Assembly (NCBI RefSeq): GCF_004310325.1
Contig: NZ_SIRT01000008.1
Span: 62,001-126,000 of the forward strand
DNA: 64,000 bases
Reading direction: 5' to 3'
From: Hyunsoonleella flava
GTDB taxonomy: Bacteria; Bacteroidota; Bacteroidia; Flavobacteriales; Flavobacteriaceae
Position 1 is the first letter of the stretch. Every line of letters starts with the position of its first letter. Below the pieces are notes generated by a model. That model made no database searches, was not told where the DNA came from, and saw only the letters and a list, made by a program, of their open reading frames with translations. Both the position numbers and the translations under genes were made by a program. Below, piece by piece: positions 1-64,000 of this stretch.

Positions 1-142
1 AAGTTTTAAGCTTGGTTTTGATGAGTTAAATGTATTAAATCAAAATATGAAAAAAGTGGTAGAGCCTGGGACATTTACCATTTCTGTTGGGGCATCGTCT
101 TTAAAAGAACATCTGAAAACGGTTAAGTTGACAGTTAAATAA
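1..142 (+). CDS. 3' end of a GH3-like glycosidase (partial)
   Basis: The open frame entering from the left edge (codons beginning at base 2, stop TAA at 140-142) encodes about 46 residues. The segment FDELNVLNQNMKKVVEPGTF followed by a TISVGASS stretch resembles the fibronectin-III-like domain that closes many GH3 beta-glucosidases and beta-xylosidases, where a (V)EPGxFxxxVGxSS pattern is typical. A GH3 enzyme would fit the locus, since GH3 members occur in ulvan-degrading clusters. The catalytic part lies outside the window, so the family assignment rests only on this tail. Confidence 0.6.
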   Translation, partial: SFKLGFDELNVLNQNMKKVVEPGTFTISVGASSLKEHLKTVKLTVK

Positions 143-401
143 AACAATTTTACTCTTAAGATAACTATAAAAATGGTGGATTATAACTTTTACTCAACAG
201 TCTGAAGAGCGATAGATGAATCGTGGATTGTCAGTGAGATTTTCCAAAAGATGATATTTTTTTCTATTTAATCGAAGTAGTATTTAAAAAAGTAACTGCT
301 TAAAATCATGTAAGAATAATATTTTTCTTATTATAAGAAAACACTTTTTTAATTAGGTTTTGAACACAAAAATTAAATTTTAAAAGTAAAAATCCTGATA
401 A
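143..401 (+). other. Intergenic stretch after the GH3-like gene
   Basis: AT-rich non-coding stretch with no convincing open frame. It contains a small perfect hairpin at 323-341 (8-bp stem TTTTCTTA/TAAGAAAA, 3-base loop) followed by a T-run at 345-350, which could end the upstream transcript. At its right end an inverted ACAGGAT-like half-site (ATCCTG, 392-397) faces the direct repeat of the promoter that follows. Confidence 0.5.
323..350 (+). terminator. Possible intrinsic terminator
   Basis: Eight-base-pair AT-rich stem (323-330 with 334-341) and a T-run at 345-350. It lies about 180 bases after the GH3-like stop and upstream of the next promoter. The stem has little GC, so terminator strength is doubtful. 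Confidence 0.35.
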
Positions 402-448
402 ACAGGATACAACAGGATAGGTGACACCAAAAATTTTATTTATTTTAA
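402..448 (+). promoter_or_regulatory. ACAGGAT direct repeat with -7-like box (site a)
   Basis: Two perfect half-sites ACAGGAT at 402-408 and 412-418, exactly 10 bp apart. A weak -7-like box TATTTTAA (441-448) follows after 22 bases; it matches four of the six fixed positions of TAnnTTTG. The ATG at 477 lies 28 bases after the box. An inverted half-site (392-397) lies just upstream. Same architecture as the sites before 3298, 5971, 9081, 23679, 51164 and 63896. Confidence 0.6.
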
Positions 449-476
449 ACGAATAAATAACTAAAACTTCATAATT

Positions 477-1301
477 ATGAAAAAAATTACTTTAAAAAGA
501 ATTGTATTGCTAATGGTATTAGCATTTACAGTTCAAAATTTTTCTTTTGCACAAGGTGCTACTGAGCAACCAAACACTGCACGTGATGGCCAAACGTATC
601 GTATAAGAAACATGGCAACGGGCAATTACTTAGCTTACGATGACACTTTAGGGAAATATGCGCCTGTCGCTTTTGATGCAAACGATGAAACACAAGTGCA
701 CAGGTTTATGTCAAATAGTACAGTAATTTCAGGATCAACGTTTTATACTATAGATATGGGAGGACCTGGTGTTTCAAGAGGTGTTATGAGAATGGCTGGT
801 GCAGGTGCTATGAATGAAGTGTTTTCTACTACCAAACAATTCGATGCTACTTCAGGTATGACTGATAAAGTGCAAAACGTTTGGGAATTAGGTGGAGAAA
901 TAATTTTAATTCAAGCCAAAACAGCTAATTCTTACTTAACTGAACAAGATCAGGCATTTTTTGATGCTAACGGGTTTTGGTTCCAAGGGCCAGCTATTAC
1001 TGATCCAATTGAATTGAATCAGCAGTGGTTATTAGAAGCAGGTACGTTAAGCAATGAAGAGTTTGACTCAAGCTCAATTTTTATTTCTAACCCTGTGAAT
1101 AGTGAGATCAGCATTAAAGGTTTAACTGCAGATGTTAACTCTATTTCTGTATTCTCACTTATAGGTAAACAAGTTTTATCTAGAGAAGTAAATGGTGAAA
1201 CATCTCTTACTTTAGATTCAAGTGCATTATCAAGCGGTATGTATCTTGTTAAAATACAAGGCGATAATGGTGCGTTTACTAAGAAAATAGTAAAGCAGTA
1301 A
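477..1301 (+). CDS. Secreted ricin-like lectin-domain protein with T9SS tail
   Basis: 274 residues. An N-terminal signal peptide ends near the AQG at residues 26-28. Residues about 38-190 form a module beginning DGQTYRIRNMATGNYLAY that resembles ricin-type beta-trefoil carbohydrate-binding domains. It is also recognisably related to residues about 596-735 of the protein at 3298-5772 (DVYRIKNLATGKYL). Residues about 200-274 are a T9SS type A sorting domain (SNPVNSEISIKG, then GMYLVKI and a terminal KKIVKQ). No catalytic domain is visible, so this looks like a stand-alone secreted or surface carbohydrate-binding protein. It has its own promoter of the repeated type and a strong terminator right after it, so it is probably a single-gene transcript that could be highly expressed. 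The ligand is unknown; ulvan-like polysaccharide is inferred from context. Confidence 0.7.
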   Translation: MKKITLKRIVLLMVLAFTVQNFSFAQGATEQPNTARDGQTYRIRNMATGNYLAYDDTLGKYAPVAFDANDETQVHRFMSNSTVISGSTFYTIDMGGPGVSRGVMRMAGAGAMNEVFSTTKQFDATSGMTDKVQNVWELGGEIILIQAKTANSYLTEQDQAFFDANGFWFQGPAITDPIELNQQWLLEAGTLSNEEFDSSSIFISNPVNSEISIKGLTADVNSISVFSLIGKQVLSREVNGETSLTLDSSALSSGMYLVKIQGDNGAFTKKIVKQ

Positions 1302-1330
1302 TATACTCGGTACTTAACATATTTTTTTAA

Positions 1331-1370
1331 AAACATTCTATCTTGGTAAAAGATAGAATGTTTTTTTTTA
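1331..1370 (+). terminator. Strong intrinsic terminator
   Basis: Perfect 14-bp stem (1331-1344 with 1350-1363, AAACATTCTATCTT) with a 5-base loop, running into about ten T residues. It lies 30 bases after the lectin-like gene and separates it from rhaM. Confidence 0.85.
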
Positions 1371-1441
1371 TATCGAATAAAAAAAAATCTGATGTATCTT
1401 TAAAAAAAGATTTAAACTAAAAATAAAAGCGTTTTTACATT

Positions 1442-1756
1442 ATGCAGAGGCTAGCATTTAAAATGAAACTAAACAAAGGGCAAAAAGAGGCCTATACCAA
1501 GCGACATAATGAATTATGGCCAGAGTTAAAGCAATTATTAAAGGATAATGGTGTAAGCGAATATTCCATTTTCTTTGACGAAGAAACTAGTACGCTTTTT
1601 GCGTTCCAAAAAGTATCAGGTTCAGGTGGTTCTCAAGACTTAGCTGATAACCCTATAGTAAAAAAATGGTGGGATTACATGGCTGACATAATGGAAGTTA
1701 ATGCAGACAACTCTCCTGTTTCTATTCCTTTGGAAGAGGTTTTCTATATGCCGTAA
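1442..1756 (+). CDS. rhaM: L-rhamnose mutarotase
   Basis: 104 residues, the usual family length. RhaM interconverts the alpha and beta anomers of L-rhamnopyranose so that the isomerase receives its preferred form. The family signature is complete: RLAFKMKL at the N-terminus, His22 in KRHNELWPEL (the catalytic His of the E. coli enzyme has the same number), Tyr41 in SEYSIFF, the KKWWDYMADIM helix and the final PLEEVFYMP. There is no signal peptide, so the protein is cytoplasmic. It lies 28 bases upstream of the oxidoreductase gene, probably in one transcript. A weak TATCTTTA box at 1395-1402 may be the promoter, but I see no ACAGGAT repeat upstream. The other rhamnose genes are about 50 kb away in the window. 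Confidence 0.95.
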   Translation: MQRLAFKMKLNKGQKEAYTKRHNELWPELKQLLKDNGVSEYSIFFDEETSTLFAFQKVSGSGGSQDLADNPIVKKWWDYMADIMEVNADNSPVSIPLEEVFYMP

Positions 1757-1784
1757 CTAATAGTTGAATATGAAAAAGTAAACT

Positions 1785-3101
1785 ATGCCCAAAAAAGCTA
1801 AAAAAAATAAAATTGCAATTAACTCTAAGACCACTAGGAGAGCTTTCATCAAAAACGGTGCTCTTTCTGTATTTGGTATTAGTATTATACCAAGACATGT
1901 TTTGGGACAAGGTTTTACGCCCCCAAGCGACAAAATTAATTTAGGCTTCATAGGGTTGGGCAAACAAGGAGGTATTTTAGCCAACTATTTCACATCTAAA
2001 ACTGATGTTCAAATAGTTGCTGGTGCAGAGGTATGGCTGCCAAAACAAGTTTGGTTTAAAAACCTCGTTGAGAGTAAATATGCTAGTCATCGTGGTATAA
2101 GTAGTTACAAAGGTGTAAAAACATACATTGATTATTTAGAATTATTGGAGGATAAAGATATTGACGGCGTTGTTATTGCAACACCAGATCACTGGCATGC
2201 CATTCAATCAATAGATGCTATGAAATCAGGCAAGGATGTATATTGTGAAAAACCCATGGTGAATACAATAAACGAAGGTAGAGCCATGGTGGATACGGTT
2301 AAAGAGTACAATCGCATATTACAGGTGGGTAGCATGCAACGTTCTTGGGATAGGTTTAAAAAAGCAAAAGAAATTATTGATAAGGGATATTTAGGAGATT
2401 TAAAGAAAGTAATAGTGAATGTTGGAGATCCCGCAAAACCTTATAATCTACCTGAAGAGGCCCTTCCTGAAGGAATTGATTGGAATTTATGGTGTGGACC
2501 AGCCTCATTATTGGCCTATAATTCCAAAATTGCTCCTAAAACCGTGAAAGGATATCCAAGCTGGCGCAATTATAAAGAAACAGCTGGCGGTATACTTTCA
2601 GATTGGGGTGCGCATATGTTCGATATTGTACAATGGTTTCTTGACATGGATTTTTCTGGTCCGATTACTTATGTTCCCCCTAAAGACCCCAATGCCGTTA
2701 GAGGATTAAAAATGTATTATAAGAACGGTATTGAGATGGTTCATGAAGATTTTGGACGTGGTTGGGGAGTCCGTTTTATAGGTACCTCAGGATCAATGGA
2801 TGTTAGCAGAAAATACTTAGAAAGTACACCATCTTCCATCATTTTAGATATGAATTTAGATATGGAAACCATATTTAAAACCAATGGAAATCATTATCAA
2901 GATTGGATCAATGCTGTAAAAACTAGAAAGCAACCCATCTGCCATGTGGAAATTGGACATAGAACTTCTACCATTTGTAACATCGCTAATATGGCTTATG
3001 AATTCAATGAGACTTTACACTGGAACCCAGAAAAAGAACGATTTAAAAGAAACAGATTAGCCAACAAGGCAAGATATAGAGTTCCTAGAGAGTATAATTA
3101 G
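1785..3101 (+). CDS. Tat-exported Gfo/Idh/MocA family oxidoreductase
   Basis: 438 residues. A twin-arginine signal (TRRAFIKNGALSVFG, about residues 19-34) precedes a Rossmann nucleotide-binding domain (INLGFIGLGKQGG, about 47-60) and the family's EKP motif (YCEKPMVNT). The C-terminal half contains WRNYKETAGGILSDWGAHMFD, typical of the Gfo/Idh/MocA alpha/beta domain with its conserved GG and DxxxH elements. Such proteins carry a tightly bound NAD(P) and oxidise, epimerise or, as in GH109-type relatives, hydrolyse sugars. Folding before Tat export fits a bound cofactor. The gene follows rhaM by 28 bases. The substrate cannot be told from the sequence; a sugar or uronate released from the polysaccharide is the natural guess. 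Confidence 0.85.
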   Translation: MPKKAKKNKIAINSKTTRRAFIKNGALSVFGISIIPRHVLGQGFTPPSDKINLGFIGLGKQGGILANYFTSKTDVQIVAGAEVWLPKQVWFKNLVESKYASHRGISSYKGVKTYIDYLELLEDKDIDGVVIATPDHWHAIQSIDAMKSGKDVYCEKPMVNTINEGRAMVDTVKEYNRILQVGSMQRSWDRFKKAKEIIDKGYLGDLKKVIVNVGDPAKPYNLPEEALPEGIDWNLWCGPASLLAYNSKIAPKTVKGYPSWRNYKETAGGILSDWGAHMFDIVQWFLDMDFSGPITYVPPKDPNAVRGLKMYYKNGIEMVHEDFGRGWGVRFIGTSGSMDVSRKYLESTPSSIILDMNLDMETIFKTNGNHYQDWINAVKTRKQPICHVEIGHRTSTICNIANMAYEFNETLHWNPEKERFKRNRLANKARYRVPREYN

Positions 3102-3226
3102 AGTTTTTCTTATTAATTAAATATCCATATTAAGAAATCACCACTTTTAAAGTTATCTTAGGTGATGTAATTGGAATTATATAGTTCCGTGATTTAATTT
3201 ATATAGTTTATTCTTAACAATATACT

Positions 3227-3272
3227 GCACGATAGTACAGGATACTTTAAAAAGTGAAAATAACTATTTTTA
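3227..3272 (+). promoter_or_regulatory. ACAGGAT repeat promoter (site b)
   Basis: First half-site GCACGAT (3227-3233, degenerate), second ACAGGAT (3237-3243), then exactly 21 bases, then the -7 box TATTTTTA (3265-3272; five of six fixed TAnnTTTG positions). The ATG at 3298 lies 25 bases downstream, which supports that start over a TTG at 3292. Confidence 0.65.
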
Positions 3273-3297
3273 TGGATTAAAAGAAAAACAATTGGCT

Positions 3298-5772
3298 ATG
3301 AATAAAAAAACTACTCTTTTAAAGGTATGCTATATTTCTATTTTGGGCATATTCTTCTTTGTTTTCTCAATTAAAATTAATGCCCAGGTTGTTTTAGAAA
3401 CCGAAGTAAAAATTACTGATATAGGGTTGCATTTTGATGGGAGTAAGGTGTCTAGTGGTGCTTCAAATACGGGAGACAATGCACCTTATGATTATTTTTT
3501 CGGTCGTAATATTTCTGCCCATGGCGATTGTATTAAAACTTACAATAACTATGTTTTTATGACTTGGTATCGTGGCGGGAAAGGCGATCGTCATGTCATG
3601 TTATCTCGCTATAATACAGTTACAGGTACCTTGGCAACTATTGAATTTCCACACAGGCATACCGGCTATCAAAATAAATACTGGATTGGCGAATCTCACA
3701 ATACCATTGCCGTTGGTGTGAGCCCTTTAAATGGCACTATACATTTACTTTATGACATGCATGCCTATAGTGCCTCTAGGCCGTCTAATGGCAGTTTGGC
3801 AAATGATTATTTTAGATATTCATATTCTGTTCCTAATGTGGCAACGGTACCTGATGCAGATTTTACTCTGGATAAATTCGTTCAAAATAGTAATGGTGGA
3901 TATAAACACTTAAGAATGCCAGGAAGTGCTGCGCAATCAGAATTTGTAGCATTAACCTATCCTAAATTCTTTCTAAATGATGGAGGAGACCTTTTCGTGC
4001 TAATGCGTGAAGGGGGTAATAACAATGGGATGTACAAGTTTACAAAATATAATGCAGGAACAGGGAACTGGTCTAATTTCACAGATTTTAATGCTTTAAA
4101 TGCTAGAAGTCAACCAGGAATTAATTATAACTGGGGGCTTTATGGTAATATGAAATATGTTAATGGAAAAATTAGAATTGGTTTTCAGAGAAGGTCCCAA
4201 AACAATAATGATAAATACCAATACCAAAATGGCGTATATTATGCCTATTCTGATAATCAGGATGGGGTTGGTGGCTGGAAAAACCACCAGGGTCAAAGTT
4301 TTACAACACCACTATACGATGCAGATTTTATAAAGGTTATGGAGCCTGGAGACTACGTACAGACAACGCAAGCAAATAAGGTTCATATCGTGGGTAGTTT
4401 TGATTGGACGGTTACTGAAAATGGAGATGTACATATCATAAGTAGAGTAAAAGATAATCAATATAATGTCACGAAATACCTGCATACATATAAACCTGCT
4501 GGAGCATCTGATTTTATTACTTCTGAAGACTTTGCTGGAGCAGGAGCCATTTATACTGCTGGGAATGATATTTTTATAATTGGGCTAAAAAATAGTAGAA
4601 TTTTTATACAGAAGGCTCAAGGGGGTACGAATAATTTCACTACGGTGTATCAAGCTACTTCGGGGAGAACTTTTGATCACGGTAGAGTTCATATTAATAA
4701 TGGGAAATTGTATTATTATCTCATGGAAAATAAAAGTGGTAATGCACAACCTTTGTATCTTCAGATAATAGATCTAGATATTGATATAGAGCCTTTTAGG
4801 GTGTCATTAACCTCTCCTTATGATGGGGAGACTTTTATGCTAGGAGAAACGGTGCCAATTTCTGCAAACGCAGTTGATGAAAATGGCAGTATTTCAAAAA
4901 TTGAGTTTAGGGTAAACGATGCCTATTTTGGAGAAGATACCACAGCACCTTTTTCAGTTGACTGGACGCCTTCAACAGAAGGAACTCATAATATACAAGC
5001 TATTGCCTACAATGCCAATAATGAAACAGTTTCTTCTAACCTGAATACCATTACAATTAAAATAAACGATCCTACAGATTTAACAGGAGATGTGTATAGA
5101 ATAAAGAATTTAGCTACTGGAAAGTATTTAAAGGCATCGAGCGGACAGAGTACATTGGTAGAAAGTGACTATGTGGAAGACTTAGAAGATTTGGAGTTCA
5201 GATTTTTAGCCACGACGCATAATGGTAATGATTATTATAGTATAGATCCAAAAAAAAGAGGGGTGCTACGCGCCACAGGATCTGCATTTTCCACGCCTTA
5301 CGCTGTGATAAGCTCTTCTGCAGAACCCCCTAACCAAGATTCTGATAAAGTATGGACAGTATATTATAACCAATTAGATGGTACTTACAGATTTGAAGCA
5401 AGAGAATCGAATAGATATTTATACCATCAATCAAATGGGGCGTATTATAATATTTTGGCTGATGCCAATGATAACCGGTCTAAATGGATAGTAGAATCAA
5501 CAACTTTGAGTACTGATATAAATGAGCATACACGTCTCGCTGTTAAAGTGTTTCCAAATCCAACATCCAGAAGTTTTACCGTAGCGCTAAATGGTATGAG
5601 TAGGGCTAATATTATAATATATGATATACTTGGAAATATGCGTTATATGACCACAACTACTGACGGCAGACTAGTCATTGAAAATAATGGAAATTTTACT
5701 CCTGGTGTTTATCTTATAAAAGTTGTTGATGATTTACAACGAACGTACAATAAAAAGCTGGTTATTCGATAA
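3298..5772 (+). CDS. BNR_4 beta-propeller protein, PL24/PL25-type ulvan lyase candidate, with T9SS tail
   Basis: 824 residues from the ATG at 3298. A signal peptide ends near INAQ. Residues about 30-495 are a BNR_4-type propeller containing HGDCIKTYNNYVFMTWYRGG, HRHTGYQNKYW, GESHNTIAVGVSP and YKHLRMPG. This resembles the propeller lyases of families PL24/PL25 that cleave ulvan between rhamnose-3-sulfate and glucuronate; the His/Tyr/Arg-rich blocks are consistent with lyase catalysis. Then follow an Ig-like domain (about 503-592, SLTSPYDGETF), a ricin-like carbohydrate-binding module (about 596-735) shared with the protein at 477-1301, and a T9SS sorting domain (about 747-824, VFPNPTSRSFTV). 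It is a close paralogue of the next gene over the first ~490 residues. It should be exported through T9SS and act outside the cell. A rhamnosidase of related propeller fold (GH145) is an alternative. Confidence 0.75.
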   Translation: MNKKTTLLKVCYISILGIFFFVFSIKINAQVVLETEVKITDIGLHFDGSKVSSGASNTGDNAPYDYFFGRNISAHGDCIKTYNNYVFMTWYRGGKGDRHVMLSRYNTVTGTLATIEFPHRHTGYQNKYWIGESHNTIAVGVSPLNGTIHLLYDMHAYSASRPSNGSLANDYFRYSYSVPNVATVPDADFTLDKFVQNSNGGYKHLRMPGSAAQSEFVALTYPKFFLNDGGDLFVLMREGGNNNGMYKFTKYNAGTGNWSNFTDFNALNARSQPGINYNWGLYGNMKYVNGKIRIGFQRRSQNNNDKYQYQNGVYYAYSDNQDGVGGWKNHQGQSFTTPLYDADFIKVMEPGDYVQTTQANKVHIVGSFDWTVTENGDVHIISRVKDNQYNVTKYLHTYKPAGASDFITSEDFAGAGAIYTAGNDIFIIGLKNSRIFIQKAQGGTNNFTTVYQATSGRTFDHGRVHINNGKLYYYLMENKSGNAQPLYLQIIDLDIDIEPFRVSLTSPYDGETFMLGETVPISANAVDENGSISKIEFRVNDAYFGEDTTAPFSVDWTPSTEGTHNIQAIAYNANNETVSSNLNTITIKINDPTDLTGDVYRIKNLATGKYLKASSGQSTLVESDYVEDLEDLEFRFLATTHNGNDYYSIDPKKRGVLRATGSAFSTPYAVISSSAEPPNQDSDKVWTVYYNQLDGTYRFEARESNRYLYHQSNGAYYNILADANDNRSKWIVESTTLSTDINEHTRLAVKVFPNPTSRSFTVALNGMSRANIIIYDILGNMRYMTTTTDGRLVIENNGNFTPGVYLIKVVDDLQRTYNKKLVIR

Positions 5773-5808
5773 GTTTTTTTAGGAGTAATCGTTCAAATTT
5801 AATTCGGT

Positions 5809-5843
5809 AAACCCAATATTAGACTTGTGTTCAATGGGTTTTC
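5809..5843 (+). terminator. Possible intrinsic terminator
   Basis: Seven-base-pair stem AAACCCA/TGGGTTT (5809-5815 with 5835-5841), a loop of about 19 bases and a short T-run. It lies 37 bases after the preceding stop. The large loop makes it a moderate candidate. Confidence 0.4.
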
Positions 5844-5899
5844 TAACTTAATTAGGTGTATGTCTTGTGAATATTTTTTTTAATACTAAACAACTTATT

Positions 5900-5945
5900 A
5901 CCCTATAGTGCAGGACACTTCAAAACATTAAAATAATTAATTTTA
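5900..5945 (+). promoter_or_regulatory. ACAGGAT repeat promoter (site c)
   Basis: The first half-site is weak (ACCCTAT, 5900-5906), the second is GCAGGAC (5910-5916), then exactly 21 bases, then TAATTTTA (5938-5945; five of six fixed positions). The ATG at 5971 follows after 25 bases, the same distance as at site b, in keeping with a tandem duplication that included the promoter. Confidence 0.6.
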
Positions 5946-5970
5946 TAAATTATAAGAAAAATAGTGAGCT

Positions 5971-8163
5971 ATGAATAAAATACCTACTCTTATAACGGTA
6001 TGTCGCATAACTATGTTAGGCATATTCCTTTTTGCTTTCTCAATTAAAATTAATGCACAGGTTGTTTTAGAAAAAGAAGTTAAAATAACTGATTTGGGTT
6101 TACATTTTAATGGCAGTAGTAAATCTACTGACAGAGATGCTCCTGACAATGGCAACCCTGATTCTTATGATTTCGTTTTTGGTCGTAATATTTCTGCCCA
6201 TGGAGATGCTATAAAAACATATAATCACTATGTTTTTATGACCTGGTACCGTGGAGGAAAAACTGATAGACATGTAATGCTAACACGCTACAATACTATT
6301 ACTGGTACAATGGCGACTATAGAGTTTCCACACCGACATACTGGGTTTCAGAATAGATGGTGGCTTGGAGAATCACATAATACTATAGCTGTAGGTGTTA
6401 GTCCTTTAGATGGTACTATACATTTGTTATATGATATGCATGCTTATAGTCCTACAAAACCATCCGATGGTAGTTTGGCTAATGATTACTTTAGATATTC
6501 ATATTCTGTTAAAGATGCAGCTTCTTTGCCAGATGCTGATTTTACTTTGGATAAATTTGTTCCAAATGGTACAGGAGGATATAAGCATTTAAGAATGCCG
6601 GGGATTGCTCCACAATCTGAATTTCGTGCCTTAACATACCCAAGATTCTTCCAAAATGACGATGGGGAGACTTTTATGCTCATGCGTGAAGGTGGAAATA
6701 ACAATGGTATGTTTAAGTTTATAAAATATGATGCCAATACTGGAGAATGGGGCAACTTCATAGATTTTAATAGGTTAAATGCAAAAAGCCAACCAGGAAT
6801 TGATTATAACTGGGGACTTTATGGTGATATGAAATACGTAAACGGAAAGTTTCGTATTGGTTTTCAACGCAGGTCTTCAAATAATAATGATAAATATCTT
6901 TATCAAAACGGGGTGTATTATGCCTATTCAGATGATCAAACGGCTGCTACAGGTTGGAAAAATTACAAAGGTGAATCTTTTAGTCTGCCATTATGGGATG
7001 CCGATTTTATAAAAGTTATGGAACCAGGAGATTACGTAGAGACAACAAACCCAAATAGAGTGCGCATTGTAGGAGGTTTTGATTGGACAGTTACTTCCAA
7101 CGGTGATGTACATATTAAGAGTGAGGTACGAGATTTGGATAATAACGTCACTAAAAACTTACATACCTATAAGCCAGCAGGTGCTACAGAGTTTATAACT
7201 ACAGAACAATCTATATCAGGATCTTTTTACACATCAGGGGCTAATGTTTACACAGTAGGCTTAAATAACGGTAGGGTTGTTGTATACAAAGCAGAAGGTG
7301 GAACTGATAATTTTGAGAAAGTTTATGAAGCTACTAGCGGAAGACAGTTTGACCACGGCGTTGTTCACATAGAAAATGGTAAGGCATACTATTATTTAAT
7401 GGAAGATAGTTCTGGTAGTGCACAGCCATTATATCTCCAAGTTATTGATTTAGATATAGTACCTACCGACCCAACAGCGGCAAATAATTTTACAATACAG
7501 GCTGTTGGAGAAACATGTGAGGGCAAAGGTAACGGAAAGCTAGTTATTTCAGGAGACGCTACACATGACTATACGACAACTATCGCTGGTACAACCTACA
7601 ATTTCAACAAAGACATAACCATTGAAGACCTGAGCCCAGGAACATACGATTTCTGTATAGAAGTGGTTGGAGAAAATTACAGTCACTGTTATGAGGTAGT
7701 GATTGAGGGCGGTGCAAGTCTTACAGGAAAAATATTGCTAGATAAAAAGTCAGTAGAGGTTTCCGTGGATTCTGGGACGCCACCTTATGCTGTTTACATT
7801 AATGACCAGCAAATTTTGGAAACCTATCAATCTCGTTTTTATGTCGATGTAAACCATGGTGATAATCTACAAATTACAAGTAAGGATGATTGCCAAGGTA
7901 AGCTATCCAAAACCATTAATCTACTTAAAGATTTAAGAGCTTATCCTAATCCATCTAACGGATTATTTGAAATTTATATTCCCAATAGTTTAAAGACTAT
8001 TGATATGGAAGTTTATAATATCCATTCGCAGTTGGTGAGTGTTAGAACACATCAGGTTAACGCAGGAAAAATATCTTTAAATATAGAAGATAAACCAAAT
8101 GGAATCTATTTTGTTAAATTGAATTTGGATAAACCAGTATTTATAAAATTAATAAAGAATTAA
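5971..8163 (+). CDS. BNR_4 beta-propeller protein, PL24/PL25-type ulvan lyase candidate, second copy, T9SS
   Basis: 730 residues with a signal peptide ending at INAQ. Residues about 30-490 are a BNR_4 propeller very similar to the preceding gene (HGDAIKTYNHYVFMTWYRGG, HRHTGFQNRWW, GESHNTIAVGVSP), so the two are tandem paralogues and probably the same class of polysaccharide lyase. The C-terminal part differs. Residues about 505-650 form a Cys-containing module starting NNFTIQAVGETCEGKGNGK that also occurs in the heparinase-fold lyase at 31721-34882 (NNFTIEAISETCTGKGNGK). It is probably a substrate-binding module; ulvan-binding domains have been described on flavobacterial ulvan lyases. Residues about 654-730 are a T9SS sorting domain (AYPNPSNGLFEIYI). 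The stop is one base before the start of the FN3 lipoprotein gene, so the two are co-transcribed. Confidence 0.75.
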   Translation: MNKIPTLITVCRITMLGIFLFAFSIKINAQVVLEKEVKITDLGLHFNGSSKSTDRDAPDNGNPDSYDFVFGRNISAHGDAIKTYNHYVFMTWYRGGKTDRHVMLTRYNTITGTMATIEFPHRHTGFQNRWWLGESHNTIAVGVSPLDGTIHLLYDMHAYSPTKPSDGSLANDYFRYSYSVKDAASLPDADFTLDKFVPNGTGGYKHLRMPGIAPQSEFRALTYPRFFQNDDGETFMLMREGGNNNGMFKFIKYDANTGEWGNFIDFNRLNAKSQPGIDYNWGLYGDMKYVNGKFRIGFQRRSSNNNDKYLYQNGVYYAYSDDQTAATGWKNYKGESFSLPLWDADFIKVMEPGDYVETTNPNRVRIVGGFDWTVTSNGDVHIKSEVRDLDNNVTKNLHTYKPAGATEFITTEQSISGSFYTSGANVYTVGLNNGRVVVYKAEGGTDNFEKVYEATSGRQFDHGVVHIENGKAYYYLMEDSSGSAQPLYLQVIDLDIVPTDPTAANNFTIQAVGETCEGKGNGKLVISGDATHDYTTTIAGTTYNFNKDITIEDLSPGTYDFCIEVVGENYSHCYEVVIEGGASLTGKILLDKKSVEVSVDSGTPPYAVYINDQQILETYQSRFYVDVNHGDNLQITSKDDCQGKLSKTINLLKDLRAYPNPSNGLFEIYIPNSLKTIDMEVYNIHSQLVSVRTHQVNAGKISLNIEDKPNGIYFVKLNLDKPVFIKLIKN

Positions 8164-8164
8164 A

Positions 8165-8872
8165 ATGAAAAAGTCATATTTATATTTAGTCACCATAATT
8201 ACAAGTATGTTTTTGTCATGCAGTAGTGGAGGAGGAGATGATAACGGGCCAGAACCAGAACCAGAAAATACTGCACCCACTGTGCCAGTTCAGGTTTATC
8301 CATTAAGCAATACATTATGTATTGACAATAATGTGGTTTTTGAGTGGAACGCTTCTACCGACAACGAAGGAAACCCAATTACCTACAGAGTAGAAGTATC
8401 TGAGAATAGTGATTTTTCTTCATTGGCATATAATGTTTCAAGTTCGGCAACCTCTAGAGTTATTACCTTAGAAAAAGGCAAATCCTATTACTGGCGATTG
8501 AAATCAAGAGATATTAAAGGAGAAGAAAGCGCTTATTCGTCTGTAAGCCAGTTTTTGACTGAAGGTGATGGTGTTTCAAACCATTTGCCTTTTGCGCCAG
8601 TGCTAATAGCTCCTGCATTGAATTCAGAAATTGATGGTACGAGTACAACACTAAGCTGGACTGCTAGTGATGTAGATAGCGATGCTTTAACATTCGATGT
8701 TTATTTAGACACCAATAGCGATCCCACAACAAAAGTTTCTGAAAATCAGTCTGAAATAACTTATGAGGCTACTGGTTTAACTGCGGCCTCAACTTATTAT
8801 TTTAAAGTTGTTGTAAATGATGGCAACGGAGGCACTACCATAGGCCAAATTTGGAGTTTTACTACTAAGTAG
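8165..8872 (+). CDS. Surface lipoprotein with two FN3-like domains
   Basis: 235 residues. The lipobox region MFLSCSSGGGDD places the lipidated Cys near residue 19; the Ser/Gly/Asp residues after it resemble the export signal of Bacteroidota surface lipoproteins. An acidic proline spacer (PEPEPEN) leads to two fibronectin-III-like domains, about residues 38-133 (YYWRLKSRD) and 142-235 (YYFKVVVNDGNGGT). No catalytic motif is visible. It starts one base after the stop of the propeller lyase and ends just before a strong terminator, so it is the last gene of that transcript. It may be a surface glycan-binding or scaffold protein working with the lyase; this role is inferred from position. Confidence 0.65.
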   Translation: MKKSYLYLVTIITSMFLSCSSGGGDDNGPEPEPENTAPTVPVQVYPLSNTLCIDNNVVFEWNASTDNEGNPITYRVEVSENSDFSSLAYNVSSSATSRVITLEKGKSYYWRLKSRDIKGEESAYSSVSQFLTEGDGVSNHLPFAPVLIAPALNSEIDGTSTTLSWTASDVDSDALTFDVYLDTNSDPTTKVSENQSEITYEATGLTAASTYYFKVVVNDGNGGTTIGQIWSFTTK

Positions 8873-8954
8873 ATAATAATGGTAGAAAGGTTTAAGGTTT
8901 CCGTTCTTTTTAGATTTAATAAAAACTAATTCATCAAGATCTTTTAAGTATAAC

Positions 8955-8990
8955 AAGCCAAGTAGTTTATAAACTATTTGGCTTTTTTGT
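8955..8990 (+). terminator. Strong intrinsic terminator
   Basis: Long stem AAGCCAAGTAGTTTA/TAAACTATTTGGCTT (8955-8983) with one internal mismatch and almost no loop, followed by a T-run. It ends the lyase/FN3 lipoprotein transcript. Confidence 0.8.
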
Positions 8991-9007
8991 TTTATTAAAA
9001 TAACAAT

Positions 9008-9053
9008 ACAGTAAAGAGCAGGATGATTATCATTTTTTTATGTGGTAGATTTA
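9008..9053 (+). promoter_or_regulatory. ACAGGAT repeat promoter (site d)
   Basis: Half-sites ACAGTAA (9008-9014) and GCAGGAT (9018-9024), exactly 21 bases, then TAGATTTA (9046-9053; five of six fixed positions). The distance to the ATG at 9081 is 27 bases, as at the other sites; to the ATG at 9069 it is only 15, so 9081 is the more likely start. Confidence 0.6.
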
Positions 9054-9080
9054 AGAGATTAAAATTTTATGAATAATCTC

Positions 9081-11270
9081 ATGAGAAAAAAACCTTTTAG
9101 GGTATATACCGTTCTCTGTTTGTGCTATTGTATTTTGTTTTTTACGTGTAGCAATAAGGAAAACTACATAAATGTTGTTACATTATCTGATACACCACAG
9201 GTTTCATTTGCTTTAAAAGATGTTGAGTCAGCTTTGGGTTCGCTCTATAGACGTATTGATGCTAAACAATCAGATAGAGCAGATATAGTTTTATCAATCA
9301 AAGATATTGATACTCTAAAACCTGAAGGCTTTAAAATCGATATCGCTAACAACAGGATAGAAGTTATTGGGCATGACAAAGCAGGACTAATGTATGGTGC
9401 TTTAGAGTTGGCAGAACAGATAAAGCTTTACGGTATTGATGATGTAAAACCTATGGTCAGAAATCCATATTTGGAAATACGTGGGCCAAAATTTAATATT
9501 CCCTTGGATGTAAGAACTCCCAGCTACACAGATGTAAGTGATGCGGCACAGTACAATATTCCCCACATGTGGGATTTTACATTTTGGAAGGACTACATAG
9601 ACACAATGGCCCGCTATCGCTATAATTATATTTCATTGTGGAATTTACATCCGTTTCCATCCTTAGTGAAAGTACCCGGTTATGAAGATGTCGCTCTTAA
9701 TGATGTACAACGTTCCACCGTAAAATGGAAGGAAAATTATAGTTTAATGGCGATTGGTTTTGATGCGCCTGAAATAATAAACAATGTTGAGGTTTTAAAA
9801 GCGATGACTATTGAAGAAAAGATTGAATTTTGGAAAAAGGTAATGGCCTATGGCAAAAGCAGAAACATTGACTTTCATTTTATCACTTGGAATATTTTTG
9901 ATTATGGAACCAAAGGTAAATATGGAATTACAGACGATAGAGACAATCCCATCACTACAGATTATTTCAGAAAAAGCATCAAGCAAATGTTTGTAACCTA
10001 TCCAGATTTGGCTGGAATTGGTTTAACCACAGGTGAAAACATGAAGGGCGCCAACCATAAAGAGCGTGAAGAATGGGCTTATGACACCTATGCCATGGGT
10101 ATTCTGGACGCTGCCAAAGAAATGCCCAATAGACAATTCAAATTTATACATAGACAACACCAATCTGGTGCAAGAGAAATTGCTGAAAAATTTAAAGCGG
10201 TAGTCGAGGCTGATAACATAGAGTTTTTATTCTGTTTTAAGTATGCGAAAGCCCATGTTTATAGTGCCACAAAACAACCTTTTCATGAAAATGCTAACTA
10301 TGTTGAGCAAATTAAAGGCATGAAAACCTTATGGGGCTTACGAAATGACGACACCTTTTATTTTAGATGGGGCGCTCCAGATTTTACTAGAGAGTTCATT
10401 AGTAACCTACCATATGATGACGTGGCGAAAGGCATTTACTTTGGTTCAGACCAATGGATTTGGGGACGCGATTTTTTAACTAAAAATCCTGAAACACCTA
10501 ACCAAATTGAAGTTTCTAAGCATTGGTATCAATGGTTATTGTGGGGTAGATTAAGTTACGATCCTACGATATCAAATAAACGTTTTAAAGCTATATTAAC
10601 AGACCGTTTCTCTGGAATTGATGCCGAAAAATTATTTTCTGCATGGCAAAATGCATCTATGGTGTATCCAATAACTACGGGGTTCCATTGGGGTAAATTA
10701 GATTTTCAATGGTATATTGAAGGGTGTAAGAGCCGTCCAAGTCAGGCAGGTAACGAAACAGGGTTTCATGATGTAAATCGTTTTATTTCTTTGGGCGTAC
10801 ATCCCAAATCAGGAAATCAATCCATACCTGATTATGTGAAGATGGTTTCCGAAGCTAAAACAACGACTTTAAAAACTCCTTTTGATGTGGTTAAAAAACT
10901 TCATGATGTTTCAGACAAGGCATTATTGGGTATTAAAGAAATGAAGGCAGGAGACGATAAGGAATTGCAATTCACTTTAAATGATATTGCCACACTTTCA
11001 TTTTTAGGAAAATATTATGCCTATAAAATTGAGGGTGCTACATATTTGGCCTTGTATAGAGCAACAAATAGTAAAGAAAACCAAAAGTTAGCAGTTGAAG
11101 CATTGGAGAAGGCCCTTGTATTTTGGAAAAAGTATACCGAAAAGGCCATGGCACAAAACCTTAATCCTTTATGGACCAATAGGGTGGGGATTGTGGACTG
11201 GAAACAGATAACTAGGTGGGTAGAGCAGGACATAGCAATTGTAAAAAACGAATCCAAAACTAAAATATGA
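9081..11270 (+). CDS. Putative glycoside hydrolase with GH67N-like N-terminal domain (alpha-glucuronidase-like)
   Basis: 729 residues from the ATG at 9081 (an ATG at 9069 is also in frame). The N-terminus is a lipoprotein-type signal (LFFTCSNKEN). Residues about 25-140 resemble the alpha/beta domain preceding the catalytic barrel in GH67, GH115 and GH20 enzymes (EGFKIDIANNRIEVIGHDKAG, then GLMYGALELAEQIKLYG). The following region reads like a TIM barrel (RYNYISLWNLHPFPS, IDFHFITWNIFDYGTKG, GIGLTTGENMKG, KGIYFGSDQWIWGRDF). The exact CAZy family is not clear to me; activity on a glucuronyl or other glycosidic bond is inferred from the N-terminal domain. It has its own repeat-type promoter and overlaps the next gene by four bases (ATGA), so both are translationally coupled. 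Confidence 0.55.
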   Translation: MRKKPFRVYTVLCLCYCILFFTCSNKENYINVVTLSDTPQVSFALKDVESALGSLYRRIDAKQSDRADIVLSIKDIDTLKPEGFKIDIANNRIEVIGHDKAGLMYGALELAEQIKLYGIDDVKPMVRNPYLEIRGPKFNIPLDVRTPSYTDVSDAAQYNIPHMWDFTFWKDYIDTMARYRYNYISLWNLHPFPSLVKVPGYEDVALNDVQRSTVKWKENYSLMAIGFDAPEIINNVEVLKAMTIEEKIEFWKKVMAYGKSRNIDFHFITWNIFDYGTKGKYGITDDRDNPITTDYFRKSIKQMFVTYPDLAGIGLTTGENMKGANHKEREEWAYDTYAMGILDAAKEMPNRQFKFIHRQHQSGAREIAEKFKAVVEADNIEFLFCFKYAKAHVYSATKQPFHENANYVEQIKGMKTLWGLRNDDTFYFRWGAPDFTREFISNLPYDDVAKGIYFGSDQWIWGRDFLTKNPETPNQIEVSKHWYQWLLWGRLSYDPTISNKRFKAILTDRFSGIDAEKLFSAWQNASMVYPITTGFHWGKLDFQWYIEGCKSRPSQAGNETGFHDVNRFISLGVHPKSGNQSIPDYVKMVSEAKTTTLKTPFDVVKKLHDVSDKALLGIKEMKAGDDKELQFTLNDIATLSFLGKYYAYKIEGATYLALYRATNSKENQKLAVEALEKALVFWKKYTEKAMAQNLNPLWTNRVGIVDWKQITRWVEQDIAIVKNESKTKI

Positions 11271-12754
11271 AATCGTATAAATTATTTTGTTTTCTATGTT
11301 TTTTTAGTGCGCTGGTATTTTGCCAATCTGAAAAACAACGGTTAATTATTCTAGCAGATATGGGTAATGAGCCAGATGAAGAACAACAAATGGCGCATAT
11401 GCTTATGTGTTCAAATGAGTTTGATTTGGAAGGTCTCATCGCAGTTTCTGGTAAATATTTGCACAGTAAGCATCGATTACCGGAGCGTCAGCGTCTATAT
11501 CCAGATCTATTTAAGAAACTTATAAACGGATATTCTAAAGTATTTAAAAACTTAAAGATTCATGGAAAAGGATGGCCTGAACCAGATTATTTATTGTCTA
11601 TAGTAGCCTCGGGGCAACCAGGGTACGGTATGGGAGATGTAGGTGAGGGTAAAAGTACATCAGGTTCAAGGTTGCTTATCAAGTCTTTTGAAAAAGAGGA
11701 CCCAAGATTAATTTATATTGTTGTAAACGCAGGCTCTAATACCTTGGCACAGGCACTAAATGACTATAAACGTACGCATACATCGACAGAGTTATTAAAG
11801 GTTTTAAAAAAAATTAGGGTGTTTGAAAACGGTGCGCAAGATAACGCTGGAGCTTGGATTTGTGCGAATTATCCAGAAATACACTGGATTCGCAGTAATT
11901 ATCAAACCTATGCATACGGAGGGCCAGCATGGGCTTGGGGAAAGTCAAATGATGAAGATAAAAAAGGTCCCCATGCATGGCAACCTTATTCCTATGATGC
12001 TACTGGACAACATCAATGGGCCTTAGAACATATAAAAAACCATGGAGCTTTAGGAGGGTTATTCCCTTTAAGAGAAACCCCAACAGGAAAATTAGTTTTT
12101 ATAGAAGGAGGCGGAACTATTCCTTGGATAGGTCTTTTACATCAAGGGCTATCAGATATTAGTCAACCGAGTTGGGGTGGCTGGAGTGGTAGATTTTCAA
12201 AAGAAAAAATTAAAAATGTAGCTTCAAGACATAAAGATGTTAATGCTGATGAACTCACTTATGGCGATTATTATCTATATACCGAAGTGTCTGATGAATG
12301 GGAAGATAAGGTGGCAGATACTACTTATAGCTCCATATATGTGCCAGTTTGGAGATGGCGACGGGCTTATTTTGAGGATTTTAAAAGTAGGATGGATTGG
12401 TGTATAAAGCCTTTTAAGGAAGCTAATCATCACCCCATAGCGTCCATAAACGGAGATGCAGATGAAAAAATTCACTATTTAAATGTTGAAGCAGGTGAAC
12501 AGGTGAAACTCGATGCATCAGCTTCTTCCGATCCTGATGATGATGTTTTAAGTTTTAATTGGTGGATTTATAATGAAGCAGGAACTTATCAAGATTCAAA
12601 TATTTTTCTAACTAATCCTTCCAATTCAATTATTGAGCTAACTATTCCTAAGGATGCTAAAGGTAAAACGATTCATTTGATTCTTGAGTTGGCAGACCAA
12701 AATGAGATATCTCGTTTATATGATTACCGTCGCATAGTTATTAATGTGCGCTAG
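11267..12754 (+). CDS. DUF1593 nucleoside-hydrolase-like secreted protein
   Basis: 495 residues with a signal peptide (about residues 1-19). The N-terminal two thirds match the DUF1593 family, related in fold to nucleoside hydrolases: LIILADMGNEPDEEQQMAHM carries the Asp-rich motif equivalent to the calcium-binding DxDxxxDD of nucleoside hydrolases, followed by LEGLIAVSG and IVVNAGSNTLAQAL. The last ~90 residues form an Ig-like domain (VKLDASASSDPDDDVLSFNW, the PKD/Ig-type pattern usual at the end of DUF1593 proteins). Members are found in polysaccharide loci, but I know of no firmly established substrate. Its start overlaps the stop of the GH67N-like gene, suggesting the two act together, perhaps on one oligosaccharide linkage. 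Confidence 0.75.
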   Translation: MKSYKLFCFLCFFSALVFCQSEKQRLIILADMGNEPDEEQQMAHMLMCSNEFDLEGLIAVSGKYLHSKHRLPERQRLYPDLFKKLINGYSKVFKNLKIHGKGWPEPDYLLSIVASGQPGYGMGDVGEGKSTSGSRLLIKSFEKEDPRLIYIVVNAGSNTLAQALNDYKRTHTSTELLKVLKKIRVFENGAQDNAGAWICANYPEIHWIRSNYQTYAYGGPAWAWGKSNDEDKKGPHAWQPYSYDATGQHQWALEHIKNHGALGGLFPLRETPTGKLVFIEGGGTIPWIGLLHQGLSDISQPSWGGWSGRFSKEKIKNVASRHKDVNADELTYGDYYLYTEVSDEWEDKVADTTYSSIYVPVWRWRRAYFEDFKSRMDWCIKPFKEANHHPIASINGDADEKIHYLNVEAGEQVKLDASASSDPDDDVLSFNWWIYNEAGTYQDSNIFLTNPSNSIIELTIPKDAKGKTIHLILELADQNEISRLYDYRRIVINVR

Positions 12755-12816
12755 GGTAAAACTAGATTAGATAAAAATAAATAAAATTATAATAAAAGTT
12801 AAAACTAGTGTAAAAG

Positions 12817-13632
12817 ATGATTAGAATAGTAAGTGTTTTTTTGCTGATAATCTTCTTGGTTTCTTGCAAGGATAACAAAGAACATATTGTATCGAAAGCT
12901 GAACATGAAGTGGATAAAAAAACAGAAATTAAGAATCCCAAATCGGATGTATTTTACCAATATTCCATTTGGTTTGCCTTTGTAAATAAGGTTTTTGATG
13001 GTGATTTGAAAGTTTCAGAACTCAAAACCAAAGGTGATATTGGTTTAGGGTCTTTTGATTATCTCGATGGCGAATTAGTTATGCTAGATGGTGTACCATA
13101 TCGAATAAGAGAAAACGGAGAAATAAGTGTTGGGCAAGATGAAGATGAAATTGTCTATGCTGATGCTACTTTTTTTAACGAGGATGGTGTTTTTCAAATA
13201 GAGGGTCCAGTAGATTATCCTTCGTTTCAGAACAAGCTGAATACCAAAATGGAATCTGAACATTATTTTTATGCCTACAGAGTGCCTGTAAAACTGGATT
13301 ATGTAAAACTTGGTGGAGTGCCAAAGGTTGAAAAACCATTTAAAGATGGGCTCGATGTGCTATTGCCTATACGCCCTGTTTTTGAAGCTGAAAATATAAG
13401 TGGCACTTTAGTTGGTTTTTATTGTCCTGAATATATTGGTAATATTAATGCTTTTGGTCATCATTTTCATTTTATCTCGGATGATCGCAAGTGGGGTGGA
13501 CATGTTATGGAATTTAAAACAACGCACGATATAGATGTGCCTTGGGACCAAAAGACAAGCTATGCATTTGATCTTCCAAAAAATAAAACATTTGAAGGCG
13601 TAAAATTGGATAGTGAGTTTCAGTATAATTAA
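12817..13632 (+). CDS. Acetolactate-decarboxylase-like lipoprotein
   Basis: 271 residues. Lipoprotein signal with the Cys at residue 17 (IIFLVSCKDN). The rest matches the alpha-acetolactate decarboxylase (BudA/AlsD) family: DIGLGSFDYLDGELVMLDG, then GTLVGFYCPEYIGNINAFGHH, then HFISDDRKWGGHVMEF. The zinc-binding pattern His-x-His...His is present as His216, His218 and His229, with the 11-residue spacing of the Bacillus enzyme. BudA normally makes acetoin from acetolactate in the cytoplasm or as an exported enzyme. A lipidated copy inside a polysaccharide locus is unusual and its substrate here is unknown; a keto-acid sugar product of the lyase pathway is one possibility. It lies 62 bases after the DUF1593 gene, probably in the same operon. 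Confidence 0.75.
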   Translation: MIRIVSVFLLIIFLVSCKDNKEHIVSKAEHEVDKKTEIKNPKSDVFYQYSIWFAFVNKVFDGDLKVSELKTKGDIGLGSFDYLDGELVMLDGVPYRIRENGEISVGQDEDEIVYADATFFNEDGVFQIEGPVDYPSFQNKLNTKMESEHYFYAYRVPVKLDYVKLGGVPKVEKPFKDGLDVLLPIRPVFEAENISGTLVGFYCPEYIGNINAFGHHFHFISDDRKWGGHVMEFKTTHDIDVPWDQKTSYAFDLPKNKTFEGVKLDSEFQYN

Positions 13633-13849
13633 ACCTTACTATACATAATTAGTCATTATAATTGAGCAGAATAGCTTTCCATAAAATGTGATGAACCATT
13701 ATTTTTATTGAGATTTTAGGGTTAAAGTTGTGGAAAAAGAACGTATTTTAGTCTAACTCGATTATATGAGGTTTTTCCTTATCAGATATTTTCCTAGAGG
13801 AGTATTGGTGTTGTGTCAATCGATTTTAATTAAAATTATCCATTCTCAA

Positions 13850-13895
13850 TCGAGATACAACAGGACAGTTTTATTTTTAGAAAATTGGAAATTGC
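13850..13895 (+). promoter_or_regulatory. Partial ACAGGAT promoter (site e)
   Basis: A good second half-site ACAGGAC (13860-13866) with a poor first half (TCGAGAT, 13850-13856) and no good -7 box at the usual 21-base distance (GAAATTGC, 13888-13895). The half-site ends about 64 bases upstream of the ATG at 13930, close to the distance seen elsewhere. Weaker than the other sites. Confidence 0.35.
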
Positions 13896-13929
13896 ATATC
13901 CATTCAATATCCTAGTTTTTCAGGTCATT

Positions 13930-16659
13930 ATGAAATGTCAACCTCTTATTTTTAAAATTTTACTGCTCACAATTTTTACAGGGTTATTTTCTTGTAACGA
14001 TGCTTCAGTGGAAAAACCCACGCATTTAACAATTTCGGAAGGATTCCATAATCCAGTAGGTTTTTATGATAAGCAGCCAACATTTTCATGGCAACTTCCC
14101 ATTTCAGAAGATATTAAAAGTCAATCGGCTTTTCAAATTGTAGTGGCTTCAAGTGCAGACATGTTGCCTCAAGAACCAGATTTATGGAATTCTAAGAAGC
14201 AAGAAAGCTCAAACTCTACTTTTGTAAAATATGAGGGAACTGAGTTACAGTCGCGTCAAAAAGTATACTGGCAGGTACGTTACTGGAATCAAGATGGAAA
14301 TGTTTCAGAATGGAGCGCTATCAATTCCTTTGAATTAGGTTTGTTAAAAAATAGTGATTGGCAAGCAAAATGGACTGGATTAGATACAGCAAAGGACAAT
14401 ATTAGAGGCGTTCGTAACTTCTTAATGCACAGGCCACAATATTTAAGAAAAGGATTTGAGTTGCCTTCAGATGTTGTTTCAGCAAGATTATACATTACAG
14501 CAAAAGGTGTTTTTGACGTGCATTTAAATGGAAAGGATGTGAGCAATGATGTTATGCCTCCGGGATGGACACCTTATAATCATCGTATTGAAATATTAAC
14601 TTATGATGTTACAGAACTTTTAAGAAAGGGAGAAAACGCTCTGGCAGTCGAGTTAGCTTCAGGCTGGCATTCTGGGAGAATAAGTAGAGGAAAGGCATTG
14701 TATAAAAAGTTCACTTCTCCAAAAATATTATGTCAGTTAGAAATTGTCCTAAAAGATGGTTCAAAACAAATTATTTTGTCAGATGAAACTTGGAAAGGAA
14801 CAACGAATGGTCCTATTCGATTAGCCAGCATCTATGATGGGGAAGTGTATGATGCGAACTTTGAAATGCCAAATTGGACAGCTACCAATTTTGATGATTC
14901 AACATGGGTTCAAACGGAAATAGAGCCAATAACAGATTCTGTAAAGTTAGAACCCAAAAGACATAACACAGTTAAAACGAAGACTACAATTGATAATGTA
15001 AAATTGGTTACTGCAAAAAACAATACGGCTATTTTTAACTTACAGCAAAATATAGTTGGAGTTCCAAGAGTAAAAGTACCTATGAAAAAAGGAGATACTT
15101 TAAAAATCCGTTTTTCTGAAATGTTATTAAATGATAATACATTTTATACAACTAATTATCGTTCAGCAAAATCAACCGATTTTTATATAGCTGCCACAGA
15201 TGGAATTATTGAATATACGCCAAAGTTTACGTTTCATGGGTTTCAATTTGTAGAGTTAAGTGGTTTTGATGATAACCAAAAACCAGATGCCAGTTGGGTG
15301 CAAGGTTTAGCGCAACATTCTGATTTTGATAAAAACGGAACGTTTACTTCCTCACATGATAAGCTAAATCAACTACAAAGTAATATTACTTGGGGATTAA
15401 GAGATAATTTCTTTGATATTCCAACCGATTGCCCGCAACGTGATGAACGATTAGGATGGACAGGCGATGCGCAAGTTATAGCGCCCACATCATTATTTAA
15501 TTACGGCACACATGCCTTTTGGACGGCTTGGTTACAAAGTTTAAGAGAAACACAAACGGAGCATGATGATGGCTTAGTGCCTTTTGTAGTGCCTGATGTA
15601 TTGCAACGAGATAATGCTAGTTCAGGTTGGGGAGATGCCAGTGTTATCATTCCTTGGGATATTTATAACATAACTGGTGATAAGACCGTACTTGAAGAAA
15701 GCTATAAATCTGCAAAAAAATGGGTGGGTTACTATCAAACTAAAGTGAAAGATAAACCATATATACCCAATATGCATTCTTTTGCTGACTGGTTACAGCC
15801 TTACCCAACTAAAGAAGGGAAAATAGGGAACAGAGGAGATACGCCCAAAGAGTTTATTAATACTGCTTTTTTTGCACATTCAACACATTTAGTATCTAAA
15901 ATAGCTGGTGTATTAGGAAATAAAGAAGATGAAAAAAAATATAAAGCTTTATATGGTTCTGTTGCTTCTGCTTTTGAAACTAAGTTTTTTGACAATAATG
16001 GTAAATATAAAGGTGAAAAACAAACACAAACAAGTTACTTGCTTGCCATATATTTTGATTTGCTACAACCAGAAACCAAAGCAAAAGCGCAACAACATTT
16101 ATTAGAAGAAATTAAAAAAGCAGACAATCATTTAGGAACTGGCTTTTTAGGAACGCCAATATTACCAAAAGTTTTGGATGCCATGGGCGAGATAGATTTG
16201 ATGTATGAAATCCTTTTTAAAGAAACCTATCCATCTTGGTTCTATTCCATAAATCAAGGAGCAACAACTATGTGGGAACGTTGGAATAGTTTTAGCAAAA
16301 AGGATGGTTACAACCCACAAAGTATGAATAGTTTAAATCACTATGCATACGGTGCTATTGGACAATGGATGTACGAACGAATTGCAGGAATTGCTGCTTT
16401 AGAACCAGGTTATAAAAAAATAAGAATTGCTCCCGTACCAAATACTAAGTACTTAACTTCGGCATCAGCCAGTGTAAATACACCTTACGGCAAAGCATCA
16501 TCTTCATGGGAAGTAAAGGACAATCTGTTTAATTTAGAGGTAATAATTCCTCCTAACACAACAGCTGAAATTTACCTTCCATATACTTCTGAAAACGAAG
16601 CTCAAAAACTAAAAAACGTAGGTACAGGCACCTATAAATTTCAAACGAAACTAAATTAA
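13930..16659 (+). CDS. GH78 alpha-L-rhamnosidase, lipoprotein (copy 1)
   Basis: 909 residues from the ATG at 13930. An upstream in-frame ATG at 13885 adds 15 residues without signal character, and the site-e half-site would lie only 18 bases before it. The lipobox is GLFSC. Domain order is that of bacterial GH78: N-terminal beta-sandwich domains (ARLYITAKGVFDVHLNGKDV, about 180-360), then the alpha/alpha-six barrel with DIPTDCPQRDERLGWTGDAQ. By comparison with known GH78 enzymes, Glu506 in the DER motif would be the general acid and Glu783 in TTMWERWNS the general base. A C-terminal beta domain follows. The enzyme removes non-reducing terminal alpha-L-rhamnose; ulvan oligosaccharides are the likely source. 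Six bases separate it from the second copy. Confidence 0.92.
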   Translation: MKCQPLIFKILLLTIFTGLFSCNDASVEKPTHLTISEGFHNPVGFYDKQPTFSWQLPISEDIKSQSAFQIVVASSADMLPQEPDLWNSKKQESSNSTFVKYEGTELQSRQKVYWQVRYWNQDGNVSEWSAINSFELGLLKNSDWQAKWTGLDTAKDNIRGVRNFLMHRPQYLRKGFELPSDVVSARLYITAKGVFDVHLNGKDVSNDVMPPGWTPYNHRIEILTYDVTELLRKGENALAVELASGWHSGRISRGKALYKKFTSPKILCQLEIVLKDGSKQIILSDETWKGTTNGPIRLASIYDGEVYDANFEMPNWTATNFDDSTWVQTEIEPITDSVKLEPKRHNTVKTKTTIDNVKLVTAKNNTAIFNLQQNIVGVPRVKVPMKKGDTLKIRFSEMLLNDNTFYTTNYRSAKSTDFYIAATDGIIEYTPKFTFHGFQFVELSGFDDNQKPDASWVQGLAQHSDFDKNGTFTSSHDKLNQLQSNITWGLRDNFFDIPTDCPQRDERLGWTGDAQVIAPTSLFNYGTHAFWTAWLQSLRETQTEHDDGLVPFVVPDVLQRDNASSGWGDASVIIPWDIYNITGDKTVLEESYKSAKKWVGYYQTKVKDKPYIPNMHSFADWLQPYPTKEGKIGNRGDTPKEFINTAFFAHSTHLVSKIAGVLGNKEDEKKYKALYGSVASAFETKFFDNNGKYKGEKQTQTSYLLAIYFDLLQPETKAKAQQHLLEEIKKADNHLGTGFLGTPILPKVLDAMGEIDLMYEILFKETYPSWFYSINQGATTMWERWNSFSKKDGYNPQSMNSLNHYAYGAIGQWMYERIAGIAALEPGYKKIRIAPVPNTKYLTSASASVNTPYGKASSSWEVKDNLFNLEVIIPPNTTAEIYLPYTSENEAQKLKNVGTGTYKFQTKLN

Positions 16660-16665
16660 AATCTA

Positions 16666-19416
16666 ATGAATATTCAATCCAGACAAAAGACATTTCTACT
16701 AACACTTTTATGTGTCGTTTTTTTAAGTTTTATTTCTTGTAAAGAAAAAGAAACCATAGAAAAAGCAAAAGACTTAACCATTTCCGAAGGCTTTAAAAAC
16801 CCGCTTGGGTTTTACGACGCATCTCCAACATTTTCTTGGAAACTACCGGTTGCAGAAGGTGTTAAGCATCAGTCAGCCTACCAAATTGTGGTTGCATCCA
16901 GTGAAGATTTGTTGCCCGATAATGCCGATTTATGGGACTCGGGTAAGCAAATGACAGACCAGTCTGTTTGGGTAAAATACCAAGGAAAACCTTTAAAGTC
17001 TCGCCAAAAAGTATATTGGCAGGTAAAGTATTGGAACCAAGATGGAGAAGCTTCTGCATGGAGCGACATCAATCATTTTGAATTAGGATTGTTATCCAAC
17101 AAAGATTGGCAGGCCCAATGGATTGGTTTGGATACCAAAAAGGAAAAGGTTATGGGTAGTCAAGACAATATTATTCACAGGCCACAGTATTTAAGAAAAG
17201 GCTTCGAATTATCTAACGATGTGGCTTCAGCAAGATTATACATTACCGCAAAGGGCGTTTTTGATGTGGCCATAAATGGCGAAGATGTAAGTGATGATGT
17301 GATGCCTCCGGGATACACACCTTATAAAGAACGCATAGAAACCATTACTTATGATGTTTCTGATTTAATTGAATCTGGACAAAATACCATTGGCGTTGAA
17401 GTAGCTTCGGGTTGGCATTCAGGGCGATTAGGGTGGATGAAATCGTATTGGAGCGATACGGAAACACCCAAAATTTTATGTCAACTGGAATTAACCATGA
17501 AAGATGGTTCAAAGGAAACCATTATTTCTGATGGGAGCTGGAAAGGAACTACAAACGGGCCAATTCGACTCTCTGAAATTTATGATGGAGAAACCTATGA
17601 TGCTAACTTAGAAATGCCCAATTGGAGCACCAATAATTTTAGTGATAAAGATTGGCAAACAGTAAATGCTTTTCCAGTGACTAACGACATAAGATTAGAA
17701 CCAAAAAGGCATACCACGGTTAAATCTAAAATTGAATTAAAAGCGAAGGAAGTTGTAGAAAAAGATGGTGCTTTTATTTTCGATTTTCAGCAGAATATGG
17801 TAGGTGTGCCACTACTAAAAGTACCCATGAAAAAAGGGGAGACACTTAAAATTCGTTTTGCAGAAAAGTTGTCTCCAGATGGTTCGTTCTATACAAAAAA
17901 CTATAGAACAGCTTTGTCTACAAACTATTACACAGCATCAAAAGATGGCGTGATAGAATGGATGCCAAAATTTACATTTCATGGGTTTCAATACGTGGAG
18001 TTAAGCGGATTTGATACTTCAAAAACACCATCAACTGATTGGGTAACCGGATTGGTGCAGTATTCCGATTTTGAGGAAAATGGAACGTTTACATCGTCTC
18101 ATGAAAAACTAAATCAATTACAAAGCAATATTGTTTGGGGTCTGAGAGGTAATTTCTTTGACATCCCAACGGATTGCCCACAACGTGATGAACGTATGGG
18201 ATGGACCGCAGATGCACAGGTATTTGGGCCAACATCTATTTTTAATGCCGATGTGCATAAATTTTGGGCAAGTTGGTTGCAAAGTGTTCGCGAGTCACAA
18301 TCTGATAATGGTGCTATTCCTTGGGTAGTACCAGATGTCCTTTTTAACAATAAAGTAAGTGCAGGTTGGGGAGATGCCTGCGCCATAATTCCTTGGGATA
18401 TATATAATAGAACAGGCGATAAAAAAATTCTTGAGGAGAATTTTGAAACCATGATGGGGTGGGTAGCGTACCACGAGACTATAACCAAAAATTATATATC
18501 TTCTATGGGCTTTTTTGCAGATTGGTTGCAACCGCTACCAGCTAATGGAGATAATAAAGGAGATACAGCACATAGTTTAATAGGTACAGCGTTTTTCGCA
18601 CATTCAGCCAAATTAACAGCAAAAACCGCAGAGGTACTAGGTAAAAAAGAAGAACAAGCTAAATATGAGGCCTTATTTAAAACTGTTGCAAATGCTTTTG
18701 AAAATGAGTTTTTTGATGAATCGGGAAAAGTAAAAGGTGTTGAAGAAACACAAACTTCATATTTATTGGCATTAGGTTATGATTTATTGTCTGAAGAAAA
18801 AAAAGAAAACGCCAAAACGTATTTATTGCAAAAAATAGCGGAAGCCGATAATCATTTAAGAACAGGGTTTTTAGGTACACCACTATTATCACAAGTTCTG
18901 GACGAAATGGGAGAGATAGATTTGATGTATAAATTATTGTTTAACGAAACCTATCCGTCCTGGTTTTATTCCATAAACCAAGGTGCAACTACAATATGGG
19001 AACGCTGGAATAGTTACAGCAAAGCAGAAGGCTTTAACCCACAAAAAATGAATAGTTTAAACCACTATGCTTATGGCGCCATTGGCGAATGGATGTATGA
19101 AAGAATTGGCGCCATTGCACCATTAGAAGCCGGTTATAAAGTTATTCGCATTGCTCCAGAACCAAGGCAACCCCTTAGTTCTGCGTCAGCATCATTAAAC
19201 ACGCCTTATGGTAAAGCATCGTCTTCTTGGGAAATCACTGGAGACGAATTTCAATTGGAAATTGTGATCCCTCCAAATACAACAGCTCAAGTGATTCTAC
19301 CTGGAACTACCGGCTCTTTAGATGGAACTGATGGCATTGAAACGATTTCAAACCAAGGGAATAAAAATGAATTCTTAGTACAACCAGGGCACTATAAGTT
19401 CGTATCCAAACTATAA
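16666..19416 (+). CDS. GH78 alpha-L-rhamnosidase, lipoprotein (copy 2)
   Basis: 916 residues with lipobox FISCKEKE. The same architecture as the preceding gene and clearly its paralogue throughout, including DIPTDCPQRDERMGWTADAQ (putative acid Glu509) and TTIWERWNS (putative base Glu779). Several differences fall around the barrel, for example GDAQVI versus ADAQVF after the acid, so the two copies may prefer different oligosaccharides, such as sulfated versus unsulfated or neighbouring xylose versus uronate. Probably anchored in the outer membrane, in periplasm or on the surface. Followed after four bases by the GH43 gene, so part of a tight operon. Confidence 0.92.
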   Translation: MNIQSRQKTFLLTLLCVVFLSFISCKEKETIEKAKDLTISEGFKNPLGFYDASPTFSWKLPVAEGVKHQSAYQIVVASSEDLLPDNADLWDSGKQMTDQSVWVKYQGKPLKSRQKVYWQVKYWNQDGEASAWSDINHFELGLLSNKDWQAQWIGLDTKKEKVMGSQDNIIHRPQYLRKGFELSNDVASARLYITAKGVFDVAINGEDVSDDVMPPGYTPYKERIETITYDVSDLIESGQNTIGVEVASGWHSGRLGWMKSYWSDTETPKILCQLELTMKDGSKETIISDGSWKGTTNGPIRLSEIYDGETYDANLEMPNWSTNNFSDKDWQTVNAFPVTNDIRLEPKRHTTVKSKIELKAKEVVEKDGAFIFDFQQNMVGVPLLKVPMKKGETLKIRFAEKLSPDGSFYTKNYRTALSTNYYTASKDGVIEWMPKFTFHGFQYVELSGFDTSKTPSTDWVTGLVQYSDFEENGTFTSSHEKLNQLQSNIVWGLRGNFFDIPTDCPQRDERMGWTADAQVFGPTSIFNADVHKFWASWLQSVRESQSDNGAIPWVVPDVLFNNKVSAGWGDACAIIPWDIYNRTGDKKILEENFETMMGWVAYHETITKNYISSMGFFADWLQPLPANGDNKGDTAHSLIGTAFFAHSAKLTAKTAEVLGKKEEQAKYEALFKTVANAFENEFFDESGKVKGVEETQTSYLLALGYDLLSEEKKENAKTYLLQKIAEADNHLRTGFLGTPLLSQVLDEMGEIDLMYKLLFNETYPSWFYSINQGATTIWERWNSYSKAEGFNPQKMNSLNHYAYGAIGEWMYERIGAIAPLEAGYKVIRIAPEPRQPLSSASASLNTPYGKASSSWEITGDEFQLEIVIPPNTTAQVILPGTTGSLDGTDGIETISNQGNKNEFLVQPGHYKFVSKL

Positions 19417-19420
19417 TCTT

Positions 19421-20383
19421 ATGAAATTAAAATTTTTATTGTTCTGCCTCATTGCCACTTTTATGGGCTGTAAAAACAGTAAATATGAATCAAAAAAAGA
19501 GAAGAAAACAAGTGAAGAAATTTCAGAAGTTAATAACAACCCTGTAATTCGTCATATTCGTACTGCAGACCCTTCTGCGCATATATGGAACGATGGCAAA
19601 GTTTGGATGTATACGTCTCGTGATATGGAAGACGCTACATTTTACGATTCTATGGATGGTTATCGTGCGTTTTCCTCATCCGATATGGTAAACTGGACAG
19701 ACCATGGCGAAGTATTGCATTCTAAAGATATTCCTTGGGGTGCTAGCGGATGGATGTGGGCGCCAACGGCCATTTACAAAAACAATAAATACTATTTACT
19801 CTATCCACACTCTGTAAAAGGTTCAAAAGACGATATGCGATGTGGTGTTGCTGTAAGCGATGTTCCAGAAGGACCGTTTAAAGATTTAGGATGGATTGAA
19901 GGTGTTGAAGGCAAATGGCTTGACCCTTGTGTGTTTGAGGACGACGATGGAAAAGTGTATTTGTACTGGGGCGTAAGAGAACCTAAAGTCGCACGTTTAA
20001 AAGACAATCTTTTAGAGTTAGCAGAAACACCAAGAACCATTGAATATGGAAGCGATAACTTTTTTGAAGCCAGTTACATGCACAAACGCAATGGTATCTA
20101 TTATTTTTCTTATAATGCAGGTTTAGGTGGTTTTTACGGAATGGCTAACAATCCGTATGGGCCATTTGAGTACAAAGGTGCTATCAATCCAAAGCAAAGG
20201 CAAGACCATCATTCTATCGTAAATTACAAAGGGCAAGATTATTTTTTTTACCACTGGCAAAATTGGAAAGGCGGTTCAAAGTTTAGTAGAAACACTTGTG
20301 TAGAATATTTGTATTACAATGAAGATGGCACTATTCAAGAAATTGTTGCTACAGAGGAAGGTGTGAAAAAGATAAATCAATAA
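19421..20383 (+). CDS. GH43-family glycosidase, lipoprotein
   Basis: 320 residues with a lipoprotein signal (TFMGCKNSK). The five-bladed propeller of GH43 is recognisable: IRTADPSAHIWNDGKVWMY carries the first catalytic Asp, WMWAPTAIYKNNKYYLLYPH and GKWLDPCVFEDDDGKVYLYW the pKa-modulating Asp region, and DNFFEASYMHKRNGIYYFSY the general-acid Glu. GH43 enzymes are mostly beta-xylosidases or alpha-L-arabinofuranosidases; ulvan contains xylose next to rhamnose sulfate, so beta-xylosidase is the likely activity. It sits four bases after the second GH78 gene and 25 bases before a sulfatase, suggesting a role in trimming the same oligomers. Confidence 0.88.
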   Translation: MKLKFLLFCLIATFMGCKNSKYESKKEKKTSEEISEVNNNPVIRHIRTADPSAHIWNDGKVWMYTSRDMEDATFYDSMDGYRAFSSSDMVNWTDHGEVLHSKDIPWGASGWMWAPTAIYKNNKYYLLYPHSVKGSKDDMRCGVAVSDVPEGPFKDLGWIEGVEGKWLDPCVFEDDDGKVYLYWGVREPKVARLKDNLLELAETPRTIEYGSDNFFEASYMHKRNGIYYFSYNAGLGGFYGMANNPYGPFEYKGAINPKQRQDHHSIVNYKGQDYFFYHWQNWKGGSKFSRNTCVEYLYYNEDGTIQEIVATEEGVKKINQ

Positions 20384-20408
20384 ACAAACAGACAATTCAA
20401 TCATAAAA

Positions 20409-21911
20409 ATGAAAATTAAATTATTTTCAGTAGTTGTTTTAGTACTAGTATTTACTTTATCGAGTTGTAAAAAAGAAGTAAAGCAAAATGAAGAAAACGC
20501 TCTAGTAGAAACCAACCAAAAGAAACCAAACATCGTTTACATTCTTACAGACCAATGGCGAGGTTCTTCTTTGGGTTATGCAGGAAATCCAGATGTAAAA
20601 ACGCCAAATCTTGATGCTTTTGCTAAAGAATCTGTGAATTTCACCAATACAGTTTCAGTAACACCAGTTTGTACACCGCATCGTGCAGCGCTATTTACAG
20701 GTAAGTTTCCAACGACTACTGGAATGTTTTTAAACGACTTGCACATGCCAGCAGAAGAGGTTACTATGGCAGAATTATTTAAAGAAGCAGGGTATAGCAC
20801 AGCGTATTGGGGAAAATGGCATTTAGATGGTCACGGTCGTTCAACATACATTCCAAAAGAAAGACGTCAAGGCTTCGATTTTTGGAGAGCTTTAGAGTGT
20901 TCTCATAATTACACTAAAATGCCTTATTATGATAATGAAAACACAACACTAAAGCACTGGAAAAAATACTCGCCATTTGCAATTACCGAAGATGCTATTG
21001 CCTATTTAGAACAGCATGCCAAGGATGATAACCCATTTCTGGCTGTAATCTCAATAGCAACGCCACATTATCCTCATGGCACTGCACCAAAAAAATATAA
21101 GGCAATGTACCCGCCAGAGTCGTTAACTTTAAACCCTAATATTTCTGATAAATTCAAAGAAAGAGCTCGTAAAGAATTACAAGGGTATTATGCACACGCT
21201 ACTGCAACAGACCAAGCTATTGGAAGCGTAATTGATAAAATAAAAGCACTAGGTTTGTTAGAAAACACCATAATAGTTTTTTCTGCAGATCATGGCGAAA
21301 TGATGGGTGCTCACGGTGTTAAACCGTTTGTAAAACAACTGGCTTGGGACGAAGCTATTCGTGTGCCATTTTTAATAAGGTACCCCAATATTAACGGTAA
21401 TAAAGGCAAAGTTGTAAATGCACCTATAACCACACCAGACATTTTACCATCTTTATTGGCCTTAACAAATATTGAAATCCCTAAAGATATAGAGGGAGAA
21501 AATGTATCAGAATTAATAAAAAATCCAGATCCAGATGCAGATAGAGCTGCTTTAGTGATGAATGTGGCACCTTTTGGCGCAAATTATAAAGATCAGCCTT
21601 ATCGTGGTATAAGAACCAAACAATACACTTATGCCATTACACCAAAAGGCCCAAGTATGTTTTACGATAATGTTAAAGATCCATACCAACAAAATAACTT
21701 GTTAGGAAAACCAGAATTAGCCGATGTTCAAAAAGATTTAGACACTAAATTAAAGCAACAATTGGCTAAAATAGGTGATGAAGTAAGACCAAGAGATTAC
21801 TATATGGAAAAATGGGGTTATAAATTCAGCATGGATAGAAGAGCTATAGATTGGTGGAGTTTCGATAAAGGAGCTGGTGTTGTACAGTCACCAAAATCAA
21901 TAACCAATTAA
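20409..21911 (+). CDS. S1-family sulfatase, lipoprotein
   Basis: 500 residues; lipobox LSSCKKE with Cys20. Sulfatase fold with the metal-binding start NIVYILTDQWRG (the second Asp of the usual DD is replaced by Gln, common in this clade), the formylglycine motif VCTPHRAALFTG with Cys88 as the residue to be modified (CxPxR), and VFSADHGEMMGAHG near residue 290. The extra His in place of Ser in the motif is tolerated by formylglycine-generating systems. It removes sulfate esters from the carbohydrate. It follows GH43 by 25 bases and is the last gene before a repeat element, so probably the end of the GH78-GH43-sulfatase operon. Confidence 0.92.
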   Translation: MKIKLFSVVVLVLVFTLSSCKKEVKQNEENALVETNQKKPNIVYILTDQWRGSSLGYAGNPDVKTPNLDAFAKESVNFTNTVSVTPVCTPHRAALFTGKFPTTTGMFLNDLHMPAEEVTMAELFKEAGYSTAYWGKWHLDGHGRSTYIPKERRQGFDFWRALECSHNYTKMPYYDNENTTLKHWKKYSPFAITEDAIAYLEQHAKDDNPFLAVISIATPHYPHGTAPKKYKAMYPPESLTLNPNISDKFKERARKELQGYYAHATATDQAIGSVIDKIKALGLLENTIIVFSADHGEMMGAHGVKPFVKQLAWDEAIRVPFLIRYPNINGNKGKVVNAPITTPDILPSLLALTNIEIPKDIEGENVSELIKNPDPDADRAALVMNVAPFGANYKDQPYRGIRTKQYTYAITPKGPSMFYDNVKDPYQQNNLLGKPELADVQKDLDTKLKQQLAKIGDEVRPRDYYMEKWGYKFSMDRRAIDWWSFDKGAGVVQSPKSITN

Positions 21912-21922
21912 AATAAATATTT

Positions 21923-22007
21923 GGGCGTTACCCACAAGGGGTCGGGCTTTCACTACTCAATCCCTCCTGCGTCGGGGATTTCAAACATGCCGTTCAATCC
22001 CTAACGC
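21923..22007 (+). repeat. REP-like intergenic palindromic repeat
   Basis: A GC-rich 85-base block in an otherwise AT-rich gap. It has GCGTTA (21925-21930) at the left and TAACGC (22002-22007) at the right, with internal GGGGTCGGGC and GTCGGGGAT blocks. The pattern GGGCGTTACCC...GGGTCGGGCTTTC...ATCCCTAACGC is, from memory, a dispersed repeat found between genes in many Flavobacteriia. Only one copy is in the window. Just downstream, ACCCAAAATTTGGGT (22036-22050) is a perfect 15-base palindrome before the next sulfatase gene. Confidence 0.6.
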
Positions 22008-22074
22008 GGACTTGTCAGCCAAAACAATTTTTTAAACCCAAAATTTGGGTATATTTAAAAACTAAAATAATAAA

Positions 22075-23520
22075 ATGAAGAAACTATTTCTACTAATTTG
22101 TATCACGTGTTGTGTTTTAAAACTATCTGCACAAAATGAAAAACCAAACATTTTAATTTTTTATGTAGACGATTTAAGAGCAGAATTAGGGTGCTATGGG
22201 AGCGAAACAGCCATTACACCAAACATAGATAAATTAGCCTCAGAAGGTGTTATGTTTAATAAGGCTTACGTACAACAAGCCATTTGTGCACCATCTAGAA
22301 TGAGTACACTTACAGGATTACGTCCTGAAACTTTAGGTATTTATAGCATTTTTACACCGCTAAGAAAAGTACATAAAGATGTAGTATCCATGCCTCAATT
22401 ATTCAATAAAAATGGCTATAAAACGGTAAGTATAGGTAAGGTGTATCATCATAGTTCAGATGATAAAAAAGAATGGTCTATTTACCATGCTAAAGAAGCT
22501 AATAGTTATAACGACCCAAAGCATAAAGCAATTTTAGAGCGCTTAGAAAAAGAAGGAAAGAAACCTCTAAAAGGGCCTGCTTATGATATGGCTGATGTTG
22601 AAGACGAAGCCTACAAAGATGGTAGAGCAGCTAAATATGCCATAGAGGCATTACAAAAGTTAAAGGACGATAAATTCTTGATGTTTGTAGGCTTCAGTAA
22701 GCCTCATTTACCATTTAATGCTCCAAAAAAGTATTGGGATTTACATGACAGAAACAGCTTTAAAATACCATCTAGAGATAAACCAGAAGGGGTTTACAGG
22801 TTAGCATTAACCAATTGGGGAGAGTTAAAAGGGTATCATGGCATTCCTAAAGAAGGCGATTTAGATGATGAATTAACGCGTACTTTAATTCATGGGTATC
22901 ACGCTTCAGTTAGCTATGTAGATGCGCAGGTTGGCAAAGTGATGCAAACCTTAGACGATTTAGATTTACGAAAAAACACCATGGTTATTTTTATGAGCGA
23001 CCACGGCTATAAAATTGGAGAATACGGTGCTTGGTGTAAGCATTCTAATATGGAAATAGACACAAGAGTACCGTTAATTATTAGTAGAGAAACTAATTTT
23101 AAAAAGCGAAAAGTTGGCAAAACATCAAATGCATTAGTAGAAAACGTTGATTTATTTCCAACTTTGGCTGATTTATGTGGTTTAGAAGGACCGTCGTTTG
23201 ATGGGAAAAGTATTTTACCAATTATTAATAAACCTAATAAAAAAGGAGACGCATATGCTACCAGTCTATTTTCAAGAGGTAAAAAAATAATGGGTGTAAC
23301 TGCAACTGATGGTAAATGGCGATATACCGAATGGAGAAATAGCACTACTAATGAAATTTTACAAGCTGAATTGTATGAGCATAAAAACAGTCTCTTATCA
23401 TTTACAAACCTTTCAGGAGATAAAAAATATGCAAAAACAGAAGCAAAATTAAAAGCACTTTTAGAACAGCAATTCCCTAGAGATAAGGCTTTCTTGCAGA
23501 ATGATATGCCTAGGAAATAA
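22075..23520 (+). CDS. S1-family sulfatase, iduronate-2-sulfatase-like
   Basis: 481 residues with a cleavable signal peptide (ending near KLSAQ, no lipobox). Metal-site start [18 protein letters not shown], formylglycine motif [13 protein letters not shown] with Cys71, and [20 protein letters not shown]. The DDLR...GCYG start and the GYKIGEYG...KH pattern are typical of iduronate-2-sulfatase-like sulfatases (S1_7 type), which in ulvan systems act on rhamnose or uronate sulfates. It is preceded by the REP-like element and a 15-base palindrome, and I see no ACAGGAT repeat there. Followed 158 bases later by the GH2 gene with its own promoter. Confidence 0.92.
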
Positions 23521-23601
23521 ACAAATGGATTTGAATGTTTTTTGAATGTGCTCATAAGTACTTATTTGAAAAATAGAATTTAATTATAACTACCAAAAAA
23601 T

Positions 23602-23647
23602 ACAGGACACAACAGGATTATATCCAGAGTTATAAAAGTTAAGTTTG
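23602..23647 (+). promoter_or_regulatory. ACAGGAT repeat promoter (site f)
   Basis: Half-sites ACAGGAC (23602-23608) and ACAGGAT (23612-23618), exactly 21 bases, then a perfect -7 box TAAGTTTG (23640-23647). The ATG at 23679 follows after 31 bases. One of the best copies of the composite promoter. Confidence 0.75.
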
Positions 23648-23678
23648 TTATAGGCAGTATCTACTACAAAACAAACTA

Positions 23679-26600
23679 ATGAAAAATCTTTTAACAGCGC
23701 TATTTTTAATCTTAAGTGTTGCTTTTGGCTATACACAGAGAAGTATAATAAACTTCAACAATAACTGGAAATTTATTTTAGAAGACAACGCATCATTTTC
23801 AAAAGAAAATGTAGATGATACGCCTTGGAAAACCCTAAACGTACCACACGACTGGTCGTTTGAAAAAGGGGTGCGTAAAGGTGGCGATCAAGGTCAAGGT
23901 GGAGGTTATCACGATGGAGGAATTGGTTGGTACAGAAAGTATTTTGATTTAGAAAAAGAAAGCCTTTCTAAAATCACATACATCAATTTTGATGGCGTGT
24001 ATATGAATAGTGAAGTATGGGTAAACGGTAATTATATTGCAAAACGCCCTTATGGTTACATCAGCTTCAGATACGATATTTCAAAACATTTAAAAGAAGG
24101 AAAGAACACCATTGCCGTTAGAGTAGATAATAGCTTAGAGCCCTCAGCACGTTGGTATCATCCTTGTGGAATATATGCACCGGTAAAATTAATTGAGGTA
24201 AACACTACCCATTTTAAGCCCAACAGTATTTTTATCAAAACACCATCAATAACAGAAAACAAAGCTATTGTAAGTATTGGTGCTGAAATAAATGGAAGCC
24301 TAAAAAAGTTGAAATACGAAGTGAAATTGTTTTCTCCTGAGGGAAAAGAATTGACGAGTAAGTGTGAGAAATTAGCAGTTGCCAACCCAGCTTATCAACT
24401 TGAAGTTGAGAATCCCAAATTATGGAGTCCAAAAACACCTAATGTTTACAGAGCGGTAACACAAATTTTAGATGGAAAAAGAGTTATTGATGAAGTAGAA
24501 ACCACGTTTGGTTTCAAAACTGTAGAATGGAAAACCGAAACAGGCTTTTGGTTAAATGGCGAAAATGTAAAACTTAAAGGCGTATGTGAACATTGGGAAG
24601 GTGGACCATTAGGAGGCGCCTGGACTAAGCCTATGTTGCGTTGGAAATTACAGAGTCTAAAAGATATGGGTATTAATGCCATTCGTCCGTCACACAACCC
24701 CACACCACCAATGTTTTACGATATCTGTGATGAAATTGGTTTATTGGTTATGGATGAAATTTTTGATGGCTGGCACAAAAAAGCACCTCAAGATTATGGG
24801 AAGCAAGCCTTTGATGAATGGTGGCAACGCGATGTAAAAGAATGGATAACCAGAGACCGAAACCACCCAAGTATTTTCGTGTGGAGTTTAGGTAATGAAA
24901 CCCATAGTGATGTAGCGCCAGAGATGGTTGAATTTGGTAAAAATTTAGACCCAACACGATTATTTACGTCTGGCGCAGGAAATCCTGAGGACATGGATAT
25001 TCAAGGTGTTAATGGTGGTTCTGAAACCAAGTCTTTTATTGAAGGTAAAACTCTAGAAAAGCCTTTTATTTCTACAGAAGCGCCACACACTTGGCAAACT
25101 CGTGGGTATTACAGAACACAAACGTGGTGGCGAGATAACGAATTGCCAGGGACTTATGAGTTGCCGAATTTAACCGAAAAAGAAATTTTCTTCTACGAAG
25201 GTATCAACCCTAAAAATTGGAGAAATAGAAAACAACGTTTTAATTCCTCTTACGATAATGCAACTGTTCGCGTTTCAGCAAGAAAATATTGGGAGGTGAT
25301 GCGAGATACACCTTGGCATAGTGGGCATTTTCGTTGGACAGGTTTTGATTATTATGGAGAAGCAGGTTTGGTACACGGTGGATTACCATTTAATTTGTTT
25401 ATGGGGGGCGCACTTGATGTAGCAGGGTTTAAGAAAGATTTATTTTATTTCTACAAAAGCCAGTGGACTCAAGAGCCTATGATTCATATGTTACCACATT
25501 GGGCACACCCAAGAATGAAAGAAGGTACTGTAATTCCAGTTTGGGTATATTCAAATGCCGACGAGGTAGAGTTATTTTTAAACGGTAAATCACTAGGAAA
25601 AGACAAACCCGGAACTGTTTGGAACCAAATGCAATGCGAGTGGATGGTACCTTATAAAGAAGGGAAGCTAGAAGCTATTGCATATATTGATGGTAAAGAG
25701 GTAAAACGTACATTGTTTAACACCAGCGAACAGCCATCAAAATTAAAAACAAGTGTTCAAAAATTAGAAGCAGAAGACAGTTTTGAAGCCAGTTATATTA
25801 TTACTTCAGAGAGCTTAGACGAAAACAATAATTTATATCCTTACGGCGAAAATAAAATTTACTACAATATTCAAGGTGATGTTACTAAAGTGTCTATGGA
25901 AAATGGAAATCCTATCGATCCAACAAGTAGAACAAAATCCGATTTTAGAGCCTTGTTTTTTGGAAAAACAAGATTGTTTTTAAGAGCGCAACCGAATGCT
26001 AAACAAGCATCCATAATTACAGGTGCAATTTTGGGTGATAAAGCATTATATCTATCAAATGAAATTACAATTGATACCGAAGTTATTTCGGTTTTAGGAA
26101 CTACTTCAACATCGAATTTAGAAGTTTTTTATACAACAAACGGTGATAACCCTGAAGTTAATGGTCAGCCTTATTCTAAACCATTTAGTATATCAGATGG
26201 TACAACCGTAAAAGCCGTTGTAAAACAAAACGGTAAAGTAGTTTTAGCAATGGAAGAAACCTTTGGTAAAAACGAAGGCTTGTTTTGGGGAGATGAACAT
26301 TCAGCAGATATGTGGATTGGAAGAGGCGTAAATATTTCTGCAGAAGACGGTATTCTTGAAGGAACAGCTAAACCAAGCAGAGAAGCACGCCGATTTAAAG
26401 GGACAGGGTTTGTAGATTTTAAAGGAGGTGAAGGCGCCATTACTTGGTATCAGGAAAACGATGGCGAAGGAGGTGATTACAGTATTCGTTTTAGGTACAT
26501 GCATAACAACGAAGGGAAAATGCATCCTATGAAATTATATGTAAATGATGAGTACATAAGAACGCTAGAATTTAAACCAACTGGTGGTTGGGAAAAGGAA

Positions 26601-26708
26601 TGGAAATTTGTGCCAACCATTATAACCTTAAAGTCTGGTGCTAATAATATAAAGTTAGAGACAACAGGGACGAGTGGTCCATATATTGATGAATTGTTCA
26701 TAGATTAA
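23679..26708 (+). CDS. GH2 beta-galactosidase-like enzyme with added C-terminal domains
   Basis: 1009 residues, signal peptide about 1-19. Jelly-roll sugar-binding domain (WKTLNVPHDWSFEKG, GIGWYRKYFDL), Ig-like domain, then the GH2 barrel (GVCEHWEGGPLGGAW, NAIRPSHNPTPPMFYDICDE). Glu407 in VWSLGNETHS is the expected acid/base and Glu467 in FISTEAPHTW the nucleophile. After the usual GH2 domains come a chitobiase-C-like segment (VFYTTNGDNPEVNGQPYSKP, about 810-865) and a C-terminal CBM6/35-like beta-sandwich (about 870-1009). These extras suggest binding to polymer. The natural bond could be beta-galactosyl, beta-glucuronyl or other; the sequence does not decide. It has its own repeat-type promoter. 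Confidence 0.88.
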   Translation: MKNLLTALFLILSVAFGYTQRSIINFNNNWKFILEDNASFSKENVDDTPWKTLNVPHDWSFEKGVRKGGDQGQGGGYHDGGIGWYRKYFDLEKESLSKITYINFDGVYMNSEVWVNGNYIAKRPYGYISFRYDISKHLKEGKNTIAVRVDNSLEPSARWYHPCGIYAPVKLIEVNTTHFKPNSIFIKTPSITENKAIVSIGAEINGSLKKLKYEVKLFSPEGKELTSKCEKLAVANPAYQLEVENPKLWSPKTPNVYRAVTQILDGKRVIDEVETTFGFKTVEWKTETGFWLNGENVKLKGVCEHWEGGPLGGAWTKPMLRWKLQSLKDMGINAIRPSHNPTPPMFYDICDEIGLLVMDEIFDGWHKKAPQDYGKQAFDEWWQRDVKEWITRDRNHPSIFVWSLGNETHSDVAPEMVEFGKNLDPTRLFTSGAGNPEDMDIQGVNGGSETKSFIEGKTLEKPFISTEAPHTWQTRGYYRTQTWWRDNELPGTYELPNLTEKEIFFYEGINPKNWRNRKQRFNSSYDNATVRVSARKYWEVMRDTPWHSGHFRWTGFDYYGEAGLVHGGLPFNLFMGGALDVAGFKKDLFYFYKSQWTQEPMIHMLPHWAHPRMKEGTVIPVWVYSNADEVELFLNGKSLGKDKPGTVWNQMQCEWMVPYKEGKLEAIAYIDGKEVKRTLFNTSEQPSKLKTSVQKLEAEDSFEASYIITSESLDENNNLYPYGENKIYYNIQGDVTKVSMENGNPIDPTSRTKSDFRALFFGKTRLFLRAQPNAKQASIITGAILGDKALYLSNEITIDTEVISVLGTTSTSNLEVFYTTNGDNPEVNGQPYSKPFSISDGTTVKAVVKQNGKVVLAMEETFGKNEGLFWGDEHSADMWIGRGVNISAEDGILEGTAKPSREARRFKGTGFVDFKGGEGAITWYQENDGEGGDYSIRFRYMHNNEGKMHPMKLYVNDEYIRTLEFKPTGGWEKEWKFVPTIITLKSGANNIKLETTGTSGPYIDELFID

Positions 26709-26711
26709 GTT

Positions 26712-26795
26712 ATGAAAGCTATGATTATTATTGTTGTGCTGTTAATTCTAAACATATTGCTGTTTAAGTTTAGCTGCAATAAAGACAGTAAGTAA
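26712..26795 (+). CDS. Possible 27-residue membrane or lipoprotein peptide
   Basis: A short frame starting three bases after the GH2 stop: MKAMIIIVVLLILNILLFKF followed by SCNKDSK and a stop. The hydrophobic stretch and the Cys right after it look like a lipoprotein signal with almost no mature part, or a single membrane helix. The tight spacing to GH2 suggests translation in the same transcript. It could equally be the worn remnant of a longer lipoprotein gene. No homologue is recognised. Confidence 0.35.
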   Translation: MKAMIIIVVLLILNILLFKFSCNKDSK

Positions 26796-26905
26796 AAACG
26801 TTACTGTGTATTTGGGTAAAGTATTATCAATATATCTGTTTCATTGGGTTAAAGTATGGTAATGAGTCATAATAACGACTTTATGATTTGTAATTAATAG
26901 ACAAT

Positions 26906-28126
26906 ATGATTCATAGTATGGTTAAAATACTAAAACATTATAAGAAAATAGTTGTATTGCTACTATTGAGCAGTATGTGCAGTAGTGCTTATACTCAAAG
27001 TTCAAGTCAAAAGATTTATGTTGTTGATTTCGATGAATTGAAATCAAAAAAAATACTTATTACCAATGGAAATAAGCAAGCTTTAAAAAGCTATAGAACT
27101 TTAATAAGAAAAGCAGATAAGTTACTAAATAGGAAGGTGTTTTCTGTTGTTCATAAAACTGGAATGCCTCCAAGTAAAAGTAAGCATGATTATATGAGCA
27201 TTGCACCTTACTATTGGCCAAACCCGAAAACTAAAAACGGTTTGCCTTATATTAGAAAGGATGGAGAAATAAATCCTGAAACTAGAAATAACTTCACAGA
27301 TATTGTAGAAAAAAGCAATTTTATATCAGCAGTTAAAACGCTTTGTAACGCCTATTTTTTTAGTAGTGACATTAAATATGCCAATAAAAATATTGAATTG
27401 ATTAATGCTTGGTTTGTAGATGAAGCTACAAAAATGAATCCTAATATTAACTACGGACAGAGCGTTCCGGGGAAATCAGAAGGAAGATGTTTTGGTATAA
27501 TTGAGTTTGGAGATATTATTGAAATCATAAAATTTTTAGAAATAGCTAAACAGAAAGAAGCTCTTGATAGTATAACCGAAAGAGCAATGTTTGATTGGTT
27601 TAGAGCTTATAGCGATTGGCTACAGAATAGTAAGTTAGGCAAAGAAGAAGCTACTAGGGAAAATAATCATGGCACACACTATGATACACAATTACTCAAA
27701 ATTTTAATTTATTTAAATAGATTAGAGGAGGTTAAATCATACCTTTCAACAATAACAAAAAACAGAATTTTTAGCCAAATAGAGCCAGATGGTAGTCAGC
27801 CTTTAGAATTGGCAAGAACAAAATCCTTTTCCTACTCAGTAATGAATTTACATGGGTTTTTGGAATTGGCTATTATTGGTAAAAAGGTAGGTGTAAATCT
27901 TTGGGATATGTCTTCTAAAGATGGCAGAAGTATCAAGGCAGGATACAAATATATGATTCCATACCTGACCCAAAAAAAGGAATGGAGATATAAGCAAATT
28001 AAGAGCGCAAAACATTCAGAGGAGAAATTGGTATCTGATTTAAAATACATCCGTAATAATTTTGGAGATAGCTCTTTTGATGAAGCTTTAAGGCAAATTT
28101 CTGAAACAGATAAAATTAAAGATTAG
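26906..28126 (+). CDS. Alginate/glucuronan-lyase-like protein (PL38/PL5-type)
   Basis: 406 residues with an N-terminal signal ending near SSAYTQ; a second in-frame ATG lies at 26918. The body matches the alginate_lyase family with an alpha/alpha-toroid: PPSKSKHDYMSIAPYYWPNP, GSVP-type loop NYGQSVPGKSEGRCFG, and the ENNHGTHYDTQLLKIL block carrying the Asn-His and Tyr used in catalysis by this fold. QPLELARTKSFSYSVMNLHG supplies a second conserved Tyr. PL38 members of this fold cleave beta-1,4-glucuronan, which fits a green-algal diet; alginate lyase (PL5-like) is the alternative. It opens a block with GH106 94 bases downstream. Confidence 0.7.
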   Translation: MIHSMVKILKHYKKIVVLLLLSSMCSSAYTQSSSQKIYVVDFDELKSKKILITNGNKQALKSYRTLIRKADKLLNRKVFSVVHKTGMPPSKSKHDYMSIAPYYWPNPKTKNGLPYIRKDGEINPETRNNFTDIVEKSNFISAVKTLCNAYFFSSDIKYANKNIELINAWFVDEATKMNPNINYGQSVPGKSEGRCFGIIEFGDIIEIIKFLEIAKQKEALDSITERAMFDWFRAYSDWLQNSKLGKEEATRENNHGTHYDTQLLKILIYLNRLEEVKSYLSTITKNRIFSQIEPDGSQPLELARTKSFSYSVMNLHGFLELAIIGKKVGVNLWDMSSKDGRSIKAGYKYMIPYLTQKKEWRYKQIKSAKHSEEKLVSDLKYIRNNFGDSSFDEALRQISETDKIKD

Positions 28127-28220
28127 TTAATAGAATTGATGAATAGAGTGAAACCATTCCTGCTGGACTAATCGGACCCATAATCATTTCAACATCAAAA
28201 ATTATAGAAGAACATAATTA

Positions 28221-31200
28221 ATGAATAAAATACTGTATGTCATAGTAATTGTAGCCTGTTTTACATTCAGCGGATGTGAAAAAAACACAGGTGTAAGTTC
28301 GTCTGTATTAGAACAAGGTTTTAAGAACCCACCAAACCAAGCCAAAGCCAGAACTTGGTGGCATTGGATTAGTGGAAACGTATCTAAATCAGGAATTACC
28401 AAAGATTTAGAAGCCATGAAACAAGTAGGTATTCAAGAGGCACAATTGTTTAATGTTCATCTGGGTTTTCCGCAAGGACCTGTTAAGTATTTGAGTGAAG
28501 ATTGGTTAGATTTATTTGAATATTCTGCAAATGAGGCCAAACGCTTAGGTTTAGAATTGGCATTTCATAATGGTCCAGGTTGGTCATCATCGGGTGGGCC
28601 ATGGGTTACGCCAGAACATGCGATGCAAACTGTAGTTTCAAGTGAAATAGTAATTACAGGAAATCAAACATTTAAAGACAAACTACCACAACCAAAAACT
28701 AAGTTTGATTATTATAAAGATATTGCTGTTTTAGCATTTCCAAAGCCCAAAAAAGCCATAAAAATTGATGGTTTAGATTATAAAATGCTTTCAGAACGCA
28801 TTCGAAATCATTTGTTACCTGATAAAAAAATGATTTCGACAGAGGCTATTATAGAAAAAGAAGCGATTGTTAATTTAACTTCAAAATTATCAGAAGATGG
28901 ATTTTTAGAGTGGAACGTTCCTAAAGGCGATTGGGTAGTTTTAAGATTAGGACATACACCAATTGGGACAACCAACAGACCAGCACCACCAGAAGCCAAA
29001 GGCTTGGAGGTAGACAAAATGAGCAAAAAAGCAGTAGATGCATATTGGGAAGCTGGAGTTCAGCCCATTATTAGTAAATTAGGAGATTTAATAGGAACTA
29101 CTGTTAATAATTGTATCATTGATAGTTATGAAGTAGAAACTCAAAATTGGACTACAGGTTTCGATGCTCAGTTTGAAAATTTAAGAGGCTATGATTTAAC
29201 ATCGTACTTACCCACTTTAGCGGGTTATTATGTTGAAAGTGGCGAAGTTTCAGAACGTTTTCTTTGGGATTTTAGAAGAACCATTGGCGATTTAATTGCG
29301 GAGAATTATTACGGTCATTTTAGAGAATTATGCCATAAAAACAATTTAACGTTTTCTGTAGAACCGTACTGGGGCCCTTTTGATAATATGCAAGTAGGTG
29401 CCAAAGGCGATATTGTGATGTGTGAATTTTGGAGTGGAGGTTATCCGTTTTTTGATTCAGCTAAATTTGTGTCATCTATAGCGCATTTAAATGGTAGCAG
29501 CATTGTTGGTGCAGAATCATTTACAGGTATTGGCGGATGGGACAAACACCCAGCACAATTAAAATCGATAGGAGATCAAGCTTGGGCAGAAGGAATCAAC
29601 CGATTTATTTTTCATACGTATGTACATCAACCATGGGACGTTGCTCCAGGTCTGGCATTGAGTTATCACGGTTTTGATTTTAACCGATTGAATACTTGGT
29701 GGAATCAAGGCAAAGCTTATTTGGATTACATTGCAAGATCTCAGTATCTACTTCAACAAGGTAAAAACGTAGCTGATGTATTGGTGTTTACTGGAGAATC
29801 ATCTCCAAACACCGCATTTTTAAAACCAGAAATCAAACAAATGGGCTTCGATTATGATTTGATTGGAGCTAACAAACTAAAGGAGTTAACCGTTAAAAAC
29901 GGGAGAATACATTCATCCGTTGGTAATACTTACGAGTTATTGGTACTGCCAAATTCTGAATTTATAAAACCAGAAACACTAGAAAAAGTAAAAGAATTAG
30001 TAGATGGTGGCGCAAAAGTAATTGGTAAAAAGCCAATACAATCGCCCAGTTTAACCAATTATCCTAATTGTGATGAAACTGTTACAACACAAGTTGAAGC
30101 CCTATGGACAAAAGGCTTAGTAAAAGACACTTCCCTTGAGGCTATTTTAGAAGATAAAACTCCCGATTTTAAAATTGAAAGCAGTGATCACACAGATTTG
30201 AGTTTCATCCATAGAAAAACAGAGGATGCCGATATTTATTTTATCGCGAATACTAGAAAAGAAGCTAGAGATATTTTGGTGCGCTTTAGAGTTTCAGGAA
30301 AAGAACCAGAACTATGGGATAGTGAAAAAGGCACAATAAAAGATTTGATGGTATTCAAAGAAAATAAAGACGGAACAACCACGGTGCCTTTAGCTTTAGG
30401 TATGGAACAATCTGTATTTGTTGTCTTCAAAAAACCTATTAATGCTAAACACATCATAAAAGTTTCAACAGAAGTAGAGCCTTATAAAGCCGAACCACTT
30501 TCTAATTTAGAAATTGTAAAAGCCGAATACGGTACCTTTTTGCAAGAAGGGTTGATAGATATTACCGATAAAGTTTCCGAAACAGTTAAAAATGGAAAAC
30601 TTGATTTTAAAATGACGAGAGCTTTTTGTGATTGCGATCCTGCTATGGGTTACAAAAAAGAATTTAGAATGGAATATCAAATTGGTAATACTAAAAAACA
30701 GATTTATGCGGAAGAACGTGAACATATAGAAATTGATGCAGGTCATCAAGATTTAAAGGTGTTAAAGGCAGTTTTTGGAAAGTTTAAAGCAGAAACAAAA
30801 GGTATTCCAGAAAATTATAAAACGTTTGATGTTACCAAAAAAATAAAAGACTTAGTTGCTTCGAGTACTTATGATGTTTTAGTAACGAACGAATTGATAG
30901 AAAATAAGATTCCTGAAGGGGACAAAACGGTTTTAAAAATCAGTTTTAAAACTGATGGAGAGGAGCGCACAATGTATATTCCTAAAGGGCAGCTTTTAAA
31001 ATTATCTAAGGATAATGTAAAACCAGAAGTTGCAATTAAAGATGATAAAGTGTATTGGGTAACACCTTATGCTGGAAAAATAAACTATACAACTGTTTCT
31101 GGAGAAACAAAAACTACCGAAGTAAAATCTGTGCCTGAGCCGATAGATTTATCAAAAGATTGGCAGGTTTCCTTTCCTTTAAATTCAGGAATTTCAAAAA

Positions 31201-31703
31201 AGGAAACGTTTAATGCGTTGATGTCTTGGACTGATGTTAAAGATGAAGCCATTCAACATTTTTCTGGAACTGCCACTTATCAAAAAGAATTTATGCTATC
31301 TGAAGAGCTGCTTCAATCTAACAAAAGCTTGACTTTGGATTTAGGAAGTGTATCCGTTATTGCTGAGGTTTTGGTTAATGGTAAAAGTGCGGGAGTATTG
31401 TGGAAAGCACCTTTTAGAATACCTATTGATGATTGGGTAAGGATAGGCAAGAATACTTTAGAAGTTAAAGTGACTAATTTATGGCCAAACCGTTTAATAG
31501 GCGATGAGAAATTACCACTTGATTATCCGCGTAAAGGAAAAAGAGCAAAACCACTTCCGGAATGGCTATTAAAAGATACACAACGTCCCTATGAAAGAAC
31601 AACATTTGTTTCCTGGAACCATTATAATAAAAACGATGAATTAAAAACATCAGGTCTTTTAGGGCCAGTTAAAATTAATGTTTCAGTCCATAGGAGATTA
31701 TAA
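28221..31703 (+). CDS. GH106 alpha-L-rhamnosidase, lipoprotein
   Basis: 1160 residues, lipobox TFSGCEKNTG. The start of the catalytic part (KARTWWHWISGNVSKSGITK, then EAQLFNVHLGFPQGP and AFHNGPGWSSSGGPW) and the total length are typical of GH106, a calcium-dependent inverting alpha-L-rhamnosidase family with an N-terminal TIM barrel and several beta domains. The C-terminal galactose-binding-like domain is visible (LTLDLGSVSVIAEVLVNGKS, then GVLWKAPFRI). It is a third rhamnosidase beside the two GH78 copies and so likely has a different linkage preference. Eighteen bases separate it from the T9SS lyase gene. Confidence 0.9.
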   Translation: MNKILYVIVIVACFTFSGCEKNTGVSSSVLEQGFKNPPNQAKARTWWHWISGNVSKSGITKDLEAMKQVGIQEAQLFNVHLGFPQGPVKYLSEDWLDLFEYSANEAKRLGLELAFHNGPGWSSSGGPWVTPEHAMQTVVSSEIVITGNQTFKDKLPQPKTKFDYYKDIAVLAFPKPKKAIKIDGLDYKMLSERIRNHLLPDKKMISTEAIIEKEAIVNLTSKLSEDGFLEWNVPKGDWVVLRLGHTPIGTTNRPAPPEAKGLEVDKMSKKAVDAYWEAGVQPIISKLGDLIGTTVNNCIIDSYEVETQNWTTGFDAQFENLRGYDLTSYLPTLAGYYVESGEVSERFLWDFRRTIGDLIAENYYGHFRELCHKNNLTFSVEPYWGPFDNMQVGAKGDIVMCEFWSGGYPFFDSAKFVSSIAHLNGSSIVGAESFTGIGGWDKHPAQLKSIGDQAWAEGINRFIFHTYVHQPWDVAPGLALSYHGFDFNRLNTWWNQGKAYLDYIARSQYLLQQGKNVADVLVFTGESSPNTAFLKPEIKQMGFDYDLIGANKLKELTVKNGRIHSSVGNTYELLVLPNSEFIKPETLEKVKELVDGGAKVIGKKPIQSPSLTNYPNCDETVTTQVEALWTKGLVKDTSLEAILEDKTPDFKIESSDHTDLSFIHRKTEDADIYFIANTRKEARDILVRFRVSGKEPELWDSEKGTIKDLMVFKENKDGTTTVPLALGMEQSVFVVFKKPINAKHIIKVSTEVEPYKAEPLSNLEIVKAEYGTFLQEGLIDITDKVSETVKNGKLDFKMTRAFCDCDPAMGYKKEFRMEYQIGNTKKQIYAEEREHIEIDAGHQDLKVLKAVFGKFKAETKGIPENYKTFDVTKKIKDLVASSTYDVLVTNELIENKIPEGDKTVLKISFKTDGEERTMYIPKGQLLKLSKDNVKPEVAIKDDKVYWVTPYAGKINYTTVSGETKTTEVKSVPEPIDLSKDWQVSFPLNSGISKKETFNALMSWTDVKDEAIQHFSGTATYQKEFMLSEELLQSNKSLTLDLGSVSVIAEVLVNGKSAGVLWKAPFRIPIDDWVRIGKNTLEVKVTNLWPNRLIGDEKLPLDYPRKGKRAKPLPEWLLKDTQRPYERTTFVSWNHYNKNDELKTSGLLGPVKINVSVHRRL

Positions 31704-31720
31704 AATCTAAACTTTAAAAG

Positions 31721-34700
31721 ATGAAAAGAATTATAGTATTATTGATGATGTTCAAAGTGTTCTTCTTAGTTGGACAATCTTTAGAACATCCAATTATTTG
31801 GACGACTTCCGCTGAAAAATCAGAAGTTTTATCAAAAATTCAGAATCATAGTTGGGCAAGTACTATTGTATCTCAAGTAAAAGGTTTAATAGACTCCAAA
31901 GTAAATGCACACGTTACAAATCCAAATGCTTTTCTAAATACCATTGCAGCATTAGCAGCAGATGATAATGTTTCAGAAGCTAATGCAGGTTCTGCTATTT
32001 CAAATCATGCCAGCACTTTAAATCACGCCTCTTATGCAGCTTTAATATATCACCTTTATGGAGAAGAAAAATATGCACAATTTGCTGCAGATGTATTATG
32101 GTATTACATAGAGCAATTGGCTCCAAGAACACCTGATAAAACAGCGATGAGTGGTAACTATTTTGCGGACCCTCGTACTGGGTACTTACATTTTGCAATG
32201 GCTTATGATTTTATGGTAAATTATTTAAAAAAACCAGAAACTAGGGTGTATCAAAAATCTTCAGGAAATAAAATTCCTTTCGATAATGTTAAGGCGCAAG
32301 AAGCAGTGCACAATATAGCAATGAATGCATTAGGAGAATTTACGGGAGTAGATAATAGATATGGAAGAACAGTAAGTAACCATCCTATTTTAACAGCTCC
32401 AGGGTCTTTATTTACTATACTTTGTGTAGAAGATGATGCAGAAAGAGAACGCATGTTTAATGTTTTTTGGAACACAGGAACAAAGCGCCAGAATTCTTTC
32501 ACGCAAACTATATTACCCATATTTGGAGACCAAGGTATTTGGCCAGAGCCAGTTAGTTATAGTTTTATGCCAAATGTAACTATGGTGCTTAATATAGTAG
32601 ATCGTCTTAAACCAGAATTAAATGTGATGGACGATTATACACAAATATTAGACGGAAACTTTCTATTTGATAATTTAAGACATCCTAATAGAACTTTTGT
32701 GCGTTTTGGTGATTCTAAGCGTAAAAGTGATCAAACAAGAAAAGTTTATAGATATACACATAATTTGGCATCTAGAAAAGGGCTGACCGATTATGTTCAA
32801 AAAGCAGAAATAGCCTTAAGACAGGGTTATGACGCTATTGGAGGTTATGATCCAGATATAAAAATAAGTACTTATGAAAATGTAAGTGCTTTTGAACAAC
32901 TATTTTGGGGTTCAGATATCCCAAGTATTATTAATGGAGAAATTGATTTTGAGAAACCAACAGTAATCATAAAACATGCCGGAGTAGCGCTACAGCGTAA
33001 TTATGTAGAAGAAAACAATGAAGATTATGGACTTTGTGGTATTATTGGAGGTGCTCACTACGTTCATTCTCATTGTACAGGCATCACCATGGAACTTTAT
33101 GGGGCTAATTATATTATGGCTCCTGGCGCAGGTTTACCTCCAACGGTTGCGGATAGAAAAGAACCAGTACACAGAATTTACTTTTGGAGGCATGCAGGAA
33201 ATAATACCATGATTGTGAATGGAACAACGCATGGTAGGCAACAAGGGTCATGGAATTCAAATTCGTATTTGTGGATGAATACTACAGTGAATGTTGGGGC
33301 AGAACCAAAGCATTTAGAAGATCCTATAGCTCCAAATTTTAGCTTTGCTACCCAGTTTTTAGATGATACTATAAACGATGACCAACAAAGAAGAACATTA
33401 AGCACAATAAGAACCAGTGAAACTACAGGATATTATTTTGATATGTTTCGATCAAAATCTTTAGGGGAAAATAATTTTCATGATTATATTTATCATAACT
33501 TAGGCGATGTTACAAATATCATGGCTATGGATGGAACAGAATTGGCTGTTTCTCCAACCAACAGATATCAAAATGATATTGGAGACATTGTACAATCTCC
33601 AGGTTGGCGCTATTTTGAAAATACTAACGTTACAGAACCTATAAATACCGCTGTTCATGTGCGTTTTGATTTAAATGAAACAAATACCTACATGAATATG
33701 TTTGCGCCGTCTGGTGTAGCAAGAGAATATACCAAAGCTGTTGGTCCGCCAACCCGTGAAGCAAAAGGGAGTTATATTAATAAGAAAACTCAGATTTTGG
33801 CTATAAGACAACAAGGAGAAGCTTGGGATAAACCTTATGTGCATATTTTTGAACCTTCTAAATCTACAAATACAAGCGTAAAGTCTGTACAACATATTTT
33901 TAACGGCGATGTTATTGCTGGAGCAAAGGTTGTTTCAGAAGTTAACGATACAAAAATTACCGATTATATATTTTCTAGCAGTACGAGTTCTAATATTGTA
34001 TATTCAGATATTAATTTTACTGGAGAATTTGGAATTGTTCGTACAGAATTAAAAGACGGTAAAACAGACGTTTCTTTATACTTAGGGAAGGGTAGCTCTT
34101 TAAAATTTCTTGATGAAACTATTATAGGAGATAGTGAAGGAAAGGCCTATACTGAGTACACGTTAGACTATGAATATTTTTCTGAGATAGCTCCAAATAA
34201 TTTTACTATTGAGGCAATTAGTGAAACATGTACAGGCAAGGGTAATGGTAAAATTGTGATTAATGCTTTAGAAAAGTTTAACTATGAGGTTTCAATAAAT
34301 GGTGTCGATTATAATTTTACTGAAGAAACTACCATTGAAGACTTGAATCCTGGAACTTATGAATTTTGTATCAGTATAAAGGATAGTGATTTCAGGCAAT
34401 GTTATCAGGTAACTATAGATGAAGCTACTTCAGTTTCAGGTAAAATTAGCACAACTAAAACAGGAAAAGTAGCGATTGATATAGATAAAGGTGTAGCTCC
34501 TTATAAGGTTATTAAAAATGGAGTACAGGTTTTAGAGACTCATGAAAAACATTTTATAGTTGATGCAGAACAAGGCGATGAAATTGAAGTGAAAACTGGT
34601 GCTGAATGTCAAGGTTCTATGTTGTCAAAAATTAATTTTCTATCTGAAATTAAATTGTATCCAAATCCAACAACCAATACATTTACAATATTATCCGATT

Positions 34701-34882
34701 TTGCTGATTGGCAAAACTTAAGTATTTATAATACTTTAGGTGTAAAAGTATATTCAAATACTACGGGGGATAAAAAGTTAATTCTCAATGCAAAAGACCA
34801 TGAAATGACCGCAGGAATGTATTTTATTGTAATTCAAGACGAACAGGGAAAACAATTTTCAAAAAAGCTAATACTTAAATAA
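31721..34882 (+). CDS. Heparinase II/III-fold polysaccharide lyase with binding module and T9SS tail
   Basis: 1053 residues, signal peptide about 1-18. Residues about 20-400 form an alpha/alpha toroid with NHPILTAPGSLF, and about 410-800 the beta-sandwich of heparinase II/III-type lyases (GLCGIIGGAHYVHSHCTGIT, then MELYGANYIMAPGAG, then RHAGNNTMIVNGTTHGRQQG). Ulvan lyases of this fold are known (PL37/PL40-type), so ulvan is the likely polymer, but the family number needs a search. Residues about 826-975 are a Cys-containing module (NNFTIEAISETCTGKGNGK) shared with the propeller lyase at 5971-8163, and about 977-1053 a T9SS sorting domain (LYPNPTTNTFTILS). A secreted or surface endo-lyase is expected. 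Confidence 0.78.
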   Translation: MKRIIVLLMMFKVFFLVGQSLEHPIIWTTSAEKSEVLSKIQNHSWASTIVSQVKGLIDSKVNAHVTNPNAFLNTIAALAADDNVSEANAGSAISNHASTLNHASYAALIYHLYGEEKYAQFAADVLWYYIEQLAPRTPDKTAMSGNYFADPRTGYLHFAMAYDFMVNYLKKPETRVYQKSSGNKIPFDNVKAQEAVHNIAMNALGEFTGVDNRYGRTVSNHPILTAPGSLFTILCVEDDAERERMFNVFWNTGTKRQNSFTQTILPIFGDQGIWPEPVSYSFMPNVTMVLNIVDRLKPELNVMDDYTQILDGNFLFDNLRHPNRTFVRFGDSKRKSDQTRKVYRYTHNLASRKGLTDYVQKAEIALRQGYDAIGGYDPDIKISTYENVSAFEQLFWGSDIPSIINGEIDFEKPTVIIKHAGVALQRNYVEENNEDYGLCGIIGGAHYVHSHCTGITMELYGANYIMAPGAGLPPTVADRKEPVHRIYFWRHAGNNTMIVNGTTHGRQQGSWNSNSYLWMNTTVNVGAEPKHLEDPIAPNFSFATQFLDDTINDDQQRRTLSTIRTSETTGYYFDMFRSKSLGENNFHDYIYHNLGDVTNIMAMDGTELAVSPTNRYQNDIGDIVQSPGWRYFENTNVTEPINTAVHVRFDLNETNTYMNMFAPSGVAREYTKAVGPPTREAKGSYINKKTQILAIRQQGEAWDKPYVHIFEPSKSTNTSVKSVQHIFNGDVIAGAKVVSEVNDTKITDYIFSSSTSSNIVYSDINFTGEFGIVRTELKDGKTDVSLYLGKGSSLKFLDETIIGDSEGKAYTEYTLDYEYFSEIAPNNFTIEAISETCTGKGNGKIVINALEKFNYEVSINGVDYNFTEETTIEDLNPGTYEFCISIKDSDFRQCYQVTIDEATSVSGKISTTKTGKVAIDIDKGVAPYKVIKNGVQVLETHEKHFIVDAEQGDEIEVKTGAECQGSMLSKINFLSEIKLYPNPTTNTFTILSDFADWQNLSIYNTLGVKVYSNTTGDKKLILNAKDHEMTAGMYFIVIQDEQGKQFSKKLILK

Positions 34883-34953
34883 AGTTTAGTTGTGGAAGCA
34901 TATCTCGAGACGCTTTTTAAGGTTTGCTTCTACAATAATTAACATCAGCATCA

Positions 34954-36381
34954 ATGATTAATAAACAATATATAATTAAAATTTGCATTTGTTTCATTCT
35001 GATAGGATGCAAATCCGAGAATAAAGCTACACCAAGTGTTGAAGTAAAAGAGCAAATGGTAGACTATTTTGCAGACAATGGTTTTGGCAATGCAGTGGCT
35101 ATTGTACAACATCCATCTGGGGTGTATCATAAAGGTATTACTTATGTTGCTTACCAAGGCGCTAAAGAAGACCCCTATGTAGCGTCATACAATCACGAAA
35201 CAAAAGAATGGAAAGGCCCATTTAAAGCAGGAGTAAGCGAAATGGGCAAAGACCCAAATCGTACTAAGAAAATAGATAACCATGGAAAGCCTGCACTTCT
35301 TATTGATGATGAAGGCTATATTCATATTGCTTTTGGCGGCCATGGAGGCATGCGTAAACATGGTGAAAATCTATTGGGAAATCATGGTTATGGGAAAAAT
35401 TTACATGCGGTTTCTAAAAAACCTTTAGATATTTCTTCTTGGACAACATTAGATAATATTTCATTGTTTGGCACCTATAGTCAGTTTATAAAGATGGATA
35501 ATGGCGATATGTACTTGTTTTATCGTCATGGTGCTCATAGAAGTGATTGGGTATATCAAAAATCTACAGATAACGGTGTTACTTTCGAAGCACCAGTATC
35601 GTTTTTAAAACACAAACGTCAGTCTAGTATTGAAGGCGAAGATTCTTGGTACCCATGGGTAAGTAAAGGTAATGGCGATGATATTATTGTAGCGTTTGAT
35701 TATCATGTTTGTAGAGATAAAAACAATACTCAAGATTCTAGAGGTCACATACCAGAGCGACATAATGCGTATTATATGAAGTTTAACACCAAAACAGGGC
35801 AATGGAATAATGTTAAAAATGAACTTTTAGAAATGCCCTTAACCAAGGAAATGGCAGACGAAAAAACTTTGGTAGCACTTACAGGAACAGACTGGACGTT
35901 TCAAGCAATAACAGATGTTGACCCTGATGGAAATCCGCAAGTTTGTATATTGGTTGGTCCAGATATAGGTCAAAGAAGAAGTGGCCCCAAACGCTTACAA
36001 CATTTTAGATGGGATGGGAAAACGTGGCTAAAAAGTAAGAATGCAGATTTACCTAGAGGAAATGGCGATTTAGAAGTGAAATCGTCTAAAGAAGTTAGTA
36101 TTTACATGGAAAGTGAAACTACTGATGGTTTTGCAGAAATAAGCCGATGGGATAGTTTCGATGGAGGAGCATCGTTTAAAAAGAATAAAGTATTTTTAAG
36201 CAGAGAAAAATCAGGCTTTGTCATATCGTCACTTATAGATAATCCACATCCAGATGCCAGAATTATTGTAGGAGAAAAAGAAGACGGTTCAGATTTTAGA
36301 AAAATGTATTTGTTGGGAGATAAGGGGCCTATTAAACGTTTTAAAAATGAAGCTGAAGTACTAAAAATAACTAACGAATAA
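34954..36381 (+). CDS. BNR_4 repeat lipoprotein, lyase or glycosidase candidate
   Basis: 475 residues; lipoprotein signal CICFILIGCKSE. The body is a BNR_4-type propeller (GVYHKGITYVAYQGAKEDPY, IDDEGYIHIAFGGHGGMRKH, then GDMYLFYRHGAHRSDWVYQK, and VAFDYHVCRDKN). It is only distantly similar to the two propellers at 3298-8163 and lacks extra modules and a T9SS tail. Such propellers include ulvan lyases (PL24/PL25), rhamnose-glucuronate lyases (PL42) and rhamnosidases (GH145); the His-rich blocks suggest an active enzyme. As a lipoprotein without polymer-binding modules it would rather act on oligosaccharides. It lies 29 bases before a sulfatase gene. Confidence 0.65.
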   Translation: MINKQYIIKICICFILIGCKSENKATPSVEVKEQMVDYFADNGFGNAVAIVQHPSGVYHKGITYVAYQGAKEDPYVASYNHETKEWKGPFKAGVSEMGKDPNRTKKIDNHGKPALLIDDEGYIHIAFGGHGGMRKHGENLLGNHGYGKNLHAVSKKPLDISSWTTLDNISLFGTYSQFIKMDNGDMYLFYRHGAHRSDWVYQKSTDNGVTFEAPVSFLKHKRQSSIEGEDSWYPWVSKGNGDDIIVAFDYHVCRDKNNTQDSRGHIPERHNAYYMKFNTKTGQWNNVKNELLEMPLTKEMADEKTLVALTGTDWTFQAITDVDPDGNPQVCILVGPDIGQRRSGPKRLQHFRWDGKTWLKSKNADLPRGNGDLEVKSSKEVSIYMESETTDGFAEISRWDSFDGGASFKKNKVFLSREKSGFVISSLIDNPHPDARIIVGEKEDGSDFRKMYLLGDKGPIKRFKNEAEVLKITNE

Positions 36382-36410
36382 TAAATCAAACCATAAATCA
36401 AATAACAATA

Positions 36411-37757
36411 ATGAAAAAAGTGAAAAACACCTGTTTAATATTATTAATCGCTGTCTTCGTTTTTTCCTGTGGGAATAAAACTAAGAACGATACAGCAAAA
36501 CATAATGACGCATCTGAAGCTACAGAGCAACCACCTAATATCGTATTTATTCTTTCCGATGACCAATCTTGGACAGATTATGGTTTTATGGGTGATGAAA
36601 ACATCGAAACCCCGAGAATAGATCAATTTGCAAAAGAAAGTTTAACCTTCACACAATCTTATGTTCCAACTCCGTTGTGTTCGCCATCCTTAGCAACTAT
36701 TATCACAGGGTTGTATCCAAAAGATCACGGTATTTTAGGAAATGATAAGGTGTATCAAAAAGTAAAAGGAGATCGTAAAACAAGCATGGCCAATAGAGCA
36801 GAAGCATATAAGCCTATAATTTCAGCTTTTGAAAAGCAAACGACACTACCAGATATGTTAAAAGAAAAAGGGTATTTGTCTTTTCAAACAGGAAAATGGT
36901 GGCATGGGAACCATAAAATAGGTGGTTTTGATGATGGTATGACCCATGGAGACCCAAAACGTGGCGGACGTCATGGAGATTATGGTTTAGAGATTGGAAG
37001 AAAAGGCTTAGATACTATTAATAGTTATGTAGATGTAGCATTAAAAGAAAAGAAACCTTTCTTCTTATGGTACGCACCTTTTTTACCTCACAGACCTCAT
37101 AATCCTCCACAACGTTTATTCGAAAAGTATAAAAAGAAAACAGACTCAGAACATTTGGCAAAGTATTGGGCGATGTGTGAATGGTTTGATGAAACTTGCG
37201 GACAATTATTTGATATGTTTGAAGAAAAAGGTTTGACTGAAAACACATTATTTGTGTATGTATGTGATAACGGTTGGGCACAAAACCCTGAAAAGAGTGG
37301 CTATTTGAAACACTCTAAACGCGCACCTTATGATATGGGTATTCGCACACCGATCATGTACAAATGGAAAGGAAAAATCACTCCAAAAATGGATAAAGAA
37401 ACCATTACAAGTAGTATAGATATGGTGCCTACAGTACTCGATATTTTGGGTGTTGAAAAACCAGACAATTTGCCAGGGATAAGTGTTTTAAAAGAAGAAG
37501 CATTGAACGAGCGAAAAGGAATTTTTGGAGAAGTATATGCACACGATTTTGATACTATAGAAAATAGCATGTTCTATAATATGGCAATATTTCCTCCTTA
37601 TAAAATTATCGTTCCAGACCCTGTTAGAAAAAAGGAAGAAGTGGTTCAGCTGTTCAATATCGAAAAAGATCCTTTTGAAAAAAATAACATTGCGGCTAGC
37701 AATCCAGAAATCGTAAAAGATTTGACGGAAAAAATAAAGGCATTCAGAGCAGAATAA
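36411..37757 (+). CDS. S1-family sulfatase with unusual formylglycine motif (Arg to Leu), lipoprotein
   Basis: 448 residues; lipobox VFSCGNK (Cys20). The metal site NIVFILSDDQSWTDYG and the later VYVCDNGWAQ block mark it as an S1 sulfatase, and the C-terminal LFNIEKDPFEKNNIA is typical. The formylglycine motif reads PLCSPSLATIITG: Cys90 is present, but the Arg of CxPxR is Leu94. I checked this in the codons (TGT TCG CCA TCC TTA). Arg at this position stabilises the modified residue in characterised sulfatases, so either this clade tolerates Leu or activity is changed. It is eight bases from the next sulfatase. First of five sulfatases in a row. Confidence 0.85.
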   Translation: MKKVKNTCLILLIAVFVFSCGNKTKNDTAKHNDASEATEQPPNIVFILSDDQSWTDYGFMGDENIETPRIDQFAKESLTFTQSYVPTPLCSPSLATIITGLYPKDHGILGNDKVYQKVKGDRKTSMANRAEAYKPIISAFEKQTTLPDMLKEKGYLSFQTGKWWHGNHKIGGFDDGMTHGDPKRGGRHGDYGLEIGRKGLDTINSYVDVALKEKKPFFLWYAPFLPHRPHNPPQRLFEKYKKKTDSEHLAKYWAMCEWFDETCGQLFDMFEEKGLTENTLFVYVCDNGWAQNPEKSGYLKHSKRAPYDMGIRTPIMYKWKGKITPKMDKETITSSIDMVPTVLDILGVEKPDNLPGISVLKEEALNERKGIFGEVYAHDFDTIENSMFYNMAIFPPYKIIVPDPVRKKEEVVQLFNIEKDPFEKNNIAASNPEIVKDLTEKIKAFRAE

Positions 37758-37765
37758 TAATATAA

Positions 37766-39286
37766 ATGGAAAGAAATCTTGTAATATTTGCATTGGTTGC
37801 TGTTTTGTTTTCTTGCAAGCAGGAGAAAACTATAGAGCAAACAGAGGCAGTCTCAAAACCCAATGTATTGTTTATCGCAGTAGATGATTTAAACAATATG
37901 ATAAGTCCTATCGATAATTTTTCTAATGTAAAAACACCAAATTTTGATAGGCTTGCTAGCATGGGAGTAACGTTTACTAATGCGCATGTTCAGGCACCAC
38001 TTTGTGGGCCTTCAAGAGCATCTATAATGACAGGTTTACGACCATCTACTACAGGTATTTATGGCATGACACCAGATAATAAAATACGGAGACCAGATAA
38101 TCCGGCAACCAAGGATATTACATTTCTTCCAGAAAATTTTAAAAACAATGGCTATCACACCATGGGTATTGGTAAATTGTTTCATATTCATGCACCAGAT
38201 AGTTTATTTGATGAATCAGGAGGACGTGTGAAAGGCTTTGGCCCTTATCCTAAAAAGCGTTTTGTTTGGGACGGATTTGGTAAAGGTATTAGAGGAACTC
38301 ATGGGAGAACTAGTACCGATTGGGGTGCTTTTCCTGAAAACGATACCCTCATGCCAGATCATCAATCTGTAAACTGGGCTATTGAACGTTTACAGAGGGA
38401 TTATGATAAACCGTTTTTTATGGGACTTGGGTTTTTACGTGTTCATGTGCCTTTATATGTACCGCAAAAATGGTTCGATTTGTATCCTTTAGAAGACATT
38501 GAAACACCGCCTTATAAGTCAGACGATTTGAATGATATTCCACCGGTTGGTATGAAAATTAACGATTTACCAATGATGCCATCTACAGAATGGGCAAAAG
38601 AAACTGGAGAATGGAAAAAAATTGTTCAAGCTTATTTAGCTTGTATCAGTTATGTGGATTATGAATTGGGAAGGGTTTTAGATGCTTTAGAACAAAGTGA
38701 ATATGCTGAAAATACGGTAATCGTTTTATGGTCTGACCACGGCTATCGCTTGGGAGAAAAAGGAACCTTTGCCAAACATGCCCTTTGGGAAACTGCTACA
38801 AAAGCACCGTTGATGTTTGCAGGACCTAATTTACCTAAAGGAAAGAAAATTGATGCGCCTGTTGAAATGCTTTCTATTTATCCAACCCTTTTGGAATTAA
38901 GTGGATTACCCGCTTATACTAGGAATGAAGGCAATAGTTTAGTGGCTATGATGCAAAATGATGAAGGACTAAATGAGGCTAAAGCTCTTACAACCTTTGG
39001 TATGAATAATCATGCCATCAAAAAAGATGGATTTAGATATATTCAATATGAAGATGGTAAAGAAGAATTTTACGACCATAGTATAGATCCTAATGAGTGG
39101 AACAATGAAGCAGATAAGCCAAAATATGCTTATAAAATTGAAGAATTGAAGATGTATTTACCAAAAGAAAATTCGAAATGGGATACAGCATCTAATTATA
39201 CGTTTCAACCTTATTTTGTTGAGCAAAAGGCAAGGACTAATGGGGAAGATGTGAAGGCTATTAAAGTTATTGGAGCAGATAGGTAA
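37766..39286 (+). CDS. S1-family sulfatase, iduronate-2-sulfatase-like, lipoprotein
   Basis: 506 residues; lipobox VLFSCKQE (Cys17). [16 protein letters not shown] at the metal site, formylglycine motif PLCGPSRASIMTG (Cys80) and VLWSDHGYRLGEKGTFAKHA. The last block is the iduronate-2-sulfatase-like (S1_7-type) signature, close to that in the sulfatases at 22075 and 42497, though it diverges in the middle (PDNKIRRPDNPATKD). Expected to release sulfate from rhamnose or uronate residues of oligosaccharides in the periplasm or at the membrane. Eight bases separate it from the upstream sulfatase. Confidence 0.92.
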   Translation: MERNLVIFALVAVLFSCKQEKTIEQTEAVSKPNVLFIAVDDLNNMISPIDNFSNVKTPNFDRLASMGVTFTNAHVQAPLCGPSRASIMTGLRPSTTGIYGMTPDNKIRRPDNPATKDITFLPENFKNNGYHTMGIGKLFHIHAPDSLFDESGGRVKGFGPYPKKRFVWDGFGKGIRGTHGRTSTDWGAFPENDTLMPDHQSVNWAIERLQRDYDKPFFMGLGFLRVHVPLYVPQKWFDLYPLEDIETPPYKSDDLNDIPPVGMKINDLPMMPSTEWAKETGEWKKIVQAYLACISYVDYELGRVLDALEQSEYAENTVIVLWSDHGYRLGEKGTFAKHALWETATKAPLMFAGPNLPKGKKIDAPVEMLSIYPTLLELSGLPAYTRNEGNSLVAMMQNDEGLNEAKALTTFGMNNHAIKKDGFRYIQYEDGKEEFYDHSIDPNEWNNEADKPKYAYKIEELKMYLPKENSKWDTASNYTFQPYFVEQKARTNGEDVKAIKVIGADR

Positions 39287-39344
39287 TTCTTGCTTTTGTA
39301 TAAAAATGATGTTTTAAATCAAAAAAAAGTAAAAATTAATTTAA

Positions 39345-40985
39345 ATGAACCTACTCTCAAAGATTACAACAGTTGTTATGGTATTATTACCATTATTGAC
39401 TTTCTCCCAATCAAATGAAGAGAAAAAATCAAAACCCAATATCGTACTTATTTTTGCTGACGATTTGGGTTGGACAGATGTAAGCACGGGGAATACTAAT
39501 AACGGCAATGGTTCTAAAATATATGAAACCCCTGTAATAGATAAATTAGCATCGCAAGGCATATCTTTTACAAATGCTTATACCAACCAAAATTGTGCCC
39601 CATCAAGAGCGGCATTAATTAGTGGTCAATACGCTACTGGTATAGATAACCAAGTGTATAATGTAGGTTCTTTAAAACGACAAGATAAAAGAACCAAAGG
39701 ATTTCCTAATGTACCTATTGAGCCATTCAAACAAAAAAAAGTAATTGCAGAGGATGGTATTAATATTTTTGATGTTCTAAAAACACAAGGATATCAAACC
39801 GCTTTTGTAGGGAAAAGTCATGGTACACCACATCCTTTGGTTGGTGATTTTGGTATTGATTTACCAGCAGATATTCATCATATTATAGCAGCTCCAGTTA
39901 ACGGAAAAAGAACAAAATCGTATTACCTAGCCCTAAATTCTGATAAGGAAGGATGGACGTTTAATTCAGAATTTGTAGACGAATTGGCAACGCCTTATGA
40001 TGATGAATATATCAACACTATTTTAAAACCTTACCATGCTCAAGCAGATGTGTCTCTTTTAAAAGGTACGCCAAAACACCTAACGGATGCTATTGGAGAT
40101 TTCTCGGTAAATTATATTAAGGAAAATGCAAATGACGAAAAACCATTCTTTTTATATGTGCCATTTCATGCAGTACATACTAAGGTTACGGGTAGAAAAG
40201 ATTTAACCGATAAATATTTAAAACGAGGTTTAAAACCAAGAGTAGCAGAATATGCTTCTATGATTGAGTTGTTAGATCAAAATGTTGGGAAAATAAATGG
40301 CGCTTTAAAAGACCCGAATGGTGATGGGAATTATGATGATGATATTACAGAGAATACCATTTTTATATTTTATTCTGATAATGGAGGGTTAAGAGAAAAT
40401 GATCCGTTGAAAGGTAGAAAAGGAAAATTGACTGAAGGCGGACTTAGAGTGCCTTTAATATTTAGATACCCAAATGTAATTGCCGAAAATACTATATCTA
40501 ACCAAGCTGTGCATTGTATTGATTTCTTGCCAACTTTCGCAGAATTAGTTGGAGTGGATTTATCCAAATTAGAAAAGAAAGATGGAAGTAATCCTAAATT
40601 TGAAGGTGCTTCTTTTGCTAAAGTTCTTACAGGAAAAGAAAAACGAATCTCAAGAAAAAATTTGTTTTGGCACTTACCAGGATATATGGATGAACGTTTT
40701 TCGCCATCAACATTAATTCAAACAAGGATTGGAGATGAATATTATAAACTGTTTTATTTTTACGAGACAGAAGAATTTGAGATGTATAACATCACAAAAG
40801 ATATTTCTGAAAAAAGAAATATTTTAGATAATCCTACCGCTACAGAAATAGAAATAGCTTTGCAAATGAATGCAGATATGTTAGCTTGGTTAAAATCAAA
40901 TAAAGCTCCCACAGGAACTTGGGTTAAAAATGGCGAAAAAGTACCTTATCCTAAAGCAAATCATGTCCATAAATACCTAAAATAA
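39345..40985 (+). CDS. S1-family sulfatase, arylsulfatase-A-like
   Basis: 546 residues with a cleavable signal peptide (ending near LLTFSQS). NIVLIFADDLGWTDVSTG is the classical arylsulfatase metal site, NCAPSRAALISGQYATG the formylglycine motif (Cys84), and IFYSDNGGLRENDPLKGRKG carries the DNG...K metal and sulfate contacts. The combination DLGWTD...GLRENDPLKGRKG is typical of S1 subfamilies containing exo-acting carbohydrate sulfatases (S1_16-like). The lack of a lipobox suggests a soluble periplasmic enzyme, unlike its lipoprotein neighbours. It lies 58 bases after the previous sulfatase and 12 before the next. Confidence 0.92.
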   Translation: MNLLSKITTVVMVLLPLLTFSQSNEEKKSKPNIVLIFADDLGWTDVSTGNTNNGNGSKIYETPVIDKLASQGISFTNAYTNQNCAPSRAALISGQYATGIDNQVYNVGSLKRQDKRTKGFPNVPIEPFKQKKVIAEDGINIFDVLKTQGYQTAFVGKSHGTPHPLVGDFGIDLPADIHHIIAAPVNGKRTKSYYLALNSDKEGWTFNSEFVDELATPYDDEYINTILKPYHAQADVSLLKGTPKHLTDAIGDFSVNYIKENANDEKPFFLYVPFHAVHTKVTGRKDLTDKYLKRGLKPRVAEYASMIELLDQNVGKINGALKDPNGDGNYDDDITENTIFIFYSDNGGLRENDPLKGRKGKLTEGGLRVPLIFRYPNVIAENTISNQAVHCIDFLPTFAELVGVDLSKLEKKDGSNPKFEGASFAKVLTGKEKRISRKNLFWHLPGYMDERFSPSTLIQTRIGDEYYKLFYFYETEEFEMYNITKDISEKRNILDNPTATEIEIALQMNADMLAWLKSNKAPTGTWVKNGEKVPYPKANHVHKYLK

Positions 40986-40997
40986 TTGTCATGACTA

Positions 40998-42485
40998 ATG
41001 CATAAAAAATCTTCAGTTTTATTTTTTGTTCTTTTAGGGGTTTCTTTTTTGTTTTCAGCTTGCTCAAGTAATAAAAATAAAAATGAAATCTCGATAGCTT
41101 CTAAAGTTGATAGTAATATAGAAAAACCAAACATCATTTTCTATCTAGCTGACGACCAAGATGTTTATGATTACGGTTGTTACGGTAACGAAAAAGTAAA
41201 TACTTCTGCAGTAGATAGATTAGCAAAAGAAGGCATTTTATTTACAAATGCATTTACGGCTCAAGCCATTTGTGCACCTAGTAGGTCGCAATTGTTTACT
41301 GGTAAATACCCGCTTAAAAATGGTTGTTTTGCAAACCATACAGCTACAAGACCAAATATAGAAAGCGTTACGTCTAGAATGAAAAGCTTGGGTTACGAAG
41401 TGGTACTTGCAGGAAAAAGTCATGTAAAACCAGCTAGTGTTTACCAGTGGGATATAGAGTGGCAACCTGTTCCTAAAGAAAACGTGCCGAGAGATTATAT
41501 CCCATTGGATAGTATAGCACATTATTTTAAAACAGCAGAAAAACCATTTTGTATGTTTATTACATCAAAATATCCACATGGGAAGTATTTTGATGTTGAA
41601 AACCCAAAGACTGAAAACCTCAAGTTTTATCCATTTAATGAGAATAAAAAGCATAGCGAATCGTACGTAAAAAGTAGAGCAGGATATTACCGAAGTATAG
41701 AAGAGGATAATACGCAAATTGAAGCTGTATTAAAGTATGTAGATGCTTATTTAGATGAAAACACCTTGTTTGTATATAGTGCAGACCACGGTGTTTCGGG
41801 AAAGTTTACGGTAAAAGATATCGGATTGAAAGTGCCTTTTGTTGCCCGTTGGCCTAAAGTGATAAAAGCAAATACAACATCAAATCAACTCATTCATTAT
41901 ACAGATGTGTTGCCAACCTTTATGGATATAGCAGGAGGGAAGCCAACCGAAGATATTGATGGAAAAAGCTTTCTGCCACTTTTAAAAGGAGACGAGGTAC
42001 AAATTAACGAATACGTTTACGGTGTGAGGACCAATCAAAATATTTTAAATTCTGAAGTGTTTCCATCAAGAATGATTCGTAATCAACGTTATAAATACAT
42101 TCGAAATTATAATTCCTTAGAAGTTGTTGAACAAAACTTAACAGGAAAACCCAATGTTGATTATTTTATAAAACGAGGCGCAAAAGCATTTAAAAATGAA
42201 CCTTTTGAAGAATTGTACGATTTACAAAACGACCCATTTGAGCAAAATAATTTAGCTCAAAACCCTGAACTGAAGTCTATAAAAGAAAAACTAATTACAG
42301 ATTTATTAAGTTGGATGAAGTCTCAAGACGATATTTTAGATGAATCTATTGGAAACATGCCAATCATTACACCTAAAGGAAAAAGAGGATTTAAATTAGA
42401 CCAAGATACACCAAGGCGTAACATTCCAGATTCTATTAAAAATACATTAAATAGAGACGATTATATTATTATAGAGCACTGGTAA
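40998..42485 (+). CDS. S1-family sulfatase, lipoprotein
   Basis: 495 residues; lipobox FLFSACSSN. Metal site [20 protein letters not shown], formylglycine motif [13 protein letters not shown] (Cys92), and [32 protein letters not shown] together with the short SADHGVSGK...K block suggests a subfamily resembling S1_8-type sulfatases, which occur in ulvan clusters; the exact subfamily needs a search. The C-terminal [19 protein letters not shown] is the usual sulfatase tail. An ATG at 40991 reaches a stop after a few codons, so 40998 is the start. It lies 11 bases before the next sulfatase. Confidence 0.9.
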
Positions 42486-42496
42486 AATATTTTAAA

Positions 42497-43930
42497 ATGA
42501 ATAAAATACTGATAGTTATTTTAAGTTTGTCATTGTTTTTATTGTCCTGTAAAGACAAGAAGGAAGTCGCGTTATTACCGCAAGACAAAACCCCAAAAAA
42601 TATCTTGTTTATAGCCGTTGATGATTTACGTCCCGAACTTAATTTTTATGGCGCCAACCACATTCAATCTCCTAATCTTGATAAATTAGCTAACGAGAGT
42701 TTGGTGTTTAATAGAGCTTATTGTAATGTTCCTGTTTGTGGTGCTTCAAGGGCAAGTTTGTTAAAAGGAGTAAGGCCTACAAGACATCGTTTTATAAATT
42801 ATAAGACTAGAGCAGATGTTGATGCCCCTGATGCCATTTCCCTCCCAAATCTTTTACAGCAAAACGGTTATACAACAATTTCTAATGGAAAGATATATCA
42901 TTACAACAATGATGATAGTTTAGCATGGCATAACAATTGGTTTCCAAAAGGAAACATTCGTGATTATCAACTTGAGAAGAATATTGTTGAAAATCAAGGA
43001 GCTGGTCAAGCAAATGGAGGTGCAGTCTCACATGAAATGGCTCAAGTTCATGATACGGCCTATTTTGATGGCAAAATTGCTCAAAAAGGAATAGCTGATT
43101 TGAGGGAACTAAAACAAAAAAAAGAACCATTTTTTTTGGCCTTAGGTTTTATGAAACCGCACTTACCATTTAACGCGCCAAAAAAGTACTGGGATTTATA
43201 TGATAGAAATAGTATTGAACTTCCAGAAAGCTATATCCAACCAAAAAGTACACCACGAAAGGCATTTCATAACTTTGGGGAATTACGGCAGTATAATAAT
43301 GTGCCTAAAAAAGGCGATATTACAGATGCCTTGGCAAAAGAATTGATCCATGGATATTACGCCTGTGTAAGTTATGTAGATGCACAAATTGGGTTAGTAT
43401 TAGATGAATTAAAACGATTAGAGTTAGAAGACGATACCATAGTAATTTTATGGGGAGACCATGGCTGGAATTTAGGAGACCATAAGCTATGGTGTAAACA
43501 TGTCACTTTTGAAACCGCACTAAGAACACCTTTAATAATAAAGGTACCAGGAAAAACCAAGGGCCAAAAAACAGATGCCATTACGGAGTATATAGATATT
43601 TACCCTACCTTAACTGAATTAGTTGGTATAAAAGCGCCAGAAACAGTTGAGGGCAAAAGTTTTGTACCTATTTTAAATGGCAAAACTTCAAAAAAGGATT
43701 GGGCGGTTAGTAAATTTAAAGATGCTGTAACACTTATTAAAGGAGATTTATTTTATACCGAATGGACTAAAGATGATGGTGTTGCTTATGAGCGGATGTT
43801 ATTCGACCATAAAACAGACCCTTTAGAGCTTGAAAATCTTGCCGAAAAACCAGATTATCAAGAAACAGTAAAGGTGTTAGCAAAAGAATTAAGGGAAAAC
43901 TGGGGAAAAGATTTTCTTGCTAAAAATTAA
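42497..43930 (+). CDS. S1-family sulfatase, iduronate-2-sulfatase-like (CxASR motif), lipoprotein
   Basis: 477 residues; lipobox [27 protein letters not shown] at the metal site and [20 protein letters not shown] are hallmarks of iduronate-2-sulfatase-like enzymes (S1_7). The formylglycine motif is [12 protein letters not shown] with Cys81: Ala replaces Pro in CxPxR, which is an accepted variant (CxAxR). Over most of its length it resembles the sulfatase at 22075 ([20 protein letters not shown] against [20 protein letters not shown]), so these two are paralogues. Fifteen bases separate it from the alkaline-phosphatase-superfamily gene. Confidence 0.92.
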
Positions 43931-43945
43931 AATTGATTTATAAAA

Positions 43946-45016
43946 ATGAGAAATATATTCGCTTTAATTGTATTTACTATATTAATAATCAGTTGTAATC
44001 ATTCAAAAAAAAACAAACAAGAAATAAGCATAGTTTCTGAAAAATTAGAAGCAAAGCAACCCATAGTTGTACAGTTTATTATAGATGGATTAATGAAAGA
44101 TGCTGCTGAAACAGCCATTGAAGCAGGCGCAGAAAACTTAACATATTTTGCTCAAAATGGAGTTGTGGTTCAAGATGCGTATTCAAACAGTCCAGTTGGG
44201 CGCGTAAAATTACCAGATGGGACTGAACCTTGGGGAGGTGCATCCCCACCAAATATTGGCATGCATACAGGAACTCATGTGTTTGAAACACAAAATTTAG
44301 ATGATATTTTTTTATCAGCTAGACGAAAAGGCATCAAATCTGTCTATGTAGGAGGACATACTTTATACGATGTTTTTAAAACACCTGATATTTATTATGC
44401 TGAGATCATACCTGACCAAAAAGTTGTAGAGTTAGGTATGAAGCATATCAAGGATGATGGTGCGAGATTAGTACGTTTGCATTTACAAGAAATTAGAAGT
44501 TTCTGGAAAGGACCACAAGACAAAGTCAATCCAGATTCCGAGTATATCAAGGCCATTTTGAATGCTGATGCTCAATTAGGAAAACTAGTAGCCTTTTTAA
44601 AGAAGGAAGGTTTATGGGAAACTGCCTATTGTATTATATCTGCAGACCACGGCATGGGCACCTTAATTAAAAGCAATCACCTCTCTGAGCAATTATCCTC
44701 ATGGCAGATATACATGAATTTTTATGGTCCAGGCATCAAAAAAGGCGCAACTATTCCTTATGCTGAATCACCTGATATTGCTTTGATGACCAATCATTTT
44801 ATGGGGTTACCACCACTAAAAGGTTATACTTTAAAAGTTGAGAGTCTAAATAAAATAGAAACCACGGGTGTTTTTCTTAAAAATATTTTTGAAGGAAATT
44901 CTAAGGATGTGAAGCATCCGCAATGGATAAAAACATACCTAGAAAATAACAATGAATCGCCACCTAATGATTATTTGCATTACCGAGAAGCCATGTTGAA
45001 TTTTATCAACAACTAA
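43946..45016 (+). CDS. Alkaline-phosphatase-superfamily protein without a canonical nucleophile motif, lipoprotein
   Basis: 356 residues; lipobox LIISCNHS. The fold is that of sulfatases and phosphodiesterases: IVVQFIIDGLMKDAAETAIE (one metal Asp, Asp47), IISADHGMGTLIKSNH (DHG block) and a final FMGLPPLKGY. Where S1 sulfatases have CxPxR, this protein reads GGASPPNIGMHTGTH, aligned so that the nucleophile position is Ala99 (or Ser100 if shifted by one). It therefore cannot use a formylglycine there. A Ser-based phosphodiesterase or phosphatase-type reaction, or a non-catalytic role, is possible. It lies within the sulfatase run, 16 bases before the DUF1961 gene, so it is co-transcribed with it. 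Confidence 0.7.
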   Translation: MRNIFALIVFTILIISCNHSKKNKQEISIVSEKLEAKQPIVVQFIIDGLMKDAAETAIEAGAENLTYFAQNGVVVQDAYSNSPVGRVKLPDGTEPWGGASPPNIGMHTGTHVFETQNLDDIFLSARRKGIKSVYVGGHTLYDVFKTPDIYYAEIIPDQKVVELGMKHIKDDGARLVRLHLQEIRSFWKGPQDKVNPDSEYIKAILNADAQLGKLVAFLKKEGLWETAYCIISADHGMGTLIKSNHLSEQLSSWQIYMNFYGPGIKKGATIPYAESPDIALMTNHFMGLPPLKGYTLKVESLNKIETTGVFLKNIFEGNSKDVKHPQWIKTYLENNNESPPNDYLHYREAMLNFINN

Positions 45017-45032
45017 TAGTTTTGTAACAACC

Positions 45033-45839
45033 ATGAGAAATTATTCAATAAAATATCAAGTTAGGTTATTAAAAATAATAGCCTTCCTGTTTTCTTTACA
45101 GATTATCGGACAGAATGATTCACTTGACTTTATTGATCTAAAGCACTCTAAAGATTGGGAATTAGTATTTGAAGATGATTGCACATACGATTGGACAAAA
45201 CAATGGGCGCTAGATGGTTTAATAGCAACCGTTGAAAATTCAAAAAGGGGGATGTACTTTAAAGCAGGGCCAGAATATAAAAACGATGCACATCATGCAG
45301 TACTGTGGACAAATGAGTCTTTTAATGGAGATATTAAAATTGAATACGATTATACCAGAACAGATAGCGCTACTAAATGTGTAAATATTTTATATATTCA
45401 AGCCACAGGTGATGAAGAAGGTATTTATAAAAAAGATATTTCTAAATGGAAGAAGCAGCGAGAAGTCCCTGCAATGCGAACTTATTTCGAGAATATGAAT
45501 TTGTTTCATATTAGTTATTCAGCATTTGGAAATAATGATAACTCCTTTCATTATGTGAGAGCCAGACGATATCCTAAGCCGGATAATGAACCTTTCAAAG
45601 TAACACAAATAGAGCCATCCTATGATAAACAAGGCTTTTTTAAAACAGGACAAACCTACCATATTACAGCTATAAAAACTAATGAACATTTATTTTTTAA
45701 GATGGAAAGTAAAGATGGTATTGAGCTTTTTAAATGGGATATTTCAAATGTTAGCCCGATAACAGAAGGTCGTGTTGGTTTACGCCAAATGTACACGCGT
45801 TCTTCTTTATACAAGAATTTTAAAATTTACAGTAAATGA
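45033..45839 (+). CDS. DUF1961 (YesU-like) secreted protein
   Basis: 268 residues with an N-terminal signal ending near QIIGQ. The sequence matches the DUF1961 family of concanavalin-like beta-sandwich proteins, including YesU of the Bacillus rhamnogalacturonan cluster: ELVFEDDCTYDWTKQWALDG, then HAVLWTNESFNGDIKIEYDY, then CVNILYIQATGDEEG and TYHITAIKTNEHLFFKM. The biochemical role of the family is not settled; it recurs beside rhamnose- and uronate-containing polysaccharide lyases. Its stop overlaps the start of the following lyase gene (ATGA at 45836-45839), so the two proteins are made together. Confidence 0.75.
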   Translation: MRNYSIKYQVRLLKIIAFLFSLQIIGQNDSLDFIDLKHSKDWELVFEDDCTYDWTKQWALDGLIATVENSKRGMYFKAGPEYKNDAHHAVLWTNESFNGDIKIEYDYTRTDSATKCVNILYIQATGDEEGIYKKDISKWKKQREVPAMRTYFENMNLFHISYSAFGNNDNSFHYVRARRYPKPDNEPFKVTQIEPSYDKQGFFKTGQTYHITAIKTNEHLFFKMESKDGIELFKWDISNVSPITEGRVGLRQMYTRSSLYKNFKIYSK

Positions 45840-48337
45840 AAATAACAAAAAAAACAAATTACTCTTTAGGGGCTCTACTCTTAATTGTATTTGTGTTCTT
45901 ATCTTTAAGAGTTACTTCGCAACAATTAGAACGTCCTTTTATATTAGTAAAATCAAGTGAACGCAATCAAATTCTTGAAAAAATAAATACTCAAGAATGG
46001 GCTAACGAAATCTATTTAGATTTAAAACTTAAGGCTGATGTTCAAGTCAAAGAATTTTACAAGGATCCAAAATCTTACATCGAACAATTACCCTTTAATT
46101 GGAGCGAAAAAAAGAACAATAAGTTTCCGCCTTTTTTTAAAACAACACATATAAGAAATGGTGTTCAAGAAAATCTGGATAATGCTACTGATGAAGACTG
46201 GAAACCAGCCGAACTTTTAATTAGATATTTACAAGTGGCATTAGATTGCAGCGAGATGTATTATCTAACCCAAGATGAGAAATATGCCCACGTGGCAAGT
46301 AGCATTTTATATTCATTTGTAAAATCTGTACAGCAATCCGAAGTATCTACTTGGAGAGGTAGAGGCGGTTGGTTATTTCCGTATGATGGCTTTCGTGAAG
46401 TACGTGTGATAGGTTTCAGACTGCCATTAATTTATGATTTTATTCATCCTTATCTTAAAAAAGAGGGGAAGGCTTTTGATATCATTAAAAACGAAAAAGT
46501 AAATTTTCCTTTTGAAGAAGCTCAAAAGGTATTTAAAGCCTACGCAAACATTACGGTAAATTATGGGCAAACAGGTTCAAACCATTGTGCCTTAGAAGCA
46601 CCAAGTTTAGTATTTAATGCCTTAGCCATGGATGATGAAAATGAGCGCGAAAAGTGGTTATCCTATTTTTTAACAGAAAGTACAGATAATCAAGATGCGC
46701 TAAATGTCATGGTAAAAAATTATAAAAATGAAGGTGATATCTGGCCAGAAACCTCTCAATATTTAAACCATACGACATCAATTTTAGCACGATTAATGTT
46801 GGTGGTTAATAAATACAATCCAATGTTAAAATTAGGAGAAAGATATGTAAATGTTTTACATGCCTTACCTCGGTTAGATTATTTCATATATCCTAATAAC
46901 GAAATTGTGCGCTGGGGAGATGGACATAGGTCTGCTCATGCACCTTATGAAGCTTATGAAAATGCATATGCTTTGGCTGAAATGGATGAATTAATGACAA
47001 TACAAAATAAATTTGCACCACTTATTAATAAGGCAATTGACAATGGGAAATATAAAAGAAAAGGGACTGAGGCTTTATTTTGGTATGATGATAGTTTTGA
47101 TAATGAATCTACCACTATAGACTTAACAAGGACTGATAGAGTGTATCATGCTGGTATTGTTTTACAACGCAATTTAAGTAGCACAAATAATCCAAAAGAT
47201 GGTTTAATGTGTTTTGTTGGCGGTGCACACATGGTACATGGACATGCGGGAGGTATGGATATGGAGTTATATGGTGAAGGACAAGTTCTAGGCGTAGATA
47301 ACGGCAGAAAACGCTATGGTGTAGATCTTCATGAAAACTATTCTAGGATTTTCGCAGCTCATAACACGGTTATCGTAAACGGGAGCTCGCAAGGTGAAGG
47401 TGGATGGGTTAATTTAGGAATGAATAGTGTACAACTTATTGCTATGGAACCTGAAGTTGGTAAGGAAGGTGTGTCACCTTACCATTCCTTCAGTCAAACA
47501 AGCTTTGAGGATGATAAGGGTGACAAAGCAGAGGCTACACAAGAACGTACGTTGGCTTTAATTAGAACGTCTCCAAACACGGGGTATTATGTAGATGTAT
47601 TTCGCTCAAAATCCAGACTTCCAAACGAGTATCACGATTATCTGTATCACAACATAGGCGACAAATTGGTTTTTGAAAACAAGGATTTAGATTTTAAAAA
47701 GACGCCAGACAGATACATGGCAAATGCAAGTTTGCCTTGGAAACGTAATAAAACATATAAACACCCTGGCTGGCATTTTTTTGAGAATGTAAGGACTTCA
47801 AAAGTTTATGAAAAAGATGTAAAAGCTACCTTTCATACAAAGCGATTGTCTCAAGGCGCTGTCTTTATGCAGTTGCACATTCCAGGATTTGAAAACAGAA
47901 CTTACACCAAAGTAAAAGCACCAACTACTTTTGAGGCCCCGGAGCCTTATCATAAAAAATTCACGCCAACTTTGGTAATTCGTAATAAAGGTGAAGCTTG
48001 GAATAATCCGTTTGTGGTAGTTTATGAGCCCTTTAATGAAAAAGAAAACCCTTCTATACAGTCAGTTGATAAAATTGAACAAGACGGACGTTACAAAGGT
48101 TTAAAAATTATAAGTGAAACGCCTACTGAGGTTCTGGTGCAATACATAATTACGCAATCGAAAGATGAAGTGTATCAAAGTGATACTATTCATTTTGAAG
48201 GGACTTTCGCTATAATTACTTTGGATGAAAACGAAAAATTACAAAGCATTTATATTGGCGATGGTGAAACATTGAAGTATGGGAATGAAAAAATTGTTGT
48301 TGATCCTAATAAAGCATATTATAAAAGCTATCATTAA
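45836..48337 (+). CDS. Heparinase II/III-fold polysaccharide lyase (ulvan-lyase-like)
   Basis: 833 residues. Signal peptide ending near RVTSQ, no lipobox and no T9SS tail, so soluble periplasmic or secreted by another route. N-terminal alpha/alpha toroid (NYGQTGSNHCALEAPSLVFN with the catalytic-type Asn-His pair) and C-terminal beta-sandwich (LMCFVGGAHMVHGHAGGMDM, then ELYGEGQVLGVDNGRKRYG, RIFAAHNTVIVNGSSQGEGG). It resembles the T9SS lyase at 31721-34882 in the sandwich part but is shorter and lacks the extra modules, so it may act on oligosaccharides that the larger enzyme releases. PL37/PL40-type ulvan lyase is the best guess; family numbering needs a search. It is the last gene of the plus-strand block. 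Confidence 0.75.
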   Translation: MKITKKTNYSLGALLLIVFVFLSLRVTSQQLERPFILVKSSERNQILEKINTQEWANEIYLDLKLKADVQVKEFYKDPKSYIEQLPFNWSEKKNNKFPPFFKTTHIRNGVQENLDNATDEDWKPAELLIRYLQVALDCSEMYYLTQDEKYAHVASSILYSFVKSVQQSEVSTWRGRGGWLFPYDGFREVRVIGFRLPLIYDFIHPYLKKEGKAFDIIKNEKVNFPFEEAQKVFKAYANITVNYGQTGSNHCALEAPSLVFNALAMDDENEREKWLSYFLTESTDNQDALNVMVKNYKNEGDIWPETSQYLNHTTSILARLMLVVNKYNPMLKLGERYVNVLHALPRLDYFIYPNNEIVRWGDGHRSAHAPYEAYENAYALAEMDELMTIQNKFAPLINKAIDNGKYKRKGTEALFWYDDSFDNESTTIDLTRTDRVYHAGIVLQRNLSSTNNPKDGLMCFVGGAHMVHGHAGGMDMELYGEGQVLGVDNGRKRYGVDLHENYSRIFAAHNTVIVNGSSQGEGGWVNLGMNSVQLIAMEPEVGKEGVSPYHSFSQTSFEDDKGDKAEATQERTLALIRTSPNTGYYVDVFRSKSRLPNEYHDYLYHNIGDKLVFENKDLDFKKTPDRYMANASLPWKRNKTYKHPGWHFFENVRTSKVYEKDVKATFHTKRLSQGAVFMQLHIPGFENRTYTKVKAPTTFEAPEPYHKKFTPTLVIRNKGEAWNNPFVVVYEPFNEKENPSIQSVDKIEQDGRYKGLKIISETPTEVLVQYIITQSKDEVYQSDTIHFEGTFAIITLDENEKLQSIYIGDGETLKYGNEKIVVDPNKAYYKSYH

Positions 48338-48381
48338 ATGATTTCTTATGCAATATTGAAAATGCCTGAAATAAATATTTC

Positions 48382-49428
48382 CTAAAGAGAATCTCTTTCT
48401 ATAATATGAAACGGCACCTTTACAGAAGTTTTCTTTTTATCTAAAATAGTTTGGGCAGCAATTTCTGCCATAACTTTAAAATCAGTAGAAACTACAGTTA
48501 TACCCAATAGTTCTTTTAGTGGTGTTTCATTATATGAAATAATACCAATATCGCTACCTAGTGTATACTCGTCTTCTCTAACTTGTTTCACTAAATTTAC
48601 TAAGTCAGCCTCCTCAATGGTTATAAACAAGTCTCCTTTTTTTAAAATCATGTCTTCATAGACTTTATGAAGTATTTCAAAGTCTAGTTTGTGTTCCACA
48701 CAAAATTTCCTAAAACCATGTAAAATTCTTCTCGGATAAGGGTAAACGGATTTTTCGGGGTATACTAATATAAGTTTTTCGTATTTTTTTACTTTATTAA
48801 TAACTTTATTTAGGGCTTCATAAATATCATTTTCAAAATCTTGATAAACTTCCCCTAAAACACCTTTTAAGTTAGGTTTAAGGTTATCCAATACTATTAA
48901 TTTCTCCTTAGGGATTTTATTTAAAATTTTCAGAGCCTTTTCAGTGAAACTAACATGTTTTAAATGTTCAGTCTTAAAATGAGGCATTATCACAAAATAA
49001 TCAAAGGCCGATTTGTTTTTTTCTAAAATATTCAAAAACAGAGTTTCGTCGCAATGGTATACATGTAAAATGGTATGCGAATTAGCACCTATAGAATTAA
49101 TGAAATGGTTGTAAGTTCTTAATTTATAATTACTTAGTTTGTTTATTAAGAATAAAATATTGACTTTAGAAATTAATTTTGTTCTTGATATATAAAATCC
49201 TTTGCCACGAATCGAAGTGATGATATTTCTTTCTTTGAGAATGCTATATGCTTTCTCGACGGTATCCCTTGAAAGATAAAACTCTTCACTAAATCTATTT
49301 ATCGAGGGTATTTTTTGATCAATACTGAAATTACCGTTTGATATATTAGTGATTACGGAATCAACGATTTGTTGGTATTTAGGAACCCTAGAATTTTCGT
49401 CAATATTTATGAATTTATATATATCCAT
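48382..49428 (-). CDS. GntR-family regulator with sugar-binding-type effector domain (copy 1)
   Basis: 348 residues. N-terminal winged helix-turn-helix of the GntR type (about residues 14-78: RVPKYQQIVDSVITNISNG, then FSEEFYLSRDTVEKAYSILK and IRGKGFYIS). The C-terminal ~260 residues resemble a LacI/periplasmic-binding-like effector domain (KVNILFLINKLSNYKL, GSDIGIISYNETPLKELLG), the AraR-type arrangement. This suggests a sugar or sugar-phosphate sensor. It is a close paralogue of the next gene, both on the minus strand, 69 bases apart. Location between the polysaccharide block and the rhamnose operon makes rhamnose or a pathway intermediate a likely ligand. The 44-base gap to the convergent lyase gene has no clear terminator. 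Confidence 0.85.
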   Translation of the reverse strand: MDIYKFINIDENSRVPKYQQIVDSVITNISNGNFSIDQKIPSINRFSEEFYLSRDTVEKAYSILKERNIITSIRGKGFYISRTKLISKVNILFLINKLSNYKLRTYNHFINSIGANSHTILHVYHCDETLFLNILEKNKSAFDYFVIMPHFKTEHLKHVSFTEKALKILNKIPKEKLIVLDNLKPNLKGVLGEVYQDFENDIYEALNKVINKVKKYEKLILVYPEKSVYPYPRRILHGFRKFCVEHKLDFEILHKVYEDMILKKGDLFITIEEADLVNLVKQVREDEYTLGSDIGIISYNETPLKELLGITVVSTDFKVMAEIAAQTILDKKKTSVKVPFHIIERDSL

Positions 49429-49497
49429 GATTCTAATCTAAGCATTTATTAAAACATAGATAGCATATTTTTCAACAAAGAACAAAAAAATCCTTGT

Positions 49498-50544
49498 TTA
49501 TAGAGAATTTCTATCAATAAAATTAAAAGGTACTTTATATTCTCCCCTTTCACCATTTAAAATCATATATGATGTTTTTTCTCCCATTGCTTTAAAATCA
49601 GCTGATATTACCGTTATACCAAGAAGTGCTTTCAGGGGAGTGTCATTATAAGAAATGATACCAATATCAGTTCCTAAGATAAATTCTTTATCTCTAGTTT
49701 GTTCCATTAAATTTACTAAATCATCTTCTTCAATTGTAATAAACAAATCGCCATCCTTAAGCACCATGTCATCATAAACCTTATCAATGATATCAAAATC
49801 TAGTTGATGATCTACGCAGAACTTCATAAATCCATGTGTTATTTGTTTTGGATAGGGGAAAACCGTTTTTTTAGGGTATACTAAAACTATTTTTTTGTAC
49901 TTTGAAATTTTTGAAAAACCATCTTTTAGCGCATTATAAATGTCATTTTCATAGTCTTCATATACAGTGATGATATTGTTCTTAATAGGTGTTTTTTTGT
50001 TCCCTAATATGATAAGCTTATCTTTTGGAATTTTGATTAACGCTTTTGATACTGGAATGGTTGTGCTTATGTGCTCATGGTCTTTGGTTTTAAAATGCGG
50101 CATTATTACGTAATAATCATATGCTTTTTTATGTTTATTAAGTAAATTTAAAAATAAGGATTCATCACAATGATAAATATGAAGATCTGTGTAAGAGTTT
50201 GGCCCCATGCTGTTTATAAATGAATAATAGATCTCCATTTTGTACCAACTCAATTTGTTTATGAGGAATAGGATATTAATCTTCTTAATTAGTTTTGTTC
50301 TTGAAACATAGTAGCCTTTTCCTCGTATGGCGGAGATAATGTTCCTTTCCTTAAGAATACTATAAGCTTTTTCTACTGTATCCCTTGAAAGGTAAAAATC
50401 TTCACTAAATCTGTTTATTGATGGTATTTTTTGATCAATTTTAAGATTCCCTCTAGAAATATTATCAATAATAGAGTCTACGATTTGTTGGTATTTTGGT
50501 ATCCTAGAATCTTCATCTATTTTAATATACTTATATAAATCCAT
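49498..50544 (-). CDS. GntR-family regulator with sugar-binding-type effector domain (copy 2)
   Basis: 348 residues, the same length and architecture as copy 1. The winged-helix part is nearly identical (FSEDFYLSRDTVEKAYSILK), so both may recognise similar operators. The effector domain differs more (INILFLINKLSWYKMEIYYS; LGTDIGIISYNDTPLKALLG), which suggests different ligands. A minus-strand copy of the ACAGGAT-repeat promoter at 50865-50910 points towards this gene from about 320 bases upstream; if it drives this gene the transcript has a leader of about 310 bases. Autoregulation is possible but not shown. Confidence 0.85.
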   Translation of the reverse strand: MDLYKYIKIDEDSRIPKYQQIVDSIIDNISRGNLKIDQKIPSINRFSEDFYLSRDTVEKAYSILKERNIISAIRGKGYYVSRTKLIKKINILFLINKLSWYKMEIYYSFINSMGPNSYTDLHIYHCDESLFLNLLNKHKKAYDYYVIMPHFKTKDHEHISTTIPVSKALIKIPKDKLIILGNKKTPIKNNIITVYEDYENDIYNALKDGFSKISKYKKIVLVYPKKTVFPYPKQITHGFMKFCVDHQLDFDIIDKVYDDMVLKDGDLFITIEEDDLVNLMEQTRDKEFILGTDIGIISYNDTPLKALLGITVISADFKAMGEKTSYMILNGERGEYKVPFNFIDRNSL

Positions 50545-50673
50545 GATTTGGTTTCTTTTTAAATTGACGCACTTATTATTTAATAAATAAAGCGAAGTTC
50601 ATCTAAAAAAAGCTTTACGATTAGAGTTTGGGAGCATCACAACCGTAACGTGCCTTTACCTAAATACTACTTT

Positions 50674-50901
50674 TTATTGTTCTTTATAAATGCCCAGTTT
50701 ATATGTTACTATATTGTCATAAATACTTTTTAATGCAACAGGCAGTTCATTTGACTGAAAGTGCTTTATTCTATTGAGTATTTTGTTTATTGGTTTAAAA
50801 ACACCAACGTATTGTATCAATGCAATTAATTGAAAATTATCTTCTAGGTATTTGAAATAAGTAACAAAGATATTGCTAAGCGGGTTGGGAATAGTCCTGT
50901 G
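50674..50901 (-). pseudogene. Start-less 75-codon frame, possible gene remnant or leader
   Basis: Minus-strand frame with stop TAA at 50676-50674 and a stop just upstream (50904-50902). It encodes a protein-like sequence (NIFVTYFKYLEDNFQLIALI, then QYVGVFKPINKILNRIKHFQ, then YDNIVTYKLGIYKEQ) but contains no ATG; the only candidate start is a TTG at 50820, giving 48 residues. The promoter of site h overlaps its first codons. It may be the C-terminal remnant of a lost gene, a leader of gntR copy 2, or chance. No homologue recognised. Confidence 0.3.
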
Positions 50902-50910
50902 CTATCCTGC
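50865..50910 (-). promoter_or_regulatory. ACAGGAT repeat promoter on minus strand (site h)
   Basis: Read on the minus strand: half-sites GCAGGAT (50910-50904) and ACAGGAC (50900-50894), exactly 21 bases, then a perfect -7 box TATCTTTG (50872-50865). It is one of the three perfect boxes in the set, yet the nearest annotated start downstream (gntR copy 2, 50544) is about 320 bases away. Confidence 0.65.
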
Positions 50911-51088
50911 ACGTGTTATTTCTATGTTATTTGCAATCAGATAGATAGTAAATCGGGCTATAATTTTTTTTAAGGTCTATCTCTTCTAACAAGATGCGTC
51001 TCTAAATGATGATTGACAAAATAGAAAGGGGTTGTTTTTTGATATGTTTAAAATAATAATGTGTAATTTTAAGATAATATTAAGCTTT

Positions 51089-51134
51089 GCAGTATAGTAC
51101 AGGATAGAAATAATACACTGCTACTCTATTTTTG
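51089..51134 (+). promoter_or_regulatory. ACAGGAT repeat promoter of the rhamnose operon (site i)
   Basis: Half-sites GCAGTAT (51089-51095) and ACAGGAT (51099-51105), exactly 21 bases, then a perfect -7 box TATTTTTG (51127-51134). The ATG at 51164 follows after 29 bases; the in-frame TTG at 51137 would lie at or before the transcript start, so 51164 is the real start. Confidence 0.75.
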
Positions 51135-51163
51135 AATTGATAAAACTTATTTTGACAATAAAT

Positions 51164-53269
51164 ATGGAAAACATAACCAAAAACTTTAAATACGTAGATT
51201 ACCTTTGGGATGAAAAAAAGGCTGATAGTCTAGGTGATAACCAAGTGGATTTATTTTTATACCGTTCTAATATATTAGGAGCCGATTTAAGAATAACAAA
51301 TTACGGTGGAGGTAATACAAGTTGCAAAACCATAGAGAAAGACCCATTAACAAACGAAGAAGTTGAGGTAATGTGGGTAAAAGGGTCCGGTGGAGACATT
51401 GGTACTTTAACACGTTCTGGAATTGCAGGTTTATATACAGGAAGACTACGTGATTTAAAAAATGTTTACCAAGGTTTACATGATGAAGATAGAATGGTTG
51501 GTTTATTTAATCATTGTATTTACGATTTAGATAGTAAAGCACCATCTATTGATACACCATTACACGGTCTATTGCCTTTTGCACATATAGATCACTTGCA
51601 CCCAGATGCTTTAATTGCGGTTGCTGCTGCAAAAGATAGCGAAAAAGTTACTAAAGAAATTTGGGGTGACACTATGGGATGGGTGCCTTGGCAAAAACCA
51701 GGTTTCGATTTAGGATTACAGTTAGAAAAATGTTTAGCTGATAACCCTGGAATTAGAGGTATTGTTTTAGGTAGCCATGGTTTATTTACATGGGGAGATA
51801 CGTCTTATGAGTGTTACATGAATAGTTTAGAGGTTATTGAAATGGCTTCTGAATACATAGAAAAGAAGCTAAAAGAGCAAGGTGAAGTTTTTGGTGGTCA
51901 AAAAGTTGAAAGTTTACCTCAGGAAGAGCGTTTAGAAAAAGCGGCTCAATTAATGCCTTTATTAAGAGGTTTGGCATCATCTGAAAATAGAATGATTGGT
52001 CATTTTACAGATACAGATGTTGTGATGCAGTATATTAATAGTCACGATTTAGAAAGATTAGCTCCATTGGGAACTTCTTGTCCAGATCACTTCTTAAGAA
52101 CTAAAATTCAACCATTAGTATTAGATCTTGATAAAAACGAGGATTTATCCGATGCGGATGCAATTTTAGCTAAGTTAGAGCCAGCATTTGAGGCATATCG
52201 TCAAGAGTATGTAGATTATTACAATACTTGTAAAAGAGATAACAGTCCTGCAATTAGAGATGCAAATCCAGTAATTATTATCTATCCTGGAGTGGGTATG
52301 TTCAGTTTTGCAAAAAACAAACAAACTACACGTGTTGCAAGCGAGTTTTATATTAATGCAATTAATGTAATGCGCGGTGCGGAAGCTATAACAGAATATA
52401 CGTCTTTACCAAGACAAGAAGCTTTTGATATTGAGTATTGGTTATTGGAAGAGGCTAAATTACAACGTATGCCAAAAGAAAAACCCTTATCTAGAAAAGT
52501 AGCTTTGGTTACTGGTGCAGGTGGCGGAATTGGTAAAGCAATTGCTGATAAGTTGGCTGCTGAAGGTGCAAACGTAGTACTTACGGATATTAATGAAGAC
52601 GCTTTAATTGAAGCGAACGGAACTTACGCAAGAGATGTGTCTTCTTATGCAATTTGCGATGTAACAAGCACAGATTCTATTGCTAATGCATACAAAAAAG
52701 CTGTTCTTGAGTTTGGAGGCGTAGATATTATTGTACATAGTGCAGGTTTAGCAATTTCTAAACCTTTAGAAGACACAACAGATAAAGATTGGAATATTTT
52801 ACAGAACATTCTGGTAAAAGGACAGTTCGATTTAGCAAAACAATTTGCTGCAATAGTTCGTAAGCAAGGGCTCGGAGGCGATTATATAGCCATAGCCAGT
52901 AAAAATGGATTAGTTGCTGGACCAAATAATGTAGCATATGGCACTGCAAAAGCGGCGCAACAACATATGGTACGTTTATTAGCTGCAGAATTAGCAAAAG
53001 ACAAAGTACGAGTTAATACAGTAAACCCAGATGGGGTTATTGTAGGAAGTAAAATATGGGAAGGCGCCTGGGCAGAAGGAAGAGCCAAGGCAAATGGAAT
53101 TACAGTTGAGGAATTGCCAGCATTCTATGCAAAAAGAAATTTATTACACGAAATAATCACGCCAGATGATATCGCAAATGGTGTATTTTCTCTTGTAGGT
53201 ATTCTTGACAAATCTACTGGAAACATTATTAATGTGGATGGTGGAATGGCAAATGCCTTTGTTAGATAG
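51164..53269 (+). CDS. rhaEW: Bifunctional rhamnulose-1-phosphate aldolase / L-lactaldehyde dehydrogenase
   Basis: 701 residues from the ATG at 51164. The N-terminal half (to about residue 430) is a class II aldolase domain with zinc-type histidines in HGLLPFAHIDHLHPDALIAV and LGSHGLFTWGD; it splits L-rhamnulose-1-phosphate into DHAP and L-lactaldehyde. The C-terminal part (about 445-701) is a short-chain dehydrogenase: VALVTGAGGGIGKAIADKLA binds NAD(P), and YGTAKAAQQH holds the catalytic Tyr-x-x-x-Lys; it oxidises L-lactaldehyde to L-lactate. This fusion is a known member of the rhamnose pathway. It is the first gene of the operon behind a perfect promoter of the repeat type. Cytoplasmic. 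Confidence 0.93.
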   Translation: MENITKNFKYVDYLWDEKKADSLGDNQVDLFLYRSNILGADLRITNYGGGNTSCKTIEKDPLTNEEVEVMWVKGSGGDIGTLTRSGIAGLYTGRLRDLKNVYQGLHDEDRMVGLFNHCIYDLDSKAPSIDTPLHGLLPFAHIDHLHPDALIAVAAAKDSEKVTKEIWGDTMGWVPWQKPGFDLGLQLEKCLADNPGIRGIVLGSHGLFTWGDTSYECYMNSLEVIEMASEYIEKKLKEQGEVFGGQKVESLPQEERLEKAAQLMPLLRGLASSENRMIGHFTDTDVVMQYINSHDLERLAPLGTSCPDHFLRTKIQPLVLDLDKNEDLSDADAILAKLEPAFEAYRQEYVDYYNTCKRDNSPAIRDANPVIIIYPGVGMFSFAKNKQTTRVASEFYINAINVMRGAEAITEYTSLPRQEAFDIEYWLLEEAKLQRMPKEKPLSRKVALVTGAGGGIGKAIADKLAAEGANVVLTDINEDALIEANGTYARDVSSYAICDVTSTDSIANAYKKAVLEFGGVDIIVHSAGLAISKPLEDTTDKDWNILQNILVKGQFDLAKQFAAIVRKQGLGGDYIAIASKNGLVAGPNNVAYGTAKAAQQHMVRLLAAELAKDKVRVNTVNPDGVIVGSKIWEGAWAEGRAKANGITVEELPAFYAKRNLLHEIITPDDIANGVFSLVGILDKSTGNIINVDGGMANAFVR

Positions 53270-53319
53270 ATATAAATAAAAGTAATAATAGTTTGATTAG
53301 TTTAGTTAGTTTAAAAAGA

Positions 53320-53366
53320 AAACTTCCTTAAAATTTTTACAGTTTTATGGAAGTTTCTTTTCTTTT
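53320..53366 (+). terminator. Terminator-like hairpin between rhaEW and rhaI
   Basis: Stem AAACTTCC/GGAAGTTT (53320-53327 with 53349-53356) extended by partly paired A- and T-rich flanks, followed by a T-rich run to 53366. It may attenuate transcription between the first and second gene, or protect mRNA ends. Confidence 0.5.
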
Positions 53367-53381
53367 AAAGGTTAAAAAAAC

Positions 53382-54662
53382 ATGAAAATTCAGCAAGAAC
53401 AAGTATTCGAAAACAACAAAAAGAACTTAAAAAATCATGAGGAGAGCTATGATTTTTTAGCAAACAAGTTAAGCAAAGATGGGCACGACGTTTCTAAAAT
53501 TGTTTCAGAACTATCAGACTTTCAAGTTGCAATACCAAGTTGGGCTTTAGGGGCAGGAGGAACACGTTTTGGACGTTTTTCATTTTATGGGGAGCCATCA
53601 AGCCTTGAGCAAAAAATAGACGATATAGGTGTTTTACATAGTTTAACACAAACCGCAGGGGCTGTGTCGTTACATATTCCTTGGGATATCCCTTCAGATT
53701 ATGCAGCAATTAAAGAAAAAGCAGATGCTTTAAATATTAAATTCGATGCTGTAAATTCAAACACATTTCAAGATCAAAAAGATGCTGCAGAGAGCTATAA
53801 GTACGGTTCTTTGAGTAATACAAGCAAAGCTGTACGTGAACAAGCTATTCAGCATAACTTAGATGTTATTAAAATAGGAGACAAACTTGGTTCAAAAGCT
53901 TTAACAGTTTGGTTAGCTGACGGCTCTTGCTTTCCTGGACAAAATAATTTCCAAACCGCTTTCCAAAATACACAAGATAGCTTAATAGATATTTATAAAG
54001 GATTACCTGATGACTGGAAGTTGTTGGTAGAGTATAAACCTTATGAGCCAAACTTTTATAGTACGGTAATTCAAGATTGGGGCGCGTCTTTAATGTTGGC
54101 AAATGGTTGCGGAGATAAAGCTTATACCTTAGTAGACTTGGGGCATCACTTACCAAACTCAAATATTGAGCAAATTGTATCAATTTTACAGTTAAAAGGT
54201 AAGTTGGGAGGTTTCCACTTTAATGACAGTAAGTATGGAGATGATGATTTAACGGTAGGTAGTATCAAACCTTACGCCTTATTCTTAATCTTTAACGAGT
54301 TGGTGTATGGTATGCAAAACAACCCACAAAACCCAGATTTAGCGTGGATGATAGATGCAAGCCATAATGTAAAAGACCCTTTGGAAGATTTGATACAATC
54401 GCTAGAAGCCATTCAGGAAGCTTACGCAAAAGCAATGTTGATTGATCAAAACGCGCTTAAAGCAGCACAAATTGATAACGATGTTGTAAAATGTCAAGAA
54501 ATTTTACAGGGTGCCTACAGAACAGACGTTAGGCCGTTATTAGAAAAGGCACGCCTAAATACAGGAGGAGCATTAAGCCCAATAAACGCATACCGTGAGC
54601 TAAATGTAAGAGGCAGTTTAATTTCAGAAAGAGGTAAACATACTGTAGCAACCGGTTTATAA
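53382..54662 (+). CDS. rhaI: L-rhamnose isomerase
   Basis: 426 residues. Belongs to the RhaI type found in Bacteroidota and proteobacteria (about 430 residues), a TIM barrel that converts L-rhamnose to L-rhamnulose with divalent metal ions. Visible family features include FQVAIPSWALGAGGTRFGRF near the start, LLVEYKPYEPNFYSTVIQDW (metal-binding Glu region), ALVDLGHHLP-like VDLGHHLPNSNIEQIV, GGFHFNDSKYGDDDLTVGS (Asp/His ligands) and MIDASHNVKDPLEDLIQS. No signal peptide, cytoplasmic. It stands between rhaEW (112 bases upstream, with a hairpin in the gap) and rhaB (eight bases downstream) and receives the anomer supplied by RhaM. Confidence 0.95.
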   Translation: MKIQQEQVFENNKKNLKNHEESYDFLANKLSKDGHDVSKIVSELSDFQVAIPSWALGAGGTRFGRFSFYGEPSSLEQKIDDIGVLHSLTQTAGAVSLHIPWDIPSDYAAIKEKADALNIKFDAVNSNTFQDQKDAAESYKYGSLSNTSKAVREQAIQHNLDVIKIGDKLGSKALTVWLADGSCFPGQNNFQTAFQNTQDSLIDIYKGLPDDWKLLVEYKPYEPNFYSTVIQDWGASLMLANGCGDKAYTLVDLGHHLPNSNIEQIVSILQLKGKLGGFHFNDSKYGDDDLTVGSIKPYALFLIFNELVYGMQNNPQNPDLAWMIDASHNVKDPLEDLIQSLEAIQEAYAKAMLIDQNALKAAQIDNDVVKCQEILQGAYRTDVRPLLEKARLNTGGALSPINAYRELNVRGSLISERGKHTVATGL

Positions 54663-54670
54663 CCACAATA

Positions 54671-56047
54671 ATGAAACAAAAAGTAACCGCCGTTTTTGAC
54701 ATTGGAAAAACAAATAAAAAGTTTTTTCTATTTGACAAAAAATTTAAGGAAGTACATAAGGAATACATTTCTTTTGAAGAAATAGAAGATGAAGATGGGC
54801 ACCCAACAGAAAACCTTCCTGCACTAAAAAAATGGTTAAAAAAAGTTTTCGATCGTATCCTAGAGAAAAAGGAGTTTAATGTAGAGGCTATCAACTTTTC
54901 AACTTACGGTGCCAGTTTTGTACATATTGATGAAAACGGAAAGCCCCTAACACCGCTTTACAATTATACAAAGCCATTACCAAGCAACATTGTAGATTCG
55001 TTCTTTAAGAAGTACGGACCTAAAGAAGAATTTCTTAAAACTACCGGATGTGTGGATTTAAGTATGCTTAACTCTGGACTACAATTGTATTGGTTAAAAT
55101 ATTCTCAACCAGAGGTTTTTTCTAAAATCAAATACTCATTGCACTTGCCTCAGTATTTAAGTTATGTGTTTACGGGAATTCCTTTAAGCGAATATACCAG
55201 TATTGGCTGCCATACAGCATTATGGGATTTTGGAAAGAAAGACTATCATGATTGGGTTTATAAAGAAGGCATAGACAAGATATTACCTCCAATAGTTTCA
55301 ACTGAAACTAGCGTAAACATGAATTACAATGGTAATAGAATAAAAATTGGTGTGGGTATTCATGACAGTTCCGCAGCCTTATTACCCTATGTAAGAAGTA
55401 TTAAGAAGAAGTTTGTTTTAGTGTCTACAGGTACTTGGAGTATTGTGTTTAATCCTTTTGCCGGAGATCAAATTTTAGATGATGCATTTAAAAATGATAC
55501 TCTGAATTATATGCGGATTAATGGAAGGCCAGTTAGAGCTGCACGTATATTTTTAGGGAATGAATATAAATTGCAAGTAGAAAAACTCAACAAGCACTTT
55601 GGCGTAAATGATGAATATCACCAAACAGTTAGTTTCGATTACGACACGTATCTTGAGATTATGAAGGATTTTAAGTATTGTTTCAAATGGGAAAGTATTA
55701 CGGACGATAATATGCCTGAAAAGACAGCTTTTTATTTTGATAAGTATGAGCATGCTTATCATCAAATGATGACGGAACTTGTGCTATTACAAATAAAGTG
55801 TATTAAAGAAGCACTAGGTAGTGATGAAATTAAACGTATATATGTAGACGGCGGTTTTAGTAATAACGATATTTATATAAAACTCCTATCACATAATTTT
55901 AACGATAAGAAGTTAAGTACGACAGATGCGTCCCTTGGTTCAGCACTAGGGGCGGCTATTTCAATTTCAGATAAGAAACTGAATTCGAAATTTTTAAAGC
56001 AAAATTATGCTCTTAAAAAGCATGTGCCTTTTATAGTTAATGGATAG
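54671..56047 (+). CDS. rhaB: L-rhamnulokinase (FGGY family)
   Basis: 458 residues. FGGY-family carbohydrate kinase: VTAVFDIGKTNKKFFLFDKK is the N-terminal ATP-binding phosphate loop, KKFVLVSTGTWSIVFNPFAG and IYVDGGFSNNDIYIKLLSHN are typical of the second half, and GIHDSSAALLPYV carries the catalytic-base Asp (GxHDS/T). It phosphorylates L-rhamnulose at C1, giving the substrate of the RhaE domain. It is about 30 residues shorter than the E. coli enzyme. Position directly after rhaI supports the assignment over xylulose or fuculose kinase. The gap of 61 bases to the next gene has no terminator. Confidence 0.9.
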   Translation: MKQKVTAVFDIGKTNKKFFLFDKKFKEVHKEYISFEEIEDEDGHPTENLPALKKWLKKVFDRILEKKEFNVEAINFSTYGASFVHIDENGKPLTPLYNYTKPLPSNIVDSFFKKYGPKEEFLKTTGCVDLSMLNSGLQLYWLKYSQPEVFSKIKYSLHLPQYLSYVFTGIPLSEYTSIGCHTALWDFGKKDYHDWVYKEGIDKILPPIVSTETSVNMNYNGNRIKIGVGIHDSSAALLPYVRSIKKKFVLVSTGTWSIVFNPFAGDQILDDAFKNDTLNYMRINGRPVRAARIFLGNEYKLQVEKLNKHFGVNDEYHQTVSFDYDTYLEIMKDFKYCFKWESITDDNMPEKTAFYFDKYEHAYHQMMTELVLLQIKCIKEALGSDEIKRIYVDGGFSNNDIYIKLLSHNFNDKKLSTTDASLGSALGAAISISDKKLNSKFLKQNYALKKHVPFIVNG

Positions 56048-56108
56048 TCCAAGTAATTATAATTAGTTTAAAATTAAATAAATAACATTATTTCCAAATC
56101 AAAATAAA

Positions 56109-57398
56109 ATGTCTAAAAACATAAAATTAGTTCATCCAAGAGATCAAATTACAGAAATCATCAGCAGAGTTTATAAAAGGGGAATGACCACAACTTCTGG
56201 TGGTAATATTTCTATTATAGATGAGCAAGGAGATATTTGGGTAACACCTTCAGCAATAGACAAAGGGTCTTTAAGAGCGTCGGATATTATATGCGTAAAA
56301 CAGGATGGAACCATCATCGGTAAGCATAAACCGTCATCTGAGTTTCCGTTCCATAAGGCCATTTACGAGGCAAGACCAGATATTAAGTCAGTTATTCACG
56401 CACACCCGCCAGCTTTGGTGTCGTTTAGTATCGTGCGTCAAATTCCTAACACGAATATTATTTCTCAAGCAAAACATATATGCGGTCCGATAGGATACGC
56501 AAAGTATAGACTTCCTGGTAGTGAAGATTTAGGAGATGTGATTGCAGATGAATTTAAAAAGGGATACAAAGCTGTTATAATGGAAAATCATGGAACCGTT
56601 TTAGGAGGAAGTGATTTAACAGATGCTTACGAACGTTTTGAGGCTTTAGAGTTTTGTGCAAGAACTATCATATATGGATCGCAAATAGGAGCACCAAAAT
56701 ATTTATCAGACGAACAAATAGACGCATTTGAATCTCAGGCTACTGGTGTGTTGCCAGAAATGGAAGCTACCGACTATACTTCTGATGAAGTGGAAAAACG
56801 CTTAGAAATTTGTAAAATAGTACAGCGTTCTTGTCAACAAGGTTTAATGATTGGTTCCTATGGAACAGTGTCTATGCGTTGGAAAGACAACGACTTTTTA
56901 ATTACACCAACCAATGTTAATCGATGGGATTTAGATTTAGATGATATCGTTCAAATAAAAGATGGACATAGAGAGGCTGGAAAAATACCAAGTAGAGCTA
57001 CATGGATGCATCAAGAGATTTATAATAGAAACCCTGATGTCAATTCCATTATCATGACACAATCACCATATCTCATGGCTTTTGGAGTTACAGCAGAATA
57101 TCTTAACGTAAGAACTATCCCAGAGAGCTGGATATTTTTACAGGATATTAATTTTGTTGAGTATGGAAGTCATTTCAGAAAGAATAATAATTCAGATATT
57201 GTAGATAACTGTCCTACTGCTTTAATTATTGAAAATGATTCTGTAATTATTACTGGAGATAAGTTGCTACAAACTTTTGACTATTTGGAAGTTGCCGAAT
57301 TTAGCGCAAAATCCATAGTACTCGGAAATTCATTAGGTGATATGGTACCTATAAATGATGAACAGGTAGAAGATTTAAGAAAGAAATTTTTAGCATAA
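56109..57398 (+). CDS. Tandem class II aldolase/adducin-domain protein
   Basis: 429 residues made of two class II aldolase domains. The first (about 1-205) is complete: SSEFPFHKAIY carries the catalytic Glu, SVIHAHPPALV the zinc pair His-x-His and IMENHGTVLGG the third His. The second (about 225-429) aligns along its length but has lost every key residue: SRATWMHQEIY in place of SSEFPFHKAIY, SIIMTQSPYLM in place of SVIHAHPPALV, and IIENDSVIITG in place of IMENHGTVLGG. It thus looks like an active aldolase or epimerase fused to a dead partner domain. The substrate is unknown; sugar-phosphate related to rhamnulose or fuculose phosphate is likely from the operon. Five bases separate it from the FMN enzyme. 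Confidence 0.85.
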   Translation: MSKNIKLVHPRDQITEIISRVYKRGMTTTSGGNISIIDEQGDIWVTPSAIDKGSLRASDIICVKQDGTIIGKHKPSSEFPFHKAIYEARPDIKSVIHAHPPALVSFSIVRQIPNTNIISQAKHICGPIGYAKYRLPGSEDLGDVIADEFKKGYKAVIMENHGTVLGGSDLTDAYERFEALEFCARTIIYGSQIGAPKYLSDEQIDAFESQATGVLPEMEATDYTSDEVEKRLEICKIVQRSCQQGLMIGSYGTVSMRWKDNDFLITPTNVNRWDLDLDDIVQIKDGHREAGKIPSRATWMHQEIYNRNPDVNSIIMTQSPYLMAFGVTAEYLNVRTIPESWIFLQDINFVEYGSHFRKNNNSDIVDNCPTALIIENDSVIITGDKLLQTFDYLEVAEFSAKSIVLGNSLGDMVPINDEQVEDLRKKFLA

Positions 57399-57403
57399 AA
57401 AAT

Positions 57404-58552
57404 ATGGCAATAAGTTTTGATACACGTTATCCATCAATTGATGATTTAAGAACCAAAGCTCAAAAAAAGATACCAAAATTTGCATTTGAATATCTTGATG
57501 GTGGGTGTAATGAAGACGTTAATTTAGTACGAAATACTGCGGAATTAAGGGAAGTACAACTTAAGCCTAATTATTTAAGAAAGCATCATGGTTCTTCATT
57601 GAAAACTAAGTTGTTCGGTGTGGAGTATGATGCACCTTTTGGTATTGCACCAGTTGGTTTACAAGGTTTAATGTGGCCTAATTCACCAGAAATTTTAGCA
57701 AAAGCGGCATTTGAGCATAATATCCCATTTATTTTAAGTACTGTAACAACAACAAGTATAGAGAGAGCTAGTGAACTAACGGAAGGCAAGGCTTGGTTTC
57801 AGTTGTATCATCCTACTGAAAATAGCTTACGTGATGATATTATCAAACGAGCTGAAGTAGCGGAATGTCCAGTTTTGGTTATTCTTTGTGATGTACCAAC
57901 TTTTGGTTTTAGACCTAGAGATATCAGAAATGGGTTGGCAATGCCACCAAAAATGAATCTAGCAAATATTTTAGAGGGTTTCACGCATCCACATTGGAGT
58001 TTACAAACTTTAAAACATGGTATTCCTAATTTTGCAACCTTAAAACCATATATGCCTAAAAACTTGGATTTAAAGCAATTAGGTAAATTTATGGATCAAA
58101 CTTTTAGTGGAAGACTAAACGAAGAAAAAATAAAGCCTATCCGAGATATGTGGAAAGGTAAGTTGGTACTAAAAGGTGTAGCTTCTGAGTATGATACAGA
58201 AGAGGCAATCAAATTAGGACTGGATGGTATTATTGTTTCCAATCACGGAGGTCGTCAATTGGATGCTGGTCAATCTACAGTAAAGCCTTTATCTACTATT
58301 GCTGAAAAGTATGGAGACAAAATAGAGGTGATGATGGATAGTGGCGTACGCTCAGGGCCAGATGTAGCAAGAGCAATGGCTAGTGGTGCTAAATTCACTT
58401 TTATGGGGCGCTCTTTTATGTATGGTGTGTCAGCACTTGGTAAAAAAGGAGGTAACCACACAATTTCTTTATTAAAAACAGAATTGCAGCAAGTTATGGA
58501 GCAGCTATGTTGTGAGACAACGAGCGATTTTCCTAATCACTTGATAAAATAG
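57404..58552 (+). CDS. FMN-dependent L-lactate dehydrogenase/oxidase-like enzyme
   Basis: 382 residues, FMN-dependent alpha-hydroxy acid dehydrogenase family (LldD, glycolate oxidase). Visible motifs: KIPKFAFEYLDGGCNEDVNL at the start, DAPFGIAPVGLQGLMWPN (FMN site), FILSTVTTTSIE, and DGIIVSNHGGRQLDAG, where the His is the catalytic base and the following Arg binds the carboxylate, then VMMDSGVRSGPDVARAMASG and FMGRSFMYG for FMN phosphate binding. L-lactate from the lactaldehyde branch is the likely substrate, giving pyruvate. No membrane anchor is apparent. It overlaps functionally with lutABC downstream. Whether electrons go to oxygen or to quinone is not visible. Confidence 0.85.
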   Translation: MAISFDTRYPSIDDLRTKAQKKIPKFAFEYLDGGCNEDVNLVRNTAELREVQLKPNYLRKHHGSSLKTKLFGVEYDAPFGIAPVGLQGLMWPNSPEILAKAAFEHNIPFILSTVTTTSIERASELTEGKAWFQLYHPTENSLRDDIIKRAEVAECPVLVILCDVPTFGFRPRDIRNGLAMPPKMNLANILEGFTHPHWSLQTLKHGIPNFATLKPYMPKNLDLKQLGKFMDQTFSGRLNEEKIKPIRDMWKGKLVLKGVASEYDTEEAIKLGLDGIIVSNHGGRQLDAGQSTVKPLSTIAEKYGDKIEVMMDSGVRSGPDVARAMASGAKFTFMGRSFMYGVSALGKKGGNHTISLLKTELQQVMEQLCCETTSDFPNHLIK

Positions 58553-58605
58553 AATAAAACCTTAGATAATTCTAAGATACTAACTAAACCAAACTTTAAT
58601 ATATC

Positions 58606-60045
58606 ATGAAGCATTACAAGCAATTTATCAATGGCCAATTTATTGACTCCAAAGCTACTTCTGTTATTGAGATTTTAAATCCATGTACAGAAGAAGTTAT
58701 CAGTACTATATCAACAGGAACCGTAGAAGATGCTAATAATGCTTTAGAAGCGGCACAAGCCTCACAACCAGCATGGGAAGCGTTACCGGCAATACAAAGA
58801 GCAGCATATTTACATAAAATGGCTGATGTTATTAGAGAAAACCGAGTGTTTTTGGCTGAAACATTGTCTAGAGAACAAGCCAAAGTTATTGGTTTAGCAC
58901 AAGTTGAAATTGATGTGACAGCTGATTATTTTGATTACAATGCAGGTTGGGCAAGACGTATAGAAGGTGAGATTATTCAAAGTGATAGAGAAAAAGAACA
59001 TATTTATTTACATAAAGTGCCAATTGGAGTTGCAGTAGGTATTTGTCCTTGGAATTTTCCATTTTTCGTAATGGCACGTAAAGTTGCAGCTTCATTAATA
59101 ACAGGAAATACTTGTGTAATTAAACCAAGTTCTGAAGCACCAAATACCATTATGGAATTTGCTGACCTTATCCAAAAAATTGAATTACCAGACGGTGTTT
59201 TAAACTTTGTTTGTGGTGCAGGTAGAACAGTTGGAAATGCCTTGTCTGCAAGTCCTATTACAGGTATTATCAGTTTAACGGGTAGTGTTGGTGCAGGACA
59301 AAAAGTAATTACTGCAGCTGCGGAAAATATCACAAAAGTATCGTTAGAGTTAGGAGGAAAGGCACCTGCTATTGTTTGTGCAGATGCTAATATGGAATTA
59401 GCTATTAATTCTGTGGTATCTTCTAAAGTTATTTTTAGCGGACAAGTTTGTAACTGTGCAGAACGCGTGTATGTTGAAGATAGTATTTATGATGAATTTG
59501 TAGACAAGCTCACTAAGAAAATGAGCGAAGTTACCATTGAAGATGCTATTACAGGAACTAATGCTGATATGAGTAGCTTGGTATCTAAAGATCAATTAGA
59601 TAAAATTACTGAAATGGTTGAGTTTGCTAAGAAAGAAGGTGCTGAGGTACTTGTTGGTGGTGGTCAACCAGATAAATTTGATAGAGGTTACTTTTATGAG
59701 CCAACTGTAATAACAGGTTGTAGTCAGGATAGTCAAATTATTCAAGAAGAAGTTTTTGGTCCTGTATTACCAGTAATGAAGTTTAATACTTTAGATGAAG
59801 CGATTGCGATGTCTAATGATACAGAATTTGGTTTAACTTCATCGATATTTTCTGAAAACTTCAATAATATTATGAAGGCTACAAATGGACTTCATTTTGG
59901 AGAAACTTATGTAAACAGAGAACATTTTGAAGCTATTCAAGGATTTCATGCTGGATGGAAAAAATCTGGTGTTGGTGGAGCTGATGGTAAATATGGTATG
60001 GAAGAATATTTACATACAAAAGTAGTTTACGCTAAATACTACTAG
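58606..60045 (+). CDS. aldA: Aldehyde dehydrogenase, lactaldehyde dehydrogenase-like
   Basis: 479 residues, the normal length of NAD(P)-dependent aldehyde dehydrogenases. GICPWNFPFFVMARKVAASL (Asn of the oxyanion site), SLTGSVGAGQKVITAAAENI (cofactor), KVSLELGGKAPAIV (general-base Glu), FSGQVCNCAERVYV (nucleophile Cys), and EEVFGPVLPVMKF are all present. AldA of E. coli oxidises L-lactaldehyde to L-lactate, and the operon context fits this; the gene symbol is given on that basis. It would duplicate the dehydrogenase domain of RhaEW. It is the last gene of the plus-strand operon, followed by a strong hairpin. Confidence 0.8.
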   Translation: MKHYKQFINGQFIDSKATSVIEILNPCTEEVISTISTGTVEDANNALEAAQASQPAWEALPAIQRAAYLHKMADVIRENRVFLAETLSREQAKVIGLAQVEIDVTADYFDYNAGWARRIEGEIIQSDREKEHIYLHKVPIGVAVGICPWNFPFFVMARKVAASLITGNTCVIKPSSEAPNTIMEFADLIQKIELPDGVLNFVCGAGRTVGNALSASPITGIISLTGSVGAGQKVITAAAENITKVSLELGGKAPAIVCADANMELAINSVVSSKVIFSGQVCNCAERVYVEDSIYDEFVDKLTKKMSEVTIEDAITGTNADMSSLVSKDQLDKITEMVEFAKKEGAEVLVGGGQPDKFDRGYFYEPTVITGCSQDSQIIQEEVFGPVLPVMKFNTLDEAIAMSNDTEFGLTSSIFSENFNNIMKATNGLHFGETYVNREHFEAIQGFHAGWKKSGVGGADGKYGMEEYLHTKVVYAKYY

Positions 60046-60068
60046 AAGTATTATTTAATATATAAGAG

Positions 60069-60108
60069 AAAGCTCAGCTATAGATTAATAATAGCTGAGC
60101 TTTTTTAT
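60069..60108 (+). terminator. Strong intrinsic terminator after aldA
   Basis: Perfect 13-bp stem AAAGCTCAGCTAT/ATAGCTGAGCTTT (60069-60081 with 60091-60103), a 9-base loop and a T-run. It lies between converging genes; in the minus direction the stem is followed by only a short T-rich stretch, so it serves mainly the plus-strand operon. Confidence 0.85.
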
Positions 60109-60126
60109 TTAAAGTATTAAAACTAT

Positions 60127-60903
60127 CTAATTATTATTTGAAAAGTTAAGCATCCATTCCACACATTCTACATGACTAAATAGTTTTTTGTTTCCTTGTG
60201 GATGATTGGCACCAGGAAAAGCAATATACTTTACATTTTTATTGCCTGCGGCCTTTAACAGGTCGGTCATTTTTTTTACTGAAGCTACGTTTTTTCCATC
60301 TTCTCCACCTACCATCCCGAATACAGGAAAATTAGCAAGTTTATCAAAACTATCATTATCAGAAACACCACTAAATCCTCCTGGAGCTGCAGCTGCAAAA
60401 CGTTCTGGAGATTGCTGTATCCATTCCCAAGAGCCTCGACCTCCCATACTATGTCCCATAACATAAATACGACTTTGGTCTATTTGAGGATAGGTCTCAA
60501 GTATGTAATCTAACATGATATTCAGTGTTTTAGGATCCCATTTTTCAAAAGAATTGGGTTCTAATAGCATTAAATCTTTACCAGCTAACTCAGCAAGAGA
60601 TAGTCCTTTTACTTTAGCGGAACGCTTAAGTTGTTCTTCAATACTCCATTTCTTTCCACCACCACCATGTAATGTGATAAGAAGTGGTAGCTTACCTTTA
60701 ATTTCTTTCTTTGGGAAAGCTATGAATGCAGTTTTTTTAAGATTACCCAATTTAGATTGTAAGTCTTCAGGCCAGTGTAACAAACTTACTTCCATGTTTT
60801 TAAAAGTGTTGTTTATTTCATTAAGTGCCTTTTCAATATCTGGCGTTTGCTGAAAACTGGTAAGTAAAAGAAAAGTAAATATGCTAAAAGCTAATTTTTT
60901 CAT
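60127..60903 (-). CDS. Secreted alpha/beta-hydrolase esterase
   Basis: 258 residues with a signal peptide (about 1-18, ending near LLTSFQ). Alpha/beta-hydrolase fold of the PHB-depolymerase/feruloyl-esterase-like group: PLLITLHGGGGKKWSIEEQL (oxyanion loop), RIYVMGHSMGGRGSWEWIQQ (nucleophile Ser in GHSMG), PVFGMVGGEDGKNVASVKKM (Asp region) and FPGANHPQGNKKLFSH (catalytic His). It probably removes an ester group, such as acetyl, from the polysaccharide or releases a phenolic acid; the substrate is not clear. The gene lies on the minus strand after lutC with a 40-base gap, so it may be the last gene of the lut transcript. Confidence 0.8.
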   Translation of the reverse strand: MKKLAFSIFTFLLLTSFQQTPDIEKALNEINNTFKNMEVSLLHWPEDLQSKLGNLKKTAFIAFPKKEIKGKLPLLITLHGGGGKKWSIEEQLKRSAKVKGLSLAELAGKDLMLLEPNSFEKWDPKTLNIMLDYILETYPQIDQSRIYVMGHSMGGRGSWEWIQQSPERFAAAAPGGFSGVSDNDSFDKLANFPVFGMVGGEDGKNVASVKKMTDLLKAAGNKNVKYIAFPGANHPQGNKKLFSHVECVEWMLNFSNNN

Positions 60904-60943
60904 TGTTTAAAATTTATGTTATTAAATTTCTATTGACAATATT

Positions 60944-61522
60944 TTAAACCAATAAAACCGTTAAACTCATAGCGCCGTGAGCACCAACTACAAGACATTG
61001 CTCTATATCTGCTGTTTTAGACGGTCCTGATATAAACACGCCAAAATCTCTATCTCTTTTAGCAATGTTATCATAGGCTTCTAGCATGTGCAAGCAAATA
61101 TTACGCTTGTCTAGAATGATAACTAAATCATTGGTGATAAAAGGAAGTGCACGTACCAAGCTATTATTTGCCGTTATCCAAATAGCACCATTTTCAGAAA
61201 CACCAAGTTCTCCTTCAACAATGGCTAAATCAATATGTTCAAGTGTATGCGGATCAGTGTTTTTATCAATTTCAACATTACCCAGGTTAGATTTAGTTGT
61301 TGTAGCAACAATAGTTGATTTATTTGGGTACTGCTCCTTAATCTTAGCGTCAATAGCATCAGTAGTAATCTCAAAAACTTGTCCGCCAACTAAAGCTAAA
61401 TTGTCCTTAAAAGTTTTTACTACATCAATATCTTCCTGAAATGCCGATTCATCAATTTCTGGTAAAGGAAGTACCTCAGGTTTATTCTTTTTTACTGCTT
61501 TTAATATGGCTTCTCTACTCAT
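60944..61522 (-). CDS. lutC: Lactate utilisation protein C (LutC/YkgG-type)
   Basis: 192 residues from the ATG at 61522; an in-frame ATG at 61561 would overlap lutB by 47 bases, whereas 61522 gives the common ATGAGTAG overlap of eight bases with the lutB stop. It matches the LutC (DUF162) family, with HTLEHIDLAIVEGELGVSEN, then GAIWITANNSLVRALPFITN and VFISGPSKTADIEQCLVVGA. LutC is a part of the L-lactate-oxidising LutABC system, which oxidises L-lactate to pyruvate via iron-sulfur proteins. Genes follow in the order lutA, lutB, lutC. Confidence 0.92.
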   Translation of the reverse strand: MSREAILKAVKKNKPEVLPLPEIDESAFQEDIDVVKTFKDNLALVGGQVFEITTDAIDAKIKEQYPNKSTIVATTTKSNLGNVEIDKNTDPHTLEHIDLAIVEGELGVSENGAIWITANNSLVRALPFITNDLVIILDKRNICLHMLEAYDNIAKRDRDFGVFISGPSKTADIEQCLVVGAHGAMSLTVLLV

Positions 61523-62882
61523 TTTTACGTCTTTTTTTATACCATTCATCAAAACTCTCATGTTTTACTTCAGGCAAGTCTCTGGCTTTACCCCAAGCAT
61601 TTAACTTGTTGTAAATCATAAATCGTGGTGCATGTTTTAATGCAAATCGAGCAGATTTTCCTGCCATTTTGTAAAGCTTAGGTTTTGATAAAACTACACC
61701 AGCAGTTTTTAAAATTGATTTTTTTACAATGGGTTGCTTTTCTTCTTGAACAATAATTTGGCGCCATTTATAGAGCTGTTCATGAATATTAATTTTTACA
61801 GGGCAAACATTGGAGCAGGAACCACATAAGGTTGATGCAAATGGCAGCGAACTGTGCTTTTTTAAATCCTTTCCTGGTGAAAGAATTGAACCTATAGGCC
61901 CAGGAATTGTATAATCATAACTATGGCCGCCACTCCTCCTGTAAATAGGGCAGGTGTTCATACAAGCACCACAACGTATACAATGAAGTGAGGCTCTAAA
62001 GTCTTCTCTACTTAGTTGCTCGGTTCTTCCGTTATCCACAATAACTATGTGCATTTCTTTACCCTCTTCAGCTTTGTTAAAATGTGAAGAATAGGTTGTA
62101 ATGGGTTGCCCTGTTGCACTTCTGGCAAGCAATCTTAAAAATACACCTAAGTGTTTTTCTTGGGGTATAATTTTTTCAATGCCCATACAAGCAATATGAG
62201 CTTTGGCCAAATGTACGCCCATATCTGCGTTGCCTTCATTTGTACAAACTACAACACCACCGGTATCTGCTACGGCAAAATTTACACCAGTAATGGCTAC
62301 ATCGGCATTAAGGAATTTGTCTCTAAGATGTTTTCTAGCTTCACCAACTAAATATTCTGGGTTTCCACCACTAGGTTTAGTGTTTAAATGCTCCTGAAAT
62401 AACACATCAACATCTTCTTTGGTTTTATGTATCGCGGGCAATACAATATGGCTTGGTGGTTCTTCAGCCAATTGTACAATACGCTCACCTAAATCTGTAT
62501 CCACAACTTCAATGCCTTTTGATTCCAAAAACGGATTCAAATGACATTCTTCGGTTAGCATAGATTTACTTTTTACTACTTTTTTAGCATTATGTTTTTC
62601 AAGTATACTGTTTATGATAGTGTTATGTTCTTCAGCGTTTGATGCCCAATGCACTTGGATACCATTATTTTTTGCATTTGTTTCAAATTGAATGAGATAT
62701 TTATCTAAGTTTGATAAAACATTAGCTTTTATGCCAGACCCTAGTTGTCTTAAATATTCCCAACCTTGAACATTATGTGCTGATTTATCACGTTTTTCCC
62801 TAACGTACCACAAAGCTTTATCATGCCAATTTACTTTTGCTTCGTCTTTATTAAATTCCGTTGCTTTTTGTGCGTGCCCCAT
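61515..62882 (-). CDS. lutB: Iron-sulfur L-lactate utilisation protein B
   Basis: 455 residues. N-terminal LutB/DUF162-like part (STEEC-type MLTEECHLNPFLESKGIEVV, and INFAVADTGGVVVCTNEGNA with GVNFAVADTGG) and two 4Fe-4S ferredoxin motifs near residues 300-370: CIRCGACMNTCPIYRR and CGSCSNVCPVKINIHEQ. It transfers electrons during L-lactate oxidation with LutA and LutC. The ATG at 62882 is four bases from the lutA stop, so the genes are tightly coupled. In this locus it would burn the lactate formed from rhamnose. Confidence 0.95.
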   Translation of the reverse strand: MGHAQKATEFNKDEAKVNWHDKALWYVREKRDKSAHNVQGWEYLRQLGSGIKANVLSNLDKYLIQFETNAKNNGIQVHWASNAEEHNTIINSILEKHNAKKVVKSKSMLTEECHLNPFLESKGIEVVDTDLGERIVQLAEEPPSHIVLPAIHKTKEDVDVLFQEHLNTKPSGGNPEYLVGEARKHLRDKFLNADVAITGVNFAVADTGGVVVCTNEGNADMGVHLAKAHIACMGIEKIIPQEKHLGVFLRLLARSATGQPITTYSSHFNKAEEGKEMHIVIVDNGRTEQLSREDFRASLHCIRCGACMNTCPIYRRSGGHSYDYTIPGPIGSILSPGKDLKKHSSLPFASTLCGSCSNVCPVKINIHEQLYKWRQIIVQEEKQPIVKKSILKTAGVVLSKPKLYKMAGKSARFALKHAPRFMIYNKLNAWGKARDLPEVKHESFDEWYKKRRKNE

Positions 62883-62885
62883 AAC

Positions 62886-63638
62886 TTATAAACTACTATT
62901 TAGTATTTCGGCAATATGCATCACCTTAAGTGGTTGTTTGTTTCTGTTTACAATCCCTTCCATGTGCATCAAGCAGGAATGGTCTGCGCCAGTAAGTACC
63001 TCCACATCACTATCTATATGGTCCTGCACACGATCTTTTCCCATTTTAGAAGAAATTGCTTCCTCAAAAACAGCAAAGGTGCCACCAAAACCACAACACT
63101 CATCTTTTCTATTAAGTGCCATCAGTTCTAAGCCTTTTACTTCTTTTAGTAAATCTTCTTCAGTAGAGTAATGTTCGCCTTGTACTTCAGAACACTTTCC
63201 TAATTTAAGTCCGCGCAAACCATGACAACTTTTATGCAATCCTACTTTGTGAGGAAACGAAGCACCTAAATCTGTTTTTCCAAGAATTTTTACAATGAAT
63301 TCGCAAAGTTCATAAGCATTATTTCTAACGCGTTTTACCTCAGGCGTTTGTTCTAAAATATCAAAATGATGTTTTACATGATAGATGCAACTTCCAGAGG
63401 GCCCAACTATATAATCATAGTCATTGAAATTTTTAACAAATAAGTTGCAAATGCCTTTGGAGTCTTGCTCGTATCCTGAATTTCCAAGAGGTTGACCACA
63501 ACAGGTTTGTCCTTCGGGGTAATACACATCAACTCCTAATTTCTCAAGGAGTTCAAGCGTTGCAATACCGACCTGAGGATATAATTGATTAACGTAACAG
63601 GGGATAAATAATCCGACTTTTATGGCGCTATTAGTCAT
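62886..63638 (-). CDS. lutA: CCG-domain L-lactate utilisation protein A
   Basis: 250 residues with two cysteine-rich CCG domains: GQTCCGQPLGNSGYEQDSKG and RKDECCGFGGTFAVFEEAIS. These bind an unusual iron-sulfur cluster in LutA/GlpC/heterodisulfide-reductase-type proteins. LutA is a subunit of LutABC. It is the first gene of the minus-strand operon. A composite promoter of the ACAGGAT type (63664-63709) lies upstream with its box 25 bases before the ATG, which ties lactate oxidation to the rhamnose/polysaccharide regulon. Confidence 0.95.
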   Translation of the reverse strand: MTNSAIKVGLFIPCYVNQLYPQVGIATLELLEKLGVDVYYPEGQTCCGQPLGNSGYEQDSKGICNLFVKNFNDYDYIVGPSGSCIYHVKHHFDILEQTPEVKRVRNNAYELCEFIVKILGKTDLGASFPHKVGLHKSCHGLRGLKLGKCSEVQGEHYSTEEDLLKEVKGLELMALNRKDECCGFGGTFAVFEEAISSKMGKDRVQDHIDSDVEVLTGADHSCLMHMEGIVNRNKQPLKVMHIAEILNSSL

Positions 63639-63663
63639 TTAGTTTAGTGAAGTTTTAGTTAAT

Positions 63664-63709
63664 TAAAAATATCTTAAATTGTGACAAAAACTGTCCTGTT
63701 CTGACCTGT
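63664..63709 (-). promoter_or_regulatory. ACAGGAT repeat promoter of lutABC (site j)
   Basis: On the minus strand: half-sites ACAGGTC (63709-63703) and ACAGGAC (63699-63693), exactly 21 bases, then TATTTTTA (63671-63664; five of six fixed positions). The lutA ATG (63638) follows after 25 bases. Confidence 0.7.
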
Positions 63710-63792
63710 ATTTTAGAATGCAGTTTTGATTTTTATAATTTCTAATTACAGGGTTACTCAAGTTCTTATTCGTATTTAGGAATTTTTTAGTA

Positions 63793-63838
63793 ACAGAACA
63801 GTACAGGATGCAAAAACCTGATGGACGTCCTATTTTCG
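63793..63838 (+). promoter_or_regulatory. ACAGGAT repeat promoter of the rightmost gene (site k)
   Basis: Half-sites ACAGAAC (63793-63799) and ACAGGAT (63803-63809), exactly 21 bases, then TATTTTCG (63831-63838; five of six fixed positions). The ATG at 63896 is 57 bases downstream, a longer leader than at the other sites. Confidence 0.6.
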
Positions 63839-63895
63839 TTTTCATGAGTATTATAAATTATTCAATACAACTAACTAATTAAACCGTAAGAACTT

Positions 63896-64000
63896 ATGAT
63901 CCAACACAATATTGACGACGATTATGAAGAATTAGCAGTAGGTGAATTTGAAAGAACCCCTGTGCCAAAATCTAGATTAAAGGGATGGAAATCTTTTTTA
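63896..64000 (+). CDS. 5' end of an unidentified gene, possibly a permease (partial)
   Basis: 35 codons run off the window edge. The N-terminus is acidic (NIDDDYEELAVGEFERTPVP) and then basic (KSRLKGWKSFL), as expected for the cytoplasmic head of a membrane transporter just before its first helix; from memory it resembles the start of purine/cytosine-permease-like transporters of Bacteroidota. It has its own composite promoter. A transporter for rhamnose or another product would fit the neighbourhood, but too little is visible to decide. Confidence 0.4.
   Translation, partial: MIQHNIDDDYEELAVGEFERTPVPKSRLKGWKSFL

Follow-up and report, generated by a model that had tools for sequence, protein, structure and literature searches.

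In a 64,000-nucleotide stretch of the Hyunsoonleella flava genome (the window), a repeated motif precedes polysaccharide, rhamnose and lactate genes. Our preferred reading, to which we assign a probability of roughly three in four, is that this motif is the operator of a GntR regulator of AraR architecture (GntR1/GntR2), which would activate transcription with half-site 2 in place of the -33 element. At the level of sequence we observed the motif itself, its spacing and conservation, its linkage to GntR genes, and a different repeat beside a different GntR clade.

The repeat and its -7 box in the window and the genome

All ten repeat sites claimed for the window by the original prediction were recovered in place (Table 1). 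The direct repeat and its 10-bp period were borne out, with half-site 2 (RCAGGAY) intact in all ten and half-site 1 looser. With 3 mismatches allowed at most, the window held 22 matches to the 17-mer RCAGGAYANNRCAGGAY, compared with a shuffle mean of 8.39 (sd 2.88), and none of 100 shuffles reached 22. A laxer control, RCAGGAY-N21-TAnnTTTR at up to 2 mismatches, was weaker, giving 25 window matches against 16.2 in shuffles, with 3/100 shuffles reaching 25; seven of the 25 were exact, and all seven were sites already described. Taken in the window alone, this lax composite scan is weak evidence against chance. A chance origin of the motif was ruled out by the 17-mer shuffles together with two contrasts given below, that of genic with pre-genic matches and that with column-permuted matrices, and the repeated motif in the window is confirmed as real.

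Table 1. Repeat sites and associated genes in the window
Feature	Position	Strand	Half-sites	-7 box	Gene or product
Site a	402-448	+	402-418	offset 21 or 22	before 477-1301, PLH30 beta-trefoil, secretion tail
Site b	3227-3272	+	3227-3243	3265-3272	before 3292-5772, BNR_4 and PLH30 ulvan-lyase beta-trefoil; ATG at 3298
Site c	5900-5945	+	5900-5916	5938-5945	before 5971-8163 (BNR_4)
Site d	9008-9053	+	9008-9024	9046-9053	before 9069-11270 (GH20b-type domain)
Site e (doubtful)	13850-13866	+	13850-13866		before GH78 rhamnosidase, 13885-16659
Site f	23602-23647	+	23602-23618	23640-23647	before GH2 protein, 23679-26708
GntR1	48382-49428	-			348 aa; tandem paralogue of GntR2, 66% identical
GntR2	49498-50544	-			348 aa; N-terminal GntR winged helix, predicted C-terminal LacI-type core; best candidate reader
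Site h	50865-50910	-	50894-50910	50865-50872	before the GntR pair
Site i	51089-51134	+	51089-51105	51127-51134	before rhaEW
rhaEW	51164-53269	+			bifunctional rhamnulose-1-phosphate aldolase/short-chain dehydrogenase; TIGR02632 above cut-off
Further genes	53382-58552	+			L-rhamnose-isomerase-like (below cut-off), FGGY kinase, class II aldolase domain, FMN-dependent L-lactate-dehydrogenase-like (below cut-off)
Site j	63664-63709	-	63693-63709	63664-63671	before lutABC-like lactate genes, 60944-63638
Site k	63793-63838	+	63793-63809	63831-63838	before permease starting 63896 (NCS1-type matches weak, under cut-off)

Boxes were scored over six fixed positions, TAnnTTT(G or A), at offsets counted from half-site 2. 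Sites b, c, d, f, h, i and j have a 6/6 box at offset 21, site k has a 5/6 box at the same offset, and site a has a 5/6 box at 21 and likewise at 22. Site e apart, where the best box reached 3/6, the predicted fixed spacing of 21 bases held in the window and also at most sites elsewhere in the stretches scanned. From box to start codon there are 25 bases at b, c and j, 29 at i and 31 at f; at site d the first ATG follows after 15 bases and a second, in frame, after 27, and at site k the permease starts after 57. A start distance of 25-31 bases, predicted for seven sites, thus applies to five, or to six if the second ATG of d is counted. Site h had been misjudged in this respect, as the GntR start lies 320 bases from its box and the earliest ATG of any kind at 114; this position of site h, 320 nt before the GntR pair, makes autoregulation of the pair possible.

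Over the genome as a whole, RCAGGAYANNRCAGGAY clusters in two ulvan-type loci and is also found before a glucuronate operon. A matrix scan (score of at least 11) of the stretches C62 1-145000, C56 120001-195838 and C34 220000-233136 returned 36 rows, comprising 28 matches before genes, 7 inside genes and one register-shifted duplicate of site b, which was excluded from the counts. The match at C56:193451, flagged inside an ORF opening with TTG, was scored as pre-genic, since its box precedes the first in-frame ATG. A box of at least 5/6 at offset 21 accompanied 25/28 pre-genic sites against 0/7 genic matches in these stretches, and as the matrix had been trained on the 17-mers only, the box was not built into the scan. 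The three pre-genic sites without a box at 21 are C62:33351, site e and C34:228889, the last of which has a 6/6 box at offset 20. The proposal of one regulon over ulvan, rhamnose and lactate genes was supported and widened to the second ulvan-type locus and the glucuronate operon.

Candidate readers and their distribution across genomes

The original prediction had described the window as free of AraC, response-regulator and sigma genes, and a Pfam scan of 39 window proteins agreed, returning GntR1 and GntR2 as the sole regulators and no DeoR-family protein. Both carry a GntR winged helix-turn-helix (PF00392, 43.7 and 41.9 bits respectively; cut-off 27), and a sequence comparison of GntR2 with the PDB gave, among others, the AraR DNA-binding domain 4egy (E 1.3e-7). 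PF13377 was borderline in GntR1 (26.4, cut-off 26.5) and gave no match in GntR2. With the AlphaFold model of GntR2 (pLDDT 87.9, pTM 0.73), the best 50 rows listed by Foldseek were all LacI-family-type regulators, at TM 0.51-0.58 by query length and 0.54-0.72 by target length, and the modelled C-terminal part of GntR2 has the predicted fold of a GalR/LacI-type core.

rhaEW is present in 42/149 family genomes. A GntR protein of the window type (at least 54% identity) occurs in 37 of these 42 and, among the matches listed, in 0 of the 107 others; the remaining five rhaEW genomes have a GntR of 38-43% identity. At up to 1 mismatch, motif matches numbered 347 against 83 for a reversed-pattern control in the 37 GntR genomes, and 204 against 91 in the 107 genomes without rhaEW, a difference in excess with p 5e-13 in a test that ignores relatedness. 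In two genomes (G045, G105) the sole such match sits between GntR and rhaEW. The composite with its box at 21 lies upstream of rhaEW in 38/41 family genomes, our own included, G002 having been excluded for a contig edge; three promoters (G034, G111, G021) have no good site, and half-site 1 is degenerate (score under 15) in five of the 38 (G093, G018, G066, G131, G057). Every rhaEW promoter found in the 149 genomes came from a genome with a related GntR. A 5-bp periodicity is likewise visible in the rhaEW sites.

Linkage was further seen in a named collection of 79 loci of window GntR homologues, in which counts are not independent because 23 loci are labelled Flavobacterium: a site lies within 700 bp of 68/79, with the best box at 21 in 63, and 11/79 have no site in that distance, the sites of L301 (G116) being farther away. 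Across the 54.9 kb of these loci the matrix made 70 matches, 65 with a box, against 26 in all and none with a box for 20 column-permuted matrices. In some Flavobacteriaceae the site is confined to the surroundings of the rha operon, and in ulvan-type genomes it is found also before ulvan-locus, lactate and glucuronate genes.

Activation from direct repeats is common among AraC proteins, and an AraC-family regulator (C62:2194-3084) is encoded on the same contig as the window, 59 kb to its left and within the same ulvan-type region; the 11 genomes with its orthologue are the richest in matches (156 against 33 control). These are, however, the only 11/149 genomes with an orthologue (at least 70% identity), and the 26 GntR genomes without one keep the motif excess (191 against 50 control, p 1.5e-8, the test ignoring relatedness). 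As a general reader of the site this protein is thus contradicted by genome distribution and hardly probable. Moreover, AraC-type RhaR motifs in Bacteroides are given in parts of PMC3870299 with a period of 21 bp, not 10, whereas the sites here (28 own, 39 rhaEW) show no strongly conserved element, such as a 21-bp period would call for, in the 30 bases that precede the 17-mer. A hybrid two-component system, such as the one with an AraC DNA-binding domain at C56:120019-122670, left of the second ulvan-type locus, appears the least probable reader of all, being judged unlikely on motif period alone: published motifs of such systems average 21 bp between tandem sites, as stated in part of PMC3878776.

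The fixed spacing of repeat and box resembles a two-part promoter, and the repeat might accordingly be a -35-like element for an alternative sigma factor, or the target of an unlinked regulator that always accompanies rhaEW, given that rhaEW and GntR are tightly co-distributed and that the 149 genomes yielded no rhaEW promoter lacking a related GntR. We regard this as very improbable. The -7 box is of the sigma-A type (described in part of PMC9723704), and, scoring at least 5/6 with a final G or A, it stands at offset 21 in 25/28 own sites and 38/41 rhaEW promoters. The sites, moreover, adjoin GntR genes. In G042, which has the GntR, all eight loci read of 14 matches had a box of at least 5/6 at 21, while in G136 and G068, which are without such a GntR, one of 16 loci read of 22 matches had a box, that one in G068. 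High counts had made these two genomes appear motif-rich, yet 15/16 matches read were boxless.

The original prediction had set GntR proteins aside on the ground that direct repeats do not suit them. This did not hold, as some GntR regulators (NanR, NagQ, FarR) bind direct repeats according to parts of PMC4494728, the motif and rhaEW track GntR, and galactose-linked GntR paralogues own a 10-bp direct repeat. As a window-type GntR co-occurs with rhaEW and the motif, the AraC orthologue is rare, and paralogues have a 10-bp repeat of their own, the sequences point to the window GntR protein, in which a GntR domain is joined to a predicted LacI-type core, as most likely the reader of the motif. 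The paralogue at C56:131633-132634 probably also reads the sites of the second ulvan-type locus.

Mode of action and the paralogous clades

In Bacteroidota, sigma-A promoters have a -33 TTG element. A TTG whose end falls 17-23 bases ahead of the box occurs in 0/25 own sites and 2/39 rhaEW sites, a depletion largely due to half-site 2 occupying that place, and galactose promoters have it in only 4/16. The earlier view that the half-site stands where the -33 element belongs, fitting an activator, is thus supported, and the fixed spacing and the absent -33 TTG favour activation as the probable mode. The same GntR might instead be a repressor that blocks RNA polymerase beside the -7 box until a sugar ligand frees the site. 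Repression is common among GntR and AraR-type regulators, and the known AraR-type proteins are repressors that act on palindromes. Galactose-type operators moreover are split between the two strands (10 and 6) at distances of 6-23 bases from the box, and the lactate-linked type has its operators just after the box, a repressor-like position. A repressor, however, needs neither a fixed offset, which is 21 in 25/28 own sites and 38/41 rhaEW promoters, nor loss of the -33 TTG, missing from 25/25 own sites, and we consider repression unlikely, although less so than the alternative readers above.

In the preferred reading, we infer binding, a head-to-tail dimer, activation and a ligand from the sequences. 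A pair of winged helices would occupy, in head-to-tail order, RCAGKAYA-type half-sites spaced by one helical turn (roughly -50 to -44 and -40 to -34), half-site 2 would stand in for the sigma-A -33 element, and the bound regulator would recruit RNA polymerase holding TAnnTTTG. The ligand would most likely be L-rhamnose or a product of it. Lactate genes may be included because rhamnose breakdown through RhaEW ends in L-lactate, and glucuronate genes because glucuronate is the other main ulvan sugar.

Recognition helices differ between the paralogues. Beside ACAGGAT repeats the helix is mostly DTVEKAY or DTVFKAY, DTVLMAF and close variants accompany CTAGTAGG-N2-CTAGTAGG, and DTVFKSY accompanies CAGAACAGAACAGAA in 3/3 loci. 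The galactose-linked paralogues thus have a distinct direct repeat that shares the 10-bp period, matched at no fewer than 13 of its 16 bases in 16/16 galactose-type loci, the same loci from which the consensus was derived (G001:C13:388905, fetched with this type, has other neighbours and was excluded). Neighbouring genes of this type were named by Pfam in our own genome only and by eye from N-termini in the other 15 loci, some of which show only an epimerase or a permease. A palindromic reading fits some galactose loci (e.g. G004) because CTAG is self-complementary; it was rejected by eye, since both repeats carry GG at the same end, which suits a direct repeat better. Of the galactose-type operators, 10/16 are separated from the box by 17-23 bases, a distance close to 21.

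From these clades a wider scenario may be drawn, which we offer tentatively, as just short of an even bet: a Bacteroidota branch of GntR-LacI chimeras reading head-to-tail repeats spaced by one helical turn, in which one clade became an activator with a half-site in place of the promoter -33 element, its operator spreading from a single rhamnose operon to a genome-wide algal-polysaccharide regulon with several paralogous sensors, while the sister clades (galactose, lactate-linked) retained this architecture as repressors with other half-sites.

Relation to known regulators

If our preferred reading is right, it names the regulator that governs ulvan and rhamnose use in marine flavobacteria, together with its operator, and one composite pattern would let such regulons be read from genomes. 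A GntR protein would then be seen to activate from a direct repeat, and its protein-DNA code could be tested in the GntR paralogues. No GntR-type rhamnose regulator was seen in the open-licence papers searched. Dudek et al. 2020, a title cited in PMC9296495, reportedly deals with a GntR protein that represses alginate genes in Zobellia galactanivorans. Judged by that title, it too would be a GntR protein over algal polysaccharide genes in a marine flavobacterium, but a repressor.

AraR proteins bind a palindrome, whereas the candidate operator here is a 10-bp direct repeat, so that this AraR trait is absent if GntR is the reader; the spacing here also fits activation, and the target genes are those of rhamnose and ulvan. 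The AraR subfamily (Bacillus subtilis AraR) is otherwise alike, with a GntR winged helix on a GalR/LacI-type core and control of sugar and polysaccharide genes, as set out in parts of PMC4494728. The same parts describe NanR, NagQ, FarR and the MocR types, which share the GntR-type DNA-binding domain and a direct repeat, but differ in their C-terminal domains and half-sites. The RhaR regulators of other bacteria govern rhamnose genes including rhaEW, as our candidate would, but those named in parts of PMC3870299 are of the AraC, DeoR and LacI types, and 'gntr' has 0 occurrences in its main text. Of these, DeoR-type RhaR has sites that are imperfect direct repeats with a period of 10-11 bp (PMC3870299, in part), comparable with the 10-bp repeat described here.

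Occurrence of the composite motif

The motif pairs a 17-mer direct repeat of two ACAGGAT-like half-sites (10-bp period) with a -7 box, TAnnTTTR, at an offset of 21 from the second half-site, and all ten sites of the original prediction were found in the window as described. The 17-mer, with up to three mismatches, gave 22 matches in the window against 8.4 expected, while the composite, with up to two, was less clear (25 against 16.2, 25 being reached in 3 of 100 shuffles). Across the genome, a 3.8-Mb draft of 63 contigs, the 17-mer with up to two mismatches was matched 71 times, as compared with 34 for the reversed pattern, and the 18 matches with none or one mismatch were distributed over C62, the contig of the window (10), C56 (5) and C34, C1 and C8 (one each). 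RCAGGAY-N21-TAnnTTTR, with up to one mismatch, had 101 matches against 55 reversed; among those listed, the 12 exact matches all lay on C62 (8) or C56 (4). The predicted fixed spacing was borne out in the regions examined in this genome, the box lying exactly at 21 in 25 of the 28 pre-gene sites vs 0 of 7 intragenic matches. Information in the 28 sites was concentrated mainly in both half-sites, the bases directly after the second half-site, and the box.

Coordinates of the features discussed
Feature	Position	Strand	Remark
Window	G000:C62:62001-126000		
alpha-Acetolactate-decarboxylase-family gene	window 12817-13632		within ulvan-type locus
Tandem GntR paralogues	window 48382-50544		66% identical
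Leader, site h to GntR2	window 50545-50864	-	320 nt; open frame of ~62 codons, without ATG near box
Intragenic match (0 or 1 mismatch)	C62:71371		one of the 10 on C62
AraC-family regulator (AraC_binding + HTH_18)	L031:2194-3084 (C62)	-	59 kb left of window
Sulfatase and GH78-type rhamnosidase in single frame	L037:11624-15157 (C56:151624-155157)		strong site upstream
Galactose-type GntR locus	L260 (G000:C1:407000-414000)		

Genes downstream of the sites

The window contains an ulvan-type locus, with BNR_4 and PLH30 ulvan-lyase domains, GH78 and GH106 rhamnosidases and sulfatases, besides the GntR pair, a rhamnose operon and lactate genes. Its sites precede ulvan-lyase-type genes, a GH20b-type protein, GH2, the GntR leader, the bifunctional rhamnose gene rhaEW, lut-like lactate genes and a permease, and those elsewhere on C62 precede GH78 genes, a SusC-like receptor and a sulfatase-like gene followed by rhaT. 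The C56 sites lie before GH2, a GntR gene, a SusC-like receptor, a 3-keto-disaccharide-hydrolase-type gene, a sulfatase-rhamnosidase fusion, GH43 and a BNR_4/PLH30 protein. The C34 site, with its box at offset 20, precedes D-mannonate oxidoreductase; downstream of that gene lie uxuA, glucuronate isomerase and a TRAP permease, and all four exceed their curated cut-offs. A passage of PMC3870299 describes RhaEW as uniting rhamnulose-phosphate aldolase and lactaldehyde dehydrogenase; rhamnose breakdown therefore leads to lactate, which would account for the lactate genes. Similarly, the abundance of rhamnose and glucuronic acid in ulvan, noted in part of PMC12858550, would account for the glucuronate operon.

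Conservation and the candidate regulator

Searched at a limit of 1e-120, rhaEW was present in 42 of 149 family genomes, and in 38 of the 41 with upstream sequence a site, its box matching at least 5/6 positions at offset 21, stood 51-116 bases ahead of the start. The site was absent from the rhaEW upstreams of two of these 41 (G034 and G111) and G021 had only a weak one, 398 bases off; in G111 a site with its box at 21 adjoins the GntR gene. Among the matches listed, a GntR at least 54% identical to GntR2 occurred in 37 of the 42 rhaEW genomes and in none of the 107 others, the remaining five rhaEW genomes having one at 38-43%. In G045 and G105 the single match (up to one mismatch) is situated between GntR and rhaEW.

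In a named collection of 79 GntR loci, 23 of them labelled Flavobacterium and relatives not being independent in the counts, a site lay within 700 bp in 68, with the best box at 21 in 63. The 54.9 kb around those genes held 70 matches at a score of at least 12, 65 with the box at 21, as against 26 in total and none with a box for 20 column-permuted matrices; the remaining 617 kb of the loci gave 68, of which 35 had a box. The sources include Lewinella-type bacteria and Marivirga, which we take to lie outside class Flavobacteriia. All six C56-type GntR loci read had a match of score at least 20 directly before or after the gene. Adjacent GntR pairs also occur in, for example, G061, G116, G138, G041 and G130.

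The AraC-family regulator could also be envisaged as the reader, its orthologues (at least 70% identity) being found in 11 of the 149 genomes, which jointly have the highest motif counts. Motif excess, however, tracks GntR across genomes, also where the AraC orthologue is absent, and the AraC-family protein is perhaps a second, ulvan-specific regulator. With rhaEW and GntR inseparable in distribution, we put at about three in four the probability that the window GntR, whose predicted fold joins a winged helix to a LacI-type core, reads the motif as an activator. This confidence is slightly reduced because one match in a genome lacking this GntR has a box.

Proposed activation and paralogous operators

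An activator contacting RNA polymerase would need a fixed spacing and a replaced -33 element; TTG at a -33 position was found in 0 of 25 own sites. A passage of PMC9723704 places the box at -12 to -5; on that numbering the second half-site, which would replace the -33 element, covers about -40 to -34 and the first about -50 to -44, and the regulator would probably activate by touching RNA polymerase. We infer activation, ligand and dimer geometry from sequence; the signal is likely to be rhamnose or a product of it, since at its most reduced the system comprises just GntR and the rha operon.

Paralogous GntR types offer a comparison. The galactose-type gene of this genome adjoins aldose epimerase, galactokinase, galactose-1-phosphate uridylyltransferase and a symporter gene, and upstream of its start, as in 15 loci of relatives, lies a 10-bp direct repeat, CTAGTAGG-N2-CTAGTAGG (at least 13/16 bases), variable in strand (10 on one, 6 on the other) and spacing (6-23 bases from the box). 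Ten of these 16 operators sit at 17-23 bases, which is the other reason for the slightly reduced confidence in GntR as activator. A further type (L292, L296 and L297) has CAGAACAGAACAGAA immediately after the -7 box and before its own start in 3/3, with a relative of the site-k permease nearby in two (L296 and L297). The recognition helices differ among the GntR types in line with their differing operators.
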